A stretch of DNA of 59,885 bases from an uncultured Bacteroidota bacterium (lineage in GTDB: Bacteria > Bacteroidota > Bacteroidia > Chitinophagales > LD1), in the NCBI GenBank assembly GCA_903861145.1, contig CAIOTH010000151.1, positions 1-59,885 of the forward strand. The letters are read 5' to 3'. Shown here piece by piece: positions 1 to 59,885 of the stretch (position 1 is the stretch's first letter; every line of letters starts with the position of its first letter). A model generated the notes under the pieces. It was given only the letters and a program-made list of their open reading frames with translations. It had not been told where the DNA came from and ran no database searches. A program made the position numbers and the translations under genes.

Positions 1-972
1 GTAAAAATACATGTAGGGTTGAAACAAACTATCCAACTGCGGTCCGGTAGGCACCGGTGCTACGGCACAAAGTACTTTGCCATTGGGCAGTACGGCAGCA
101 GCGGCATCGGGGGTGCCCATGTGGTTGGGTATAACCGGCCCGGCTGTCCAACTGCCCAAGGTAGTATCGCCGGTGGGTGTGTAAATGGCCGTGTTACCAT
201 TGCTACCCAAAAACAAGGCACGCCCATCGGGTAGTACTATACCGGCACCGGTTTCGCCACCAAAGTTATCGTACAGGTTAACCGGTAGGTCGGCATCAGC
301 AATCCACCGGTTAAGTGCCGGTATAAATCGCTGGCTTTGGGTGGTGCCGGTTACCTCGTAAAGTATGCTGTTATCAGGTAGCTTAACCCAGGTTGCTTCA
401 TCGTCGGTGTAAAAGCACTGCGGGCCTTCACTAAAGCTGTTACTGGCAGCGTCGTAGATATAATTGTTCAACCAAAGTCCCTGAAACTCGCTGTAAGCAC
501 TGTTTTGCAAAATACGGCCGTCGGGTAGCATTTGCGAGTTTGCATCTTCTATTCGATAACCTGTGGGCAAGCCCGGTATGGGGCTCCAGGTATCGGCAAC
601 GGGGTCGTAAAGTTCGGCCATGCTGCCACCGGTGCCAAACTCGCCACCGGCTACATATACTTTGCCGTTGGGCAACACCCAACTGCTAAAATATATACGG
701 CTGTTTTGCATACTAGCCATAGGTGCCCAATGGCCATTAAGGTAACTACCGGTGCTATCGGGTATTAACTTGTTCCATGCGGGGCCGCAGCTATCGTCCC
801 ACACGGCAAGGGGGTCGTCGGTAATGGTGGTAATAATGTTGCCGTTGGTAAGCAGCAGCATAACGCCGTTATTAAGGCCGGGCGCAGTATCGCGCAGTGC
901 CGCCCAGGTGCCCTGTGCAGCACCGGTTAAACTTAAAGCGGACATAATAACAAGCAGGTATATTTTGCGCAT
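1..972 (-). CDS. Kelch-motif secreted protein, N-terminal part (cut by left edge)
   Basis: The reverse strand is open from an ATG at 972 to the window edge, 324 codons without a stop. The product begins with a signal peptide (MRKIYLLVIMSALSLTGAAQ) and continues with kelch-like blade motifs: a VLPNGKVYVAGGEFG strand pair near residue 85 followed by AELYDP and DTW, then LPDGRILQ, LPDNSILYEV, LPDGRALFLG and LPNGKVLCAV at regular spacing. Kelch propellers bind protein or carbohydrate ligands, and in this phylum such proteins are usually exported, often with a C-terminal T9SS domain that would lie outside the window. The ligand cannot be read from the sequence. The coding strand is very rich in ACCGGT (seven copies in 960 bases by hand count). 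Confidence 0.8.
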   Translation of the reverse strand, partial: MRKIYLLVIMSALSLTGAAQGTWAALRDTAPGLNNGVMLLLTNGNIITTITDDPLAVWDDSCGPAWNKLIPDSTGSYLNGHWAPMASMQNSRIYFSSWVLPNGKVYVAGGEFGTGGSMAELYDPVADTWSPIPGLPTGYRIEDANSQMLPDGRILQNSAYSEFQGLWLNNYIYDAASNSFSEGPQCFYTDDEATWVKLPDNSILYEVTGTTQSQRFIPALNRWIADADLPVNLYDNFGGETGAGIVLPDGRALFLGSNGNTAIYTPTGDTTLGSWTAGPVIPNHMGTPDAAAAVLPNGKVLCAVAPVPTGPQLDSLFQPYMYFY

Positions 973-1014
973 GCTGTGCTTTGTGGTAAATGTAATTAGA
1001 AATTTTTTGAGGGT

Positions 1015-1048
1015 GGGGTTGCCTTCGGCCCGCGCTATCCGTTACAAC
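1015..1048 (+). repeat. Dispersed repeat copy (GGGGTTGCCT...CGGCCCGCG type)
   Basis: This 34-base stretch, just upstream of the kelch gene, matches the reverse complement of 15196..15229 at 27 of 34 positions, including GGGGTTGCCT and CGGCCCGCG. Both copies are intergenic. It looks like a degraded member of an interspersed repeat family. Nothing nearby suggests how it moves. Confidence 0.5.
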
Positions 1049-1183
1049 CGCAAAGCCGGTTTTCACTGCAAATGCCTAAACATTGCATTAAAAATGTTTA
1101 AGTATTCACGAATTCCATTTTATTAACCAATAGAACCATGAGTAATCGCTAACCCGGGTCGGCCCAAACGCAATAATTGCCCC

Positions 1184-1212
1184 TTTGCCGATAATAAATT
1201 AGTGTAAATTCG
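1184..1212 (+). promoter_or_regulatory. Candidate Bacteroidota promoter (TTTG-N17-TAAATTCG)
   Basis: A -33-like TTTG at 1184..1187 and a -7-like TAAATTCG at 1205..1212 (seven of eight against TAnnTTTG) lie 34 bases before the ATG at 1247. The 17-base spacing is slightly short of the usual 19-21. Confidence 0.35.
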
Positions 1213-1246
1213 CTATAACGATTTAATCAACCCAAAATCTCCTGTT

Positions 1247-1855
1247 ATGAAAACCTGCTTTTTACGCGCTTTTGCTTTGATAGTTATTTGTGTAGCTGCT
1301 CTAACGGCTTCGGCTACTTCGGGTGTTTATTTAACCTACGATGATTTTAAAAACGGCAAAATTCAAAAGGCCGACGACGGTACCTTTCAATATCACTACA
1401 ACAACCGCAACATTACCTTTACCCAAGGTAGTGCCAAGCAAAAGTTTGCGGCCAAAAGTATTTGGGGCTTTTTATTAAACGACGAACTTTTTAGGATGAT
1501 ACCAAGCCCGCAAAATATTCCGCTGCCATGCAAACTTACCAGCGCAGGTAAATACTGTATTTGGTATTATAGCGAAAGTTATATGGCCAGCGGCGCCGGG
1601 GGCAGTAGCGAGCACACCATTGATGTTACCTACCTTTGTTATGGCATTAACGGGCAACCGTTTTTAATGTGGCACGATAAGCAACTTGAAAAGGCCGTTG
1701 CAGCCGTTAAAGAATTAAAGCCCGTGTTCGACTGCGCTAAAGGCCAAAAAAGCAGTATGATGAACACCTACCTAAGCATTATTACCGAGTGCATTAAAAC
1801 GCTGCCCGGTTATGTTGCCGATACTAAAAGCGTAGTTCCCGCAATTAAAAATTAG
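1247..1855 (+). CDS. Exported protein of unknown function
   Basis: The 202-residue product starts with a clear Sec signal peptide (hydrophobic stretch about residues 6-20, cleavage probably after ASA near residue 23). The mature part has a mixed polar composition, an early YLTYDDF segment and several Cys residues (in KLPCKL, KYCIWYY, TYLCYG, FDCAKG and TECIKT), which would suit disulfide bonding in the periplasm. There is no transmembrane helix, lipobox or T9SS tail. It stands alone between a divergent kelch gene and a same-strand helical protein 126 bases downstream. I do not recognise a family. The start is supported by the signal peptide directly after the ATG. Confidence 0.75.
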   Translation: MKTCFLRAFALIVICVAALTASATSGVYLTYDDFKNGKIQKADDGTFQYHYNNRNITFTQGSAKQKFAAKSIWGFLLNDELFRMIPSPQNIPLPCKLTSAGKYCIWYYSESYMASGAGGSSEHTIDVTYLCYGINGQPFLMWHDKQLEKAVAAVKELKPVFDCAKGQKSSMMNTYLSIITECIKTLPGYVADTKSVVPAIKN

Positions 1856-1981
1856 GGCCATTTAATAATGGGCTTAGTACATGGCTAAAGTGTATTTTAC
1901 ATTAACAACTTTGTATGGAGGGGGTTAAGTTTATTTCGCTATTGCTATTTAGGCCAGTTATTATATATTCACAGTCCGGAT

Positions 1982-3538
1982 ATGATAACCACCACCACGG
2001 AAATCCTAACCATCCAGAAATTCGTATTTCTGTTAGATGAGTTTCATTATAACGAATACCTCGGCCATTTGGTTGAGCGTAATCTTAAGCTATCGGTTAA
2101 ACTGGTAAAGCAAATACGCCAAACGTTGCCCGCTTTTGAGACACCCGATGAGCTTTGCAAAAAGCTATATGGCAAAAGCGGCGAAAGCAGGCTGGCGTTT
2201 AACCAGCTGGTTTCGTATACGTTTAAACAATCGGGGCACCTGGCCATTAATTACCCTTATTACTTAACACCTAACTACACGCGCCTTACCGACCTGGTAA
2301 ACAAAGGCGAAATTGAACAAACCGAGCTTTTAACCGATGCGCTGCTGGATATTGCAGGCCGTATTGAAGACCGCCCTACGCAATTAGTGGTGCTTAAGTT
2401 TTTAACCCAGCGCGCCTTTTTAATGAAACGCAACGTTGACGGCACCAAGTACATGGCCGAAATAAACCAGGTGCGTGTAACCGAAATGTGCTGCGATGAA
2501 ATACTTACTGCGTTGCGCCTGCATATCAATGCCAGCTCAAGTACTTTGCCGGGGGCTACAAAATTGCAAACGTACGAAAACATGTTTCTATCATACAGCG
2601 CGCACGAATCGAAAGTGGTAAGGTTGCTGGCGCAGTATGCACACATATACCTGTTGTTTTACACCGATAAAAGCCGCTTTTACCAACCCGCCACCCGCGA
2701 GTTGATGGATAGCCTTGAAAAGGATATTGAAAAGTATAAATACAAAGTGCTGCCCTTTGGCTTCGACCTAAAAAGCAGCTTTACATTTTACAAGCTCAAC
2801 TCGCCGTTTGCCAATCTTAACAGCCCCGAGGGCCGCCAGCATTTTGAAGAGTTGCAGGAGCATTACAAATCGGTGAAATTTTGGAATAGCTACCTCAACC
2901 TGCCCGAGGTGCTAACCATAGCCACCCGTGCATCGTTTTATCTTACCCAATACTCGCCGTTTGTATACCGTCAAAACTATCCCCAGCAGGTTAAGCCTGT
3001 AGATTTGGAAGGTATAGAAGCCCTTGCCCGGCGTTGTAACGAAATGCTTGAAGGGCAATGGCAAAAAAGCGATTACAAAAGCGATTACGTTAACCTTACC
3101 CTGCTAAGGGCCGGCTTGCTAATATTGTGCGGGGGCAAAAACATACAACAGGCAGCCGATGAGTTAGAGCATATGCTGGTACTATATCAGCAACATAATT
3201 TCGGCGGCGCTACCGATACTATTTTCCTGTTTTTAATGATGGCCTATTTTAGCCTTAAGGATTACGAAAAATGCATACAAACGTTTGCCCGGTATACAAA
3301 ATCGGTAAGCCCCAAAACTTTCTCAAAGGGTAACGATATTGATATACACATATATTTTTATGCAGCGAAGTGGTTACAGCGCCATAGCAAACAGTACCTG
3401 TGCAAACTATACGCTACCTATCAGCGCACTCTCGCCGCCGATGCTATACCCGGCCACAGCCAAAAAATATTAGATTGTTTAAATTACCTCAACATCCCGT
3501 TTCAGCAAATGCACGAAAACGAAGTTGCGGTTCAATAA
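1982..3538 (+). CDS. Cytoplasmic alpha-helical protein, unknown function
   Basis: The 518-residue product has no signal peptide or membrane segment and is rich in Leu, Tyr, Lys and Glu in amphipathic helical patterns. The C-terminal half (about residues 340-480) has helix-turn-helix pairs resembling TPR-like repeats, for example AYFSLKDYEKCIQTFARY. I see no catalytic motif. A second long helical protein without recognisable motifs lies at 46432..47892 (486 residues). The two share general character and a repeat-like C-terminal half, but I could not align them convincingly by eye. It may be a scaffolding protein. The next gene starts 48 bases downstream on the same strand, so co-transcription is possible. 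Confidence 0.75.
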   Translation: MITTTTEILTIQKFVFLLDEFHYNEYLGHLVERNLKLSVKLVKQIRQTLPAFETPDELCKKLYGKSGESRLAFNQLVSYTFKQSGHLAINYPYYLTPNYTRLTDLVNKGEIEQTELLTDALLDIAGRIEDRPTQLVVLKFLTQRAFLMKRNVDGTKYMAEINQVRVTEMCCDEILTALRLHINASSSTLPGATKLQTYENMFLSYSAHESKVVRLLAQYAHIYLLFYTDKSRFYQPATRELMDSLEKDIEKYKYKVLPFGFDLKSSFTFYKLNSPFANLNSPEGRQHFEELQEHYKSVKFWNSYLNLPEVLTIATRASFYLTQYSPFVYRQNYPQQVKPVDLEGIEALARRCNEMLEGQWQKSDYKSDYVNLTLLRAGLLILCGGKNIQQAADELEHMLVLYQQHNFGGATDTIFLFLMMAYFSLKDYEKCIQTFARYTKSVSPKTFSKGNDIDIHIYFYAAKWLQRHSKQYLCKLYATYQRTLAADAIPGHSQKILDCLNYLNIPFQQMHENEVAVQ

Positions 3539-3586
3539 TATACCGGCATTTTTCCTGCAAATCCTGTATCTTCAAAAAAAATTACC

Positions 3587-3946
3587 ATGGCCGAAAACGA
3601 ATCTTCGCGTAAAAAATTCCTGCAAATGCTGGGCTTATCAACCGGTGCTGCAGTACTGGGCACTACTGTAATATCAGAAGTTACCGGCAACGACCACGTA
3701 GCCCTGGTAAAAAGCGAGCATAAAGAGTTTATGGCGCGCTACGCACAATGGATGGACGAGTATTTAAAAGTAATCGAAATACAAAAAACAAATCCCGGCG
3801 ACCCCGAAAACCATAAAACACTTATGGCCCTTGCCGCCAAAGCCGAAACCTTTAAACCCGAACTTGCCGAGTACATGCACGACGAAAACTTTGCACTGGT
3901 ATTCAGGGCATCTATCGAAAAGATGACTAAGCAAATACCCACTTAG
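3587..3946 (+). CDS. Small protein with Tat-like N-terminal segment
   Basis: The 119-residue product opens with SSRKKFLQMLGLSTGAAVLG, which has the form of a twin-arginine signal (S/T-R-x-F-L-x followed by a Gly/Ala-rich hydrophobic stretch) but with RK in place of RR. The mature part is short and helical with many charged residues (HKEFMARYAQWMDEYLK). Family knowledge: small proteins of this shape with Tat-like N-termini occur in Bacteroidota; no function is known to me. It follows the helical protein gene by 48 bases and ends before the convergent SDR gene. Whether the Lys substitution allows Tat export is open, since some lineages tolerate RK or KR. Confidence 0.65.
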   Translation: MAENESSRKKFLQMLGLSTGAAVLGTTVISEVTGNDHVALVKSEHKEFMARYAQWMDEYLKVIEIQKTNPGDPENHKTLMALAAKAETFKPELAEYMHDENFALVFRASIEKMTKQIPT

Positions 3947-4001
3947 GTAAAGCGTCCTTCTGTATAAAATATTTAACCCACACGTACAGTAGCAATATTC
4001 A

Positions 4002-4817
4002 CTACTCAGTAAGCAGCGATTTCATTTGTTTGGCTATAAAGTTAATGGCAAACCCGGGTGCTACGCGATACATGAAATCTAAAAATTTAGAATCGTTGCC
4101 CACGTAAATACGAAACTTGTTTTTCTCCATGCCATCAACAATTATTTCGGCGGCCTTAACAGGCGGCATAGGCGTAAGCACCGGTTTTTTGCTGGTATCT
4201 TCGGGTTTAGGCATATTACTTGTTACTCCCGAATTAGCCATGATATTGGTGCCAATAGCACCGGGAAAAACAACCGACACTTTTACATTCGTTTCCATCA
4301 ACTCGGCATGTAAAGCTTCCGTTAAAAGTTTTACCGCCGCTTTGGTAGCGCCGTAAATACTTTGGCCCGGTACCGGCAAAAAACCACCCATGCTCGATAT
4401 GTTTACAATATGCGCCTCGGCCCGTTGCAGCAAATGCGGAAGAAAAGCCTTGGTCATATAAAGCGTGCCGTAAAAGTTTATGTTCACCACTCTTTCAATC
4501 ACGGCATAATCAAGCTTACTTACCTTAACAAACGGCTGAATAATGCCAGCGTTGTTTATAAGCCCGTCAACCCCACCGGTTGTGGTAATGGTTTGTTGGG
4601 CAAAGGCTTCAACAGCGGCTTTGTCGGTAATGTTTAAGACGGCGGTCGTCAAATTACCGGCTTTATCTCCGGCTAGTTTAGCAGTTTGCTGCAAGGCGGT
4701 TTCGTTTACATCAACTGCAATTACCCTGGCACCTTTTGCAAGCAGGTTAAGCACAATTTCGCGGCCCATACCATTGCCTCCGCCGGTTATAACTATGGTT
4801 TTGTTACTCGCTTTCAT
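4002..4817 (-). CDS. Short-chain dehydrogenase/reductase (SDR) family oxidoreductase
   Basis: The 271-residue product is a classical SDR: cofactor motif TGGGNGMG at residues 11-18, an acidic residue after strand 2 (AVDVNE, near 36) that favours NAD(H), the NNAG motif at 88-91, catalytic Ser at 141-142 (NISSMGG), and YGATK giving Tyr155 and Lys159. It should reduce or oxidise a carbonyl/hydroxyl substrate in the cytoplasm; the substrate is not deducible. The tail beyond residue 190 carries a proline-rich insert (KKPVLTPMPP) and a positively charged C-terminus, as in SDRs often described as acting on lipids or steroids. It is transcribed alone and divergent from the lipoprotein gene at 4987. 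Confidence 0.9.
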   Translation of the reverse strand: MKASNKTIVITGGGNGMGREIVLNLLAKGARVIAVDVNETALQQTAKLAGDKAGNLTTAVLNITDKAAVEAFAQQTITTTGGVDGLINNAGIIQPFVKVSKLDYAVIERVVNINFYGTLYMTKAFLPHLLQRAEAHIVNISSMGGFLPVPGQSIYGATKAAVKLLTEALHAELMETNVKVSVVFPGAIGTNIMANSGVTSNMPKPEDTSKKPVLTPMPPVKAAEIIVDGMEKNKFRIYVGNDSKFLDFMYRVAPGFAINFIAKQMKSLLTE

Positions 4818-4986
4818 ATGGCTTGGTTATCTTATTAAAACGCGTATGTTCTATACTACGTTAAAGATAATAACAGGGCTTTTTCGAAACAATGTTTAAA
4901 ATCAGGACTAAACATGCTCTAAGCTCATTTATTCTTGCTTAAATTCGTTGCAGGCTTTACAGTATTAAATTAATTGCGCAACATCT

Positions 4987-5760
4987 TTGAAAACGTCGTT
5001 TTTATTTGTGGTTCTTATGCTGCTTTTAGCTTGCCAGAGGAAGCAGGCTAAAAACGTACAGCACATGGATGGAACGGTATCGGCCCATTCAACAAATAAC
5101 TCATTTTATTTAATAGATAGCCTGAATAAGTATTCGGGAGCCGATAGTTTATTTATAACCGGCGGGCACTTGTATTATGTAGGCAGAGCCAACAAAAAGG
5201 ATTTTGCCGTTGCCCTGCAAAACGACAGTACAATTGTTTTTTACCAACGCGTTAATGCTACCTGGGATGCAACAGATACTTTGCGCAGCGCTGAGGGGGG
5301 ATTTGGATTTCATGGAGTGAGTGTAAAAGATTTAAACGGAGATAATAGGGGGGATGTTATTATTGCCCACGACCTGATCGGGTCGGCAGGAAACACGGTG
5401 AACTTTGTTTTTCTTTTTGATGACAGGCGGAATGAATTCGTCCATAACCAGTATTACGACCTTGGTAATGTGCGGTACATTTCAAAAAGCAAATTGGTGG
5501 GCTCATCATGGTTTGCGGGCATTTTGCATTCACAGGAAAAAATGACTTACAAAATTACCGGTGACAGTTTAACCTTTAATGAAGGAGTGACACTTTTCGC
5601 GCTAGAGACTATGGCCCCTGATGATACAATTGGAACACTTGAGTTTTACAAAATGAAAGGTGAAAAGAGAATTGTTACAAAAAGAATACACGCGGACATT
5701 GATAAACTTTGGGATGTTTTTGATAAAACCTATTGGGACGGAGAAATGGAAGATGACTGA
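4987..5760 (+). CDS. Lipoprotein with one calcium-loop (FG-GAP-like) motif; TTG start
   Basis: The 257-residue product has a lipoprotein signal peptide with lipobox LLAC at Cys16. The reading frame has a TAA at 4966..4968 and no ATG upstream, so the only start that keeps the signal peptide is the TTG at 4987; an internal ATG at 5017 would leave just five residues before the lipid-attachment Cys. Residues 115-123 (DLNGDNRGD) have the Asp/Asn spacing of a calcium loop as in FG-GAP/VCBS blades, but only one copy is present. It probably sits on the inner face of the outer membrane. CATCTTTG at 4982..4989 overlaps the start codon and resembles a -7 promoter element, which leaves the start somewhat uncertain. 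Confidence 0.65.
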   Translation: MKTSFLFVVLMLLLACQRKQAKNVQHMDGTVSAHSTNNSFYLIDSLNKYSGADSLFITGGHLYYVGRANKKDFAVALQNDSTIVFYQRVNATWDATDTLRSAEGGFGFHGVSVKDLNGDNRGDVIIAHDLIGSAGNTVNFVFLFDDRRNEFVHNQYYDLGNVRYISKSKLVGSSWFAGILHSQEKMTYKITGDSLTFNEGVTLFALETMAPDDTIGTLEFYKMKGEKRIVTKRIHADIDKLWDVFDKTYWDGEMEDD

Positions 5761-5934
5761 ACACGCTGGCCTTCTCTAAAACTCAAAACAAATAAACATC
5801 CTCCGCTTTCCTGACTTGGTATAGGTGGCCCGAGAAGACTATACAGATAAATTATTTATTGAAATGAACAGTTAAGTGACTTGTTGTTCGGTTTGGTTTT
5901 GCGGAGCGCAGGTTATAATTGATTGAGAATTTAG

Positions 5935-6381
5935 CTAAGCACCAAATTGGCGCAGGTGATGATCGGTATGCTTGTAAGCAATGCGCGCCCAGTTTACGGC
6001 TGTAAATTTGCCAAATAAAGGATGGTAAGGCCAGTCTGTTTGCTGCTGCTTTAAAGCAAACCATTGTACGTTTTGCTTCAGCAATTCCTTTTCAGCAATA
6101 ATATCGTAATGATTTTTGGCTTTAAACTCAGGCATGGTATCGCCTTTTGCTTTTGGGTAAGGCATGTTACCAAGCCCCATTGGCTTAATAAATACTTTCA
6201 TAAACCAGTTGCCCTTGTAAGCCACATCATAATCGCCTTTGACGTAACCTAAAAACCGGTTGCAGTGCCACAACATTTGATCTACGGTCATTTGTCCCCA
6301 AACCGACTTTGAATCTGCGTCAATATTATTTAGCCGAAGTAACAACTCGTTTCTTGATTCGGGTTCAAAAAGATTTTTCAC
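5935..6381 (-). CDS. DUF1569 / DinB-like protein
   Basis: The product belongs to the DUF1569 group of the DinB-like four-helix bundle superfamily. Counting from an in-frame ATG at 6444, the WGQMTVDQMLWHCNR segment carries His60, and HTDHHLRQFG near the C-terminus gives His159 and His163, the usual metal-binding pattern. The reaction is unknown; relatives are predicted metal-dependent thiol transferases. I place the start at the GTG at 6381 (149 residues, VKNLFEP...) rather than the ATG at 6444, because family members normally begin just before this point and a promoter-like pair at 6424..6454 lies between the two starts. The C-terminal end faces the lipoprotein gene. Confidence 0.8.
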   Translation of the reverse strand: MKNLFEPESRNELLLRLNNIDADSKSVWGQMTVDQMLWHCNRFLGYVKGDYDVAYKGNWFMKVFIKPMGLGNMPYPKAKGDTMPEFKAKNHYDIIAEKELLKQNVQWFALKQQQTDWPYHPLFGKFTAVNWARIAYKHTDHHLRQFGA

Positions 6382-6423
6382 GTCTAATTCAATTTTCGTT
6401 TTTATACATGTGCAAGCAGGGCT

Positions 6424-6454
6424 TAAAGATAAAACCTCAGGCATTCTTATCCAA
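6424..6454 (-). promoter_or_regulatory. Candidate promoter for the DUF1569 gene
   Basis: On the minus strand TTGG (6451..6454), 19 bases, then TATCTTTA (6424..6431, seven of eight against TAnnTTTG). It lies 42 bases before the GTG at 6381 and inside the longer ATG-started frame, so it favours the GTG. Confidence 0.4.
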
Positions 6455-6542
6455 TATTACCCTTTAAACATTAGATGTGCAGAACGCTTACGTAGAATTT
6501 GTTTGCCAAAAAATCACAAAATATAATATATAGATTTATACT

Positions 6543-6558
6543 TGGCACTGTGCTTGCA
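6543..6558 (+). promoter_or_regulatory. Sigma-54 (RpoN) type -24/-12 promoter
   Basis: TGGCAC at 6543..6548, five bases, then TTGCA at 6554..6558 matches the RpoN consensus TGGCAC-N5-TTGCA, with the invariant GG (6544-6545) and GC (6556-6557) correctly spaced. It lies in an intergenic region 59 bases before the ATG at 6617. I noticed no other equally good match in the window. Sigma-54 promoters need an enhancer-binding activator, so the downstream operon is probably tightly regulated. Confidence 0.75.
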
Positions 6559-6616
6559 TTAAAGCAAAACAGAAATAAAGTATATTACACTAACCTAAAC
6601 AACCCGCAGCAAGTAT

Positions 6617-8452
6617 ATGAAAAGACTATCCGCTTCTTTACTATTTGCTTTGCTGTGTTTTTGTGCTGCTGCGCAGCAAGATACTTTTTACAATAGTTTT
6701 GGCCCTATATACCAATACCAGGACCAAGGGGCTACACCTTCGCTGAAAAACGGAGAGCGACTTCAGGATTAGGTGAATGCCAACATGGTTGTTCCTGAGT
6801 TTTATAAACTACATAATATTACCTGGCACACAAGCGCATCTTTTACTATTGACACCGCCGGTAAAATGGTGCATATCTACCGGTTCCACGACCTGTTTTA
6901 TGAAGCACAGAATGAGTTAAACAGGATATTGGAAAAAATGCCTTTGTGGAACCCCGGTTATATTAAAGGCAAGCCTGTGAATGTTGGCATGTGGTGCCAG
7001 GGCAATTTTGGCAATCCGGCAGAAGCAACAAGAGTAACCGCCGAGAACGAGGTTCGGTATACAAAAAGTAAGAATCAGGATAAAGCAATATTGAACATGC
7101 TGGATGCAATGTTTGGCGATGTTCTTAGCGTATGCATTGCGCAGGACCCAACGCTTAAAAACGGAGAAGTATATCTGCGGTTTGCTATTGATAGTAACAG
7201 TAACCTTGTATACCGGCAAATAAAAGGCGACACCGCCGCCTCTGCAATAGCATTATTTGCACTGCAACATTTTGTTGATGATGAAAAACATAACCCCTGG
7301 TTGTATTCGGCAGACCATTACCTTGACTGGCGACGCTCTCAGCGCGTTATGGATTCGAAGGACACCTTTCATTTTAGTGCGCTCGATACCTTTGAAATTA
7401 CTTCGCATTTAAACGTTATAAAGGCCCCCGATGAAACCACAGTTGCTGAGCCCTTTATGAGCAAAAAGGGCAATTTCAAAAAATCTATGGGTATAGTGCC
7501 TGCGTTTAGAATTGAACAACCGGCGCTTGTTACGCCTGAATATAAAATGCAGCAACCGGCCCCTGCAAAAATAGTTAAGTGCGAATACCGCATTGAGGAC
7601 TTTGCAAGTCACGATCTGGGCAGAACCGTAACGTGGTATGATAGTACCAAACGCCCGGTTAAACGTGATATTTCTGCGTATGATTGCAGGGAGGTAGTAT
7701 ACTACAACCAATCTACCGGTAAAAGTTTGGAGTTTCAATATGTTTCAACCTGGGGTAAACGGGTACTTGATAGCAACGGCCGGCTAAATCCGGTTCCCCT
7801 GCATCTTGATGCAATAGTTGAACATGGATACAACGCTGCGCAGGATTCTCTGGGTACAAGAACTATTTTTCCAAAACAGCAGGCCAATTACTTTAATAAA
7901 CTACTCGATACTATATATTACTACAATAAAAATGGGTTTGCCGATTCGGCACATATATTTAATGGGGCCGAGTATTATACATTAACGTTTTCGTACAACA
8001 AAAAGAAACAACTTGTTGAAATGCGGGCGACAACTGTTGATCAATCAAATTATGGTACAACGTATTATAAGATGTTTTGTAATTACACCTATAACAGCCA
8101 TGGCGATATTAAAAGCATAGAGCAACAAACGAAATCGTGGGGCCCACGCATAAACGGCGATACGGTTAAGCCAAAGCCCGAAATTAAGGCATGGTATGAT
8201 TACGATGCTCAAAACAGGCCGGTTAAGTATACCTTTGTTTACATCAAAAATAAGCCCTTGGTAAACGATACTTCCGAGGCTGTTTATACTTATTCGCCGG
8301 GAGCAATTATAAGCCGGTGGACCTACCGTAAGGACGAAAATATTATTGAACAGCATTTTAACCAATATGGTTATCTCATCAGCGATGTGCGATACACTGT
8401 GCTTTACCCTGGCGATAAGCGCACTATAATTTATGATTATGATTATTATTAA
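6617..8452 (+). pseudogene. Exported protein gene split by an in-frame amber codon
   Basis: An ATG at 6617 starts a good signal peptide (MKRLSASLLFALLCFCAAAQ) and 51 codons in the same frame as the 559-codon ORF that follows; they are separated only by a TAG at 6770..6772, immediately followed by GTG. The two parts read as one protein of about 611 residues, with one codon (possibly Tyr, a single-base change) replaced by the stop. The RpoN-type promoter upstream and the intact downstream genes suggest the locus is or was functional. Either this is a recent nonsense mutation or sequencing error, the amber is read through, or translation restarts at the abutting GTG to make a leaderless product. 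Confidence 0.65.
6773..8452 (+). CDS. Downstream part of the amber-split protein; TonB-C-like segment and Tyr-rich repeats
   Basis: The 559-residue frame has no signal peptide of its own. Residues about 40-75 contain ILEKMPLWNPGYIKGKPVNV, which follows the MPxWxPGxxxGKPVxV pattern of the TonB C-terminal domain in Bacteroidota, although the usual strand after it is poorly kept. The C-terminal half (about 330-559) is rich in Tyr, Asp and Asn with repeated patterns such as ADSAHIFNG and QNRPVKYTFVY, reminiscent of the YD/toxin-like beta repeats of surface proteins. Twelve bases separate it from the OmpA-domain gene, so the three genes 6617-11047 form one probable operon. The function is unknown. 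Confidence 0.65.
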   Translation: MNANMVVPEFYKLHNITWHTSASFTIDTAGKMVHIYRFHDLFYEAQNELNRILEKMPLWNPGYIKGKPVNVGMWCQGNFGNPAEATRVTAENEVRYTKSKNQDKAILNMLDAMFGDVLSVCIAQDPTLKNGEVYLRFAIDSNSNLVYRQIKGDTAASAIALFALQHFVDDEKHNPWLYSADHYLDWRRSQRVMDSKDTFHFSALDTFEITSHLNVIKAPDETTVAEPFMSKKGNFKKSMGIVPAFRIEQPALVTPEYKMQQPAPAKIVKCEYRIEDFASHDLGRTVTWYDSTKRPVKRDISAYDCREVVYYNQSTGKSLEFQYVSTWGKRVLDSNGRLNPVPLHLDAIVEHGYNAAQDSLGTRTIFPKQQANYFNKLLDTIYYYNKNGFADSAHIFNGAEYYTLTFSYNKKKQLVEMRATTVDQSNYGTTYYKMFCNYTYNSHGDIKSIEQQTKSWGPRINGDTVKPKPEIKAWYDYDAQNRPVKYTFVYIKNKPLVNDTSEAVYTYSPGAIISRWTYRKDENIIEQHFNQYGYLISDVRYTVLYPGDKRTIIYDYDYY

Positions 8453-8482
8453 TGGATTTAGAACATGAAACAACACCGGTAT

Positions 8483-9898
8483 ATGCCCAAACCCATCCTC
8501 CTCTTATTGCTTACGCTCAGTTTTGGGCTAACCAATGCGCAGCGCCAAGTGGATTTTTACCAGAACCATGTTGACCTGTTTTTAAAAAACCACCCGGATT
8601 TAAAAGGTACAACTGCGCCAACTGAGCAGGAAAAGATTACGACTAACCCGGCCGACACCAACATAGCAATTCTATTTGCTTATGGTAAATACGATCTTGA
8701 TACAGTTGAGAAGAATAAACTAAGGGCTTGTTACAACCAACACATTGTTCACGATTCGGTATTGTATTTGGCACTGTACATTTCGGGTTACACAGATACG
8801 GTTGGTACCGATAACGATAATTTTAAGCTATCCGAAAAAAGGGCGCTGCAGGTGGGTAAGTTTCTGCAATCATTAGCCGGTGGCCCTGTTATTAGAAAAT
8901 GGGCCATTTTAGACGCAGTGACAGAATGCGGAGGGTTTAGCTTTAGGGACACACAAGAGGTAAGAATTGTGTACAACTACTATGGCAAAACGCAATTAAA
9001 AGGCATGAAAATCGATTCGTCGCAAATGCCCGGCGAACGCAAAGTGTCACTTCGTTTTGAAGCATTACATAGTTTATGCGATAACTACCCCGGCTGCTAT
9101 TTGCCGCTGCACAATATGGTTGTTAGTAAAGACAGCACCATAAAGGTTTTGGTACCAAGGGGCTATAGCGACCAATATACATTACCCAATTGCACCACGG
9201 ATTGCGATTACGACAGTTCTACCAGGTACAGCGTTGCAATTACCGATACGTTTATTTCCAAAGTTAATTTATGCGAGCAGCTGCTGCCATACTACACCAC
9301 CGGTGCCAAGCCTGCACCGGTAAAAATTGGCTCTATCAGGATTAAACCATTTTTGGCCGATGGCATTGTGCCAAAATACCGGTGCAGTGATGATACCAAT
9401 AAGTTTAACTATCCCCTGGCCAGGCTTTGGGTCTCGTCAAAATTATTTCCGGTTAAAACATCCTATGTTACCAGCGGTAATTACACGCCGGTTGAACAGC
9501 CGATAAACAACGACTCGGTGGTGGTATTAGTTCCAAGTAACCATCACGATGGGATGGAAATTATTGACTTTTACGCCACCCCACAAACCGCTACCTTCAA
9601 AACCGAAACGCTGGTTGTAAAAGGGCGCGGCAGCTATATGCTTTACACCAAAGAACCCGAAGCTCAATGCGAAATACCCTACACCATAACCGGTACCAAA
9701 AAAAGCCTGTTTTCAAACTACACAACCTATACCGGTATTAAATTCAGGCAATCAACACCTGTTTACCTGTTCAATAACCAAACCAACCAAACCATTTCAA
9801 CCAAAATATTTGCGTTTAAATACGACACCCGAAAAGCTCAATATGTTTTAAAGCGCAAGGCCCTCAAAAAACTCGAAAAGCAACAACCCAAAAAGTAA
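8483..9898 (+). CDS. Exported protein with OmpA-like peptidoglycan-binding domain
   Basis: Counting from an upstream ATG at 8465, residues about 65-165 form an OmpA C-terminal-like domain: TNIAILFAYGKYDLD, then GYTDTVGTDNDNFKLSEKRA (residues 109-128), which keeps the Asp and Arg that bind diaminopimelate in peptidoglycan. The remaining 300 residues are unlike any family I know. I start at the ATG at 8483 because it directly precedes the signal peptide (MPKPILLLLLTLSFGLTNAQ) and because the next gene begins with almost the same DNA and peptide. It probably tethers a periplasmic or outer-membrane function to the cell wall. It is the second gene of the RpoN-type operon. Confidence 0.8.
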   Translation: MPKPILLLLLTLSFGLTNAQRQVDFYQNHVDLFLKNHPDLKGTTAPTEQEKITTNPADTNIAILFAYGKYDLDTVEKNKLRACYNQHIVHDSVLYLALYISGYTDTVGTDNDNFKLSEKRALQVGKFLQSLAGGPVIRKWAILDAVTECGGFSFRDTQEVRIVYNYYGKTQLKGMKIDSSQMPGERKVSLRFEALHSLCDNYPGCYLPLHNMVVSKDSTIKVLVPRGYSDQYTLPNCTTDCDYDSSTRYSVAITDTFISKVNLCEQLLPYYTTGAKPAPVKIGSIRIKPFLADGIVPKYRCSDDTNKFNYPLARLWVSSKLFPVKTSYVTSGNYTPVEQPINNDSVVVLVPSNHHDGMEIIDFYATPQTATFKTETLVVKGRGSYMLYTKEPEAQCEIPYTITGTKKSLFSNYTTYTGIKFRQSTPVYLFNNQTNQTISTKIFAFKYDTRKAQYVLKRKALKKLEKQQPKK

Positions 9899-9916
9899 TT
9901 TCAACCCATCTTAATT

Positions 9917-11047
9917 ATGCCCAAACCCACCCTCCTCATCCTGCTTATTGCCTTTAGTTTTACAGCACCGGCGCAGCGCCATGTGCAGCTAAGCGGCAAG
10001 GAAGAAAAGCTGGCTATGAAGTTTATAACTTTTGCCGCCGATACGCCCTTGCCCCGAACTGACTCTATGTACTGGTTATTGAGAGGCGCGCCCGATATTG
10101 CCTTGGTTCATTTGCTGGACCACTCAAATCCCATGTTGCGTTACGCGTGCTTCACCAGCCTGTACGAGCGGCAAAGGCCGATACCCATCGATGTTATCCT
10201 CGGGCATTACGACGATACCGATGCCGTTACTTTTCAGGGCGACAAAATGACCATGCGCGATTGCTTTTTGTATAATATCTATAACCAATACCTTTCCTGG
10301 CACAGCGTTTTAGCTTATGCCGAACCCGGGCAATACGATACCTTAAAGCGATACCGCGATAGCCTTACTACCGCCGGGGTGATTATTACCGATGCGCAGC
10401 GCCAAGTGCTTGACAGCATGCTGCTTTACGATACCGCTAACACAGGCATTGTCCGCAATTTTATGCTTTTTTACCTGGCACCCCAACCGGAGTATTACAA
10501 CCGGGTAAAACAAATTACCACTACCGAACCTAACAACGGTGCTGCTGTGGTAGCACTTGCCAAATACCAACGCGCCGACGATAAAAAATACGTTATCAAC
10601 CTTTTTAAAACCTATAAAGGCGTAGCCACCACCTTTGGTTTATGGGCTGTGCGCTATTGGTCTGATTCGTCGTTTCTGTATTACTTCCCCTCGCCCGAGG
10701 GTTGCGTACTGAGCGAAGACGAGGGGTTCACCAACCTGCATTGCTACGAGCAATTTGATCCATACTTTTCGGCCCTACTGCAATACAGCGGCGGCGAAAT
10801 TGACCGCCGGTTAAATTATTGCATTGGGCGCACTGTGCGCCTTTACAGCAAGCCCAACGTGGTTAATGAGCAAAAAATAAAGTTGTATAAACTGTTGCAG
10901 GTTTACTATGGCCCGGCCAACAAACCCTTTTTACAACTGTTTGCAATGACCCCTGCCGATATGGAATGGCTAAAACACGTTATGGTAGAACCCCAACTAC
11001 CCCTCAGCTACTTCGGCAAACACAACTTGGCCGTGGATGATTATTGA
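9917..11047 (+). CDS. Exported HEAT-like helical protein, unknown function
   Basis: The 376-residue product has a signal peptide (MPKPTLLILLIAFSFTAPAQ) that closely matches that of the preceding gene, also at DNA level. The mature part is helical, with segments such as LLDHSNPMLRYACFTSLYER that resemble HEAT repeats (a helical pair with a conserved position for small residues). I see no catalytic motif. The gene starts 18 bases after the OmpA-domain gene and is the last of the probable three-gene operon. It may act with the OmpA-domain protein in the periplasm, but that is inference from position only. Confidence 0.75.
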   Translation: MPKPTLLILLIAFSFTAPAQRHVQLSGKEEKLAMKFITFAADTPLPRTDSMYWLLRGAPDIALVHLLDHSNPMLRYACFTSLYERQRPIPIDVILGHYDDTDAVTFQGDKMTMRDCFLYNIYNQYLSWHSVLAYAEPGQYDTLKRYRDSLTTAGVIITDAQRQVLDSMLLYDTANTGIVRNFMLFYLAPQPEYYNRVKQITTTEPNNGAAVVALAKYQRADDKKYVINLFKTYKGVATTFGLWAVRYWSDSSFLYYFPSPEGCVLSEDEGFTNLHCYEQFDPYFSALLQYSGGEIDRRLNYCIGRTVRLYSKPNVVNEQKIKLYKLLQVYYGPANKPFLQLFAMTPADMEWLKHVMVEPQLPLSYFGKHNLAVDDY

Positions 11048-11107
11048 GTAGGGGATGGTTGTATTTTAACTTTGGAATTTTAAACGCTGTTAGCCCGTAA
11101 AACTCAC

Positions 11108-11138
11108 TTTTAGTCCAAAGCCGGTTGCGGAATCTTTG
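11108..11138 (+). promoter_or_regulatory. Candidate promoter (TTTT-N19-AATCTTTG)
   Basis: TTTT at 11108..11111 and AATCTTTG at 11131..11138 (seven of eight against TAnnTTTG) are 19 bases apart and end 41 bases before the ATG at 11180. Confidence 0.45.
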
Positions 11139-11179
11139 CACCGGGGGAAGTATTGTTATATTTAATCAAAATGTGAAAC

Positions 11180-12796
11180 ATGAAATTTGCAGCCGGTTTG
11201 TTGCTTTTTATTTTTTTGGGATTGGATTTTAATTCTAATGCCGAAACCCCCAATTGGCTATGGTATAGAGGATGGAACAATAGCACGGCCGATCCAAACG
11301 CTATTACCGCTGACGTTAACGGCAATGTTTATGTAACGGGCAGTTTTTATGGCAAACTTATTATGGGTACCGATACGTTTTTAAATAATGGTTCAGGCGA
11401 TGTTTGCCTGGTTAAATATAATGCGCAAGGGGTTTTACAATGGGTTAAAACCGCCGGTGGTGCGAGCGGTGATGCCGCGCACGCAATTACTACCGATGCC
11501 GGAGGGTACGTTTATATAGCTGGGATATTTTATAGCGATTCCATTTTTTTGGGCAGCTTTAAACTAACTGATTCGGGCAATAGCCCCAACAGCTTTATTG
11601 TAAAGTACGATCCGCAGGGACATGTTGTATGGGCTAAAGGCCTTAATGCTTCATCGGGCAGTAATATAAACGGTATAGGCGCTGATGCGAACTCGAATAT
11701 TTATGTTAGCGGAGCCTTTACGGGCCAGGTAACTATAGGTAATACCACCTTATCAAACGAGGGTGTTTTTACGGCTAAATACGATGCGCTAGGAAATGCA
11801 ATATGGGCGCAAACTGCCGCTTCATCAAATGGTGGTGTAAGCAATGGCATAAGCGTTGATAGAAGTGGCAATACATATATAACTGGTTCGTTTACCCAGC
11901 AGCTTACATTTGGCACCACCACGCTACAGGCGTGGCAGGGTGGCAGCAATATATTTGTAACTAAATATGATGTAGGTGGTAATTTGTTGTGGGCTAAATG
12001 CGCAAGTGTACCTAACCAGGCATATGCCAACGATTATAGTATGGCCATAAGTACTGATACGGCCGGCAACGCGTACATAACAGGCCAATTCAGCAGCACT
12101 ATGGTTTTGGGCAGCCAATCATTAACCAGCGCCAATACCAATGCACTTTTTATGGCTAAATACGATTCGTCGGGGCAGGTGGCATGGGCGATGAGCACAG
12201 GCCAGGACAATGCCTACACATTTGGCGCAAGCATAGCTGTAAACAGCAATGGCAATGCGCTTCTTGCAGGTTATTTTAATACGCCGTCAATTGTTTTAGA
12301 TACAATTACTTTATCAGGAGATAACGGGGGCAGTTTTGTAGCTGAGTATAACGGCACCGGGCACGTACAATGGGCTAAAAGCATTGGCTACCCCAGTGGC
12401 GGGAAGATTTACGGGGTGGCTGCAGACCCATTTGGAAATGCATATGTTACCGGTGCTTATGGCACCCAGGTTTTCGGCCTCGATACTTTATTTAACCCTG
12501 GGGTTTTGGCAGCAAAATTAGGAGATGGAGCGCCAGAGGCTGTTGTTGATGTAAATAACCCAAAGGATAACATTACCATATACCCTAACCCTACAACAGG
12601 TAACCTTTATTTAAAAGGATTATCAGGGAATAGTATTATTGAAATTTACAATGTTTTTGGACAACTAATTTATGCTACCCAAACCGGTCTTAACGATATT
12701 GCCATAATCCTTCCGCCAGCCGGCAGAGGGGTTTATTGTTATCGTATTAGTGATGGAACAGAAGTAGTTAAAGCCGGTAAAATTGTTATTGAATAG
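11180..12796 (+). CDS. SBBP-repeat beta-propeller protein with T9SS type A sorting domain
   Basis: The 538-residue product has a signal peptide and about eight to nine blades of the SBBP (seven-bladed propeller) type, each with patterns such as AITADVNGNVYVTGSF, VKYNAQGVLQW and GNAYVTGAYG at intervals of about 55 residues. From about residue 458 (NITIYPNPTTGNLYL) to the C-terminus is a type A T9SS sorting domain ending AGKIVIE. It is therefore exported through the T9SS and anchored or released at the cell surface. The ligand is unknown. The gene is convergent with another T9SS substrate 26 bases away. Confidence 0.88.
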   Translation: MKFAAGLLLFIFLGLDFNSNAETPNWLWYRGWNNSTADPNAITADVNGNVYVTGSFYGKLIMGTDTFLNNGSGDVCLVKYNAQGVLQWVKTAGGASGDAAHAITTDAGGYVYIAGIFYSDSIFLGSFKLTDSGNSPNSFIVKYDPQGHVVWAKGLNASSGSNINGIGADANSNIYVSGAFTGQVTIGNTTLSNEGVFTAKYDALGNAIWAQTAASSNGGVSNGISVDRSGNTYITGSFTQQLTFGTTTLQAWQGGSNIFVTKYDVGGNLLWAKCASVPNQAYANDYSMAISTDTAGNAYITGQFSSTMVLGSQSLTSANTNALFMAKYDSSGQVAWAMSTGQDNAYTFGASIAVNSNGNALLAGYFNTPSIVLDTITLSGDNGGSFVAEYNGTGHVQWAKSIGYPSGGKIYGVAADPFGNAYVTGAYGTQVFGLDTLFNPGVLAAKLGDGAPEAVVDVNNPKDNITIYPNPTTGNLYLKGLSGNSIIEIYNVFGQLIYATQTGLNDIAIILPPAGRGVYCYRISDGTEVVKAGKIVIE

Positions 12797-12822
12797 CATG
12801 CACGTAATAATATTATTATCCA

Positions 12823-14532
12823 CTATTGCGCTACCAGCTTTTGATGTGTAACTACCTCACCCCTTGTTATCTTGAGCGTGTATAATCCCGGGGGCCAATA
12901 ATTGCGCTTTACAAAACAGCCGGTTTCGCATTTAAACCGCAACATAAGTACACCCGTTTCATTGTAAACTTCAACATCCGTTGGCTGGTTAAAAATTTCA
13001 ATGCTAAAACCGTTTGTAAACGGATTGGGGTAAATTTTAACACTGTTGTTTAATGGCTCAATATTTTGCACCGGGGTTGTTATTATCGTATCATAGGTAA
13101 CACTGGCCAGCGTAGAATCGAAGGTATAGGTGGTATTTACTATTACGGTGTTTGTATCGGTAACACTAACGGTATCGCCGAAACAGAAACCAATACCATA
13201 GCCGGCCGAAGTAACATAAAATAGTGAATCGTGTTTAACCTGGCTTACCGATAACGTGGTGGTTTTTATAATTACTGTATCGTTTTGTGCGAATAGCGTG
13301 TCAGGTTGGTACGCAGTACCATAAGGATAAACGGTGGAAGTATCTGTATGCATTGTATCCGAAACCAATACGTAGTTGCCAAGTAATTCGGGTGTTGTAT
13401 TTTTTAGTACCGTAAGGGTATTGCTGTTTACAACTATAATATCCGGTTTCCCATCACCGCTAACATCGCCTACCACCATATCCATACTTTGCATGGTGTT
13501 ATAAATACTTGCTGCAAAAGTTTTAACGGTATTGTCCGGCATTACCACACTTATTTTATTAAAAGCGCCATGCCCTACAATTATTTCTGCCTTGCCATCG
13601 CAGTTAAGGTCGGTCATAATTATATTTTCAGGAATATCAATTACTCGTAAGGTATCATCAGGCTGGTTACTGCTATCGGGGTGGCTATAATAAATCAAAG
13701 CGGCAACCGGCATATTTTCACTAAGGCTTGATACAATTTCATAATTACCATCTCCAAATCTATCGCCACTTGCAGCACCGTCGGTTGTAAAAAAACTACC
13801 CTGCTGGTTAAATGGCTGTAAATAGTTGGTAGCGTTAAGAGTCCGATTAGGATTAACCCGGGTTTCGATAATATAACCGCTATATGTATTTTCTGAACAT
13901 AACTTAATTATTGACGGCCGGGTTTGGTGCCCAACCTTACCTACAGAAACGACCGCACCCGATTGCCATTGCGAAGGGTAATTAATTTTGGTAAAGCTAT
14001 TATGCGTTGCACTTCCATAAAAAACCCTTAATGCCGAGTCGCCGGTAAACGAAACGGCAATATCGTTATAACCGTCACTGTCAATATCTGCAATAGCAAA
14101 GCCATCTATTTGGCTACCTGCATATATACCTGACGATGGGCTAATTAAAGTATGTGCGGCCGATTGATAATAAATATACAGCGAGTCGCCCGAACTCACT
14201 ATAACATCAGTAAGGGTATCAGTGCCCATACGGGCCACAGCCAGATAATTTGCAAATAACGAACCGTGGCTAAATGGAATTATTACAGGGGTGCTATCTA
14301 ACGTGCCGTCGGTATTTTGTGTAAATACAAAAAAGTTGAAAGTGGTAAAATTATTGGTGTTATACCCCAGTGTTATAACATCGGGCCTGCCATCGCCGTT
14401 AAAATCGCCCACTCCTGCGTTGCTCAGAAAATAGTCGGGCAAATTATAGTAATACGAGTCAAACGAAACCTGGCTTTCTGCAAACAAGTTGGCCAACAAA
14501 ATAGCAATAAACAGGGTGTATTTTTTTATCAT
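12823..14532 (-). CDS. FG-GAP/VCBS-repeat protein with T9SS type A sorting domain
   Basis: The 569-residue product has a signal peptide (MIKKYTLFIAILLANLFAES) and at least four FG-GAP-type calcium loops: GDFNGDGRPDVI near residue 43, ADIDSDGYNDIAV, TDLNCDGKAEIIVG and GDVSGDGKPDIIVV. These form an integrin-like beta-propeller. Residues after about 490 (VKIYPNPFTNGFSIEIF) form a type A T9SS sorting domain. It should be a surface propeller protein, perhaps for adhesion. It is convergent with the SBBP protein gene; the pair could be functionally linked, but each has its own upstream region. Confidence 0.88.
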   Translation of the reverse strand: MIKKYTLFIAILLANLFAESQVSFDSYYYNLPDYFLSNAGVGDFNGDGRPDVITLGYNTNNFTTFNFFVFTQNTDGTLDSTPVIIPFSHGSLFANYLAVARMGTDTLTDVIVSSGDSLYIYYQSAAHTLISPSSGIYAGSQIDGFAIADIDSDGYNDIAVSFTGDSALRVFYGSATHNSFTKINYPSQWQSGAVVSVGKVGHQTRPSIIKLCSENTYSGYIIETRVNPNRTLNATNYLQPFNQQGSFFTTDGAASGDRFGDGNYEIVSSLSENMPVAALIYYSHPDSSNQPDDTLRVIDIPENIIMTDLNCDGKAEIIVGHGAFNKISVVMPDNTVKTFAASIYNTMQSMDMVVGDVSGDGKPDIIVVNSNTLTVLKNTTPELLGNYVLVSDTMHTDTSTVYPYGTAYQPDTLFAQNDTVIIKTTTLSVSQVKHDSLFYVTSAGYGIGFCFGDTVSVTDTNTVIVNTTYTFDSTLASVTYDTIITTPVQNIEPLNNSVKIYPNPFTNGFSIEIFNQPTDVEVYNETGVLMLRFKCETGCFVKRNYWPPGLYTLKITRGEVVTHQKLVAQ

Positions 14533-14930
14533 AATCAGCTAATAAATAGTTTTCGAACCGGTATAAAAATATACTAAATCTTAAGAATATTGAATTTGGC
14601 AAGAATATAAGTGGCCGCGGTATGCGCAATACCTGTATTAGCCACGATTTATTTTTTACTTATACCCACCCTGCCTATAAGTTGTGGCACCGGTGGGGTT
14701 TTTAGTGGGTATATTTATTTCGGGTTTCGACTTGAAATATGTTGGTGCAAGTTGTTTGTTTTTGTTATGCAATTGTATGTTGGGTTCATAAAAAGTTCCG
14801 AGAATTTGGGTTTTGGTGAGTTTGATGTGTGGTGGTTTGTTGTGTTGTTTGTTTTGTGTTGTGCAGGTTTGTTGCAAGGGGTATTGATTATCAATGCTGT
14901 TGTTTTTTTGAGGGGGCAAAAAAAGCGTGC
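14533..14930. other. Gene-free region with strongly G+T-skewed block
   Basis: No credible gene is present. The plus strand from about 14690 to 14930 is strongly skewed: in 14701..14880 I count only 39 A or C among 180 bases (about 78% G+T) and only ten C. The long open frames here on both strands are explained by low complexity and have no recognisable protein features. I see no clear long inverted repeat within it. It could encode a structured RNA or be a decayed element; the sequence does not decide. Confidence 0.5.
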
Positions 14931-14984
14931 ACGATTTTGCACGATTTGGAACTTTTTAGGCGGTTTTTGAATTGTTTCGCACGG

Positions 14985-15229
14985 AGGCACGGAGTTTAAC
15001 AGCCGAGGAATGCAAACAGCCAATTGTCTGAATTTGGATTTGTCGGATTTTGGGATTAAAGGCAGGATGAATACAACCCTTGTTTTTTAATCTGTATTCA
15101 ATCAGGTAATCCCGCAAATCCCAATTCCGAAAGTTAGGCTGTTTTGGGTTAGCGGGTGCAGCGTAAACCCCGCAGCGCCGCTTTGGGCGCGAGGAGTTGC
15201 AGCGTAACACGCGGGCCGCAGGCAACCCC
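14985..15229. repeat. Degraded interspersed repeats
   Basis: The region holds two patches that look like Bacteroidota interspersed repeats. One (about 15025..15140) gives a spurious minus-strand frame containing NWDLRDYLIEYRLKNKG, a kind of translation I associate with repeat DNA and not with proteins. The other (15196..15229) matches the copy at 1015..1048 in inverse orientation. A short CACGGAGGCACGGAG motif at about 14980 recalls the CACAAAG repeats elsewhere in the window. No gene is supported. Confidence 0.45.
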
Positions 15230-15238
15230 TAAATACTA

Positions 15239-15311
15239 TCCTCATCCTAAATCCTTCTCCCAAGGAGAAGGACTTGCATTGCCCTCTCCTTGGGAGAGGG
15301 CAGGCTGAGGA
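15239..15311. repeat. Double-palindrome repeat
   Basis: Two short hairpins, CCTTCTCC-caa-GGAGAAGG and CCCTCTCC-ttg-GGAGAGGG, lie in tandem, and the whole 73 bases also form an imperfect inverted repeat with TCCTCA/TGAGGA at its ends. Such nested palindromes are typical of REP/MITE-like intergenic repeats. No poly-T follows closely on either strand, so a terminator role is unlikely. Confidence 0.6.
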
Positions 15312-15363
15312 GGCTGTTGATTCACAATAAAACCAAATAACCGCGTTCGTATTTCGGGCTATA

Positions 15364-15394
15364 TTTAATAATGTAATGGTAAATTCTATTTTCG
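15364..15394 (+). promoter_or_regulatory. Candidate promoter of the signal peptidase gene (TTTA-N19-TATTTTCG)
   Basis: TTTA at 15364..15367, 19 bases, then TATTTTCG at 15387..15394 (seven of eight against TAnnTTTG); the ATG follows 37 bases later at 15432. Confidence 0.45.
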
Positions 15395-15431
15395 TTTGTC
15401 TTTTTGGCGCAAATAACCCGTAAACCCATAT

Positions 15432-17030
15432 ATGATTTTACTATTTATAATAGCTTTTTACATGATAGGTATTCGCGTAGGTACCTATGGCATTTTCAAA
15501 AAACTGGGCGTAGCCGCACCGTGGAAGGCCTTTGTGCCGGTGTTGTGCAGCCTTGAATGGCAAAAAATAATAGACCGCCCCAGCTGGTGGACCTGGATGA
15601 CTTTTATACCCGGCGTTAACCTGTTTTACATTGCCAGCCAGCTAACCGATATGAGTTCGGCTTTTAGGCGCCACAGTTTTTGGGAGCATTTTTGCGCCGT
15701 AATATTTGCGCCGTTTTATATTCCGTTTATTGGCTTTAGTGCTAACGAAAGATACATTGGGCCAAGGGGTGTAAAACCCGGTCAGCCGCCGTTGCCACGC
15801 ACCGCCGTGCGCGAGTGGGCCGATGCCATTGTATTTGCCGTAGTAGCCGCAACCCTTATACGCATATTTGTTGCCGAGGCTTACATGATACCTACCCCCA
15901 GTATGGAAAAAACCCTGCTGGTAGGCGATTTTCTGTTTGTGTCGAAATTTCATTACGGTGCGCGCGTGCCTAACACGCCGCTTGCCCTGCCTTTTGTGCA
16001 CCACACCATACCGGTGCTTGATAGCAAAAGCTATGTTGAGTGGATTAAACTGCCTTATAAAACCCTGCCCGGTTTTGAAAAGGTGAAGAGAAACGATATG
16101 GTGGTGTTTAACTTCCCCGCCGGCGATACGGTGGTAATTGAAAACCAGGGCCCCAGCTATTACGATTTAGTGCGCAGTGCCGCCTACCAATACAACGTTG
16201 ATTACAACACCGCCCGGCAAATGATGTGGAGCGACCAAAGTATGCATATTGCAGCCCGCCCCGTTGATAAGCGCGAAAACTACATTAAGCGCTGCGTAGC
16301 CATACCCGGCGATAAGCTTGAAGTGCGCAACGGCGTACTTTGGATTAACGACCAACCGGCTTATGTGCCCGAAAACCTGTATACCCCTTACACCGTTGTT
16401 TTAAAACCCGGTGCCGGTTTAAGCGCGCAAATTGTTGCCGATTTAGAAATGCAGGTTATGGACTTTAAGGGCATGCCCGCCGGCCATTACGTAGCGCTAA
16501 TGACCAAAGCACACGCCGATGCCCTTCGCGCCATGGGCCTTACGCAGGTCGATACTCCGTTTTACTACCCGGCAAACCAGGTGCAGGAACCAATCGCTCA
16601 AATTTTTCCTAACGACTTTAAGTATTACCACTGGAACGTAGATAACTTCGGCCCGATTACATTACCTAAGAAAGGTAGTAGTGTTACACTAAACGATAGC
16701 ATCTATTCTCAATACGACCGCGCCATCCGCGTTTACGAAGGCAACGATGTTGAGCGCAAAGGCGGCAAGTTTTACATTAACGGCACCGAAACCAGCACCT
16801 ACACTTTTAAAATGGATTACTACTGGATGATGGGCGATAACCGCCACAATTCGCAGGATTCGCGCTTTTGGGGTTTTGTGCCTGAGGACCACATTGTGGG
16901 CAAGGCCTGGTTTATTTGGATGAGCCTTAACAACGGTAGCACTAACGTGTTAGATAAAATACGCTTTAGCCGCATATTTACTTCCATACACGGCCACTGG
17001 GCACCTACCGAGAAGAAGTTTACGGAGTAG
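15432..17030 (+). CDS. lepB: Signal peptidase I with N-terminal membrane domain
   Basis: The 532-residue product is a type I signal peptidase (family S26), which cleaves signal peptides at the inner membrane. The catalytic Ser157 lies in TPSMEKTLLVGD (box B) and the general-base Lys286 in ENYIKRCVAIPGDKLE (box D); box E is GDNRHNSQDSRFWGFV near the C-terminus. The first 110 residues add two or three hydrophobic segments with a W-rich loop (SWWTWMTFIPGVN), the DUF5684-like extension that Bacteroidota enzymes often carry, before the final anchor at about 132-148. An insert between boxes D and E makes it longer than the E. coli enzyme. With so many exported proteins encoded here it is an expected companion. 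The next gene is 46 bases downstream. Confidence 0.95.
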   Translation: MILLFIIAFYMIGIRVGTYGIFKKLGVAAPWKAFVPVLCSLEWQKIIDRPSWWTWMTFIPGVNLFYIASQLTDMSSAFRRHSFWEHFCAVIFAPFYIPFIGFSANERYIGPRGVKPGQPPLPRTAVREWADAIVFAVVAATLIRIFVAEAYMIPTPSMEKTLLVGDFLFVSKFHYGARVPNTPLALPFVHHTIPVLDSKSYVEWIKLPYKTLPGFEKVKRNDMVVFNFPAGDTVVIENQGPSYYDLVRSAAYQYNVDYNTARQMMWSDQSMHIAARPVDKRENYIKRCVAIPGDKLEVRNGVLWINDQPAYVPENLYTPYTVVLKPGAGLSAQIVADLEMQVMDFKGMPAGHYVALMTKAHADALRAMGLTQVDTPFYYPANQVQEPIAQIFPNDFKYYHWNVDNFGPITLPKKGSSVTLNDSIYSQYDRAIRVYEGNDVERKGGKFYINGTETSTYTFKMDYYWMMGDNRHNSQDSRFWGFVPEDHIVGKAWFIWMSLNNGSTNVLDKIRFSRIFTSIHGHWAPTEKKFTE

Positions 17031-17076
17031 GAGAGGAGAGCGAAATGCAGTGCGGGAGAAAATGAATTGACATATC

Positions 17077-17409
17077 ATGCACCAATACCTTTTCAGTTAC
17101 GGCACACTACAATTTCCCGCAGTTCAAATGCAACTATTTGGCCGGCTGCTTGAAGGCGATATGGATATTTTAATGGGCTACGAAAAAGTGCCCGTCGAAA
17201 TTACTGACGCGGCTTTTATTGCCACCGGTGCAAACAAACAACAGCAAATTGCCGTAGTAAGCGACCCCGGTAACGGCATTTTAGGCATGGCCTTTATGCT
17301 TACCGAAGAAGAACTATTAAGTGCCGATAAATATGAACCGCTGGGCTACAAGCGCATTTTGGTAACTCTTCAATCAGGCATTCAGGCCTGGATTTATGTG
17401 CAGGGGTAA
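17077..17409 (+). CDS. Gamma-glutamylcyclotransferase-like (AIG2/GGACT fold) protein
   Basis: The 110-residue product opens with LFSYGTL, the YGTL nucleotide-loop-like signature of the gamma-glutamylcyclotransferase fold, and keeps strand patterns such as GILGMAFMLTEEELLSADKYE, where the Glu-Tyr pair follows family practice (the catalytic Glu is usually in an E-xxY region). Family members release 5-oxoproline from gamma-glutamyl amines. At 110 residues it is a minimal single-domain version, and the substrate is unknown. It follows the signal peptidase gene by 46 bases and may be co-transcribed. Confidence 0.8.
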   Translation: MHQYLFSYGTLQFPAVQMQLFGRLLEGDMDILMGYEKVPVEITDAAFIATGANKQQQIAVVSDPGNGILGMAFMLTEEELLSADKYEPLGYKRILVTLQSGIQAWIYVQG

Positions 17410-17482
17410 GGTGCCATGCGTGTAGCGCTTGTTAATAAAATATGCCGTTAAATGTTTATATTCGGTAATTATAAACACCGCC

Positions 17483-18319
17483 ATGTATAAAGCCGGCTTA
17501 GTGAAAACCTTAATACTGTTTGTATTAGTAGTTTGCAGCGCACAAACTACTTCCGCCCAGTGGTGCGGTTTCTCCGGTCCTGGCCAGTGCACCTCGCCGG
17601 GTTTATTAACCAGCGGGGGCTTCGAATCGGGCAATCTCGTTCAGCCCATCGTTAACGATTCTTCCTCTAATGCCGTTATTGAAATTTTAGAAACCGACAC
17701 GCTCCGGGTTCAAGGGCAATATCTTATAATGGATTCCATGGCAATTGACAGCATATTCTTTTTGCCCGAGGGTTTGTGCTGGTCGAGCAATAAGCCCAAC
17801 AATACATTTCATCAAGACGAAGACGGGTGCATAAAAATATTTGGCGTTACCTGCACATCACCGGGCCAGTATAACGCGGTGGTGCAAATGCGCGTATATC
17901 TTAATTTACCAATACCCTTACATTATTCGGGGGTAGTTGCTTTGCGTGTAATTAATAGCGGAGATGTTGCCCCGCCTATTGATACTACAGGCTTTGCCGA
18001 GGGTACAGCGCCAAAACTTATTCCCTATGGCGGGCGGGCCTCATGCTGGCCCACCGGTATTGCTGCAACGGAAAGTAACTTTAGCGTAAAAGCTTTCCCC
18101 AACCCGTTTGGCGATGTAACCAATATTGAAGTAACCGGCTTATCCGAAAAGTTTGGTTTTGAATTATACGATATAACCGGCAGACTTCAACAAAGCATTT
18201 CTAATGTTGAAAGCAACCGGGTTACAGTCCATAAAGGCGAATTATCGAATGGCGTTTACTTATACCGAATTAAGATTGCCGGTAAGCGGTTGGCTAATGG
18301 CAGGTTGGTGGTTGAATAA
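17483..18319 (+). CDS. Small T9SS type A surface protein, paralogue of the N- and C-ends of the 970-residue neighbour
   Basis: I start at 17483 because this ATG directly precedes the signal peptide (MYKAGLVKTLILFVLVVC); an earlier in-frame ATG at 17429 would bury it. The mature part begins QWCGFSGPGQCTSPG and contains PEGLCWSSNKPNN, which match the N-terminal 190 residues of the product of 18566..21478 closely (QYCGNSGGGQCTSPG, PPGLCWSTNKPNN). The C-terminal 80 residues (VKAFPNPFGDVTNIEV...NGRLVVE) are a type A T9SS sorting domain, also nearly the same as in the neighbour. Here the repeat modules between them are absent. Four or more Cys in the first domain suggest disulfides. The domain function is unknown to me. 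Confidence 0.85.
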   Translation: MYKAGLVKTLILFVLVVCSAQTTSAQWCGFSGPGQCTSPGLLTSGGFESGNLVQPIVNDSSSNAVIEILETDTLRVQGQYLIMDSMAIDSIFFLPEGLCWSSNKPNNTFHQDEDGCIKIFGVTCTSPGQYNAVVQMRVYLNLPIPLHYSGVVALRVINSGDVAPPIDTTGFAEGTAPKLIPYGGRASCWPTGIAATESNFSVKAFPNPFGDVTNIEVTGLSEKFGFELYDITGRLQQSISNVESNRVTVHKGELSNGVYLYRIKIAGKRLANGRLVVE

Positions 18320-18565
18320 TCTACCGACACTATTTACCTTCACTCATAATCAACCGTGCAGCCAACGAAAGTTTTTGCCCTTTTTTATTGGATGTCATTC
18401 TGTAAGCAGTGAAGAACCTTAACGTTCAGGAATTGGCTGTCAAACCAATTTGGACCAGTATTTGCATGAAGACAATATGAACCGGTGGGTTACACCCGTG
18501 TTAAGGGAAACACGCGCATAAGGTAAACAGGCCTGTATACTTCAGGGTATTTTATTGCGAACAGT

Positions 18566-21478
18566 TTATTCCACCACCAATTTACCATGTGCCACCGGTT
18601 TATTGGCAACAACAATTCGGTACTGGTAAACGCCTTTAGCCAGTTTGTCATTATGCACTTCAAACTGGTTATTATCCATATCGGTTATGGTTTGCTGCAA
18701 GCGGCCCGATACATCATACAGCTGGAAATTGAATTTTTCATGTAAACCTGTTACGGTAATGGTTGTTACATCGCTAAACGGATTAGGAAAGGCTTTTACA
18801 CTTACCGGGCTACCGCCTCCAACAATATTGATAACCGGTAACGATTCGGTATCAATTACCGTATTGGTTACAACGGCTTGGTTGTAATCAAAATAAATAG
18901 AGGCAGTATTGCTGATGGTAGTACCAAGCGGCAAAGTTCCTTTTTTCTTAACAGTAAAGCTTACAAAACGCTTGCTGCCGGCGGGGTTGGTCATGCTGTC
19001 AACAATATGCAAAGGATTAAACGTCCAGGTTAAAATGCCTTTACCCGATATGTTGAATGTTGAAACCTTATCACTGCTTGCTATATTGTGTACAGTGCTT
19101 GGGTCAAGGTTAGGCGACAGGGTATCTTTTATTACCACAAAATGTGTTGAGTCGGTTCCGGTATTTTGGAATTGTATGGTGTATGTAAGGATACTATCAT
19201 CTGCAGTAACCGGGCCGGCCGGCACCACCGATTTTTCATTCGGGTCGTGCGAGCCAATTACCGTTTCGGAATAATGAAAATGATTATTTGATGAATCGCA
19301 ATCGCCAATTACCGGCGTTATTCTGAAATCGCTTTGCAACTGATAGTTCAAACTAAGCGTTGCCGGAACCAGGAAAAAGTTTTGAAATCTTACATTATCC
19401 CAATCAAATCCAGGCGAAGGTACCGTATTGATCTGCCAGGTTAAAGTATGGGCCACAGTATCAACAGCGGGTAAAAATGGTGCCAGGCTGTACTCGTAAA
19501 TAAGGTTAGGGTCGTAATTAAAAACTATGGTTGCCGGTCCGGTAAAAGGCAGGCTCGATTGATTAAAAGGCATTACCCAGTATTCTTTCTCAAAGCCGGG
19601 GTCTGCCGGTGTCCAACCAGGGTGCAGGTCAAGGTCAAACCCCGAAGAGCCTTGCAGGGCCACATTGTAGCCGCTTAGGGTATCTCCTAAATGTCGCACA
19701 CTGGCAAGTTGGTGGCTATTGCCGCAAAGGGCAAGGTTGCCACAAGCAATGCCCGAACCAAAATAATCGTTCACCACAATGTTGTAGTTACCGGTATCAC
19801 TAACTTCAATTACAAAGTTTCCATTCAAATCGGTGTTGCCATAAAAATCGTCTCCGGTAGAGGAAACGGCGGTTATGTATAAATTGCTGAGGGGTGATTC
19901 GCCCGCATCGTAAACGCAATTGTCGTTTAAATCCACATAAGCAAAACCCCTGATGTAAGTATAACAATTGCTGGCTACATTGGCCGAACCGGTCGAAACA
20001 CAGCCTGCCGAATCGGTAACACTTACAAGGTATTGCCCATAATAAAGCGAACTAAGGTTTTGAGTTGTGCTGCCATTACTCCAGGCATAGGTATAAGGTG
20101 GTATACCGCCAAAAACACTTACTGTAGCACTACCATTGTTACCGCAATTGGCATCAGTGGTGTTTACATAGGTATAGTAACCCCAGGGGTCCCATCCGGG
20201 GCTTAAATAGTTATAAAAAACGGCGTGGCAGCCCACGGCATCGCTTACCGTTACACTGTAATTGCCCGGGGCAATGTTCGATATTGAACTGGTAGTGGCA
20301 CCAATGCTCCAGCTATAATTATAAGGTGGTGTTCCTCCGGTGCTGGTTACGCCAATGCTCCCGGTGGCCGTGCCCCAGCAATTAGGCATTAACGAACTGC
20401 TTAGGGTAACAACAATACCGGTGTTGGTAATTGTGTCAAAAACCGAACTGGCGCATCCGTTTCCATCGGTAACCACCACCGGGTAAACGCCTGCCGCCGT
20501 ATATGTATGCAGGTTAGTTGAATAAACAATTCCTGTTTGTGTAAAACCATCGCCCCAGTTAAGGGTGTACGGCACATTGGCATTGTTAATGGTTAATGTA
20601 GTGCGGTCGGTAGCACTGGTGCAACTAATGTTGGTGTTCGAAATAACAAGTTGCACATGGTTGCTATTGCCCGAAACCGAGTATGTAACATGCGCAGTTG
20701 TAACCTGGCTGCTGCCATCGGTTACCGATACTGTGTAAGTTGAGTTTTGGTTAATATTTACCGCCGGGCTGCTACAGTTAGTGCAGCTTAATAAACTACC
20801 GGTGCCTTGCCAGCTATAGGTATAGGGTGCCGTGCCACCGGTAACAACCGGATTCAAAATAACCGAGCTATTGTTACAAATAGTTTGATTGTTGCCTAAA
20901 CTAACTGCAAAGGGCCCTACCTGGCAGTTAGCGACTGGGCCGTAATAAATAATTGGGGTTGCATCAGTTTGTGTGGTATCAACGGCAGGTAAATTTTCGC
21001 CACTGTTAATCAGCCTAACCATATAATATAAGCCCGCCGCATCAAGATTTACGGTAATCGGAAACGGAAGGTTGGTATATAGGGTTGCAATCATATGCAG
21101 CTTATATTGCCCCGGTACGCCGCAAGGGGTGCCGGTTAACCTTATGCAAGCATCCTCCATGTTTGAAAATGAATTGTTTGGTTTATTGGTTGACCAGCAA
21201 AGACCCGGAGGGAGGTTAGTAATGGTATCTATGGCTAACGAATCCATAGTTAGCACTTGCCCCGAAAAGGTCATCGTGTCATAATTCAAAAATTCAACAA
21301 CGGGATTAGAAGTTACCCCATTAATTAGTGGTGCGGCCTGGGTATATGGCGGTCCAAAACCCGGTACCGTAAGCTGCCCTGGCGATGTGCACTGCCCACC
21401 ACCTGAGTTACCGCAATACTGCGCCGATATAATTTGAAAACTGCAAATAACGATAATTGCAAGGGTCAGCTTTTTCAT
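18566..21478 (-). CDS. Large modular T9SS type A surface protein (SprB-like repeats, PKD, DUF7619-like)
   Basis: The 970-residue product has a signal peptide, then the Cys-containing domain shared with 17483..18319 (about residues 20-190), SprB/Ig-like repeats with GGTAPYTYSWQG, GGTPPYNYSW and GGIPPYTYAWSNG followed by YTVSVTDG or YLVSVTDSAGC (about 195-500), one PKD-like segment, an SdrD-B-like segment (RGFAYVDLNDNCVYDAGESP, about 510-570), a DUF7619-like domain (GSHDPNEKSVVP...YTIQFQNTGTDS...SIYFDYNQAVVTN, about 745-880) and a type A T9SS sorting domain to the end. It is a surface adhesin-like protein. It is convergent with its short paralogue, which suggests local duplication and loss or gain of modules. 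Confidence 0.88.
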   Translation of the reverse strand: MKKLTLAIIVICSFQIISAQYCGNSGGGQCTSPGQLTVPGFGPPYTQAAPLINGVTSNPVVEFLNYDTMTFSGQVLTMDSLAIDTITNLPPGLCWSTNKPNNSFSNMEDACIRLTGTPCGVPGQYKLHMIATLYTNLPFPITVNLDAAGLYYMVRLINSGENLPAVDTTQTDATPIIYYGPVANCQVGPFAVSLGNNQTICNNSSVILNPVVTGGTAPYTYSWQGTGSLLSCTNCSSPAVNINQNSTYTVSVTDGSSQVTTAHVTYSVSGNSNHVQLVISNTNISCTSATDRTTLTINNANVPYTLNWGDGFTQTGIVYSTNLHTYTAAGVYPVVVTDGNGCASSVFDTITNTGIVVTLSSSLMPNCWGTATGSIGVTSTGGTPPYNYSWSIGATTSSISNIAPGNYSVTVSDAVGCHAVFYNYLSPGWDPWGYYTYVNTTDANCGNNGSATVSVFGGIPPYTYAWSNGSTTQNLSSLYYGQYLVSVTDSAGCVSTGSANVASNCYTYIRGFAYVDLNDNCVYDAGESPLSNLYITAVSSTGDDFYGNTDLNGNFVIEVSDTGNYNIVVNDYFGSGIACGNLALCGNSHQLASVRHLGDTLSGYNVALQGSSGFDLDLHPGWTPADPGFEKEYWVMPFNQSSLPFTGPATIVFNYDPNLIYEYSLAPFLPAVDTVAHTLTWQINTVPSPGFDWDNVRFQNFFLVPATLSLNYQLQSDFRITPVIGDCDSSNNHFHYSETVIGSHDPNEKSVVPAGPVTADDSILTYTIQFQNTGTDSTHFVVIKDTLSPNLDPSTVHNIASSDKVSTFNISGKGILTWTFNPLHIVDSMTNPAGSKRFVSFTVKKKGTLPLGTTISNTASIYFDYNQAVVTNTVIDTESLPVINIVGGGSPVSVKAFPNPFSDVTTITVTGLHEKFNFQLYDVSGRLQQTITDMDNNQFEVHNDKLAKGVYQYRIVVANKPVAHGKLVVE

Positions 21479-21685
21479 AGTAAGCTTTTTAATGGCGGGT
21501 AATGTCTGTAATTATAAGCATTTTGTCTATATTAAATCTTATTATAGTGTTAAATTGCGTAGGTGTGTACTAAAATGACGTAACCGTGACAAAACACCGG
21601 CGTAACGCGCCTTGTAAAACCACTAAAGCAGCAAAATGAGCGGGCTCGGACAGGACGTAGCGCCACCCCGAATCGAATGGACACC

Positions 21686-22102
21686 TTACAAATACTCAAT
21701 CGCCACCTTTAAATCGGCGAATTTTTTAACCATAGCAGTTACGCCGCAGTATTTTTCCTGCGAAAGGTTAACTGCTTTTTCAACTTTGTCTTTATCCGCA
21801 CTGTTGTTCAGCCTAACTAAGTAAGTAAGATGAACGGTGTGGTACGTTGTAGGATGCTCCTCCGTTAAATCACCGGTTACTTTTATGCTGAAATCGGAAA
21901 ACTCAACGCGCATTTTTTTAAGCATTTCAACCACATCAATTGCAGTGCAGCCCGCCAGCGACGAAAGGATGAGTGCCTTTGGGCGTACACCAGTGCTGGC
22001 ATTTTCATCGGGGTTAGCATCAATGCGAATGGTTTTTCCGTTTTGAAACGCATCGAATTTTAATTCGTCAATCCATTTTAATTCGCTGTGGTGTTGTGCC
22101 AT
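21686..22102 (-). CDS. OsmC family peroxiredoxin-like protein (first of two)
   Basis: The 138-residue product is an OsmC/Ohr-fold protein with both redox Cys residues: Cys52 in SLAGCTAIDVVEMLKKM and Cys119 in EKYCGVTAMVK. Family members reduce organic hydroperoxides with dithiol donors in the cytoplasm; this subtype (about 135-140 residues, with CTAIDVV) is the general OsmC-like group and not Ohr. A second OsmC protein is encoded at 41011..41412, belonging to a different subgroup. The upstream region is occupied by a copy of the CACAAAG inverted repeat. Confidence 0.9.
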   Translation of the reverse strand: MAQHHSELKWIDELKFDAFQNGKTIRIDANPDENASTGVRPKALILSSLAGCTAIDVVEMLKKMRVEFSDFSIKVTGDLTEEHPTTYHTVHLTYLVRLNNSADKDKVEKAVNLSQEKYCGVTAMVKKFADLKVAIEYL

Positions 22103-22144
22103 GGGTTATAATTATAAAAGTCAATTTAACGCAAAAATGAAATA

Positions 22145-22310
22145 CAGTTTAACACAAAGTGCACAAAGGTTAATACAAAGCACGCAAAGGAAATGAAGTA
22201 ATAAAGAATAAAAAACTGAATTCAATAAAAGCCACCACGCCAATATTTAAATGTATTAATAGCGTGCTTTGTATTGTATTTTCTTTGTGGCCTTTGTGTT
22301 AAACGGCCTT
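22145..22310. repeat. CACAAAG inverted-repeat element, copy A
   Basis: The left arm contains TTTAACACAAAGTGCACAAA and TACAAAGCACGC, the right arm GCGTGCTTTGTA and GGCCTTTGTGTTAAACGGC. The arms are complementary with a central A/T-rich spacer. It fills the space between the OsmC gene and the next gene. Confidence 0.75.
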
Positions 22311-22330
22311 TGGTATTTGTATTACGTACC

Positions 22331-23593
22331 TTACGTTTTGTGTTTCTTCTTTCGCGCCGCCGGGAAAAGCACGTTGTTCAATATCAACCGGTAACCGGGC
22401 GAGTTGGGGTGCAGGTCGAGGTTAGTGGGTGGGTCGCCAACCAGGTGCTGGTAATCTTCGGGGTCGTGTCCGCCATACCAGGTCCATAGGCCTTTGCCAA
22501 ACTCGCCATGTATATAACGCGCCTCGTTAGCTGATTTGTTTTCGCCCATAATAAGGGTGCTGGTTTTTACATACTTTTTGTTGAAGGCCGTTGTTTGCCC
22601 CATAAAACCTTTAACGGTTTTAGTATGGTCCTGGCAAAGCATGGTAGGCACTGGGTCCCACTTGGCACTAAAATCAAATAGCGTGAAGTAATCCAAATCT
22701 TTAGGCACCTGCCGCGTTTGCGAAACATCTATATCGCTCTTGGCATAATCCAACGGGTTAGTGCGTATATGAAAATTCTCGAATGCAAAGCATTGTGTAA
22801 AATCAAGCTTTTGTTGGGCCTGCGGGTCTTCGGCATCGTGGTCGTACATTACATCGCATATGTCGGTGTTCTCGGCTGCCAGCGCAATATCGTACGAGTC
22901 GGCAGCGCTGCACATGGCAAACATAAAACCGCCGCCAAAAACAAAATCGCGTATGCGGTGGGCTACATCAAGTTTCATTTTGCTAACCTTGGCAAAACCA
23001 CGGCGGTGTGCGCGGGCCTCCTGGTCGGCAACATCTTCCTGGTACCAGGCTGCGTTGGCGTAGGCACCGTAAAATTTACCGTACTGGCCGGTAAAATCTT
23101 CGTGGTGCAGGTGCAGCCAATCGTATTGTATAAGCTTGCCGTCTAAAACTTCATCATCGTAAATCAGGTCGTAAGGTATTTCGGCGTAGGAAAGCACCAG
23201 GGTAACAGCATCATCCCATGGCTTTTTTGTTTTCGGCGAATACACTGCAACCTTGGGGGCTTTCTCCAGCTTCATTACGTCCATGTTCTTTTCGGGGTCG
23301 GCTATATCGCTTAATATAGCAGTGTATTGGCCATCGGCAAGCACTTCGTAACTAACGCCGCGTAATTTGCATTCGGTTTCCATACCGCTGCCCATGGGTA
23401 TACCAAAACTGCCACCTCTGTAATTAAGCAACCAATCAATTTTAAGCCCTCCTTTAAGTGCGTAAAAAGCAATGCCATAAGCCTTTAAGTGGTTGCTTTG
23501 GGTAAGGTCCATGGGTATCAGTATTTCGCTTGCCATAGCTGTAAGCGTTAACACTGCAAATAATAATACCGTAATCGTTTTCTTCATCATCAT
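22331..23593 (-). CDS. Exported protein of the family often labelled 'asparagine synthetase B' in Bacteroidota
   Basis: The 420-residue product has a signal peptide (MMMKKTITVLLFAVLTLTAMA) and then EILIPMDLTQSNHLKAYGIA and LLNYRGGSFGIPMG, the start typical of a Bacteroidota family commonly named asparagine synthetase B. I see neither the N-terminal catalytic Cys2 of an Ntn glutaminase nor the ATP-pyrophosphatase SGGxDS loop of a true asparagine synthetase, so that label is unsupported by the sequence. A segment DFVFGGGFMFAMCSAADS resembles the nucleophile elbow of class I glutamine-amidotransferase-like folds, with a Cys in place. An exported GATase-like protein with unknown substrate is the most I can say. 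Confidence 0.75.
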   Translation of the reverse strand: MMMKKTITVLLFAVLTLTAMASEILIPMDLTQSNHLKAYGIAFYALKGGLKIDWLLNYRGGSFGIPMGSGMETECKLRGVSYEVLADGQYTAILSDIADPEKNMDVMKLEKAPKVAVYSPKTKKPWDDAVTLVLSYAEIPYDLIYDDEVLDGKLIQYDWLHLHHEDFTGQYGKFYGAYANAAWYQEDVADQEARAHRRGFAKVSKMKLDVAHRIRDFVFGGGFMFAMCSAADSYDIALAAENTDICDVMYDHDAEDPQAQQKLDFTQCFAFENFHIRTNPLDYAKSDIDVSQTRQVPKDLDYFTLFDFSAKWDPVPTMLCQDHTKTVKGFMGQTTAFNKKYVKTSTLIMGENKSANEARYIHGEFGKGLWTWYGGHDPEDYQHLVGDPPTNLDLHPNSPGYRLILNNVLFPAARKKKHKT

Positions 23594-23689
23594 AATGCCC
23601 GTTGCATTTTAACAAAGTTCGCAGAAAAATCCGGTTTTTTATTTGGAATAGATAAGGGATTGTAAACAATTAACGAAAGACCCTAAATG

Positions 23690-23862
23690 CAGTTTAACAC
23701 AAAGCACACAAAGGTTAATACAAAGGGCACAAAGAAGTATTGAAAATATTGACTAACGAACGTTGGAGTAGTAACCAAATACACAAAGCCCGCTATTAAT
23801 GCAAATTAATAGCGGGCTTTGTGTTGTATTTTCTTTCTGGCCTTTGTGTTAAATGGCCTTTA
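23690..23862. repeat. CACAAAG inverted-repeat element, copy B
   Basis: The left arm carries GTTTAACACAAAGCACACAA and GGTTAATACAAAGGGCAC, the right arm GTTGTATTTTC and GGCCTTTGTGTTAAATGGCC. Its centre is a perfect 20-base-pair hairpin (23781..23800 with 23805..23824) closed by a GCAA tetraloop. It separates two minus-strand genes. Confidence 0.8.
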
Positions 23863-23865
23863 AAT

Positions 23866-24483
23866 CTATTTACGAAGAGAACCTATATACTGCAGCAAAT
23901 CATTCATTTGCTCATCTGTCAGATCGTTATAACCCGGCATAGGTGTTTTTCCGTTTTTAATAATGGCCTTTTGCTGATCTAAACTCAAAGTAGTTATTGA
24001 TAGGTCTTTAGCGCCATTAACACCGGATTTGCCATCGGCACCGTGGCACATTAAGCAGTTTTTATTTTGATATACGATTTTACCTACTTCCAAAGGGTCT
24101 TTGGTTGATGAGGTATCTACTTTACCGCCCGACATGGCCTTGGTATTCATTTCAGCTAAGCCGTAAGCGCCTAGTATCAATGCTACTGGTAGCACCGCTA
24201 AACCCTTATTGCCCTTTTTAAACCCAACAATGGCCAATGGTATAGCAGCAAATACGCATACCAGTTTTATAATCATGAATTTGCCTACATCAGGCATTTG
24301 CATCAACAACCAGCCGCCGGTTACCAAAAAGCCAACGCTAACCAGCATTTCGGGTATTTTGGTAATCTTGGTATAGTTAGCCAGTTGTTCTTTTTTATTA
24401 GTTAAAAGCAACACCAGTTTTATAACGTATTGAAGCAGGAAAAGCGAAACCAGTATGCGGTGCGCTAAAACTATATTATGCAT
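23866..24483 (-). CDS. Membrane-anchored class I cytochrome c
   Basis: The 205-residue product has about four hydrophobic segments (near residues 5-27, 46-62, 68-87 and 94-110) and a C-terminal cytochrome c domain with the haem-attachment motif CLMCH at 143-147 and a likely axial Met182 in TPMPGYNDLT. The haem domain should face the periplasm. The membrane half resembles small four-helix proteins of the SirB2/DUF type. It probably moves electrons, but its partners are not in the window. A consensus promoter lies just upstream and the gene appears monocistronic. Confidence 0.88.
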   Translation of the reverse strand: MHNIVLAHRILVSLFLLQYVIKLVLLLTNKKEQLANYTKITKIPEMLVSVGFLVTGGWLLMQMPDVGKFMIIKLVCVFAAIPLAIVGFKKGNKGLAVLPVALILGAYGLAEMNTKAMSGGKVDTSSTKDPLEVGKIVYQNKNCLMCHGADGKSGVNGAKDLSITTLSLDQQKAIIKNGKTPMPGYNDLTDEQMNDLLQYIGSLRK

Positions 24484-24504
24484 GTTTTATTTGTTTAGTT
24501 GCGC

Positions 24505-24535
24505 CAAAAATAACCATTGAAGCGAGGCTTGCAAA
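24505..24535 (-). promoter_or_regulatory. Consensus Bacteroidota promoter of the cytochrome gene
   Basis: On the minus strand TTTG (24532..24535), exactly 19 bases, then TATTTTTG (24505..24512), a full match to TTTG-N19-TAnnTTTG, ending 21 bases before the ATG at 24483. Confidence 0.8.
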
Positions 24536-24590
24536 TGTTAATTGGTATTTAATCGGTTAAATGGGGAGCACCGCATACCCCAATCGCCAC

Positions 24591-25838
24591 TCATTTTATT
24601 CCTTTGGGCTCTAACATCTCAACTTTGCTGGCTTTGGTGTGTACCACTTTAAGGGTAACCTTTTGTCCCATTTTTATTTTGTAGGTGGCTAGGTTAATAA
24701 CCTTGCGTTGCCCCGAGGGCAGTTTAGCCGTTATATCCAGATCATTCAGTACCACCCTTTTTATATCGCTGGCCCCAATGTTTGATTGAATTATGGCCAT
24801 GGCACCAACCATGGTGCCCGAAAAAGTGGTTGAGTCCAACCCAACCTGTGCCGGGGCAGTTTCTTTTGTAACCGATTTTTCCTGGCCCGCCCCTAAATCA
24901 ATACCCTGGTCATCGCCATATAATTTATAGGTGCAGCCACAACCCGATAAGTGCTCAATAGTAACAGTTATCTCCTGGCCCGGAATAGGATAGGAGTTTG
25001 CCAGGTTGATATACAGTATGTTGTTTTTGTAATCAGAACGGCCGGTTATGTCATTCGAGTTGAGCATAATTTGCTTTATATCCTTGGCCATATTGCAGTC
25101 GCCCGTTCCTTTAATGGCCACTCCCAGCGGTGTGCCATATTTATCCTTCTTGGTATTTGTTTTACCCGAGAAAACAACCGATTCTGTGCCCTCAGATTTA
25201 CAGGCCGTAAAATTTCCCTTCAAATCTATATTGCCACATTTTCCGTCAAGCACTACGGTTGCCTTCCCGTTAATAAACGAATTCATAATGCCGCAATCGT
25301 GGCACTTACGTGGAAAAAGGTAACTCCACTTATCATACTTAAGTGGTATCACTGCGGTGCCTGTTTTATTTATAAATCCGCCCTTACCACCCAGTTCAAC
25401 ATAAGCTAACCCGCCGTCCTGAAAAATATCTGCCTTTTCATATTTCAAAGGAATTACCGCAACTCCTTTTTTATCTATAAAACCATACTTGCCGCTTTGC
25501 GATACCGCGGCAAGGCCTTCCGAAAAGAAACTCGCCTCATCGTATTTAAAAGGAATTTTGGTATCTCCTTTGGCATCTATATAACCCCATTTGCCATTCA
25601 GTTTAACACCGGCTATATCTCCTCCAACCGGCGAAATTGTTTCAGCATTGGTCTCTTCATAAATAGCAGGTATGGTAAGGTTATCAACCATAGGGTAACC
25701 CAGTTTATCCTTTTTAGTAAGGCTTGGGTAACCATAACCCCACTTACCGTTCACATTCACCCTTTGAAGGGATGATTGGGCCATAGATGTTAATGCGGTA
25801 AAAACCACTATGCTAATAATGATGAATTGCTTTTTCAT
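24591..25838 (-). CDS. Exported WG-repeat protein
   Basis: The 415-residue product has a signal peptide (MKKQFIIISIVVFTALTSMAQ) and about five WG repeats, seen as VNGKWGYGYPS, LNGKWGYIDAKGDTKIPFKY, SGKYGFIDKKGVAVIPLKY, LGGKGGFINKTGTAVIPLKY and a later degenerate copy with KCGNIDLKGNF, at intervals of about 45 residues (residues 25-220). The rest (about 240-415) has two related beta segments, each followed by an Ile/Asn/Leu-rich run with DITGR and DITAKLPSGQR. WG repeats form beta structures with a binding or scaffold role. The substrate is unknown. Confidence 0.85.
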   Translation of the reverse strand: MKKQFIIISIVVFTALTSMAQSSLQRVNVNGKWGYGYPSLTKKDKLGYPMVDNLTIPAIYEETNAETISPVGGDIAGVKLNGKWGYIDAKGDTKIPFKYDEASFFSEGLAAVSQSGKYGFIDKKGVAVIPLKYEKADIFQDGGLAYVELGGKGGFINKTGTAVIPLKYDKWSYLFPRKCHDCGIMNSFINGKATVVLDGKCGNIDLKGNFTACKSEGTESVVFSGKTNTKKDKYGTPLGVAIKGTGDCNMAKDIKQIMLNSNDITGRSDYKNNILYINLANSYPIPGQEITVTIEHLSGCGCTYKLYGDDQGIDLGAGQEKSVTKETAPAQVGLDSTTFSGTMVGAMAIIQSNIGASDIKRVVLNDLDITAKLPSGQRKVINLATYKIKMGQKVTLKVVHTKASKVEMLEPKGIK

Positions 25839-25956
25839 TTTGTTTTGATTTAGGGAGTGATTAGGGCGCGAATATCCTTTCAGGATTAAAGATAAAAACA
25901 GAAGTTATCTCAGCTGTTTTTTAATTGTGCGATATTTTTACAATCATGTAAAGGCC

Positions 25957-26310
25957 TCAGCTTCTTAGTTTTATTCGCTCGCGTATCAGCAAATCATCTT
26001 CAGGTGTCGGCTGGTAATCATTCATTAATCCTGCCGGTATATCATTCCAGGCATCGCCGTAGTAAGTTACTTTAAAGCCGCGGCTAAGGCACTCGGCATA
26101 AAGTTGCTCGTACCTCTTTTTTAAAAACAGCAGCTTATCGTAAAAAAACTTTACGTGCCCTTTGCCTAGTGTAAATTTTTGAGGGATATCTTTAATAACC
26201 GCCTTGCCGGTTCTTACAGCATTGGGTATACGCTTCAGCTCGCGGTGCTCGGCAATAAGATGTTTGGTCGATAATTCTTTAGGTGGAACGGAAACGTTTA
26301 TACGGGTCAT
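25957..26310 (-). CDS. Pyrimidine-dimer DNA glycosylase, T4 endonuclease V (DenV) type
   Basis: The 117-residue product begins MTRINVSVPPKELSTKHLIA, the T4 endonuclease V signature. Catalytic Thr2 is present, and AEHRELKR gives Arg23, Glu24 and Arg27, which correspond to the phage Arg22, Glu23 and Arg26. The enzyme excises cyclobutane pyrimidine dimers and nicks the abasic site in base excision repair of UV damage. It is shorter than the 138-residue phage protein, lacking part of the C-terminal tail. It diverges from an ORF6N gene, which is also a family common in phages, so both may be of phage origin. Confidence 0.85.
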   Translation of the reverse strand: MTRINVSVPPKELSTKHLIAEHRELKRIPNAVRTGKAVIKDIPQKFTLGKGHVKFFYDKLLFLKKRYEQLYAECLSRGFKVTYYGDAWNDIPAGLMNDYQPTPEDDLLIRERIKLRS

Positions 26311-26411
26311 TAGGAACAGGTATTATTCAGCCAGATTTTGCTACTAACATCCAAAGTTTCAGGTTTCATTGATAATTATTATTCTTACTTTAGTTTTAAG
26401 ACGTATACGAT

Positions 26412-26918
26412 ATGCAACTTCAGGTCATTCAACAAAGGATTTATCACATAAGGGGATACAAAGTGATGTTGGATTTTGATCTTGCAGAACTATACGAAAC
26501 CGAAACAAAAGTATTAAAGCAAGCTGTAAGACGGAACCTGAACCGTTTTCCTGACGATTTTATGTTTGAACTCACCTCTAAGGAGTATAATATTTTGAGG
26601 TCACAATTTGTGACCTCAAACAAAAGAGGCGGAACGCGTTATTTGCCATTTGCTTTTACCGAGCAAGGCGTTGCCATGCTTGCAAGCGTAATTAATAGCC
26701 CCAAAGCTATAGAAGTAAATATTTCCATAGTCAGGGCTTTTGTTATGCTGCGACAATTAGCCCTTAATTACAAAGAACTATCGGAAAAGATAAAAAACCT
26801 CGAATACAAATATGATATGCAATTTGCCGATGTATTCGAAGCACTTGACCTTTTAATAAAGGATAAGGAAAATACCGATGATTGGAAAGAAAGAAAACCA
26901 ATTGGATATAAAAAATAG
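26412..26918 (+). CDS. ORF6N-domain DNA-binding protein
   Basis: The 168-residue product matches the ORF6N domain: IRGYKVMLDFDLAELYETE, LKQAVRRNLNRFPDDFMFEL and LPFAFTEQGVAMLASVI at residues 13-97, followed by a short coiled-coil tail (residues 115-140). ORF6N belongs to the KilA-N/Bro-like group of DNA-binding domains of phages and phage-derived islands, with roles as regulators or antirepressors that are not well defined. The convergent and divergent neighbours are ordinary genes, so it is probably a relic of an old phage region or a domesticated regulator. The start is the first ATG after the divergent gene. Confidence 0.88.
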   Translation: MQLQVIQQRIYHIRGYKVMLDFDLAELYETETKVLKQAVRRNLNRFPDDFMFELTSKEYNILRSQFVTSNKRGGTRYLPFAFTEQGVAMLASVINSPKAIEVNISIVRAFVMLRQLALNYKELSEKIKNLEYKYDMQFADVFEALDLLIKDKENTDDWKERKPIGYKK

Positions 26919-26932
26919 GATTCCTTGGTCAA

Positions 26933-27631
26933 TTAACTCGCCTTCCGCAACTGCCTTTTCTGGCTAAGCTTAACCTCTTTACCACCGGCAATTTCCTTAA
27001 GTATGATTTTGCTTATCTCCTTTGCGCGGTTAACTACCATAAAATGCGAGCCGCCTTTTATCCAAATGGCCTTACGTACGTAAAAACTTGGGAATATGCG
27101 ATCGCCGGTGCCGTGTATGTGTACCAGGTTATCGGGCACCTCTTCATTATGCCAATGTATTACTTGGTCAACCGCCCATTCGTTAAACTCAATATTGGCT
27201 TCGCGAATCATTAATTCAACCAGTTCCCATTCTTCCGAACTAAGTTTGCCCAATAGCCAATTCAACCAAAACCTGAACTGTACCACCAGTTTACCGGGCA
27301 AAAGCCTATGGAACTTAAGCGAGTTAAGGAACATCAGCTTTAACGGCCGCTCGTGATGCGTTTTTATGCTCGAAATCAATACTACTTTAAAGGGGTTAAT
27401 CAGTTTTGCCAACTCAATGGCTACAATACCACCAAACGAAAGGCCTATAAGTATAGGCTGGGTATCAGGTTTTATTTGAGGGAGGAGTTTCTTTACATAA
27501 GCTTGAATGGTTTCATTCTTCTTATGTTTTGGCCACTTTAGATGGACTATCTCGTAATCCCCGAGGTCGAGATTTTTAAAAACTTTATCATTAGCACCAA
27601 CTCCCGGAATTAAGTAAATTGTTTTACTCAT
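26933..27631 (-). CDS. Alpha/beta hydrolase
   Basis: The start at 27631 (MSKTIYLIPGVGAND, 232 residues) is chosen over the longer frame from 27718, because the first strand-turn of the fold begins exactly here. IYLIPGVGAN is the oxyanion-region strand, and ILIGLSFGGIVAIELAK carries the nucleophile elbow GLSFGG with Ser in GxSxG. The Asp after VHIHGTGDRIFP and His in KGGSHFMV are good candidates for the rest of the triad. It is a small esterase- or thioesterase-like hydrolase of unknown substrate. It overlaps no neighbour and is convergent with the ORF6N gene. Confidence 0.85.
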   Translation of the reverse strand: MSKTIYLIPGVGANDKVFKNLDLGDYEIVHLKWPKHKKNETIQAYVKKLLPQIKPDTQPILIGLSFGGIVAIELAKLINPFKVVLISSIKTHHERPLKLMFLNSLKFHRLLPGKLVVQFRFWLNWLLGKLSSEEWELVELMIREANIEFNEWAVDQVIHWHNEEVPDNLVHIHGTGDRIFPSFYVRKAIWIKGGSHFMVVNRAKEISKIILKEIAGGKEVKLSQKRQLRKAS

Positions 27632-27770
27632 GGTTAATTCAATTCGTTCACTAATTTTAGATCGGTTTCCGTCCGGTAATTTTAATTTTGCGGGGTAAAA
27701 CAGGTCTACATTACACAATCGTTAAATGAATATGGTGTTTTCGTTTTAAAAGTCAAAACTATTTTCCACA

Positions 27771-28649
27771 ATGGCAACCCAAACTGTTAAAAAAAACAAG
27801 CACAAAGAGCTCACCTTTACTCCGGCCAGCAAGACTTTTGTTCGAACTTTTATGGCTCCTTTTAAGTTTTATTTCAGCCCTCAGTTTTACGGCTTAAAAG
27901 AGTTGGATGTTACGAAACCGGCCCTATATGTATCTAACCATACCATTTTGGGCATTCTGGATGGTTTTCCATTCGGCACCGAAGTATACCTGCAAAAAGG
28001 GGTTATGCTTAGGGCGCTGGCCGATAGTACCCACTTTAAATTTCCGGTATGGAGAGAAATTATTTCGCAAAACTTTGGCATTGTTGAAGCATCGCGGGCC
28101 AACTGCGCTACCTTAATGAAGCAGGGCGAAAGCCTGGTAGTTTATCCCGGCGGTGCCCGCGAAATTTGTAAAAAGAAAGGCGAGCAATACGTTTTAAAGT
28201 GGGCCGACCGCAAAGGCTTTACGCGGATGGCCATGGAATACGGTTACGATATTATACCCGTTGCCGCAGTGGGAGCAGAGGAGGCTTTTACAATCATTAA
28301 AGACTCTAACGATATACTCAACTCGCCGTTTGGCAAGTTTTTGAAGTTTATTGGCGTCGCCGAACACTATTTAAAAAACGGCGAACTAATGCCACCGGTG
28401 GTGCGAGGCATTGGCGATACTATTATACCAAGGCCTGCAAAATTGTACTTCAGCTTTGGTAAACGCATATCAACCGCCAAATACAAATCAAAATTTGAGG
28501 ACCCCGAAACGCAGGAGATGATTAAGAAGAAGGTAGAAGACTCCCTGCACAAACAATTTGGCGAGCTTTTCGAAATACGCGATAACGATACCGACCGCAG
28601 CAAATGGAGAAGGCTACTAAATATGAAGAAGCCCGAGGTGAAGAGTTGA
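27771..28649 (+). CDS. Lysophospholipid/glycerolipid acyltransferase family protein
   Basis: The 292-residue product has YVSNHTILGILDGFPFG (residues about 49-65), which fits the His/Asp catalytic block of phosphate acyltransferases but with six residues between His and Asp in place of the usual four, and VYPGGAREICKKKGEQYVLKW with the FPGG-like acyl-acceptor motif, as in diacylglycerol-acyltransferase-like proteins. It should transfer an acyl chain to a glycerol lipid at the inner membrane, although I see no obvious membrane anchor. The variant spacing is shared by a Bacteroidota subgroup, so I do not take it as damage. Confidence 0.82.
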   Translation: MATQTVKKNKHKELTFTPASKTFVRTFMAPFKFYFSPQFYGLKELDVTKPALYVSNHTILGILDGFPFGTEVYLQKGVMLRALADSTHFKFPVWREIISQNFGIVEASRANCATLMKQGESLVVYPGGAREICKKKGEQYVLKWADRKGFTRMAMEYGYDIIPVAAVGAEEAFTIIKDSNDILNSPFGKFLKFIGVAEHYLKNGELMPPVVRGIGDTIIPRPAKLYFSFGKRISTAKYKSKFEDPETQEMIKKKVEDSLHKQFGELFEIRDNDTDRSKWRRLLNMKKPEVKS

Positions 28650-28654
28650 TTAAT

Positions 28655-28744
28655 ACATTTAAACACAAAGGGCACAAAGAATAAATCTTAGTGAACTTAG
28701 TGCTGTATTTTCTTTGTGGCCTTTGTGTTAGATTGCCTTTAAAT
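28655..28744. repeat. CACAAAG inverted-repeat element, copy C
   Basis: A short copy with ATTTAAACACAAAGGGCAC on the left and TTTGTGGCCTTTGTGTTAGA on the right, filling the gap between two co-directional genes and ending two bases before the next start codon. Confidence 0.7.
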
Positions 28745-28745
28745 T

Positions 28746-29693
28746 ATGAATCCATTCCGCACCATTATAACCCCGCAAAAGCCCGGCTTTACAATCTCGC
28801 ACACCGACCGGTTGGTGAGTATTGGTTCCTGCTTTTCCGAAAACATTGGGCAGCGGTTTGGTAATTACAAGTTTAACATCAACATCAATCCTTTTGGGCA
28901 GCAGTATAACCCGCATAGTATGGCGCAGGCAATAGAGCGCTTGCTCAATCCCGTACCGTACACCGAAAAGGATTTGGTTTTGCATAACGAGCAATACCAC
29001 TCGTTTCATCACCACGGCAGTTTTTCAAAAAGCACAGCTGAAGAAACTTTGCTGGGCATAAACAACAGCCTGCATAAGGCTTCAGAAGATTTGCATAAGG
29101 CCACCATTTTGTTTCTCACCTTCGGCACCGCTCATGTTTTTAAGTTGAATGAAACCGGTGCTACTGTTTCTAATTGCCACAAATTACCGGGCACCCTGTT
29201 TAGCCAGCAGCTAATGTCGCCTACCGATATAATAGCTGTTTTGCAACCGGTACTCGATAAACTGAAACAGGTAAACCCTAACTTAAAAATTATACTAACC
29301 GTTAGCCCGGTGCGCTACTTTGCTTTTGGGGCTTACGAGAATAGCGTAAGCAAAGCACATTTGTTTACAGCGATAAACGCCCTGCAACAAAACCACCCTC
29401 AGCATTATTACTTCCCCGCTTACGAATTGGTAATGGACGACCTGCGCGACTACCGCTTTTTTGCCGATGATATGCTGCACCCCAACCAACAAGCCATTGA
29501 TTATGTATGGGAAAGTTTAGCCAACACTTTTTTCGATAGCAAAACTACCGGTGCCCTGCAGCAAATAGAAGAAGTGTTACAAGCCATCAACCACCGGCCC
29601 CGTAACCCCCATAGTGAAGCACACAAAAAATTTGTAGCTAAAAGTTTGGAGAGGATGGAAGGGTTGAAGAAGGAGTTGGGAGTGGAGTTTTAA
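28746..29693 (+). CDS. GSCFA domain protein
   Basis: The 315-residue product carries the family signature GSCFSENIG at residues 27-35, then NININPFGQQYNP and FLTFGTAHVFK. GSCFA proteins are related to SGNH-like hydrolases; Ser/Asn/His in SCFS, NPFG and the C-terminal DDMLHPN are the plausible active-site groups. The function is unknown and thought to be hydrolysis or transfer on a surface sugar or lipid. It is predicted cytoplasmic, as no signal peptide is present. The ATG is only two bases after repeat copy C, and it is followed after 15 bases by the small Gly-rich membrane peptide, suggesting co-transcription. Confidence 0.88.
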   Translation: MNPFRTIITPQKPGFTISHTDRLVSIGSCFSENIGQRFGNYKFNININPFGQQYNPHSMAQAIERLLNPVPYTEKDLVLHNEQYHSFHHHGSFSKSTAEETLLGINNSLHKASEDLHKATILFLTFGTAHVFKLNETGATVSNCHKLPGTLFSQQLMSPTDIIAVLQPVLDKLKQVNPNLKIILTVSPVRYFAFGAYENSVSKAHLFTAINALQQNHPQHYYFPAYELVMDDLRDYRFFADDMLHPNQQAIDYVWESLANTFFDSKTTGALQQIEEVLQAINHRPRNPHSEAHKKFVAKSLERMEGLKKELGVEF

Positions 29694-29708
29694 TAGTTAA
29701 CAGCATTC

Positions 29709-29981
29709 ATGAAAAAAGCCGCGGCTATATTCAGTAAACTACTGCCAATCATTTTATTGGCTTTGGTACTACTGTTTATAACACAAGCTGTTTACGCCCG
29801 TGCCGGCGGAGCCGGTGGTGGTTCAAGCGGCGGCGGTGGAGGGGGTGACGACGGTGATGGTATTTTTGATTTAGTTTTCGATTTAATAGAGTTGATGTTC
29901 TATAACCCCACCCTGGGTGTAATAGGTATTATGGTGGTTGTACTGGTGGGCGTTTTTTTGAGGACAAGGCGTAATGATTAA
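29709..29981 (+). CDS. Tim44-like N-terminal membrane peptide, copy 1
   Basis: The 90-residue product has an N-terminal hydrophobic segment (KLLPIILLALVLLFITQAVYA), an ARAGGAGGGSSGGGGGG low-complexity linker and a second helix (VIGIMVVVLVGVFL) ending in RTRRND. This matches the N-terminal portion of Tim44-domain proteins in Bacteroidota (signal, ARAGG Gly-rich region, transmembrane helix), but the Tim44 domain itself is absent and the frame ends by a normal stop. An almost identical peptide is encoded at 32423..32695. Its function is unknown; it may be a membrane-integrated peptide of a complex with the adjacent genes. Confidence 0.7.
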   Translation: MKKAAAIFSKLLPIILLALVLLFITQAVYARAGGAGGGSSGGGGGGDDGDGIFDLVFDLIELMFYNPTLGVIGIMVVVLVGVFLRTRRND

Positions 29982-30068
29982 TTATATCCTCATTGCAACG
30001 AAGCAATCCTGAAATTACCTGTGCTTGCCCTTTCGTAATTTCAACCCAATACTTACCCTCTAATTTAA

Positions 30069-30097
30069 TTTGCTACATTTATTAATCATTATATTTA
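30069..30097 (+). promoter_or_regulatory. Candidate promoter (TTTG-N17-TATATTTA)
   Basis: TTTG at 30069..30072 and TATATTTA at 30090..30097 (seven of eight against TAnnTTTG) precede the ATG at 30124 by 26 bases and favour that start over the upstream ATG at 30070. Confidence 0.4.
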
Positions 30098-30123
30098 AAG
30101 TTCTATCACCAAAAAACTCAATT

Positions 30124-30654
30124 ATGAAAATGAGCAAAATGCTACCCCTGCTACTGGTTTTTATCTGCATGTTCTCGTCCTTTTCGGGTGACGTAAAACC
30201 GTATACCAACGGCGACAAATGGATACCCGCCGATTTTGATCCGCGCCAGGGTGTGCTGCTTGTTTTGAATTTTTCGATTAAAGAAAACCCGAACGCTTAC
30301 CTTAAAAAAGCACAGGATAAGGCCACCAACGAAATGAAAGAAGTTATGGCCGCAGGTTACCCCTACAAATACGAATTTGTTAGCAAGGAAGACCTTAAAG
30401 GCAGCAAATACGCCGATTTGGATAAATATCGCTTTGCTGTAGTTGATGGTAACACCTATACAATGAGTATCGGTAGCGGCTCGGGTGGCAGCTCATCTAA
30501 TGTATTTCATATTTACGATAGAAAACTGGATAAGCATTATCCCGATACCGGCCATCCTTCTTCTGGCGTTGATATCACATTAAAGGGAACTATCGCCACT
30601 ATAGTGAAATACTTAAAGGATTTAAAGCCTGCCGCTAAAGGGGGCGAGCATTGA
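30124..30654 (+). CDS. Exported protein of unknown function
   Basis: Start chosen at 30124 because this ATG begins the signal peptide (MKMSKMLPLLLVFICMFSSFSG); the longer frame from 30070 would place 18 poor residues before it. The 176-residue product has a mature, mainly polar domain with KWIPADFDPRQGVLLVLNF and IYDRKLDKHYPDTGHPS. No Cys, lipobox or T9SS tail is seen. It sits between the two Gly-rich membrane peptides and upstream of a TPR protein, so a joint role is possible. I do not recognise a family. Confidence 0.7.
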   Translation: MKMSKMLPLLLVFICMFSSFSGDVKPYTNGDKWIPADFDPRQGVLLVLNFSIKENPNAYLKKAQDKATNEMKEVMAAGYPYKYEFVSKEDLKGSKYADLDKYRFAVVDGNTYTMSIGSGSGGSSSNVFHIYDRKLDKHYPDTGHPSSGVDITLKGTIATIVKYLKDLKPAAKGGEH

Positions 30655-30658
30655 TCGC

Positions 30659-30764
30659 TTCCCAGCCGAGTCTCCCTTTCCGGCTTTGCGGAATGGGGAC
30701 TCGGCGTATATAGCCTGACCTCACGCCGAGTCCCCAACCTTCGGAAGGGAGACTCGGCTGGGAA
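30659..30764. repeat. Long imperfect inverted repeat (GAGTC-rich hairpin)
   Basis: The left arm begins TTCCCAGCCGAGTCTCCCTT at 30659 and runs to GGGGACTCGGCG at about 30708; its right partner runs from CGCCGAGTCCCC at about 30724 to 30764. Arms of about 40-48 bases surround a loop of about 15 bases. The GAGTC/GACTC motifs recur in the hairpin at 51728..51749. It lies just after the stop of 30654 and could act as a stabilising hairpin or a terminator without a poly-T. Confidence 0.7.
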
Positions 30765-30862
30765 GGAAAAGGGAGTTGGGTATTGAATTCTAACATTTTC
30801 CTCCAATAAAGAAATGGCTGTCGGAAAAAGATACAAATAAATAAAAAACTGATATTTGCTGA

Positions 30863-32413
30863 ATGCTAAGAATTCAACTTTTCATTGCTCTTCTTTTTTT
30901 GCTTTGTGCTACTTCTGTCAACGCACAGCAATTACAAATAGATAGTTTAAAGCAACAATTGGCTGCCGCAAAGGCCGATAGCGTAAAAATTACTTTGGCC
31001 GTTCAAATAAGCCAGGCATACAGTAACACCAATCTCGATTCAATGGTGCATTACTCTACGCAAACCATTAATTTATTGCGTAATGCACTGGCAACTGAAA
31101 GCGAGGATAGCAATAAGCTGCAAATTCTATGGGCCATTAGCGATATGTATCATTATGTAAATAACGACTCGATGGTAGTTAACGCAGAGCGTGCATTGCT
31201 GCTTTGCGTTAAAAACAAAAACCTTTTTGCTGCCCGTAGCGAAGTAATAGCATTGGGTAAGCTGGCCGACGCTTTATGGTGGGCAGGTAATTACCCCGAT
31301 GCCAAGGCAACATTTTTTAAAGCTTTGCAAATAGCCGAATCACTGAATGATACTGTGCAGATTGCAAGTACCTATGTAGGTATAGCCTATGTAAACCGAA
31401 ACGCCGGCGACTACCGGCAAGCCATAAACTATTACACCAAAGCCGAAAACTTAGCCAGGCGAATTGGCGACAATAACACTTTAATGACGGTATTTGTGGA
31501 TAAAGGAAAATCGTATGAACAACTCGGGATTCTTGATTCGGCATATACTTATCTTCAGGAAGGCATGGCCTTGCAATTCAGGTTAACCCAAGGCAAAAAC
31601 CTTTATGGCGGTGGGGCGCACGCCTGTTTGGGCATTATCTATTCTAAAATGGGAAAGAAAGAACTCGCTGAAGAGTTTTTCCGGCAATCATTTCAATTGA
31701 GTTCCGAAGTAAACAATATCCGCATTCTGGCCCGTAGCTATACTGAATTCGCTGAGCATTTTTACCGCTTCCATCAACCCGACTCGGCCATTTACTACGC
31801 CTCTAAGGGTTTGCTAATAGATATGCAGTTTGATTTGTGGGTTCAGCAACTAAATGCCGCTACACTGCTGGCTAAAGCTTATAAACAGGAAAATAAGATT
31901 GATAGCGCTTTCAAATATCAGCAACTGATGATTGATACCAGGGATAGTGTATTTGGCCGCGAAAAAATTAACCGCATGCAGGCGCTTGAGTTTAATGAGC
32001 AATTACGCCAGCAGGCATTGGCATTGGAAAGAAGCAAAGAGCAGGACGAACGGAGGCAAAATATTCAATACGCGCTAATTGCTATTGGGCTGGTTACTTT
32101 CATTATCCTGTTTTTATTTTTAAGCCGAAGCTTCATAACCAGCCCCAAACTGATTACATTTTTTGGTGTAATTGCCCTGTTGTTGGTTTTCGAATTTCTC
32201 AATTTGTTGCTTCACCCGTTTTTAGAAAGAGTAACAAATCATTCGCCTTTGCTTATGTTGTTAGCGCTGGTTTGTATTGCAGCTATCCTCGTTCCTCTGC
32301 ATCATAAATTGGAAAAATGGACTACCGTAAGGCTTGTTAAAGTAAACAAATCAACGCGGTTGGCAAATGCCAAAAAAACAATTGAAAAGCTTGAAAGCGA
32401 GACTGACAATTAA
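30863..32413 (+). CDS. TPR protein with C-terminal membrane helices
   Basis: The 516-residue product has a signal peptide (MLRIQLFIALLFLLCATSVNA) and about six to seven TPR-like helical pairs (for example GNYPDAKATFFKALQIAESL, GDYRQAINYYTKAENLARR and GKKELAEEFFRQSFQLSSE at residues 130-290). A helical, Gln/Arg-rich segment (residues 370-395) leads into three hydrophobic segments (about 396-413, 425-445 and 455-475) and a charged tail. The architecture is that of Bacteroidota TPR sensor proteins, but no histidine-kinase or HTH domain follows. The next ORF starts nine bases downstream, so it should be co-transcribed with the second Gly-rich peptide. Confidence 0.8.
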   Translation: MLRIQLFIALLFLLCATSVNAQQLQIDSLKQQLAAAKADSVKITLAVQISQAYSNTNLDSMVHYSTQTINLLRNALATESEDSNKLQILWAISDMYHYVNNDSMVVNAERALLLCVKNKNLFAARSEVIALGKLADALWWAGNYPDAKATFFKALQIAESLNDTVQIASTYVGIAYVNRNAGDYRQAINYYTKAENLARRIGDNNTLMTVFVDKGKSYEQLGILDSAYTYLQEGMALQFRLTQGKNLYGGGAHACLGIIYSKMGKKELAEEFFRQSFQLSSEVNNIRILARSYTEFAEHFYRFHQPDSAIYYASKGLLIDMQFDLWVQQLNAATLLAKAYKQENKIDSAFKYQQLMIDTRDSVFGREKINRMQALEFNEQLRQQALALERSKEQDERRQNIQYALIAIGLVTFIILFLFLSRSFITSPKLITFFGVIALLLVFEFLNLLLHPFLERVTNHSPLLMLLALVCIAAILVPLHHKLEKWTTVRLVKVNKSTRLANAKKTIEKLESETDN

Positions 32414-32422
32414 TTTTCGACC

Positions 32423-32695
32423 ATGAAAAGAGCCTCGGTTATATTCAGAAAACTACTGCCAATTATTTTGCTGGCGTTAGTAATACTGTTTGTTACCCAA
32501 GCTGTGCACGCCCGCGCAGGAGGGGCCGGTGGTGGTTCAAGCGGCGGCGGTGGCGGGGGGGACGATGGTGATGGCATCCTTGATTTGGTTTTCGATTTAA
32601 TAGAGTTAATGATCTATAACCCCACCCTGAGTGTAATAGGTATTATGGTGGTTGTATTGGTGGGCGTTTTTTTGAGGACAAGGCGTAATGATTAA
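32423..32695 (+). CDS. Tim44-like N-terminal membrane peptide, copy 2
   Basis: The 90-residue product is nearly identical to that of 29709..29981 (about 80 of 90 residues by eye): same ARAGGAGGGSSGG linker, same DDGDG patch and the same second helix ending FLRTRRND. Differences are conservative (Ala/Val, Leu/Ile, Phe/Leu). The copies are separated by two genes, an exported protein and the TPR protein. Duplication followed by selection to keep the protein, or recent gene conversion, would explain such similarity. Function unknown. Confidence 0.7.
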   Translation: MKRASVIFRKLLPIILLALVILFVTQAVHARAGGAGGGSSGGGGGGDDGDGILDLVFDLIELMIYNPTLSVIGIMVVVLVGVFLRTRRND

Positions 32696-32802
32696 TTAGA
32701 TGCTCAGGGGAAATAACCTCTTCAGCCATTATACTTTTTTATATCCCAATTGCGTTTAATAGCCGGTGCTTTTCCAATTTCTATACACGCTAACTACAGC
32801 TT

Positions 32803-33411
32803 ATGAAAACCAAATTTCACTTAATCGGTAGAACCTTTTGCCTGATTATTATCGGCATCCTTGCTTCAACATCTGCGTCATCACAAACCATCGATGAGCT
32901 ATTTAAAGAGGTTAACAGCCGGTTCTATTTTAAAGGCGAACCCATTCACCCCGAGTTGTTGCACCTTTTTAATTCGTCCATGAGTGATGCGCCTATTGTA
33001 ATGACGGTTGATTTGTGCACCGGTTACCATTCCAACCTGTGCTATCACAAAACAGCCGTTGACGGTAAAATTGTAACCGAACATTTACACGATAGAGAGG
33101 GCAATCAGCAAGGCACTTATGAGTACGAATATCTTGGCAAGCTTGATAATGGGGTGCATGTGGTACGCACCCTGTGTTACGGCGAATTGCTGGGCGCTTC
33201 AAACGATTTGCTGTTTGTCAGTTTCAAAATCCGCAAAACATACGATTACAATGGCAAAGTGCAAGCGCAATTATTAATGACCCTGGAGAGATGTTATAAC
33301 ATTGGCGATAGGCTTACCTCAAAAGTTACGCTCTCTAAAAACACCGTTACCATCAATAAACCTATTGGTAGTAATAAAGCTGTTGTGGTTGCTTTTGGCG
33401 AGGGGCAGTAA
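32803..33411 (+). CDS. Exported protein of unknown function
   Basis: The 202-residue product has a signal peptide (MKTKFHLIGRTFCLIIIGIL, cleavage probably after SSQ near residue 28). The mature domain has paired Cys residues (LCTGYHSNLCYH, TLCYGELLG, LERCYN), a DREGNQQGTYEYEY segment and a beta-rich C-terminus. No anchor, lipobox or T9SS tail is present, so it is probably periplasmic or released. I do not recognise a family. It follows the second Gly-rich peptide by 107 bases and is convergent with clpB. Confidence 0.7.
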   Translation: MKTKFHLIGRTFCLIIIGILASTSASSQTIDELFKEVNSRFYFKGEPIHPELLHLFNSSMSDAPIVMTVDLCTGYHSNLCYHKTAVDGKIVTEHLHDREGNQQGTYEYEYLGKLDNGVHVVRTLCYGELLGASNDLLFVSFKIRKTYDYNGKVQAQLLMTLERCYNIGDRLTSKVTLSKNTVTINKPIGSNKAVVVAFGEGQ

Positions 33412-33460
33412 TAAAAAAGCGCCGTTGAGGGTCCCGATATCTATGGGCACTCTCAACGGC
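33412..33460 (-). terminator. Rho-independent terminator of clpB
   Basis: On the minus strand a GCCGTTGAG/CTCAACGGC stem (33452..33460 with 33421..33429) is followed by GC and a run of six T. It lies 13 bases after the clpB stop. Confidence 0.75.
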
Positions 33461-33473
33461 TCGTATCAATCAA

Positions 33474-36092
33474 TTATTCAGCATGCGCATGCTCAGCTAA
33501 CGGTATAAATACCAGGCCGTTTTCAAACGCATCTATCTTTATGCCGCCGTGTTTGTGTATTTCGCCGCTCAGTATTTTCTTCGATAATTCGTTGATGATT
33601 TCTTTTTGGATAACACGTTTTAATGGGCGTGCACCAAACTGAGGGTCGAAACCTTCTTCGCCTAAATAATCCAAAGCATCATTGGTTATCTGCAGCTCCA
33701 TATCTTTCGATTTCAGCAACTCGCGCAATTGAGCAAGTTGTAAATCTACAATGTCGCGTATCTGTTTTCTCATCAGCGGACGGAACATCACAATCTCATC
33801 TATCCGGTTCAAAAACTCGGGGCGGATTGTTTGGCGCAAGCGGTTCATTACTTCAATCTTAGTAGTTTCAGTAACTGCATCCACCGTTTCATCAGTCACG
33901 CTATCAAAGTTAGCCTGTATAATATCACTACCCATGTTACTGGTCATAATGATAATGGTGTTTTTAAAGTTGACGGTGCGGCCCTTGTTATCCGTAAGTC
34001 TTCCATCATCCAATACCTGCAGTAAAATGTTGAACACATCGGGGTGCGCTTTTTCAATTTCATCAAACAGTATAACACTGTATGGCTTGCGGCGCACGGC
34101 CTCGGTTAACTGTCCGCCCTCCTCATAACCAACGTATCCCGGAGGTGAACCCACCAGGCGCGATACCGAATGCTTCTCCTGGTATTCGCTCATGTCAATA
34201 CGCACCATAGCATGTTCATCGTTAAACAAAACTTCGCTTAATGCTTTGCTCAATTCGGTTTTACCCACACCGGTGGTTCCCAAAAACAGAAACGAACCAA
34301 TGGGTTTACGTTCATCCTGCAAACCGGCGCGGCTGCGGCGTATGGCATCGGCTACGGCAGTAATAGCCTCGTCTTGTCCTTTAACGCGTTCGCGCAGTTT
34401 ATCTTCCAGGTGTAGTAATTTTTCCTTTTCGCCCTCCAGCATTTTTGTAACCGGTATACCGGTCCACTTGCTAACTATGCTTGCAATATCTTCGCTGGTT
34501 ACCTCTTCTTGCAAAATCCTTTTCTCCGGCGAAATCTTGGCCAGTTCTTTTTCAAACTTCTTAATATCGGTTTCGGCATCTTTTAGTTTGCCGTAACGTA
34601 TTTCGGCAACTTTGCCGTAATCGCCTTCGCGCTCTAACCGGTCGGCATCAACTTTCAGCGTTTCAATGTCGCGCTTACGTGCGCTAATGCGGTCAACAAT
34701 TTCTTTCTCCTTTTGCCATTTGGCTTTAAACTCGCCGCGTTCTTCTTTTAAGTTTGCTAAAGTTTCGTTTAGCTCCTTCAGTTTCTTGGTGTCGTTTTCA
34801 CGCTTAATGGCTTCAAGCTCAATTTCAATTTGCATAATGTGACGCTCAATCTTATCCAGTTCTTCGGGCAGCGAGTCCATTTCCAAACGCAGTTTTGCTG
34901 CGGCTTCGTCAATTAAGTCAATAGCTTTATCCGGTAAAAAGCGGTCAGTAATGTATCGGTCGCTTAAAGTTACTGCGCTGATAATGGCATCATCCTTTAT
35001 CCTTATTTTATGGTGTGTTTCGTACCGCTCCTTCAATCCACGAAGAATTGAAATAGCATCTTCAACACTTGGCTCATCAACCATCACCTTTTGAAAGCGG
35101 CGTTCAAGCGCCTTGTCTTTCTCAAAATATTTTTGATACTCGTTTAAGGTAGTGGCACCAACCACGTGCAACTCGCCACGAGCCAGTTCGGGTTTAATAA
35201 TGTTTGCGGCATCCATGGCGCCTTCTGTAGCACCGGCACCCACCAAGGTGTGTATTTCGTCAATAAACAAAATGATACGGCCTGCGCTTTCTTTTACCTC
35301 CTTCACCACGGCCTTCAACCTTTCCTCAAAATCGCCGCGGTATTTGGCACCGGCCATCAGCGCACCCATATCAAGCGTATAAATGGTTTTGTTTTTCAGG
35401 CCTTCAGGCACATCGCCCCTTACAATACGGTGTGCAATGCCCTCGGCAATGGCGGTTTTACCAACGCCGGGTTCGCCCACCAAAAGTGGGTTGTTTTTTG
35501 TTTTGCGCGAAAGAATATGCATTACCCTGCGTATTTCTTCATCGCGGCCAATAACAGGGTCGAGCTTGCCATTTTTGGCTTGGGCGTTAAGGTTAATGGC
35601 GTATTTATCAAGCGAGTTGTATTTGGCATCGGCACCCTGTTCGGTAACCTTGCTGCCTTTGCGTAATTCTAAAATAGCGGCGCGCAATTTCTTCTCTTGT
35701 AGGCCGGCGTCTTTTAAAAGTTTGCTGGTATCGTCGCCCAAAACAACCATGGCCAACATCAGGGTTTCAACGCTTACATAGGTATCGTCAAAATCTTTAA
35801 GCAGTTTGTTAGCCGTTAAAATCAACTTGCCTATGGCCGGCGAAGGCTGTATATCAGCGCTTTGTCCGCTTACTTTGGGCAGGGTGCGCAGTTTCTCTTC
35901 AACCTTACCCAAAATAATATTGCGGTTTACACCCGCTTTTTCGAGTATAAACGGCAGCGAATCCTGGTCAACTTCCAACATCCCCTTCAGCAGGTGAATC
36001 GTCTCCAGTTGCGGTGAGCCGTTGTTAAATGCCTCTTGTTGGGCACTGCTAAGTGCTTCAAGGGCCTTGGTGGTGAAATTATTTGCATTCAT
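33474..36092 (-). CDS. clpB: ATP-dependent disaggregase ClpB
   Basis: The 872-residue product is a full-length ClpB: Clp-N domain (1-145), AAA1 with Walker [14 protein letters not shown] (near 205) and Walker [11 protein letters not shown], a coiled-coil middle domain (about 410-525, heptads rich in Leu/Glu/Lys), AAA2 with [16 protein letters not shown] (near 610) and [14 protein letters not shown], and the C-terminal [10 protein letters not shown] sensor region. With DnaK it resolves aggregates after heat stress; it does not carry the IGF/L motif of ClpA/ClpX that docks ClpP. No CIRCE element or similar is evident upstream; a copy of the CACAAAG repeat is. It is monocistronic, ended by the terminator at 33412..33460. 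Confidence 0.97.
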
Positions 36093-36139
36093 AGTCAGTA
36101 TTGAGTAGTGAGTATTTAGTATTAAGACAAAGCAAATTC

Positions 36140-36227
36140 CAGTTTAACGCAATAACTACAACCCCACAAAAATGAATTTCTTGTGTGCTTTGTATTAATC
36201 TTTGTGCTCTTTGTGTTAAACTGCATT
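36140..36227. repeat. CACAAAG inverted-repeat element, copy D
   Basis: The right part, with GTGCTTTGTATTAATCTTTG and CTCTTTGTGTTAAACTGCAT, matches the right arms of the other copies; the left part is degraded to AGTTTAACGCAA. It occupies the upstream region of clpB. Confidence 0.65.
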
Positions 36228-36391
36228 TTATTCGCACAAAGTTGGCAAAAAGCGCTCCATAAAAATATGAGTAAAATTTGTCAGGTTTATGATGAAAATC
36301 AATGCCTTAACGTCCGATTTGAGTCAAAACTGGTGGAAATTTTTTCCGAATGGTTCAAAGGGAGGGAGAATTATTGCGGCTATTTATCCTC

Positions 36392-39220
36392 TCATTTTTC
36401 AATTACTAGCCGGCTCACCCACTTATTATTTCCAGAAAGTGTAATGGAAATCACATAAACACCGGCACTAAGCTGAGGCAACGATAGTTTGTATTGAACC
36501 GATTCCTGGTTCTTATCTATATCTTTAGCGTACACAAGCTGCCCTATTTCATTTAAAATACTTAAATGAATTTTGCCCGTTGCCACTGATGAACATTGAA
36601 TTGTAAAATTACCATCATTCGGGTTAGGCATAACACTGGTTTTGCCACTTTTGGTTACCTGCTCAACACCGGTGCAAATTGCTACCACCAAAGGCTGGTT
36701 GGTGGTGTCAAACCCGGCAGGGTTGCCGGCAATTAAAGTAGCATTGTACGTTCCGGGGCTTGGATAATAAACAACCGGGTTTTGCTGGGTAGAATTAGAC
36801 GGCACCCCGCCCGGAAAACTCCATTGCCATGAAGTGGGATTAAATCCTGAAACATCTGTAAACCGGATGGTATCTAAACAGTAGTTGCCTGAGTTATTGG
36901 TTTGGTAAGCGGCCGATGGCCGGTTATACCAGTTATTATAAAGGCTCGTTTCCCAAATATCGCGGCCGTAGGTTGCTGCGCGCAATTTACCTGCGGGGTA
37001 TGATATCTTCAAATCGTAAATCGAAGTGTTAGGCAGCCCGGCATCAAAGGGCACCCAATGATTTAAGGTGCTATCAATATAATAAAGCCCCCCGCCGTAC
37101 GAAAGGCCGGCATAAAGCGCACCCGGCGAATTTTTAAGCAGTACTAAAGAGTAAACATTAAAAATTGGCGATGAAGGCAAACCCACCGAGTAGTTAAGCC
37201 AGGTTTGCCCGCCGTTAGTGGTAACATAAACGCCATCATAAGCGGCTACCCAGGCATTTTGAGGATTTGTATACGACACAATAAGGGCATACATGGGATA
37301 AGGAAGGCTTTGAGTGATGTTGGTAAAAGTTTGCCCCCCATCGGTTGAAAGGAACAGGCTATCGTAGGTTGAGGCATATATATAATTAGAGTCGGTGGGT
37401 GCAATGGCGATGTTTACATAAGCATTGCCGTAGTAATCATTCGGGTTTAAAGGCGGCGAGTTTAATTGGGTAAATGAATTACCCGCATCGGTAGATTTAT
37501 AAATAAAGTCTTTGCCAACATATAAACTGTTATGGTTTTGCGGATTGAGAACGTAAGGGCATTCCCAACTGCCAAGGCCATTTACACCGGTGCCATAAGA
37601 ATTGACAATATTAGTTAGGGTAACACCACCGTCGGTTGATTTATCGATATACCCAAACTGCGCCGAGGTATAGATGATGTTATCGTCTGTTGGGTCAATT
37701 ATTCCCATCATACCATCGCCGCCATCAATGCTGTTTGCACTGGTATCCTGCTGCAGCAATGTTCCGTCATCCTGCCTTGAAGTAAGATAAGTGCCGGCTG
37801 TATTAAAGGAGGTAAAGGTAGTATACAACTGGCCGATATTAATTCCGTTGTTAAGGCCCGCCCATGTGTTTCCGGCGTCAGTTGAGATGAATATTCCCCC
37901 GTCGTTAGCAGTAAAAACAGTATCACCGCCCTGGCCGAAAAAACGTATATCGTGGTGATCCGAATGGTCGCTTGTCCAGGCAGTGTACCAGCTAACTCCC
38001 CCGTCGTTCGAATAATCAGAATTAACACCACCCATTACCAAAACATCCCTGTTAACCGGCGAGGCACTGATAACAAGTGCATAAGTAGCATAACCGCCGG
38101 TTGCATCAGGCGAGGCGCATTGTAGCGTAAAGTTATTTCCACCATCCAGCGACCGGTAAACGCCAATAAAATTCGACATCAAAACTCCGCCGCTAACAGC
38201 ACCGGTATCGGTAACCAATATATATACGCAGTTTGTATCGGCCGGTGTAACCGCCATTCCAAACCCGCCCGATGTAATTGCATCAGGTAAGCCACCGGTC
38301 ATCACATTCCAGGTAGTGCCTGCATTATTCGACCGGTATAGCTGGTCGTTAGTAGCGTAAATAACATTCGGGTTACCCGGTTTAAACTCCATGCAAAGCA
38401 TATTGGGTTGGTTCAAAACCTTACTCCAACTGTTGCCACCGTTCATGGTTCGGTAAATGCCAACATTTGTGGCGGCGTACATAACGTTTGTATCGGTGGG
38501 ATGCATGATTAACCTGGATATGGTAACATATTGCGACGTAGTAAATATTAACCCCGTATTAACCCATGTTTGGCCTCCGTTAACCGATTTTAAAACACCA
38601 GTACTTAATGAAGCCGTGTTGGCATAATCGCCGGTGGCAATAAAAAGAGTTTGAGTATTCGTTGGATTAATAATCACATCACTAACCCCTATTTGCGACA
38701 GGTTATCGGTGTTTAGCAATTGCCAGTTCTGGCCAAAGTCGTTAGTTTTCCATAACCCGCCCGAAGGCGCACCGGCGTATATGACATTGCCGTCAAGCGG
38801 GTCGAACCTAACACAGTTTAGCCGCCCTTTGCAACTCCACCCATAAAAACTAAACGGGTCTTTGGGGCCAATATAATTCCAGTTAGCCGCAGCCCGGGCT
38901 GTTGCCGATATTAATTTATCCCTGTAGAAATTATATTCGGCAGTATCAAAGGCATTTTGCCTTAAGCCCCCGGTTGCCACCATGCGCCCCAGCATTTCGC
39001 GTTCCCACCGCTTATAAAGCATCCATGAGTCATCACGGTTTGTTTCTGCACCCCGGTGTTGTAATATTTCATTCTTGTTCAAATTCCACCATTGGTTAAA
39101 TTCTTTTTGAACTGTAAAAAAGTTTACGCGTACGTCGCGCATATCCTTTAACCAGTTTTGCGCGTTTGCCCTAAACAAATTAAACAGCAGTATGCAAAAT
39201 ATTGGCAGCGCTTTTTTCAT
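36392..39220 (-). CDS. BNR/sortilin-type propeller protein with PKD and T9SS type A sorting domain
   Basis: The 942-residue product has a signal peptide (MKKALPIFCILLFNLFRANA) and at least ten BNR/Asp-box blades from about residue 150 to 720 (GLWKTNDFGQNW, VLKSVNGGQTW, IYRTMNGGNSW, LYRSNNAGTTW, IFISTDAGNTW, FLSTDGGQTF, VYVTTNGGQTW). This is the VPS10/sialidase-like double propeller arrangement, with no catalytic sialidase residues noticed. A PKD domain (FTDVSGFNPTSWQWSFPGG, about 770-845) and a type A T9SS sorting domain (MPNPNDGNFTIQ to the end, about 860-942) follow. It should be a surface or secreted carbohydrate- or protein-binding molecule. Confidence 0.9.
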   Translation of the reverse strand: MKKALPIFCILLFNLFRANAQNWLKDMRDVRVNFFTVQKEFNQWWNLNKNEILQHRGAETNRDDSWMLYKRWEREMLGRMVATGGLRQNAFDTAEYNFYRDKLISATARAAANWNYIGPKDPFSFYGWSCKGRLNCVRFDPLDGNVIYAGAPSGGLWKTNDFGQNWQLLNTDNLSQIGVSDVIINPTNTQTLFIATGDYANTASLSTGVLKSVNGGQTWVNTGLIFTTSQYVTISRLIMHPTDTNVMYAATNVGIYRTMNGGNSWSKVLNQPNMLCMEFKPGNPNVIYATNDQLYRSNNAGTTWNVMTGGLPDAITSGGFGMAVTPADTNCVYILVTDTGAVSGGVLMSNFIGVYRSLDGGNNFTLQCASPDATGGYATYALVISASPVNRDVLVMGGVNSDYSNDGGVSWYTAWTSDHSDHHDIRFFGQGGDTVFTANDGGIFISTDAGNTWAGLNNGINIGQLYTTFTSFNTAGTYLTSRQDDGTLLQQDTSANSIDGGDGMMGIIDPTDDNIIYTSAQFGYIDKSTDGGVTLTNIVNSYGTGVNGLGSWECPYVLNPQNHNSLYVGKDFIYKSTDAGNSFTQLNSPPLNPNDYYGNAYVNIAIAPTDSNYIYASTYDSLFLSTDGGQTFTNITQSLPYPMYALIVSYTNPQNAWVAAYDGVYVTTNGGQTWLNYSVGLPSSPIFNVYSLVLLKNSPGALYAGLSYGGGLYYIDSTLNHWVPFDAGLPNTSIYDLKISYPAGKLRAATYGRDIWETSLYNNWYNRPSAAYQTNNSGNYCLDTIRFTDVSGFNPTSWQWSFPGGVPSNSTQQNPVVYYPSPGTYNATLIAGNPAGFDTTNQPLVVAICTGVEQVTKSGKTSVMPNPNDGNFTIQCSSVATGKIHLSILNEIGQLVYAKDIDKNQESVQYKLSLPQLSAGVYVISITLSGNNKWVSRLVIEK

Positions 39221-39337
39221 ATCAATAAAATTATGGCGCCTGTGTAAAGGCTACGTATAAAGAAAAGCAAATTTGGCAAAGCGTACGGCATGATGAAAAT
39301 AGAATTTGTAACCCTATTCGGGCATAGTTGTATTGCC

Positions 39338-40960
39338 CTATTTTTTCAGAATAATACCACCCAGGGGGCTTAAAGAAATGCTGCCACCGGTAAAGCGTGT
39401 ACCATCCCCAATTGAATATAACACATGACAGTTGCCGGAGTATGAAAGTTCCTTTTTCTCTTCAGTAAAATTCATTACAACAAGCACCTCTTCTTCATCC
39501 AATTTTCGGGTATAGGCCAACACGCCTTCGGGTAAGGCTGTATTGCTTAACAGTTCAAGGCTACCTGATTGAATGGCGGGTGTTTGGTTACGGATTTTTA
39601 AGATTTGCTTTACTACGTTTAAAAGGGAGTTTTCATCTTTTGTTTCTACCTCAACGTTTACATCCTTAAAATTGGGATGAACCGGTAGCCATGTTTTAGC
39701 GGAGGAGGAAAACCCTGCGTTTGGAGAATTGTTCCATTGCATCGGTGTGCGCATTTCATCACGGTTCATAGTTTCGCCAAGCAATTCAAAAATAAACCGC
39801 GGAACGGCTTTGTATTTTTGGCCAATAGGGTCGAGCGACGTGTGGTAAGGGAATTTGGCATCGGTCATTCCTATTTCTTCGCCCATATACATACAGGGTA
39901 CACTGCGCACGGTAAGCTGCATCAGGTGCAAAACCTTTGCTTTTCGTACATCGTTACCAAGCCTCTTCATGCTTCTGCGACGGTCGTGGTTGCTAAACAC
40001 ATACACGGGCATAAAAGGCGAAGGGAAATCTTTTTCAAGGTTACTTATCAGCTCATAAAAGTAATGAGCGCTAAATTTGAAAGGCAGCATTTCAAAATCA
40101 AAAACCAGGCCCAGCCCGTCATTCTTTTCGGCGCCCGAAAACCTGCGGATAGCTTTTCTGTCGCCAAACACTTCACCTAAAAGCATTTTACTGCCATACT
40201 CATCGCATACGGCACGCAACTCTTTTGCAAAACCAGCGGTTTCGGGTTGATTGATGCTGTATTTCGCCTCCTGAAAAAACGAGGATGGGTCACTTTCAGA
40301 TGGGAAGATTTTCATTTTAAACGGATTGTTGCGGAACAACGCGTCTTTGTATATCACATTAAAGATATCGAGCCTGAATCCGTCGATTTGCTTGTTTAAC
40401 CAAAACCTTACGTTTTGCAACATTACCTTTTTAACCTCGGGGTTGCGGTAGTTGAGGTCGGGCTGAAAAGGCAAAAAGCTTGACCAAAAATACTGACCCC
40501 TTTCTTTACAATAATGCCAGCCTGTGCCACCGGTCATGCTGTACCAGTTGGTTGGCTTATCGCGCCAGATATACCAATCGGCTTTAGGATTGGTACGCGA
40601 AGAGGATGATTCTTTAAACCAGGGGTGCTCCATCGAGGTGTGGTTCATTACCATATCCAAAACCAGTTTCATGCCCCGCTTGTGCACTTCTTCTATCAAC
40701 TGCATGGCATCGTCCATATTGCCGGCGCCGGGGTCAATATCGGTATAGTCCGTAATATCATATCCAAAATCGACGTTGGCAGAACTGAAAAAAGGTGAAC
40801 TCCATATCGTTTCGAAACCCACACTTTGTATGTAATCCAGCTTTTGAATAATGCCTTGTATATCGCCTACGCCATCGGCATTGGTATCGTAAAAAGACCG
40901 GGGATATACCTGGTAGATAGTTGTAGTGTGATACCAAGGCAGCTTTAAGGATGGACTCAT
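39338..40960 (-). CDS. Alpha-glucosidase / oligo-1,6-glucosidase (GH13)
   Basis: The 540-residue product is a GH13 glycosidase with the catalytic triad in place: region I DMVMNHTS, region II GFRLDIF with nucleophile Asp198, region III LLGEVFG with acid/base Glu263, and region IV FSNHDRRRS with Asp326. The N-terminal YQVYPRSFYDTNADGVGD is typical of oligo-alpha-glucosidases. It lacks a signal peptide, so it works in the cytoplasm on imported malto- or isomalto-oligosaccharides or trehalose-type substrates. No sugar transporter, regulator or other GH13 gene is adjacent, so substrate and regulation stay open. Substitution at the His before the region IV Asp is not seen. Confidence 0.93.
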   Translation of the reverse strand: MSPSLKLPWYHTTTIYQVYPRSFYDTNADGVGDIQGIIQKLDYIQSVGFETIWSSPFFSSANVDFGYDITDYTDIDPGAGNMDDAMQLIEEVHKRGMKLVLDMVMNHTSMEHPWFKESSSSRTNPKADWYIWRDKPTNWYSMTGGTGWHYCKERGQYFWSSFLPFQPDLNYRNPEVKKVMLQNVRFWLNKQIDGFRLDIFNVIYKDALFRNNPFKMKIFPSESDPSSFFQEAKYSINQPETAGFAKELRAVCDEYGSKMLLGEVFGDRKAIRRFSGAEKNDGLGLVFDFEMLPFKFSAHYFYELISNLEKDFPSPFMPVYVFSNHDRRRSMKRLGNDVRKAKVLHLMQLTVRSVPCMYMGEEIGMTDAKFPYHTSLDPIGQKYKAVPRFIFELLGETMNRDEMRTPMQWNNSPNAGFSSSAKTWLPVHPNFKDVNVEVETKDENSLLNVVKQILKIRNQTPAIQSGSLELLSNTALPEGVLAYTRKLDEEEVLVVMNFTEEKKELSYSGNCHVLYSIGDGTRFTGGSISLSPLGGIILKK

Positions 40961-41010
40961 GTACTAGGAACTTAGAGGAAAGATAGCTTTTAAAGCCGGC
41001 TTATTTTCTA

Positions 41011-41412
41011 TTACCAAACAAACACCAACTCCTGCTTAATATCCGGGTGCAGCGAATGGGCTACGGGGCAGGCGCGGGCGGCGTTTTCTAAAATGGTTTT
41101 GTCCTTATCGGTAAAGTTATTGGGCGGAAATTTAAGCGTGGCGTGAACCTCAGATATCCGGCGGGGGTTAGATGCCATTACTTTGGTAATATCTATTTCG
41201 GTGCCGGTTAAATCAAGGCCCATATCGCGGGCCTTAATACCCATAATGGTCATCATGCAACTGCCCAGGGCGGTGGCTACTAAATCGGTGGGAGAGAAGG
41301 CCTGTGCCAAACCCTGGTTATCGAGCGGCGCATCGGTTATTATTTGAGTGCCGGAGTGTAAATGGGTTAATCGGGTGCGCAGGTTACCCTCGTAAACAAC
41401 TTTTGATGTCAT
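41011..41412 (-). CDS. OsmC family peroxiredoxin-like protein (second of two)
   Basis: The 133-residue product is an OsmC-fold protein with Cys52 in ALGSCMMTIMGIKARDMG and Cys115 in ARACPVAHSLHPD, the two redox cysteines of the family. It is a different subgroup from 21686..22102, judging by its SCMMT and CPVAHSL contexts, which are typical of the YhfA-like OsmC group. Its predicted role is the reduction of organic hydroperoxides. The upstream region holds repeat copy E, and a promoter-like pair for the divergent gene at 41613. Confidence 0.9.
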   Translation of the reverse strand: MTSKVVYEGNLRTRLTHLHSGTQIITDAPLDNQGLAQAFSPTDLVATALGSCMMTIMGIKARDMGLDLTGTEIDITKVMASNPRRISEVHATLKFPPNNFTDKDKTILENAARACPVAHSLHPDIKQELVFVW

Positions 41413-41435
41413 AACGCGTTAATTTTGAAATACAA

Positions 41436-41571
41436 AAGGCAATTTAACACAAAGGCCACAAAGTAACGAAATACTAAGGCCGCAAAGAAAACCAAAGATA
41501 AAGGCACCAAAAACTGTATTCTTTGTGTTTTTTGTATTAACCTTTGGGAGCTTTGTGTTAAACTGCATTTG
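41436..41571. repeat. CACAAAG inverted-repeat element, copy E
   Basis: Left arm AATTTAACACAAAGGCCACA with a second TAAGGCCGCAAAG, right arm CTTTGTGTTTTTTGTATTAA and GAGCTTTGTGTTAAACTGCA. It lies between two divergent genes, and its right end contains the TTTG at 41568..41571 that serves as the apparent -33 element for 41613. Confidence 0.72.
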
Positions 41572-41600
41572 TATTAACAAATCAATTTGGTTTAAGTTTG
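41568..41600 (+). promoter_or_regulatory. Promoter with a -33 element supplied by repeat copy E
   Basis: TTTG at 41568..41571 (the last bases of the repeat), 21 bases, then TAAGTTTG at 41593..41600, a full match to TAnnTTTG. The ATG at 41613 follows 12 bases later, so the leader would be very short; the adjacent ATG at 41616 is an alternative start. Confidence 0.5.
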
Positions 41601-41612
41601 TATTATTATTGA

Positions 41613-42365
41613 ATGATGGTGCGCAAATTTTCTATTCTTCTTTTTGCACTGGGTATTACATCGGGCGTTTTTGCGCAGTTTGGCAAAAAACCGGTTGATA
41701 TGCAGGATTACCAATACCACCACGAGGCTTCGGGTGGCTTGCGGTTGCAAAGCAACGGCGTTACCCTGTTTGGCGAGTATGGCTGGATTAAGGACTTAAA
41801 AACAACCCGCCTTTTACAAGTTGAATACACCTACGATATTGATTACCGGATGAAGAAGGATAAAGCGCAAATACAGGATGGGCGCGATTATTTTTACGGA
41901 CTTCAAAATCACTTTCATGTTATACGGGTTAGCTATGGCATTAAACGCACCATTGCCGAAAAGGCCGACCACAACGGTGTGCGCTTAACCTTTGTTGGTT
42001 TTGGGGGTATTGCCCTGGGCCTGCTTAAACCTTATTACCTGAACATACAACAAAGCGATAGCAGCTTAAACGCCGTGCCTACCCGTTACACCCCAGCCAC
42101 CGCCAGCCAGTTTTTAGACCAAAACCATATTTTAGAAGCGGCCCCCATACGCTACGGCCTTAACCAAATACAACCGGTGCCCGGCCTTACCGCCAAAATT
42201 GCTTTAGATTTTGACTGGGGCATTAAAGACGAGTTTGTAAAAGCCCTTGAAGCCGGTGCCGTTATTGATATTTACTACAAGCGCCTGCCCATTTACGCCA
42301 ATAACTACAACCGGTTTTACCAGTTTGGCGTTTATCTTTCTTTCCAGTTTGGGAAGAGGTGGTAG
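41613..42365 (+). CDS. Outer-membrane beta-barrel-like exported protein
   Basis: The 250-residue product has a signal peptide (MMVRKFSILLFALGITSGVFA) and alternating hydrophobic/polar strands with aromatic girdle residues, for example GGLRLQSNGVTLFGEYGWIK, RLLQVEYTYDIDYR, NHFHVIRVSYGIKRT, VRLTFVGFGGIALGLLKPYY, ending YQFGVYLSFQFGKRW. This is the pattern of a small outer-membrane beta-barrel, and the final Trp/Phe-rich strand would act as the insertion signal. Function unknown. It is followed by two long palindromic hairpins. Confidence 0.75.
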   Translation: MMVRKFSILLFALGITSGVFAQFGKKPVDMQDYQYHHEASGGLRLQSNGVTLFGEYGWIKDLKTTRLLQVEYTYDIDYRMKKDKAQIQDGRDYFYGLQNHFHVIRVSYGIKRTIAEKADHNGVRLTFVGFGGIALGLLKPYYLNIQQSDSSLNAVPTRYTPATASQFLDQNHILEAAPIRYGLNQIQPVPGLTAKIALDFDWGIKDEFVKALEAGAVIDIYYKRLPIYANNYNRFYQFGVYLSFQFGKRW

Positions 42366-42383
42366 GGATTTCTATAAATCAAA

Positions 42384-42429
42384 AATAAACGAGGATGGGC
42401 GAATAATTATTCGCCCATCCTCGTTTATT
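42384..42429. terminator. Perfect 46-base palindrome
   Basis: The two 23-base halves are exact reverse complements with no loop bases left over (AATAAACGAGGATGGGC at the start, GCCCATCCTCGTTTATT at the end). On the minus strand it is followed by TTTTT, so it can terminate the gene at 42507..44870, and it also lies after the plus-strand gene. Confidence 0.7.
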
Positions 42430-42441
42430 CCATCCAATAAA

Positions 42442-42479
42442 AAAGGCTTATGCCGAGTTTTAACTCGGCATAAGCCTTT
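42442..42479. terminator. Second long hairpin (38 bases)
   Basis: AAAGGCTTATGCCGAG pairs with CTCGGCATAAGCCTTT; 18 of 19 positions match. On the minus strand it is followed by TTTTTTTATT, the stronger of the two terminators for 42507..44870. Confidence 0.75.
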
Positions 42480-42506
42480 ACTTAAATCCATATAACCGGT
42501 GGTAGT

Positions 42507-44870
42507 TTATTTAACCACTACCAAACGTTGAACCCCGGTGTTAACTCCGCTTTTAACTTTAACCAGGTAAATGCCTGCACTTAGAGGGGCAACATTAACC
42601 GTTGTACCGGTGGCGGGCATTCTGCCTTGTAATAGTTCTTTACCAAGCATATCTTCAACCTGGTAAGTGGCTTCGTCGTTAAATGTGCCTCTTATCATTA
42701 CTTCGGCACTGGTAGGGTTAGGTAGCAGGGCAAACTCAATATTGCTAACTGCACTTATACCGGTTGTGCCACCTTTTAGTGTGGTTATAACGGTATTTGT
42801 AATTACCGGTGCGTTGGCATCAAAATAAATGTTACCGGTGTTAAATACCTGTGTGCCCGGTGTTAAGCCCGGTTTAAGATTAGCGCGTATGGCAATTGAA
42901 CCCTGGCTGGCCAATAAACTGGCACCGGTATCGGGCAGGTTAATGTTTGCAAACGAAACTACCAGCACATTACCAATAACCTGTGCAACATGCGGATGAC
43001 TGGCATAAGTTACGGTTACCGTTGATAGGTCAATATTATCGCTTAAAGTGTCGCGTACAATTATTGTATTGGCAGGGGCGTTACCGGTGTTTTGGAAGTG
43101 GATAGTGTAAGCTACTGTTCTGATAGCATCTTCAACCTCGCCTCTTGCTCCGCGGCCTTTAGGCGAAACAGATTTGCCGTTAGGGTCCCATGAACCAACT
43201 ACTGAATCGATGATACTTGAAACATTATCGCCGGGAGTTAAGTCGCCGTTGATTGGGTTAACCCACATGGTATCGTAAACTAAGGAAGCCAACGGTAAAC
43301 TGCTATCGGCCGCAAGGTCAACAAAAATATAGCCGGAGGAACCGGGTGTTAAGCTGCTGTAGTTGTAGGTAATCAAGTGGTTCGATACATCAATAACAGC
43401 GGGCCCCGGTTGCGAAGAAACGAACGAAGTGCCTACAGGGTAACTGTAAACAATGGTACCGTTCATTAGTATCGTTCCGTTGTTGTAATATTCCAAATAG
43501 GTGTAAAGCGGAAAGCCCGGTGTAACAGTTGATGCATGGAATAAATACGCTTGCATATCCTGCACCGGTACGTTGCTTACTACCTGGCAGTAATTAGAGG
43601 TGCAAAGTGTATTGCCATTGGCAGAATCGGTAGAGGTGGTAGTTAAGCACACGGTCCAGGTTCCTTGCGAGTTATAAACGTGGTAAGGATTGTTGAGGGT
43701 GGATGTAGTGCCATCGCCAAAATCCCAACTACTGGTTGTGCTGCCGTAAACCGACTGGTTATAAAAGTAAACCGTGTCGTTAGAAACATACGTGTTAAAA
43801 TAAGCCTGGCAATAAGGATAATTATTGAGTGAGTCATTGTATACATAAACCCATTGCTGAGACGAACATGAGTCGCCGGTGCTGTAATAAAGGGTCATAG
43901 TTACATCGTAGGTTCCGGAGTTGGTGTAGTAATGCACCGGACTGATAACATTACCGGTAGTGCCATCACCAAAATTCCAACTAACCGAGGAGAGAGTATA
44001 GCTTGCATCGTAACTACCATAAAAGGCTACGCTTTGCAGGTTAATTCCCTGCTGGCTATATTGAAACGAACAATTACCCGGTGCTGAAATAGTATAGCAG
44101 GTATAACCAAAACATCCACCGGCGTCTGTAACATCAACGCAATAATTGGTACCGGCAAGCAAACCACCGTTTGCTCCGCATAAAGTAGAACCGGTATCAC
44201 CGGTAGACCAATAATAGTTATAAGGGGCTGTTCCTCCAATTAGAGTAGTAGTTAAACCTAATTGACCATTGCATGCCAATGAATCCGGATAAAGTGCAAC
44301 ACTTATCTGGCAATTGTTATTGGATGAGCAGGTGGTATTGTAGCATCCATTGGCATCGCTAACGGTTACACAAAGGCCCTGTCCTGCGTTTAATTCGCAG
44401 GCACCCGATCCGTTGGTACTGTTTGACCATACGTAAGTGTATGGCGCGGTGCCACCGGTTATTAGGGCCGTAAAGTGCCTCAACCCTCCGGGGCATGTTG
44501 AGGTATCGGCCACCAATGCTACAGAAAGGCTACAAGGTACTTGCACCTCCAGGTAAATGTTCAGGGTATCGCACCCAAGGAACAGTCCATTGCTATACGT
44601 ACATTGGTAAACCTGCATAACATCCTGTCCAACAAAGCCCTGGTTTGGGCAGTACTGCAAAAAGGTATTGGTAGCAGCGGCCACTCCGTTTTGCGGCTGG
44701 GTTATAATAACTATGCTATCAAACTGGCCTCCATTTGCCAGGTTACTGGTCATCGTATCGCACTGGTTTTCGTTTACAACCACCGTCATCGATGAGATTT
44801 GCTGGCTAAATACTTTAGCCGATAATGCCAGGCACATTATCAGTATCAGCGCTGTTTTAAATGGTTTCAT
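42507..44870 (-). CDS. Modular T9SS type A surface protein with PKD domains
   Basis: The 787-residue product has a signal peptide (MKPFKTALILIMCLALSAKV), an N-terminal cadherin/Ig-like domain (about 22-110, with IITQPQNG and LQYCPNQGFVG), two to three SprB-type repeats (GGTAPYTYVWSN, GGTAPYNYYWSTG), two PKD domains (SVSWNFGDGTTG and SSWDFGDGTTS followed by a Tyr-Gly-T motif), a DUF7619-like domain (GSWDPNGKSVSP...HFQNTGNAP...NIYFDANAPVITN, about 570-700) and a type A T9SS sorting domain to the end. It is a surface adhesin-type protein. It shares its N-terminal domain type with the next upstream gene, 100 bases away, and the pair may form an operon. Confidence 0.88.
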   Translation of the reverse strand: MKPFKTALILIMCLALSAKVFSQQISSMTVVVNENQCDTMTSNLANGGQFDSIVIITQPQNGVAAATNTFLQYCPNQGFVGQDVMQVYQCTYSNGLFLGCDTLNIYLEVQVPCSLSVALVADTSTCPGGLRHFTALITGGTAPYTYVWSNSTNGSGACELNAGQGLCVTVSDANGCYNTTCSSNNNCQISVALYPDSLACNGQLGLTTTLIGGTAPYNYYWSTGDTGSTLCGANGGLLAGTNYCVDVTDAGGCFGYTCYTISAPGNCSFQYSQQGINLQSVAFYGSYDASYTLSSVSWNFGDGTTGNVISPVHYYTNSGTYDVTMTLYYSTGDSCSSQQWVYVYNDSLNNYPYCQAYFNTYVSNDTVYFYNQSVYGSTTSSWDFGDGTTSTLNNPYHVYNSQGTWTVCLTTTSTDSANGNTLCTSNYCQVVSNVPVQDMQAYLFHASTVTPGFPLYTYLEYYNNGTILMNGTIVYSYPVGTSFVSSQPGPAVIDVSNHLITYNYSSLTPGSSGYIFVDLAADSSLPLASLVYDTMWVNPINGDLTPGDNVSSIIDSVVGSWDPNGKSVSPKGRGARGEVEDAIRTVAYTIHFQNTGNAPANTIIVRDTLSDNIDLSTVTVTYASHPHVAQVIGNVLVVSFANINLPDTGASLLASQGSIAIRANLKPGLTPGTQVFNTGNIYFDANAPVITNTVITTLKGGTTGISAVSNIEFALLPNPTSAEVMIRGTFNDEATYQVEDMLGKELLQGRMPATGTTVNVAPLSAGIYLVKVKSGVNTGVQRLVVVK

Positions 44871-44970
44871 AAGTTTTGGTTTATGGTTTTTAAAATCAAT
44901 TTTATTTAAATGCTGTTTTGAAATCTGGTGATGTTTTATTTATGAGCTGTTCATAAGCTTTGTTTTATAA

Positions 44971-46332
44971 CTACTGAACAATAATTTTTTTAACCACTTC
45001 GTACACTGCAGTTTTTATTTGCACCAAATAGGCGCCCGGTTCAATACCGGTACCGGTTAAATCAATATTTGCGCTACTGCTGTTGCCAAATGTGGCTGAG
45101 TATATTTTTCTTCCGGCCAGGTCGGTAATTTCTACCTGTTCAATTTTTTCGCCCTTAATAAAAATATGGCCACCGGTTGGGTTAGGGTATATTTCAATGG
45201 CATTTAATCTCTCTTCGGTAATGCCCGTAGCGCTTTTGTTAATCTTTATGCTGGCCTGTTGGGTACATAATGCCTGCACTTCGTTGTACTTATTAATCAG
45301 GCGGGGCTTGCTGGCGTATAACCCAAGGTTATACCAACCCGGTGCATGGGTAATGCCGCAAATATTATCGTCGATAGGGATAATGGCATGCAGCACGGGG
45401 CCGCCTCCTTGTGCATCAAGCTGGTTAATGTTGGTTATAGCTATATCAATGCTGCCGGGTGTTGATTCCTGGCTAAAAAATAAACCCTTGTTGTTGGGTA
45501 ATAACCACGATGCACCGGTTAAAAACTGTATGGAACCGCGCGGAATAAAACCGGTATCGTAATTTAAGGTAAATGCAATACCATATGCTTGGTTGGATGT
45601 GCCATTTGACCCAAGGTTAATTGTTATCTGTAAGGTATCTCCATTGGCAACAGTATCGCTGTTGGTGCCTTGCATATAAAGAGGAATGCCGTTGCTACAT
45701 ATACTGGTATCAACCTGGTATTGGGCGGCAACCGGTGCAGTTTGGTGGTAATACCTTTGCACCTGGTACACATCCTGCGAATCAACAATACCATTGCCAT
45801 CACAATCGGCGGCAGCGGGGTTTGAGTTGATAAGGTTTGATGGCGGCCATGATAGTGCATTGAATGAAGATGAATCATTTCGCGCCGGGCCTGTGGAATT
45901 ATAAGTAAGCCCGATTGTAAGTACATCATAGTTTTCTACTACACCATTCTGATCGGCATCGCCTGGGTAAACAAAACTATTGAAAGCCTGCACGTTTATA
46001 AAAATCCCCGCGCTATCGGTAACACCATTTACAGTTATACTATATTTAAAGTTATCGACCCCGGTAAAACCCTGTATGGGGCAGTAGCTGATATAATTGC
46101 CATTTGGCACGGCAGTGCCGTGCGCGGGTTGGGTAATTATCTCTAATTGCACACCTGTAACATTACCTACATTATCGTTGGCTTCGACATCCAGGTAATT
46201 ACTGCACGAGCTTTCTAATACATTAAAAAGGTCGTTTTGTGCCCTTACCTGAGCCGCAGCACTATGGTAAAACGACCATATAAAACATATTGCCGCCACC
46301 CGTAAAGCCGAACGTATAGTAGTGTTTTTCAT
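44971..46332 (-). CDS. T9SS type A protein with dockerin-like and cohesin-like modules
   Basis: The 453-residue product has a signal peptide, an N-terminal cadherin/Ig-like domain (about 30-115, with IITQPAHGTAVPNG and ISYCPIQGFTG), two dockerin-type calcium loops (GDADQNGVVENYDV at 124-137 and ADCDGNGIVDSQDV at 175-188), a cohesin-like beta domain (about 225-325, with GIAFTLNYDTGFIP) and a type A T9SS sorting domain (about 372-453). Having both dockerin-like and cohesin-like modules in one chain suggests self-assembly or a dockerin/cohesin-like intramolecular pair, but both are only recognised by motif. It is divergent from the helical protein at 46432. Confidence 0.82.
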   Translation of the reverse strand: MKNTTIRSALRVAAICFIWSFYHSAAAQVRAQNDLFNVLESSCSNYLDVEANDNVGNVTGVQLEIITQPAHGTAVPNGNYISYCPIQGFTGVDNFKYSITVNGVTDSAGIFINVQAFNSFVYPGDADQNGVVENYDVLTIGLTYNSTGPARNDSSSFNALSWPPSNLINSNPAAADCDGNGIVDSQDVYQVQRYYHQTAPVAAQYQVDTSICSNGIPLYMQGTNSDTVANGDTLQITINLGSNGTSNQAYGIAFTLNYDTGFIPRGSIQFLTGASWLLPNNKGLFFSQESTPGSIDIAITNINQLDAQGGGPVLHAIIPIDDNICGITHAPGWYNLGLYASKPRLINKYNEVQALCTQQASIKINKSATGITEERLNAIEIYPNPTGGHIFIKGEKIEQVEITDLAGRKIYSATFGNSSSANIDLTGTGIEPGAYLVQIKTAVYEVVKKIIVQ

Positions 46333-46431
46333 TGGTCACTATTTTTCATGATACAAAAATGTAAAGATAAAAAGGTAAAAAGGCATACAATTTTTGCTAT
46401 CTTTCGGATATTATTAAAAATAATGTGAATT

Positions 46432-47892
46432 ATGGCACAGGCTACGCTTTCGAAAATTGAAGAGATGTCGTCCTTCAGTCCACGGCTTGATGAAGCTTAC
46501 ACGCTGTTATCCGAAGCGCAAAAAAGAGAACTTAGCCGTTACCTGACATCCGCGTATTTTGTGCGTGATAAAAATCTGTTGCAACTACACAACTTCTTTT
46601 GTAGCCCCTCTTCAACCGAAGCAAGATACGATAAGCTGGCAGCCTGGAAATTTGTTTTTATCCGCACCCCCTTTAACGAAAAAAAGTTCAGGTACCTCGT
46701 GTCAGACTTGCTTTCGGCAGTCGAATCGTTCATTTATTTAGAGCAGGTTTTAGAAAAAAAGCCGGGGTACTACCAGCACCTCCACCGGTATTACACCCTG
46801 CACGAAGCCACCGAAAACCATACAGCGCTGGCTGCTAAAATTCAGAACACCACTAAATTAGCTAAGGTGGTTTTGCATCCATCCTCTTATCTCGAAAGGC
46901 ATTTCGAAAGTGAATTGATTGAGGAGTTGCATACGTCTTCATTAAAAGCCTACCGCAGTTTTGTAAAAGACAAACCCACTGGCGAACCCGGTGGCCTCGA
47001 TAGTTATTATGTTATTGAAAAGCTACGGCAAATGTGCCACCTGGCCAATAACAACAACGTTTTTGGTTTAAACAACCAAAGCTTTAACCAGGCCGAAGTT
47101 TTAAAACTGGCTGTTCACCCAACCTTACAGTCCAACTTTTTTGTGGCCGCATACTATCATGTATATCAACTACTAATAAGCGGTAAAGAGGCCCATTACT
47201 ATAATTTGAATGAGCTGGTTAACAAGTATGGTTTTGATATGGACGAAACCACCCTGGCCGATTTGCTTACCTATGCCCGTAACTTTTGCATAGCCCAGGT
47301 TAATGCAGGACAAAGCCGCTTTTTTGATGAACTGCTTGAACTTTACCGGCAGGGCTTGAAATACGGCTCATTACTGCCTAACGGCGAAATAAACGAGCGC
47401 AACTACAAAAACATAGTAACCACCGCCCTGCGCACCGGCCAGCATGAATGGGCACTCGATTTTATGGAGGAATACCGCTACAAGCTTAATAAAGTAGTGC
47501 GCGATAATGCCTACAACTATAATATGGCCAACTACTACTTCCATGCCGGCAAATACGATAAGGTGCTGCGCAACCTGCAAAAAGTTCAACTGGCCGATTT
47601 GTTCTATGGCCTCGATGCCCGCTCCCTGATGTTAAAATGCTATTTCGAATTAGACGAGACCGAGGCCTTTATGAATACATATTACAGCTTTCGCACCTTT
47701 GTGCAGCGCCGAAAGAACGTTTCTAAACAACACCAAAAATTCTACCTCAACCTGCTGCGCTTATCCAAAAAGCTAATGAACCTTCGGCCTTCTGATAGAA
47801 AAGCGATTGAGAAACTGGATAAGGAAATCAAAACCTCAACCGCCCTGGCTGATAAAAATTGGTTGGAGGAGAAGTTGAAAGTATATCTATAA
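46432..47892 (+). CDS. Cytoplasmic alpha-helical protein, TPR-like C-terminal half
   Basis: The 486-residue product has no signal peptide or membrane helix. It is rich in Leu, Tyr, Lys, Asn and Arg with helical periodicity, and the second half contains TPR-like pairs such as GQHEWALDFMEEYRYKLN, ANYYFHAGKYDKVLRNLQ and KCYFELDETEAFMNTYYSF. There is no catalytic motif. It resembles the product of 1982..3538 in length and general character, without an alignment I can defend. TATCTTTC at 46398..46405 (seven of eight against TAnnTTTG) could be its -7 element, but no good -33 is seen. Confidence 0.72.
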   Translation: MAQATLSKIEEMSSFSPRLDEAYTLLSEAQKRELSRYLTSAYFVRDKNLLQLHNFFCSPSSTEARYDKLAAWKFVFIRTPFNEKKFRYLVSDLLSAVESFIYLEQVLEKKPGYYQHLHRYYTLHEATENHTALAAKIQNTTKLAKVVLHPSSYLERHFESELIEELHTSSLKAYRSFVKDKPTGEPGGLDSYYVIEKLRQMCHLANNNNVFGLNNQSFNQAEVLKLAVHPTLQSNFFVAAYYHVYQLLISGKEAHYYNLNELVNKYGFDMDETTLADLLTYARNFCIAQVNAGQSRFFDELLELYRQGLKYGSLLPNGEINERNYKNIVTTALRTGQHEWALDFMEEYRYKLNKVVRDNAYNYNMANYYFHAGKYDKVLRNLQKVQLADLFYGLDARSLMLKCYFELDETEAFMNTYYSFRTFVQRRKNVSKQHQKFYLNLLRLSKKLMNLRPSDRKAIEKLDKEIKTSTALADKNWLEEKLKVYL

Positions 47893-48138
47893 TATATGCC
47901 AATTCACACCCAAAACCCACAACTTCCCCACCACCCGTCTATCCCACAAAACGTTAATTATTGGATGAAAAACCGCTCAAATCGGCGCTAAACAGGCTTT
48001 TTGGCATCGGTTTAGCTGTTTTATCCACAGCGCTGGCATTGGGTTTGAGGCCGCCTGCGAATTTTTCACAAAATAATTTCATCTTTGCAGTCTGTCTTGT
48101 TTTGAAATTTTTGCGTTTATTTAATCAAATTATAGCTA

Positions 48139-49350
48139 ATGGGTTTATTTGATAAGTGTTACGACTACAATATTACTGAGATAGTTAAGGAGCAGGGTGT
48201 ATACCCTTACTTCCGCCCTATTGAGGAAAGCGAAGGCCCTGTTGTATTAATGGAAGGCCGCCATGTGGTTATGGCCGGTAGCAACAACTACCTGGGCTTA
48301 ACCGCTCACCCAAGGGTAAAAGAAGCCGCCATCAAGGCTATCGAAAAATACGGCACAAGTTGTTCAGGCTCACGCTTTTTAACCGGCACCATCGATCTTC
48401 ACAATAAGCTGGAAGAAAAGATTGCCCGTTTTATGGGGAAAGAAGCTGTGCTATTATTCAGCACGGGTTTCCAGGCAGGTCAGGGGGTTATCTTCCCGCT
48501 CATCAGCAAAGGCGATTATATCCTATCTGATAAAGACAACCACGCCAGTATAGTTGCCGGTAATTTATTGGCTGCCTCAATCCACGCCCATGTAATTCGT
48601 TACAAACATAACGACATGGAAGACCTTGAGCGCCGCTTAGCTAACATACCCGAGGGTGCCAACAAACTGATTGTTACCGATGGCGTATTTAGCGCACACG
48701 GCACCATTGTTAAGTTAGACGAACTTAAAAACCTTGCCAAAAAGTACAAAGCCAATGTGTTTTTAGATGATGCACACGGCTTTGGCGTACTCGGCGAAAA
48801 AGGCCAGGGCACTGCCCATTTCTTTAACGCGCAAGACGATATTGACCTGATAGTTTGCACCTTCAGCAAAACCCTTGCCTCGTTAGGCGGTTTTGTTGCC
48901 GGGCCAGAGCGCGTTATTAATTACCTGAAACACAAATCACCGGCATTAATATTCTCGGCATCGCCTACACCGGCAGCGGTGGCAGCGGCCGATGCAGCCC
49001 TCGACATATTAATAGAGCAACCCGAACTGGCTGCCCGCGTTAGAAAAAACGCCGACCGCGTGCGTGTTGGCCTGCGCGATATGGGCTTTAACGTGGTTGA
49101 TGGCGAATCGGCCATCGTTCCCGTAATTATTGGCGACGATAACAAAACCTTTGCAATTTGGAAGATGCTATATGATGAAGGCGTGTTTGTTAACGCATTC
49201 ATATCACCGGCTACCCCTCCGGGTATGCAAATGTTACGCACCAGCTACATGGCCACACACGAAGACCATCACCTGGATGTTATACTCGATAAATTTCATA
49301 AAGTGGGAAAAACCCTGGGCCTGTTAAACCCCGAGTATTCGCACACTTGA
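48139..49350 (+). CDS. PLP-dependent alpha-oxoamine synthase, serine palmitoyltransferase-like
   Basis: The 403-residue product is an alpha-oxoamine synthase: PLP-lysine Lys244 in TFSKTLASLGG, Asp210 and His213 in LDDAHGFGVLGEKG, and His135 in DNHASI that stacks on PLP. The enzymes join an acyl-CoA to serine, glycine or alanine. In Bacteroidota the members with this N-terminus (YPYFRPIEESEGPVV) are serine palmitoyltransferases, the first step of sphingolipid synthesis, whereas AONS (biotin) and KBL differ there; I consider SPT most likely. The next gene encodes a conserved protein that is probably co-transcribed through the hairpin at 49358..49429. Confidence 0.85.
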   Translation: MGLFDKCYDYNITEIVKEQGVYPYFRPIEESEGPVVLMEGRHVVMAGSNNYLGLTAHPRVKEAAIKAIEKYGTSCSGSRFLTGTIDLHNKLEEKIARFMGKEAVLLFSTGFQAGQGVIFPLISKGDYILSDKDNHASIVAGNLLAASIHAHVIRYKHNDMEDLERRLANIPEGANKLIVTDGVFSAHGTIVKLDELKNLAKKYKANVFLDDAHGFGVLGEKGQGTAHFFNAQDDIDLIVCTFSKTLASLGGFVAGPERVINYLKHKSPALIFSASPTPAAVAAADAALDILIEQPELAARVRKNADRVRVGLRDMGFNVVDGESAIVPVIIGDDNKTFAIWKMLYDEGVFVNAFISPATPPGMQMLRTSYMATHEDHHLDVILDKFHKVGKTLGLLNPEYSHT

Positions 49351-49357
49351 TAAAATA

Positions 49358-49429
49358 CAGCCCCTTCCGTCCCCTAAAGGGGAAACCAGAGCCGGCTTTG
49401 GTTTCCCCTTTAGGGGACGGAAGGGGCTG
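49358..49429. repeat. Perfect 31-base-pair hairpin between SPT-like gene and partner
   Basis: The 31-base arms (49358..49388 and 49399..49429) are exact reverse complements around a 10-base loop GAGCCGGCTT. It lies eight bases after the stop of the SPT-like gene and 48 bases before the next start. No T-run follows on the plus strand, so it may stabilise the upstream RNA instead of terminating. Confidence 0.75.
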
Positions 49430-49477
49430 GCTGTTAGTATTCAAAACTTGAAACATTAAACCAGAAACTTCCCTGTT

Positions 49478-50785
49478 ATGAGTTCAAAAAAGCGACACTA
49501 CTATTTTATTGAAGGCTACGACCCCGCTAACCCATCTAAACTAAAGTACCTGCGCCGCGATATTGAATGCGACGATGCCTTTGATGGCGACCTGGTAATG
49601 CTGTGTTTTCCCATCGGCCTGATGAAAGAAATATCATCGGTGCTTTCCGAATTTCACTTACGCAACGATGCCGACTTCTTCTACAGCGAATGCCGCGAAG
49701 TAGTTTCCGTACCCGAAAAACACGTAAACGAAAAAGGCGAGGGCAACCTTACCTTCCAAAGTTACTTCCACAAATTTCCCGAGTCGGTGCAATACTTTTT
49801 TGATGACGCCATGGTAGTTGTTATGATGCACCCGCAGGAGGCTGTTGATGCACAAGGCAACCACGATTACAACATGATTGGCTACATACACGCCAACGAC
49901 ATTGATTTTAAAGATGTGCAAGGCAACCTGCACAAAGGCTACTACTACAACGTGCTACGACTTAGCGAGCGCACCGTAGGTGGCAAACCTATTTACCGCC
50001 GCAAGCGCATATTCACCACCATGTTTAGCATATTGTTGGATATGGTTACGCTGCTTGATATGCACTTTGTTTACGCCAGCATGGGCCGCGAAAACCAGGC
50101 TATTAACGACGCGCTGAAAATGAACAGCGCCCGCCACGGCAAGCTTTTCGAAACCTTCCCTATGCTCAACAACTCGCACCCCAACATCATTCTTGGTAGT
50201 TCGGGCGCTTCAAAAAAGTTAGTCGATATTTCGCATAACAAAGAGAAACTGCACGAGTACTATTTAATGATTAAGGCCACGCGCGAAAAATTTGTCTTCA
50301 ACCAATTGTATAGCGAAGAGAAATTTTTAGGCATGGTTGACCGCATTTTAAAATCATCGGCTACCAGCAAAATATACATGATACCCGACGAAAAAGGCAA
50401 CATCCTTTCAGCCGGTTTCTTTATGAACTGGGGCGATTACCTGCACGTTAAACTGCAAAACCCTTCAGGCATTTTAAAAGTAGTCGACTCACTAAAAATT
50501 ACCGACCAGTTACTGGTTCCTTTTCTTTTGGTAGGGCCGGTTGATGCAGTTAAGAAAATGGTAAAAGGCGCAGCCTACAAATTCCGTAAAGACCACAAAG
50601 TACACATCACCGTACTAAACGGCACACCCGGCGACCCTTATTACGATTTCAAAAAAGGCCTCATAAAAGATAACTTCAACTACTTCGTTATTTACGACCG
50701 CCCCGAAACCTTCGAAGCCATGAAAAACCACAGCAAAGACGCTGCGGGCAACATCCGGTTGTTTACTGATACGCCGATGTTGTAA
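49478..50785 (+). CDS. Conserved protein linked to SPT-like gene (predicted lipid-related, GNAT-like C-terminus)
   Basis: The 435-residue product has no signal peptide or membrane helix. The first 200 residues include HFHLRNDADFFYSECREVV, DYNMIGYIHANDIDFKDV and RRKRIFTTMFSILLDMVTLL; the last 150 have a fold suggestive of a GNAT-like acyltransferase (SAGFFMNWGDYLHVKLQNPSG, then VPFLLVGPVDAVKKMVKGAA), but no acetyl-CoA P-loop is clear. Following a serine-palmitoyltransferase-like gene in the same orientation by 127 bases, it may act in sphingolipid synthesis, for example as an N-acyltransferase or chaperone. This is inference from position. Confidence 0.7.
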   Translation: MSSKKRHYYFIEGYDPANPSKLKYLRRDIECDDAFDGDLVMLCFPIGLMKEISSVLSEFHLRNDADFFYSECREVVSVPEKHVNEKGEGNLTFQSYFHKFPESVQYFFDDAMVVVMMHPQEAVDAQGNHDYNMIGYIHANDIDFKDVQGNLHKGYYYNVLRLSERTVGGKPIYRRKRIFTTMFSILLDMVTLLDMHFVYASMGRENQAINDALKMNSARHGKLFETFPMLNNSHPNIILGSSGASKKLVDISHNKEKLHEYYLMIKATREKFVFNQLYSEEKFLGMVDRILKSSATSKIYMIPDEKGNILSAGFFMNWGDYLHVKLQNPSGILKVVDSLKITDQLLVPFLLVGPVDAVKKMVKGAAYKFRKDHKVHITVLNGTPGDPYYDFKKGLIKDNFNYFVIYDRPETFEAMKNHSKDAAGNIRLFTDTPML

Positions 50786-50795
50786 ACAGCTTAAT

Positions 50796-50907
50796 ACATT
50801 TAAACACTAAGAGCACAAAGGTTAAACACAAAGGCCACAAGAAATACAATTCTTTGTGGCCTTTGTGTTTGTATTTACTTAGTGCCCTTTGTGGTAAATG
50901 GCCTTTT
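50796..50907. repeat. CACAAAG inverted-repeat element, copy F
   Basis: ATTTAAACACTAAGAGCACA on the left and CTTAGTGCCCTTTGTGGTAA on the right, with inner CACAAAGGCCACAAG opposite CTTTGTGGCCTTTGTG. It lies between two convergent genes. Confidence 0.75.
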
Positions 50908-50918
50908 GTAATTTGCAT

Positions 50919-51617
50919 TCAACAAATCAATAACAAACGGGTTTCACCGGGTTTTTCGTTTGGTGCGCGGTGCACGCAGGGAAGGGCTTTGCTTTCGGGA
51001 TGATCAACCGCCAACCTCCATAGGTGGCCGAGGCCCAGGCTGATGGGGTGTGCCTTAGGTTTAACCCGGTAGTGCAGATCAAAGAAATGTTCACTTAAAA
51101 ATGATTCAAATCCTTCATCGGCCCCGCCGTATAGTTTTTTTAGTTCATCACGTATTTGGGGCAGCAACACTTTTTGTTCGGCTTGTGCATTGGGCAATAT
51201 TTCACTTGGCTCGCCGTGGTAAGTACATAAAAAGGTATCGGTTGGTATGGGTGAGCGATCTACATGAAAAGAATAAACATCGGTGGGAAAAAACGGGTAG
51301 GCATCATCTCTTTCATAACACCTGATAAGATTAAGGGTTGGCGATGCGCCGTGAGCGGTCAACAGCTTTATGTCATTTAAAAGAATTTCGCGGGCAAGTT
51401 GGCCCTGTTCACTCAACTCAAGTTCAAGCAACTCCTCTTGTTCAAGCACGGTTATATTGCCGCTTAGTTTTACCTTATTAACTATCTCAGCAAAATCGCC
51501 GGGTAGGTTACGAGTCCAGCAAATTGCATTCATTGCTCCGTTAAAAGGCATTGCAACAAGCTCTTGAAAATTTGTTACGGATTGAATTTGATTTTCGGTG
51601 TGAGATAAATCTGGCAT
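50919..51617 (-). CDS. DUF1826-like protein
   Basis: Start at the ATG at 51617 (233 residues); an ATG at 51656 would add 13 residues with no clear role. The product has a segment SFHVDRSPIPTDTFLCTYHG, which resembles the His-x-Asp core of DUF1826 proteins (HVDxxxLR..CTYxG), and a C-terminal HPISLGLGHLWRLAVDHPE. DUF1826 proteins are possible metal-dependent enzymes of unknown substrate. No signal peptide or membrane segment is present. It is convergent with the 49478 gene and separated from the three-gene cassette by two small hairpins. Confidence 0.6.
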   Translation of the reverse strand: MPDLSHTENQIQSVTNFQELVAMPFNGAMNAICWTRNLPGDFAEIVNKVKLSGNITVLEQEELLELELSEQGQLAREILLNDIKLLTAHGASPTLNLIRCYERDDAYPFFPTDVYSFHVDRSPIPTDTFLCTYHGEPSEILPNAQAEQKVLLPQIRDELKKLYGGADEGFESFLSEHFFDLHYRVKPKAHPISLGLGHLWRLAVDHPESKALPCVHRAPNEKPGETRLLLIC

Positions 51618-51727
51618 GGTGGTAATATTAAGGATAAGGTTGGACACTGAGTGCAAGATTATGTGTTCGACCTGGTTTAAGTGCTGAACAGAGAAGAGAT
51701 AATATTGAGTTGCCGAAACGAACAGGT

Positions 51728-51792
51728 ATTTGAGTCGGGAGACTCAAATCTTCATAGTAAAGTTCCAAGTCGTCCTTCGGAAGACTTGGAAC
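51728..51792. repeat. Pair of small hairpins at the downstream end of the membrane cassette
   Basis: ATTTGAGTC-ggga-GACTCAAAT (51728..51749) and GTTCCAAGTC...GACTTGGAAC (51762..51792) are perfect stems of 9 and 10 base pairs. The GAGTC/GACTC and CTTCGGAAG elements also occur in the long hairpin at 30659..30764. They lie just downstream of the stop at 51803. Confidence 0.6.
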
Positions 51793-51802
51793 AAATGTGG
51801 CA

Positions 51803-52405
51803 TCATTTCTTTTCGGCAAACTTAATCAACAGATTGATCAGGGTTTCAATTGGAATTTTTGATTCCTCCCCTTTCCCTTGCAGTAAGCCAGTATCACCAA
51901 ATTCTATAATAATATCAAGCAGTTTACGATAAATTTCATTCCGCACATCTTTGTCCAATGCTGATTCAACTAAACTTGCCATCGACCTGATGATAGTAGC
52001 ATTATGTAAGTTCTTTTGATAGATTTGAAGATAGGAACGAATTAGCTTAAAACAAAAATTAGCTATGGCGAAAATTGCGCTCAAAAAAGTTATTCTAATG
52101 GTAGTATAGTAAATAATTTGCCAGGTCCAGCAACACGGAAGATTTGTATGTAGTAAACGATAAGCAAAAACAAACCCTATTAGTATAAAGACTATTGTAA
52201 ATCCAATTATCCCGTAAAGGATATTACGGCTATCCTCCAAAGACAATTCAATATTGTTTTGGGCATCGGATAAAGCTTTTTTAAGTGCTTCAATTCTTAC
52301 TTCTACCGGCACTTCACCGGCAACAAAAGGAATCTTCTCTGGTCCAGTCCCCGTATTATTTCCATTCTCTCCTTCAAAAGGAGGCCTTATGTCCTCGTCT
52401 GCCAT
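51803..52405 (-). CDS. Cassette gene 3: two-helix membrane protein
   Basis: The 200-residue product has a charged N-terminal domain (about 1-62), two transmembrane helices (about 64-86 and 98-118) and a cytoplasmic C-terminal helical domain (about 120-200) with amphipathic runs such as LHNATIIRSMASLVESALDK and IYRKLLDIIIEFGDTG. No family is recognised. It overlaps the gene before it by 19 bases (52387..52405), so translation should be coupled and the two proteins probably act together. Its base composition is lower in G+C than its neighbours, suggesting transfer. Possible roles are membrane effector, transporter subunit or channel-like component. Confidence 0.65.
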   Translation of the reverse strand: MADEDIRPPFEGENGNNTGTGPEKIPFVAGEVPVEVRIEALKKALSDAQNNIELSLEDSRNILYGIIGFTIVFILIGFVFAYRLLHTNLPCCWTWQIIYYTTIRITFLSAIFAIANFCFKLIRSYLQIYQKNLHNATIIRSMASLVESALDKDVRNEIYRKLLDIIIEFGDTGLLQGKGEESKIPIETLINLLIKFAEKK

Positions 52406-52773
52406 ATGCTAAGTATTAATAATCGATTACCTTTCATTTTACTACACATGGTTTTAATTACAACTTCAAGCGTGAGTTTATTGTCCTTAGATGAAAAAAC
52501 CATTGGCTTTGTACTCTGCACCCAAGTATCACTATACCACTTATTTAAAAGTATGGTGATGGAATTAGGACTATACTCGGTCCGTCCGCCAAACTCTTTT
52601 TCATTGTCATCATCTATGAACCCTATTATCAACCTCCACCCATTTGCCTCGTCTTTGGGTAGGGTTATGGTCAGAATATCATTTTTATCTAACATTTCAA
52701 TAGACTCGCTGAATATTAGTTTCTTGCTTTCGCCCGAACTGCCTTTCGATGTGATTTCATAGTTACCTAACAT
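52387..52773 (-). CDS. Cassette gene 2: small soluble protein, DUF6864-like
   Basis: The 128-residue product has no signal or membrane helix. It is beta-rich, with DILTITLPKDEANGWRLIIG, FIDDDNEKEFGG, SITILLNKWYSD and NKLTLEVVIKT, which recalls the DUF6864 domain, a small domain of unknown function whose family name I give only tentatively from motif layout. It overlaps gene 3 by 19 bases and lies 95 bases after the large membrane protein. A soluble regulator or adaptor for the two membrane proteins is plausible. Confidence 0.55.
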   Translation of the reverse strand: MLGNYEITSKGSSGESKKLIFSESIEMLDKNDILTITLPKDEANGWRLIIGFIDDDNEKEFGGRTEYSPNSITILLNKWYSDTWVQSTKPMVFSSKDNKLTLEVVIKTMCSKMKGNRLLILSIWQTRT

Positions 52774-52868
52774 GGTATAAATATAAAGTTCTCCGTTGTT
52801 TGTTTTAAATTAAAAGAATCGAGGGCATTTAAATCTCATTTTTTAGGCCTTTGGAATCGTAATACAAT

Positions 52869-54224
52869 TTATTGACCTCCCCTAATAAGAATTACAACCC
52901 TTCTGTCTTTCTTCCAATTTCCTTCATTGTCTTCATAATTATTTGCGCCATTCGGATTTGCAAATACGTTATACAAGTCCGCATATTTTCCTGAATATTG
53001 TAGTATTGAATCGCGCACCCGGTTTGAACGGGCCTGGGATAAATGCAGGTTGTCTATATACCTTAAACTGGCTTTATTAATTAATTGGCGTTTGTCCACA
53101 CCTCCAATAACCGAAATCTCTTCTGGATGTATGCTGTCAAGTAAATGCCTTAAAGTCGTTAGCTTTATGTCCATGCTGTCAAGTGTATCTCTGCCAGCAT
53201 AAAATGGACCCAGTTCCATAATTTTTTGCCACTTGCCATTTGGATGATTAAAATAGATATTAATCGGAGCTTTAAAATTAAATTCAAATTTAGTATCAAA
53301 AGAAAACTTATAAGTTAAAGTTAATGCTATAGTAGTGGCAAGGCTAAGCTTAGCACTGCGTTCTATCTTATTCTCTCCATGCAATATAAGTGCAAAGCCC
53401 CAAAACAGTGCTAATGAAAACACAAAAACCACTATAAAAAATTTATACCCGGTTAGCGGCCACCAACTGGCCTGGGGTTGTTTTGTATTTTCCTCAATCA
53501 ATTTGTTTAGCCCTTTTAAAGCGGTGCTATCAACTTGCAAATTAATTGTTGTTGACTGGTTACCTTGGCCAGGCAACCCTTTAAAATTACGAATAGCATC
53601 AGCTATACAACTATCTGTTTGATAGTTTTTTTGTTGTATTTCAATTTGAGATCTAAGCAGATTGTATAAATGAGCTGTATCGCAGGGGTAATTGACATAA
53701 GTTGTGCCTGGTGCTAAAAGAGTATCTACAGAATGTATAGTCGCACTTTTCGATTTTTCGTCATCCTTTTGCGCTGTATCACAAGGACAGGGCGATGGCG
53801 ATGAGGTACATTGCGAAAACAATCCAGGCATATAGCATATTGATAATCCGATAACAGCTACTGACAAAGCCAGTTTAATTTTAATTTTTATGATGTCAAC
53901 ATAAATTTCTTTCAAAAGCGCATAATCATCCTCTTTTGGATAAGTGGCTGGGGTGTAATGATAATTCCCTCTTTTAACAGAGGATAGAAGATAAAGTGAA
54001 CAAGCGATAATCGCAACACCAATAAAACAAACTGAATGCTTTACACTTAAAATCGGACAGCTGAAAAGGATACACATTAATATAAATAAAAAGTAGGTGA
54101 CAATGATTATTAACCACGCCATCTTAATTTTCTTAAGATCCGCTATACTATGCTTGTATACTTCAAATCCCGCAAACGGTTGTCCTTTGCTTTCCTCAGT
54201 TTTGGTTGTTTCATTTGGGGGCAT
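52869..54224 (-). CDS. Cassette gene 1: multi-helix membrane protein with MotB/OmpA-like C-terminal domain
   Basis: The 451-residue product has a soluble N-terminus, about three hydrophobic segments before residue 140 (near 35-55, 60-80 and 112-132), a Cys/Ser/Pro linker (residues 138-152), a Gln/Asn/Leu-rich periplasmic stretch, another transmembrane helix (near 260-280) and a C-terminal OmpA/MotB-like domain (about 340-450) with SVIGGVDKRQL, NLHLSQARSNRVRDSILQ and KKDRRVVILIRG. The last motif order matches the peptidoglycan-binding fold. The combination of a membrane anchor and a MotB-like domain recalls Zorya-type and other defence or motor-like units, but no MotA/TolQ homologue is present. 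Confidence 0.68.
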   Translation of the reverse strand: MPPNETTKTEESKGQPFAGFEVYKHSIADLKKIKMAWLIIIVTYFLFILMCILFSCPILSVKHSVCFIGVAIIACSLYLLSSVKRGNYHYTPATYPKEDDYALLKEIYVDIIKIKIKLALSVAVIGLSICYMPGLFSQCTSSPSPCPCDTAQKDDEKSKSATIHSVDTLLAPGTTYVNYPCDTAHLYNLLRSQIEIQQKNYQTDSCIADAIRNFKGLPGQGNQSTTINLQVDSTALKGLNKLIEENTKQPQASWWPLTGYKFFIVVFVFSLALFWGFALILHGENKIERSAKLSLATTIALTLTYKFSFDTKFEFNFKAPINIYFNHPNGKWQKIMELGPFYAGRDTLDSMDIKLTTLRHLLDSIHPEEISVIGGVDKRQLINKASLRYIDNLHLSQARSNRVRDSILQYSGKYADLYNVFANPNGANNYEDNEGNWKKDRRVVILIRGGQ

Positions 54225-54549
54225 TTATAAAAAATTTATATATGTCAGGGAATTAAATCAAATTAGCGACCTAAGAAAATTGGCTAATATTTAAATACGA
54301 TATTAAAGAATTATTACTAATCCATGTTATTTATACTTGTATTTAAATTGAGTGCTGGTATTTGCACTAATAGACCGGAGCTTTTAAGTTATCCCAACTA
54401 GTCCCCTTTGAGCATAGCGTCCCGCTACGCTCGACTATGCCCGTAGCCTTCAGGCTACGAGTGAATGCCAGTTGTTTTAATTGATCGGCCCCACCCACTT
54501 GGAATTCCATATGAATGTTGACGTCTCCTGACTTCAACACCGCAAGGCA
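54225..54549. other. Intergenic region with a nested hairpin element
   Basis: The first 180 bases are A/T-rich, with no recognisable gene. The rest includes GCATAG...CTATGC (54412..54440) and CGTAGCC-ttca-GGCTACG (54442..54459), a nested hairpin pair at the upstream edge of the membrane cassette. CTGGTATTTGCA at about 54355 resembles CCAGTATTTGCA found in the intergenic regions at about 18455 and 57520. No protein gene or RNA gene is supported. Confidence 0.55.
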
Positions 54550-55863
54550 TTACATCTTCACCAACTTCCGCATAACACTACCGCCCGCATAACTTAACCT
54601 AAGGAAATAAACACCGGCGGCCGCAGTAAAAGGAATTTCCGAGTTGAATTGATTTGAGCCGGTGGTTGCAGATGGAATGACTGGGGTAGATACCAGCCGC
54701 CCTTGTTCATCAAAAATTTGAACTGCAAAACCGGTATTACCATAATTACCGGGTAGCGTAACTGCTAACTGGAAACTATTGGAGGTTACCGGGTTGGGAT
54801 AAAGGCTAAGCAGTAGAGGTTGATTAGGCCGCTGCGGCAAACCGGTGGTTGTTGTGTCTATGGGCACAGGGCACGAATCGAAGACAGCGCGCACTGCAGC
54901 GTTATTGATAGGCAAAGTGGGAACGCAGTATGCGTAATACGCCAACGGCCCAAATTGCGGGTCGAGGCCCGAAACATCAGTAGGGGCCAGGGTAAATAAA
55001 GTAGTTGCACCGCTATCAGCAATTACGTTGCACCCGCCTGATAAAGCGGTGTCGAAATATGCAATTTCAGTAGGATATTGGGCTGTGGCAGAGTCGCTCC
55101 AAAATATATTGTTTGATATGCCCAGTGAGTCAACAGTGTTACTCCCCACAAACAAAGCGCCACCATAACCGGTGTTTTGATAAAAAATGCAATGATGCAC
55201 AATACCCGCGTATAAAAGGGCGACGGCGGTTCCTATATTGCTATAGGTATAATTTCGGTAAAAAGTGCAATTGTAAATTTGCCCGTAAGTGGCGCAAATG
55301 GCACCCCCATAGTTTGTTTCGGAACAATTACCACCCGAGCCGTTATTGTAGAACGTGCAGTTATTGGCATACACATTACCGGCGTTAACAGCACCGCCGC
55401 TTCCCGGCCCTGCAAGCAAGCCCTCTTCATCGGCATGGTTACCGTAAAAAAAGCAATTGTTAAGCACAAGATAAGTGGCCCCCTGTATTGCAGCACCCGA
55501 AGAAGCATCGCCGCTTGAGCAATGAAAGCCCATCATATTAATGTTATTCACCACTAAAAATGTATCGGCCCAAAAACCGGGTCCATAAATATCGCTGTCG
55601 GCTGCAATGGTTACGTTTTTGCAAAAACCTGCCGTTATAACCAGGCTATCGTTAACGTAATAGGGTAGCGTTAAGGGTTTTATGGTATCGAAGGGCGTTA
55701 GGTTAATAGTTATACTATCAAGCCCGGCACGTGCATTAGCACTATCAATTGCCGCCCGCAGAGAACCTTGCCCTGTATCGGCAACGGTAGTAACATAATA
55801 ATTGTTGGCTTTTACCAGCGATATTAAACACACCACTATCAAGGTAATTGCTATCTTTTTCAT
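54550..55863 (-). CDS. Parallel beta-helix protein (choice-of-anchor Q) with T9SS type A sorting domain
   Basis: The 437-residue product has a signal peptide and repeated short beta coils rich in Asn, Cys and Gly (NNCFFYGNHADEEGL, NCTFYNNGSGGNCSETN, NCTFYRNYTYSN, HCIFYQNTGYGG), the right-handed beta-helix of the choice-of-anchor Q/PbH1 family (residues about 75-290), which often binds carbohydrates. SLYPNPVTSNSFQLAV to the C-terminus (about 360-437) is a type A T9SS sorting domain. The N-terminal GQGSLRAAIDSANA is typical of this family. Its substrate is unknown. Confidence 0.9.
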   Translation of the reverse strand: MKKIAITLIVVCLISLVKANNYYVTTVADTGQGSLRAAIDSANARAGLDSITINLTPFDTIKPLTLPYYVNDSLVITAGFCKNVTIAADSDIYGPGFWADTFLVVNNINMMGFHCSSGDASSGAAIQGATYLVLNNCFFYGNHADEEGLLAGPGSGGAVNAGNVYANNCTFYNNGSGGNCSETNYGGAICATYGQIYNCTFYRNYTYSNIGTAVALLYAGIVHHCIFYQNTGYGGALFVGSNTVDSLGISNNIFWSDSATAQYPTEIAYFDTALSGGCNVIADSGATTLFTLAPTDVSGLDPQFGPLAYYAYCVPTLPINNAAVRAVFDSCPVPIDTTTTGLPQRPNQPLLLSLYPNPVTSNSFQLAVTLPGNYGNTGFAVQIFDEQGRLVSTPVIPSATTGSNQFNSEIPFTAAAGVYFLRLSYAGGSVMRKLVKM

Positions 55864-56013
55864 AGGCGTGTTTTGTTTATAAATATAAACAATTTTTATC
55901 AGTTGGTGCTGGTTTGTAACTAAGGTCGAAATGGCTAACTGATTCGTAATTCGTACCGGTTGTTCGGGGTGTTCGACTTCCGGTTACCTGGAACAGTGTA
56001 GTTGTTGCTATAC

Positions 56014-57348
56014 TTAATTCACCCGCATAATATACGCCAGCGCGTAATAAGGCGGAAGCGAATTTGTAGTGCCGGTGCTATTGGCCGCAATAGTACCGGT
56101 ACCGGTGGTACCCGAATACACATGCGAGTGGCCGGGGGTGCTGCATTCATTACCGCAACATCCGTTAACGGCTGCATATTGGGTTTCGTTAGCGCTGCCT
56201 GCTGCATTGGTATTGCCGGAGAATGTAAGTCCGGGCACTGTTAGTTGCGGGGTAGTGTGCGAGTGATTTGCAGCACCACCTGTGACATTTGCTGCATAGG
56301 TGTTACCGGCTCCCACTACAAAGTTGTCCTGCAGGTTGGGGGTGCCATTGTTTCCATCGCATATACGCCAGTTGGCAGGTATGTTGGCTATAGCGCCGCT
56401 CCATAAAATTATGCCACCAATAGGCACACTGCCCCCAATGTTAGCGGTAACGCTAACGTTAGCAGCCGATGTAACCCGGCCGTTGGCATCAACTGTTAGC
56501 TGTGCAACATGGTTACTATCGCCATAGGTACCTGCCGTAACACCGGTTGTAATTAATGTAGGGTTTGGGTAGCTACCGGTTAAATCGCCACCGGCCGGGC
56601 CGCCAATAGTACCTGTGGCGCCTGTAGCCCCAACACCGGCAGTACCCGTATTGCCCATGGCACCGGTTGCACCGGTAGGGCCATTCGCGCCATCATTGCC
56701 GGTTACACCTTGCAGGCCCGTTGCACCTGTATTGCCCATAGGCCCGGTTGCACCACCACCGGCGGGGCCTGTGTTACCTATAGGGCCTGTTGCCCCGGTA
56801 AGGCCATTTGCCCCATAATTACCGGTTATGCCTTGCTGGCCTGTTGCTCCGGTAACGCCGTTTGTTCCATCATTACCGGTTACACCCTGCGCACCGGTTG
56901 TGCCCTGTATGCCTTGCAAGCCTGTAGGCCCCTGTGCCCCCGGTGTGCTGTTGCCGGCAAACAGTGCGTATGGCACACTTAGTAATTGTGTAGTGCCCAT
57001 ATCAATATAGTTTGTGCCGCCGGTAGGGTCAATAAGTACCTGCAACCATTTTTGCCCTACAACCCACTGTATGCCGGCAAGCGAAGCATGGGTTCCAATG
57101 CCATAGGTAATTAAACCAAACTGGTTGGTGGTAGCTTGCGCGGTTTCGTGGTAAACAACTGTTCCGGTAGCGGTGCTATCGCGTATTTGAAATTGAAGGC
57201 CAACAGTAGTACCATTTGCCAAAGGCGCACCTGCGCTATTCCGCACTATAGCCTGGTAGTTAAGTAGCTGCGGCGCCTGTGCCCCGAGCATGAGGTTGAA
57301 CAACAGAAAAATGACCAGGAGGGGACGCGATTTCTTTTTCATATGCAT
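56014..57348 (-). CDS. Collagen-like repeat protein with phage tail-collar-like C-terminus
   Basis: The 444-residue product has a signal peptide ([20 protein letters not shown]), an N-terminal beta domain (about 25-135), a GxT/GxN collagen-like triplet region (about 140-250, such as [13 protein letters not shown]) and a C-terminal tail-collar-like domain (about 310-444, [20 protein letters not shown], then [10 protein letters not shown] and NHSHTTP). Such proteins are a known secreted type in Bacteroidota with a trimeric fibre. The repeats are low-complexity and rich in ACCGGT. It may be a surface fibre; no T9SS domain is present. Confidence 0.88.
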
Positions 57349-57616
57349 TGGTTTTTAAACTATCGTTTTTGTGAAACGGATAGCGAAAATAAGCATCCAT
57401 TTGAAAATTGCGAAAATTTCGCAAAGATTCGAAAGAATTTATTTGCCCTGTGGCGAAGCCATCTCCTAACTCATCTTAGTTGGTAACCAGGATTCCAAGG
57501 CTTAGACATTTATGATGCCAGTATTTGCATTTTTAATTCAGTAACCAGACGCATTACAAATCCGAAAGCCAGATCCGCCCGGTTACAAACGAAGAAGAGT
57601 GAAGTTTGTCAATCCG

Positions 57617-58144
57617 TTATTTGGTTGTCGTAGCCCCCATTTGCTTACCCAATTTATCGTACTCAATATCGTTGGGCTCCCATAATTCAACCTTGTTTCC
57701 TTCAACGTCCAAAATGTGCACAAACTTTCCGTAGCTGGCTGTTTCAACGGTATCGGTAATAGTTACACTGTCTTTTTTTAATTGGGCAAGAAGTAAGTCC
57801 ATATTTTCTACTCTGTAATTTATCATAAAGTCTTTGGTAGAAGGTTCAAAATATTTTGTTTTCTCGCCAAAGGCGGTCCATTGTGTAAAACCTTTTTTAG
57901 TAGTGTCAGCACCTTGCCGCCATTCAAAAACTGCACCGTATTGGTTGGTATTTAGCCCAAGGTGTGTTTGGTACCATGCCCTCATCGCCTTAGGGTTTTT
58001 GCATTTAAAAAAAATGCCCCCAATGCCTGTTACTTTTTTCAGTTCGGTTTGGTTGTTAGCCTGGTTTGTTATCGCTGCTTTAAACGCGAAACCAAAACAG
58101 AATGACGTAGCAATGGCCAGAACTATCAATATCGTTTTTTTCAT
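57617..58144 (-). CDS. Exported VOC-family (glyoxalase-like) protein
   Basis: Start at the ATG at 58144 (175 residues), which precedes the signal peptide (MKKTILIVLAIATSFCFGFA); the longer frame from 58204 lies upstream of a consensus promoter. The remainder is one VOC domain: GIGGIFFKCKNPKAMRAWYQ, then DVEGNKVELWEPND with the metal-region Glu. Only a few metal ligands are clear. VOC proteins are usually cytoplasmic, so the signal peptide is unusual; the product may act in the periplasm or be lipid-bound (a Cys at residue 16 lies within the hydrophobic run). Substrate unknown. Confidence 0.82.
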   Translation of the reverse strand: MKKTILIVLAIATSFCFGFAFKAAITNQANNQTELKKVTGIGGIFFKCKNPKAMRAWYQTHLGLNTNQYGAVFEWRQGADTTKKGFTQWTAFGEKTKYFEPSTKDFMINYRVENMDLLLAQLKKDSVTITDTVETASYGKFVHILDVEGNKVELWEPNDIEYDKLGKQMGATTTK

Positions 58145-58191
58145 GTTGCTTGAATTTGTTTTGCCTGTTGTGTCGTCTGTTAGGCTTACCG

Positions 58192-58222
58192 CAAACGTAC
58201 GCATTTCTGCTATTACACCAAA
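58192..58222 (-). promoter_or_regulatory. Consensus Bacteroidota promoter of the VOC gene
   Basis: On the minus strand TTTG (58219..58222), exactly 19 bases, then TACGTTTG (58192..58199), a full match to TTTG-N19-TAnnTTTG. It ends 47 bases before the ATG at 58144 and overlaps the upstream ATG at 58204, which decides in favour of 58144. Confidence 0.78.
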
Positions 58223-58315
58223 TTAATAAAAATAAGGAATGCTGTTTGAATTCCCCTCTCTATAAGGTGCGATGTTGGGAGAGCCCCGGATGTTTTATTA
58301 AAAACGTATTTCCGC

Positions 58316-59885
58316 TTATCTCAATAGGGTAACGCTACCTTTGTAAAGCTGGCTGGTATATCTATCCAGGAAAGTGGCTTTTATTTCGTAAACAAAAACC
58401 TGTGGCGTTTCAAGCACGCCCCTAAAAGTGCCGTCCCATTTAAAATGCTGGCTGTTCGATTCAAAAACCTTTTCGCCCCAGCGGTCAAATATTTTAACCT
58501 CAAAATAAATCATCAGTTCAAGGTCGCCATTAATACTAAAGAAATCGTTATTGCCATCCCCATTCGGCGAAAACGCATTAGGTATAAAAATATGGTGCGA
58601 TGGGATAACGATAACCTGTATGGTATCGCTGGCAATACAACCATTGGTATCGGTAGCCTGCAATGAGTAAATAATAGTTTGGTAAGGCGCTGCCACCGGC
58701 GATAAGCAGGTTAAACAACTTAAATTAAAGTCTGAGGTCCACAAATAGGTTACATTGTTGCTGCCTCCGGTTACTACCCCGCCAAGCTGTACACTTTGAC
58801 CCAGGTTAATAGTGGCATCCTGTAATGCCTGAACGCTAAACGCGCCCTCTGTAACTATATAAGTGTTATTAACTGTACAACCATAAGCATCGCTAACGGT
58901 TAAGGCATAACTACCGCCTCGCAAACCGTTTAAGCTTTGTGTTGATGCGCCATTGCTCCAGTTAAAAGCATAGGGCGTTTGCCCGCCCGCAACCACAACG
59001 TTAACCGCCCCAACCGAAAGCTGCGCGCACGGATTGTTGGTTATAGTTGCAGTAACAACCGGTGGCACCGCTGCTGTAACATTGGTAGTGGCACTGGCGG
59101 TGCAGCCATTTGCCGGGTCTGTCACGGTTAGTGTATAAGGGCCGGTAGCGCTTACGTTAGGCGCAGCAGTTGTAGCTCCGCTGGCAATAGTTCCGCTGCT
59201 CCAGCTAAAAGTTGCATTTGCTGTGGTTGATGAACCACTAAGCACCACTGTAGGGCTGCTGCAGGGTATAACTTCATCGGGGCCTGCATTTACATTGGGT
59301 GCAGTGGTATTAAGCGCCACCACATCGCTGGCGCTTGCTGTGCAACCGTTAACAGGGTCGGTAACAGTAACTGTATAGGTGCCGGCTGTAGTAACGGGGT
59401 TAGTGCCCGTGATTGGCCCGTTACTCCATACAAAAGTAGCATTAGGTGTACTTGAGCTTATCGTTAGCGTCACTGAGTTTACCACACACGTTAAAGTGCC
59501 ACCGGCACCAATATTGGTATTTGGTGGCGTAATGTTTGATGTGATATTTGCCGTACCGGTAGCAGTGCAGTTATTAACATCGGTTACAGTAAGCGTATAA
59601 GCGCCTGCTGCGTTAACGGTTGGGGTGGCCGTGGTTCCGCCGCTTACTACACCGGGGCCGCCCCAGTTGTAAGTATCACCCACCGGTATTGCCGCCGCGT
59701 TTAAAGTTGTTTGCGGATTGGCACAGGTAATAACGCCATCGGGCCCCGCAGTTACCACCGGCGCCGGGTTTACCGTAACGTTGGTGGTGGCTGTTGCTGT
59801 GCAACTATGATTGTCAGTAACCGTTACGTTATAAGCCCCGCTCATGGCAACTGTTGCGTTGGCTATGGTCGGGCTTTGGCTGGCA
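58316..59885 (-). CDS. Large SprB-like surface protein, C-terminal part (cut by right edge)
   Basis: The frame is open from the right edge (13 further codons, ASQSPTIANATVA, precede the first internal ATG at 59845), so the true start lies outside the window. The 520 or so residues seen hold about six SprB/Ig-like repeats with GPDGVITCANPQTTL, YTLTVTDVNNCTATGTANIT, TYTVTVTDPVNGCTASA and TPYAFNWSNGASTQSL, then a gliding-motility-associated C-terminal domain of the CHU_C type (NAFSPNGDGNNDFF, IFDRWGEKVFES, VFVYEIKATFLD). This is the type B T9SS domain, used by SprB-like adhesins. It should be a large repetitive surface protein. Confidence 0.9.
   Translation of the reverse strand, partial: ASQSPTIANATVAMSGAYNVTVTDNHSCTATATTNVTVNPAPVVTAGPDGVITCANPQTTLNAAAIPVGDTYNWGGPGVVSGGTTATPTVNAAGAYTLTVTDVNNCTATGTANITSNITPPNTNIGAGGTLTCVVNSVTLTISSSTPNATFVWSNGPITGTNPVTTAGTYTVTVTDPVNGCTASASDVVALNTTAPNVNAGPDEVIPCSSPTVVLSGSSTTANATFSWSSGTIASGATTAAPNVSATGPYTLTVTDPANGCTASATTNVTAAVPPVVTATITNNPCAQLSVGAVNVVVAGGQTPYAFNWSNGASTQSLNGLRGGSYALTVSDAYGCTVNNTYIVTEGAFSVQALQDATINLGQSVQLGGVVTGGSNNVTYLWTSDFNLSCLTCLSPVAAPYQTIIYSLQATDTNGCIASDTIQVIVIPSHHIFIPNAFSPNGDGNNDFFSINGDLELMIYFEVKIFDRWGEKVFESNSQHFKWDGTFRGVLETPQVFVYEIKATFLDRYTSQLYKGSVTLLR

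Follow-up and report, generated by a model that had tools for sequence, protein, structure and literature searches.

The window analysed here, i.e., the whole stretch of 59,885 nucleotides, contains several copies of an inverted repeat based on the motif CACAAAG, raising the question of what kind of DNA these repeats represent and how they may have been dispersed. Based on sequence comparison, they are probably gene-less, non-autonomous (solo) copies of a mobile palindrome, which in its full form carries a gene of the GxxExxY family. The genome from which the window derives (source genome) also contains a partner gene for the repeats, located outside of the window.

Six CACAAAG repeats and their arms

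All six intergenic inverted repeats claimed in the preliminary description were recovered at their positions, each of them between long open reading frames (Table 1). The CACAAAG-type architecture comprises a pair of 7-mers separated by 2 nt and, beyond a short spacer, a second such pair, with the inverse of this arrangement as the right arm. Arms generally consist of a short array of near-identical 7–8-nt units with a phase of ~9 nt, the right arm again being the inverse of the left. Copy 4 is degenerate, its left arm having no intact unit and retaining the outer TTTAACGCAA alone, with three units in the right arm.

Table 1 Positions of the repeat copies and of a neighbouring host gene in the window
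Feature	Position	Strand	Remarks
Copy 1	22145..22310	.	Solo; 4 units left, 3 right; between genes 21686-22102 and 22331-23593
Copy 2	23690..23862	.	Solo; extra internal 20-bp stem, ~23782-23823
Copy 3	28655..28744	.	Solo; fills gap between stop of 27771-28649 and start of 28746-29693
Copy 4 with its insertion	36132..36232	.	101 bp in the window, 6 bp at the G001 site
Copy 5	41436..41571	.	Solo; between 41011-41412 and 41613-42365
Copy 6	50796..50907	.	Solo; between 49478-50785 and 50919-51656
Host gene B	22331..23593	-	Between copies 1 and 2; at a different locus in relatives

A pattern search across the source genome with AACACAAAGNNCACAAAG revealed many more copies: 104 matches were obtained with up to 2 mismatches vs 8 for the pattern read backwards, and 51 vs 1 with up to 1 mismatch.

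As single-stranded DNA, all six copies have folding energies below the mean of 200 shuffles (z from −2.25 to −8.58; 148-nt trimmed versions used for copies 1 and 2), with 7/200 shuffles folding as well or better in case of copy 1 and 1/200 in case of copy 5. The units of the CACAAAG type match between the arms to 93 %, while its 2-nt spacers match at 13 of 48 positions, i.e., at about chance level (strict-pattern fits only: 13 of 16 solos as well as gene-bearing loci, 3 from the genus and 8 others). A covarying hairpin was therefore rejected as the conserved feature of this type; what is conserved in its arms is unit sequence, not stem covariation. In case of the CACGAATT type, 24 of 40 elements could be fitted, and 14 of these 24 have a matching 1-nt spacer vs 37 % expected, indicating that the families differ.

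GxxExxY genes between inverted arms

The occurrence of GxxExxY genes among CACAGAG-like repeats was taken as a lead and then put to the test. Eight genes of the source genome exceed the profile cut-off of this family (TIGR04256/PF13366, PD-(D/E)XK nuclease family, ~125 aa); protein L013 scores 131 bits with TIGR04256 (cut-off 35) and 127 with PF13366 (cut-off 22). Inverted flanks are present at all eight genes (scores 15.5–32.5 vs a mock maximum of 14.5 at 198 positions), two of which are enclosed by arms of the CACAAAG type seen in the window. Up to eight GxxExxY copies per genome occur in the genus, where 42 of 51 loci score above every mock (2 of 53 left out, since a flank is cut at a contig end). 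The same holds for 54 of 78 loci from other genomes, compared with 283 mocks (2 of 80 left out due to too short a flank). Considering the 128 of 133 loci with 200 bp on both sides, a score of at least 14 is reached by 95 of them vs 3 of 83 real neighbouring genes; the other 33 score below 14, with arms being discernible by eye at some of the weak ones. Pairing the left flank of one locus with the right flank of another (612 pairs) yielded a median of 9.5 and a 99th percentile of 27.7, the latter being exceeded by only 9 of 51 own flank pairs; in our opinion, this high percentile arises from loci of the same family or site matching each other. Among the matches listed, there were 7 cases of a plus-strand arm followed by a minus-strand arm 300–720 bp away, and all 7 enclosed a GxxExxY gene. 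Gene and arms are thus associated.

Catalytic residues and predicted fold of GxxExxY fit a PD-(D/E)XK nuclease, with E30, D70, E80 and K82 being invariant or at least 90 % conserved in 39 aligned proteins. The structure nearest to the confident nuclease model (pLDDT 94) is Cas4 SSO0001 (4ic1), albeit with a moderate Z of 9.9 (rmsd 4.7, 103 aligned); 3ijm (Z 8.4, rmsd 3.3, 100 aligned) and Hjc (1gef; rmsd 3.1, 86 aligned) also resemble it, the latter with a Z of 7.4 that is below 8 and tied with many others. A Foldseek search with the model gave no match at E ≤ 0.001, and a search for a solved homologue by sequence retrieved S100-A8 chains only (E 0.12 or worse). Five orthologous GxxExxY pairs at fixed sites have dN/dS ratios of 0.02–0.06, with neighbouring genes in a similar range. 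Such strong purifying selection is also compatible with a host-useful gene merely located in palindromes.

Arm types, nuclease clades and orthologous sites

Judged from the sequences compared, arm sequence tracks nuclease clade at unrelated sites. Among sites sharing no detectable flank DNA, the arm score is at least 14 in 8 of 8 pairs with at least 70 % protein identity, which come from four clades and are not independent, and in 5 % of the pairs with 30–40 % identity. Arm and protein similarity are correlated (Mantel rho 0.215), and 0 of 2000 permutations reach this value.

Clade-specific arm patterns appear to be abundant mainly in genomes harbouring the respective clade, although exceptions exist; the following figures are counted pattern matches rather than confirmed hairpins. 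As predicted beforehand, one arm pattern has 9–74 matches in 5 predicted genomes and 0–1 in the other 13. A second pattern has 36–54 matches in G012, G014 and G016 and 0–5 in the remaining genomes, including 0 in G013, for which it had been predicted. A third one additionally has matches in G008 (19) and G001 (14), for which none had been predicted, with 11 more genomes at 1–8. The CACAAAG pattern ranges from 0 to 141 matches between species, with 51 in G000, 141 in G001 and 44 in G009, yet no L013-clade gene was found in G009. Genome G005 contains no GxxExxY gene, but 8 CACAAAG matches, of which 6 form a single tandem array. In G011, a gene fragment truncated at the contig end (L068) adjoins an CCGCAAAG-type arm, and its lack of CACAAAG matches is therefore no counter-example. 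Solo abundance and gene presence may reflect common ancestry and not cause.

Comparison of the same sites in related species reveals insertion. Copy 4 represents a clean ~100-bp insertion relative to G001, and the genes flanking the region from copy 1 via gene B to copy 2 are adjacent in three relatives, with ~35 bp between their matches. In G001, the site of copy 3 is occupied by an ATGATT-type half element and that of copy 6 by a different sequence; at the site of copy 5, G001 and G009 have other sequence without CACAAAG units. A further site (C33 site 2) carries the form with the gene in G000 and G001 and the solo form in G009, and is devoid of the element in six other genomes shown, while another (C106) is gene-bearing in G000 and G009 and devoid of it in four shown. 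Likewise, 3 of 3 checked solos of G014 are absent at the matching sites of G011. As is characteristic of miniature non-autonomous elements, gene-less copies have ends matching those of the gene-bearing copy in their own genome, while orthologous sites elsewhere lack them. All insertion sites shown are intergenic and by inspection share otherwise no obvious common sequence.

Proposed dispersal of the elements and alternative explanations

A complete element of ~0.5 kb would consist of (i) a left arm, (ii) one GxxExxY gene and (iii) a right arm. Each nuclease clade would carry its own unit sequence along, and gene-less copies with matching units would spread in genomes holding that clade. We infer that movement is driven by the nuclease, which may recognise its own arms by their unit arrays, either as double-stranded array or as extruded hairpin, and may cut there. 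Host break repair or replication would then copy or move the segment between the arms, whether it contains the gene or not, to an intergenic site. Such a route would account for the absence of a fixed target-site duplication. The preliminary description had proposed to look for target-site duplications, but no regular one of fixed length was detected in 63 elements, the exact ends of which are uncertain, such that a short duplication could escape. Direct repeats of at least 10 bp flank 3 of the 63 elements (lengths 10, 11 and 15), as compared to 0.56 expected with 50-bp and 1.11 with 70-bp flanks.

Alternatively, the palindromes could spread by other means (slippage during replication, template switching or a transposase that escaped notice), with GxxExxY being a host-useful gene that lands or is kept inside. 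The low dN/dS ratios at orthologous sites, the CACAAAG matches without cognate gene in G009 and G005, and the fact that nuclease activity is a prediction agree with this explanation. We nevertheless consider it unlikely in view of the facing arms enclosing GxxExxY in all 7 cases read, the tracking of nuclease clade by arm sequence across unrelated sites and the clade-specific abundance of the patterns.

It is very improbable that the repeats are MITEs of the classical type derived from a DDE insertion sequence, the autonomous copy of which resides elsewhere or was lost. Terminal inverted arms, insertion polymorphism and the near-constant size of the G016 solos (68–70 bp between outer units in 12 solos fetched) would fit, but the failure to detect a fixed target-site duplication, GxxExxY within the facing arm pairs read and the match of nuclease clade and arm type speak against it. 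The resemblance to IS/MITE systems lies in a one-gene autonomous form between inverted ends accompanied by shorter derivatives that share these ends but lack the gene; by contrast, the gene-bearing forms read here encode GxxExxY and no transposase, and the ends are unit arrays.

Still less credible are immobile structural or regulatory elements, e.g., terminators, mRNA stabilisers or protein-binding clusters: an intergenic location and better folding than the shuffle mean are opposed by congeners without the element at the same sites, genes travelling inside the arms and the wide range of pattern matches between species. Insertion polymorphism argues against such elements as the full explanation, leaving room for a secondary regulatory role.

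Mobilisation of the repeats as REPINs by a Y1 (HUH) transposase can practically be dismissed despite their palindromic, intergenic and multi-copy nature and three Y1_Tnp genes in the source genome, since all three carry different hairpins of their own, the 1.5 kb on their sides contain only lone CACAAAG 7-mers (nearest at ~400 bp) instead of unit arrays, and the gene enclosed by matching arms is not Y1 but GxxExxY. On account of these flanks (3 of 3 genes), the RAYT-like partner considered in the preliminary description was rejected. Its assignment to the REP/MITE type holds insofar as the repeats are dispersed, mostly gene-less palindromes with many copies and element-free sites in relatives; the REP/RAYT part does not.

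Dispersal by the GxxExxY nuclease, the explanation preferred here, resembles REPIN/RAYT (TnpA-REP) in combining short dispersed intergenic palindromes with a chromosomal partner gene flanked by matching palindromes. It differs in the enzyme (PD-(D/E)XK nuclease family instead of Y1 HUH transposase) and in the arms, which are 7–8-nt unit arrays of many types tracking nuclease clades. REPs are described as 20–40-nt palindromes with a GTAG/CGTC-type tag (PMC3733652).

The fold class PD-(D/E)XK is shared with two other enzymes of mobile DNA, TnsA and I-Ssp6803I. The mobility enzyme TnsA acts together with a DDE partner. I-Ssp6803I, a homing endonuclease, has a single defined target, whereas no obvious sequence common to the sites read here was seen. 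Nucleases of the Cas4, lambda exonuclease and Hjc type are structural neighbours of the GxxExxY model, which differs from these as a minimal ~125-aa protein encoded between inverted arms.

On balance, we lean slightly towards regarding GxxExxY elements as a separate minimal class of mobile elements, in which a lone nuclease with a private ~9-nt-phased unit code would disperse itself and gene-less palindromes without a transposase, clade and units co-evolving. This would possibly be a new kind of minimal bacterial mobile DNA. The open-access passages found on GxxExxY do not deal with repeats and contain no account of such genes together with these palindromes; the six repeat strings were not found in this literature either. 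For GxxExxY, a family of unknown role in many genomes, the link to palindromes provides a testable function and accounts for one class of intergenic repeats. Should the palindromes indeed be moved by the nuclease, the REPIN/RAYT way of life would have a second solution that is independent of the first, and a small sequence-specific nuclease system would be at hand in which many pairs of nuclease and target are ready-made.

Spread by phages or plasmids was rejected, since one GxxExxY query protein matched 0 of 50,697 phage and 8 of 72,556 plasmid records. Regarding the plasmid loci, no arms were seen in the flanks from Persicobacter, a direct repeat was recognized by eye in Fusobacteria, units are present only upstream in Sphingomonas, and arms are short or weak in Treponema and Prevotella; clear inverted arms are present in Gemmatirosa, Bacteroides and Bernardetia.

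Inverted-unit repeats and the GxxExxY gene between their arms

All six intergenic inverted-unit elements reported in the preliminary description are present in the window (Table), and a genome-wide pattern search (own genome: 4.70 Mb, 174 contigs) revealed copies beyond these six (104 matches vs. 8 for the reversed-pattern control; 51 vs. 1 in a second search). The typical arm is a short array of 7-mer units, TTTAACACAAAG-NN-CACAAAGG-TTAA-TACAAAG-NN-CACAAAG, which recurs in inverse form on the right side. The search also detected two +/- CACAAAG arm pairs ~480 bp apart on contig C33. Own-genome genes of the GxxExxY family (TIGR04256/PF13366; ~125 aa, PD-(D/E)XK nucleases) number eight, two of which are located exactly between the C33 arm pairs; reading of the flanks showed inverted repeats of differing types around all eight (L009–L016). 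The reading frame of L013 is open; that of L012 is interrupted by a stop at codon 8. The best reading is a palindromic element carrying a nuclease gene, accompanied by non-autonomous (solo) derivatives.

Features with their coordinates or arm types
Feature	Location	Description
Copy 1	C151, 22145-22310
Copy 2	C151, 23690-23862
Stem in copy 2	C151, 23782-23823	20-bp stem, 4-nt loop, nested within arms
Copy 3	C151, 28655-28744
Copy 4	C151, 36140-36227
Copy 5	C151, 41436-41571
Copy 6	C151, 50796-50907
Gene B	C151, 22331-23593	between copies 1 and 2
Stretch including gene B	C151, 22103-23865
Inverted repeat	C151, 30658-30766	~110 bp, CCAGCCGAGTCTCCC type
L009, L010		arms CGCAAAG
L011		arms CACAAAG/CACTAAG, 1-2-nt spacing
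L012, L013		arms CACAAAG, as in window
L014, L016		arms ATGATT
L015		GGATTAA, one hairpin on either side
L041 (G000:C148)	2127-3699	tandem arrays of CACAAAG-family half elements
L119 (G009)	~940-1030	AAGAACCAGGAATC-type hairpin
L120 (G001)	~4170-4270	AAGAACCAGGAATC-type hairpin
L275 (Sphingomonas parapaucimobilis)	1413-1878	GxxExxY gene between fabD and fabG

GxxExxY matches (0 to 8 per genome, fragments counted) occur in 16 of the 18 genus genomes, own genome included, and the 80 relatives kept from other genomes are mostly recorded as Bacteroidota members, which makes this phylum a likely source of the window. Left flanks were scored against inverted right flanks at 51 of the 53 genus loci (at the other two the contig ends at the gene), yielding a median of 21.5 vs. 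8.5 for 198 mock positions, with 42 of 51 exceeding all mocks. When the left flank of one locus was paired with the right flank of another (612 pairs), the median was 9.5 and the 99th percentile 27.7, exceeded by 9 of the 51 own pairs; we think this high percentile stems from same-family or same-site loci matching each other. Among the other genomes, 54 of 78 loci (two of the 80 being left out for short flanks) exceed all 283 mocks. With real neighbour genes of 100–350 aa as stricter control, scores ≥14 were reached in 3 of 83 cases vs. 95 of 128 GxxExxY loci (fragments counted). Arms are visible by eye at some low-scoring loci (e.g., L058, L087, L057). In S. parapaucimobilis, units are present only upstream of the gene.

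All six copies do fold, but the 2-nt spacers of the CACAAAG type match between arms at only 13 of 48 positions, i.e., at chance, while the units match; the arm pattern therefore fits protein recognition of repeated units more than a conserved paired stem. In 13 CACAAAG solos, unit match is 0.93 both within one element's arms and between arms of different elements, compared to 0.93 within and 0.76 and 0.88 between elements in gene-bearing sets of mixed families. Some spacer matching is found in the CACGAATT type (14/24 vs. 37 %).

Distribution of arm types and nuclease clades

Genomes predicted for three arm patterns were fixed ahead of searching; counts are pattern matches including gene-bearing arms rather than confirmed hairpins, with shared ancestry as remaining confounder. 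In agreement with prediction, AACGCTGATTTATTATGAT matched in G000 (own genome; 47), G001 (74), G004 (9), G008 (53) and G009 (49), with 0–1 in the other 13 genomes. GCCACGAATTNCACGAATTA matched in G012 (48), G014 (54) and G016 (36), with 0–5 elsewhere and none in G013, which the prediction had bracketed. TTTACCGCAAAGNNCGCNAAG matched in the predicted G000 (46) and G009 (35), and outside prediction in G008 (19), G001 (14), G016 (8), G004 (7), G003 (6) and, less often, others. The window's own CACAAAG pattern yielded 51 matches in G000, 141 in G001 and 44 in G009, despite which no L013-clade gene was found in the latter, and 0–8 in others, including 8 in G005 (6 in one tandem array), a genome without any GxxExxY match. 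Solo copies thus appear mostly to follow the nuclease clade.

Arms and proteins were compared among 48 loci, leaving out five that were fragments or cut, in 1100 pairs whose flanks have no detectable DNA in common (28 pairs removed). The share of pairs scoring ≥14 climbs with protein identity from 2 % (<30 % identity) via 5, 10 and 20 to 45 %, and all 8 pairs at ≥70 % identity, which represent four clades and hence are not independent, reach this score. The correlation is modest (rho 0.215), albeit attained by 0 of 2000 permutations. Gene and arms therefore tend to arrive at new places together.

Six of at least 45 motif clusters listed reside on the 60-kb window contig (1.3 % of the genome; span 22145-50907), and local spreading is possible, although the window was singled out for these elements. 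The CCAGCCGAGTCTCCC-type repeat of the window is a different, high-copy one, with copies at 86–91 % identity on six G001 contigs and at G000:C33:115435. About eight tandem copies of a GCAACAAAGTGTTTTCTTCAC-like unit lie downstream of a gene in L113 (G011:C138).

Insertion polymorphism

Copy 4 is absent from G001 (6 bp in place of 101). C33 element 2 is gene-bearing in G000 and G001 (the latter with extra sequence) and solo in G009; the site lacks it in G008, G011, G012, G014, G016 and G017, with other sequence there in G008, G014 and G017. C33 element 1, gene-bearing in G000, is missing from the site in G008, G011, G012, G014 and G016; G009 and G001 carry a AAGAACCAGGAATC-type hairpin there, which belongs to a different family and suggests recurrent use of this intergenic site. 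The C106 element is gene-bearing in G000 and G009, and absent in G006, G013, G014 and G015. All three G014 solos checked are absent from G011, solos 1 and 2 also from G012; AAAAGATAAG is found on both sides of solo 3. No fixed target-site duplication was detected among 63 elements, and repeats ≥10 bp in 50-bp flanks occurred in 3 of 63 vs. 0.56 expected, exact ends being uncertain because the consensus of the G016 family reaches past the core arms.

In G001, G008 and G009, the outer neighbours of gene B are adjacent (~35 bp between matches) and gene B is located elsewhere, so the stretch including this gene was rearranged at the repeats.

Nuclease and element class

E30, D70, E80 and K82 are kept in 39 aligned members. 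The predicted structure (pLDDT 94) has Cas4 SSO0001 (Z 9.9) and 3ijm (Z 8.4) as its nearest neighbours, followed below Z 8 by a tied group of many nucleases that includes Hjc (Z 7.4); Foldseek E-values are weak. The nuclease would recognise and cut at the arms, with insertion proceeding through repair.

REPIN/RAYT may serve as the nearest working analogy for such a nuclease-borne palindromic element. Membership in REP/RAYT, to which the preliminary description had likened the repeats, is rejected by the enzyme type (GxxExxY) and by the flanks of the own genome's Y1 (HUH) transposase genes. Should the association alone hold and another enzyme move the repeats, they would represent a new form of MITE-like repeats. 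As none of the known classes of mobile element accommodates the features tested, we designate the GxxExxY palindromic element a new category; no published description was found in the searches of open-access literature.

Five orthologous fixed-site pairs (L067/L091, L065/L071, L083/L085, L074/L088, L073/L076) display dN/dS of 0.02–0.06, arguing that the gene is not simply decaying once inserted. In five of six further pairs the synonymous sites are saturated; the sixth, L012/L013, has 0.05 (dS 2.65). Neighbouring frames mostly have 0.01–0.16; a few higher values perhaps represent shadow frames.
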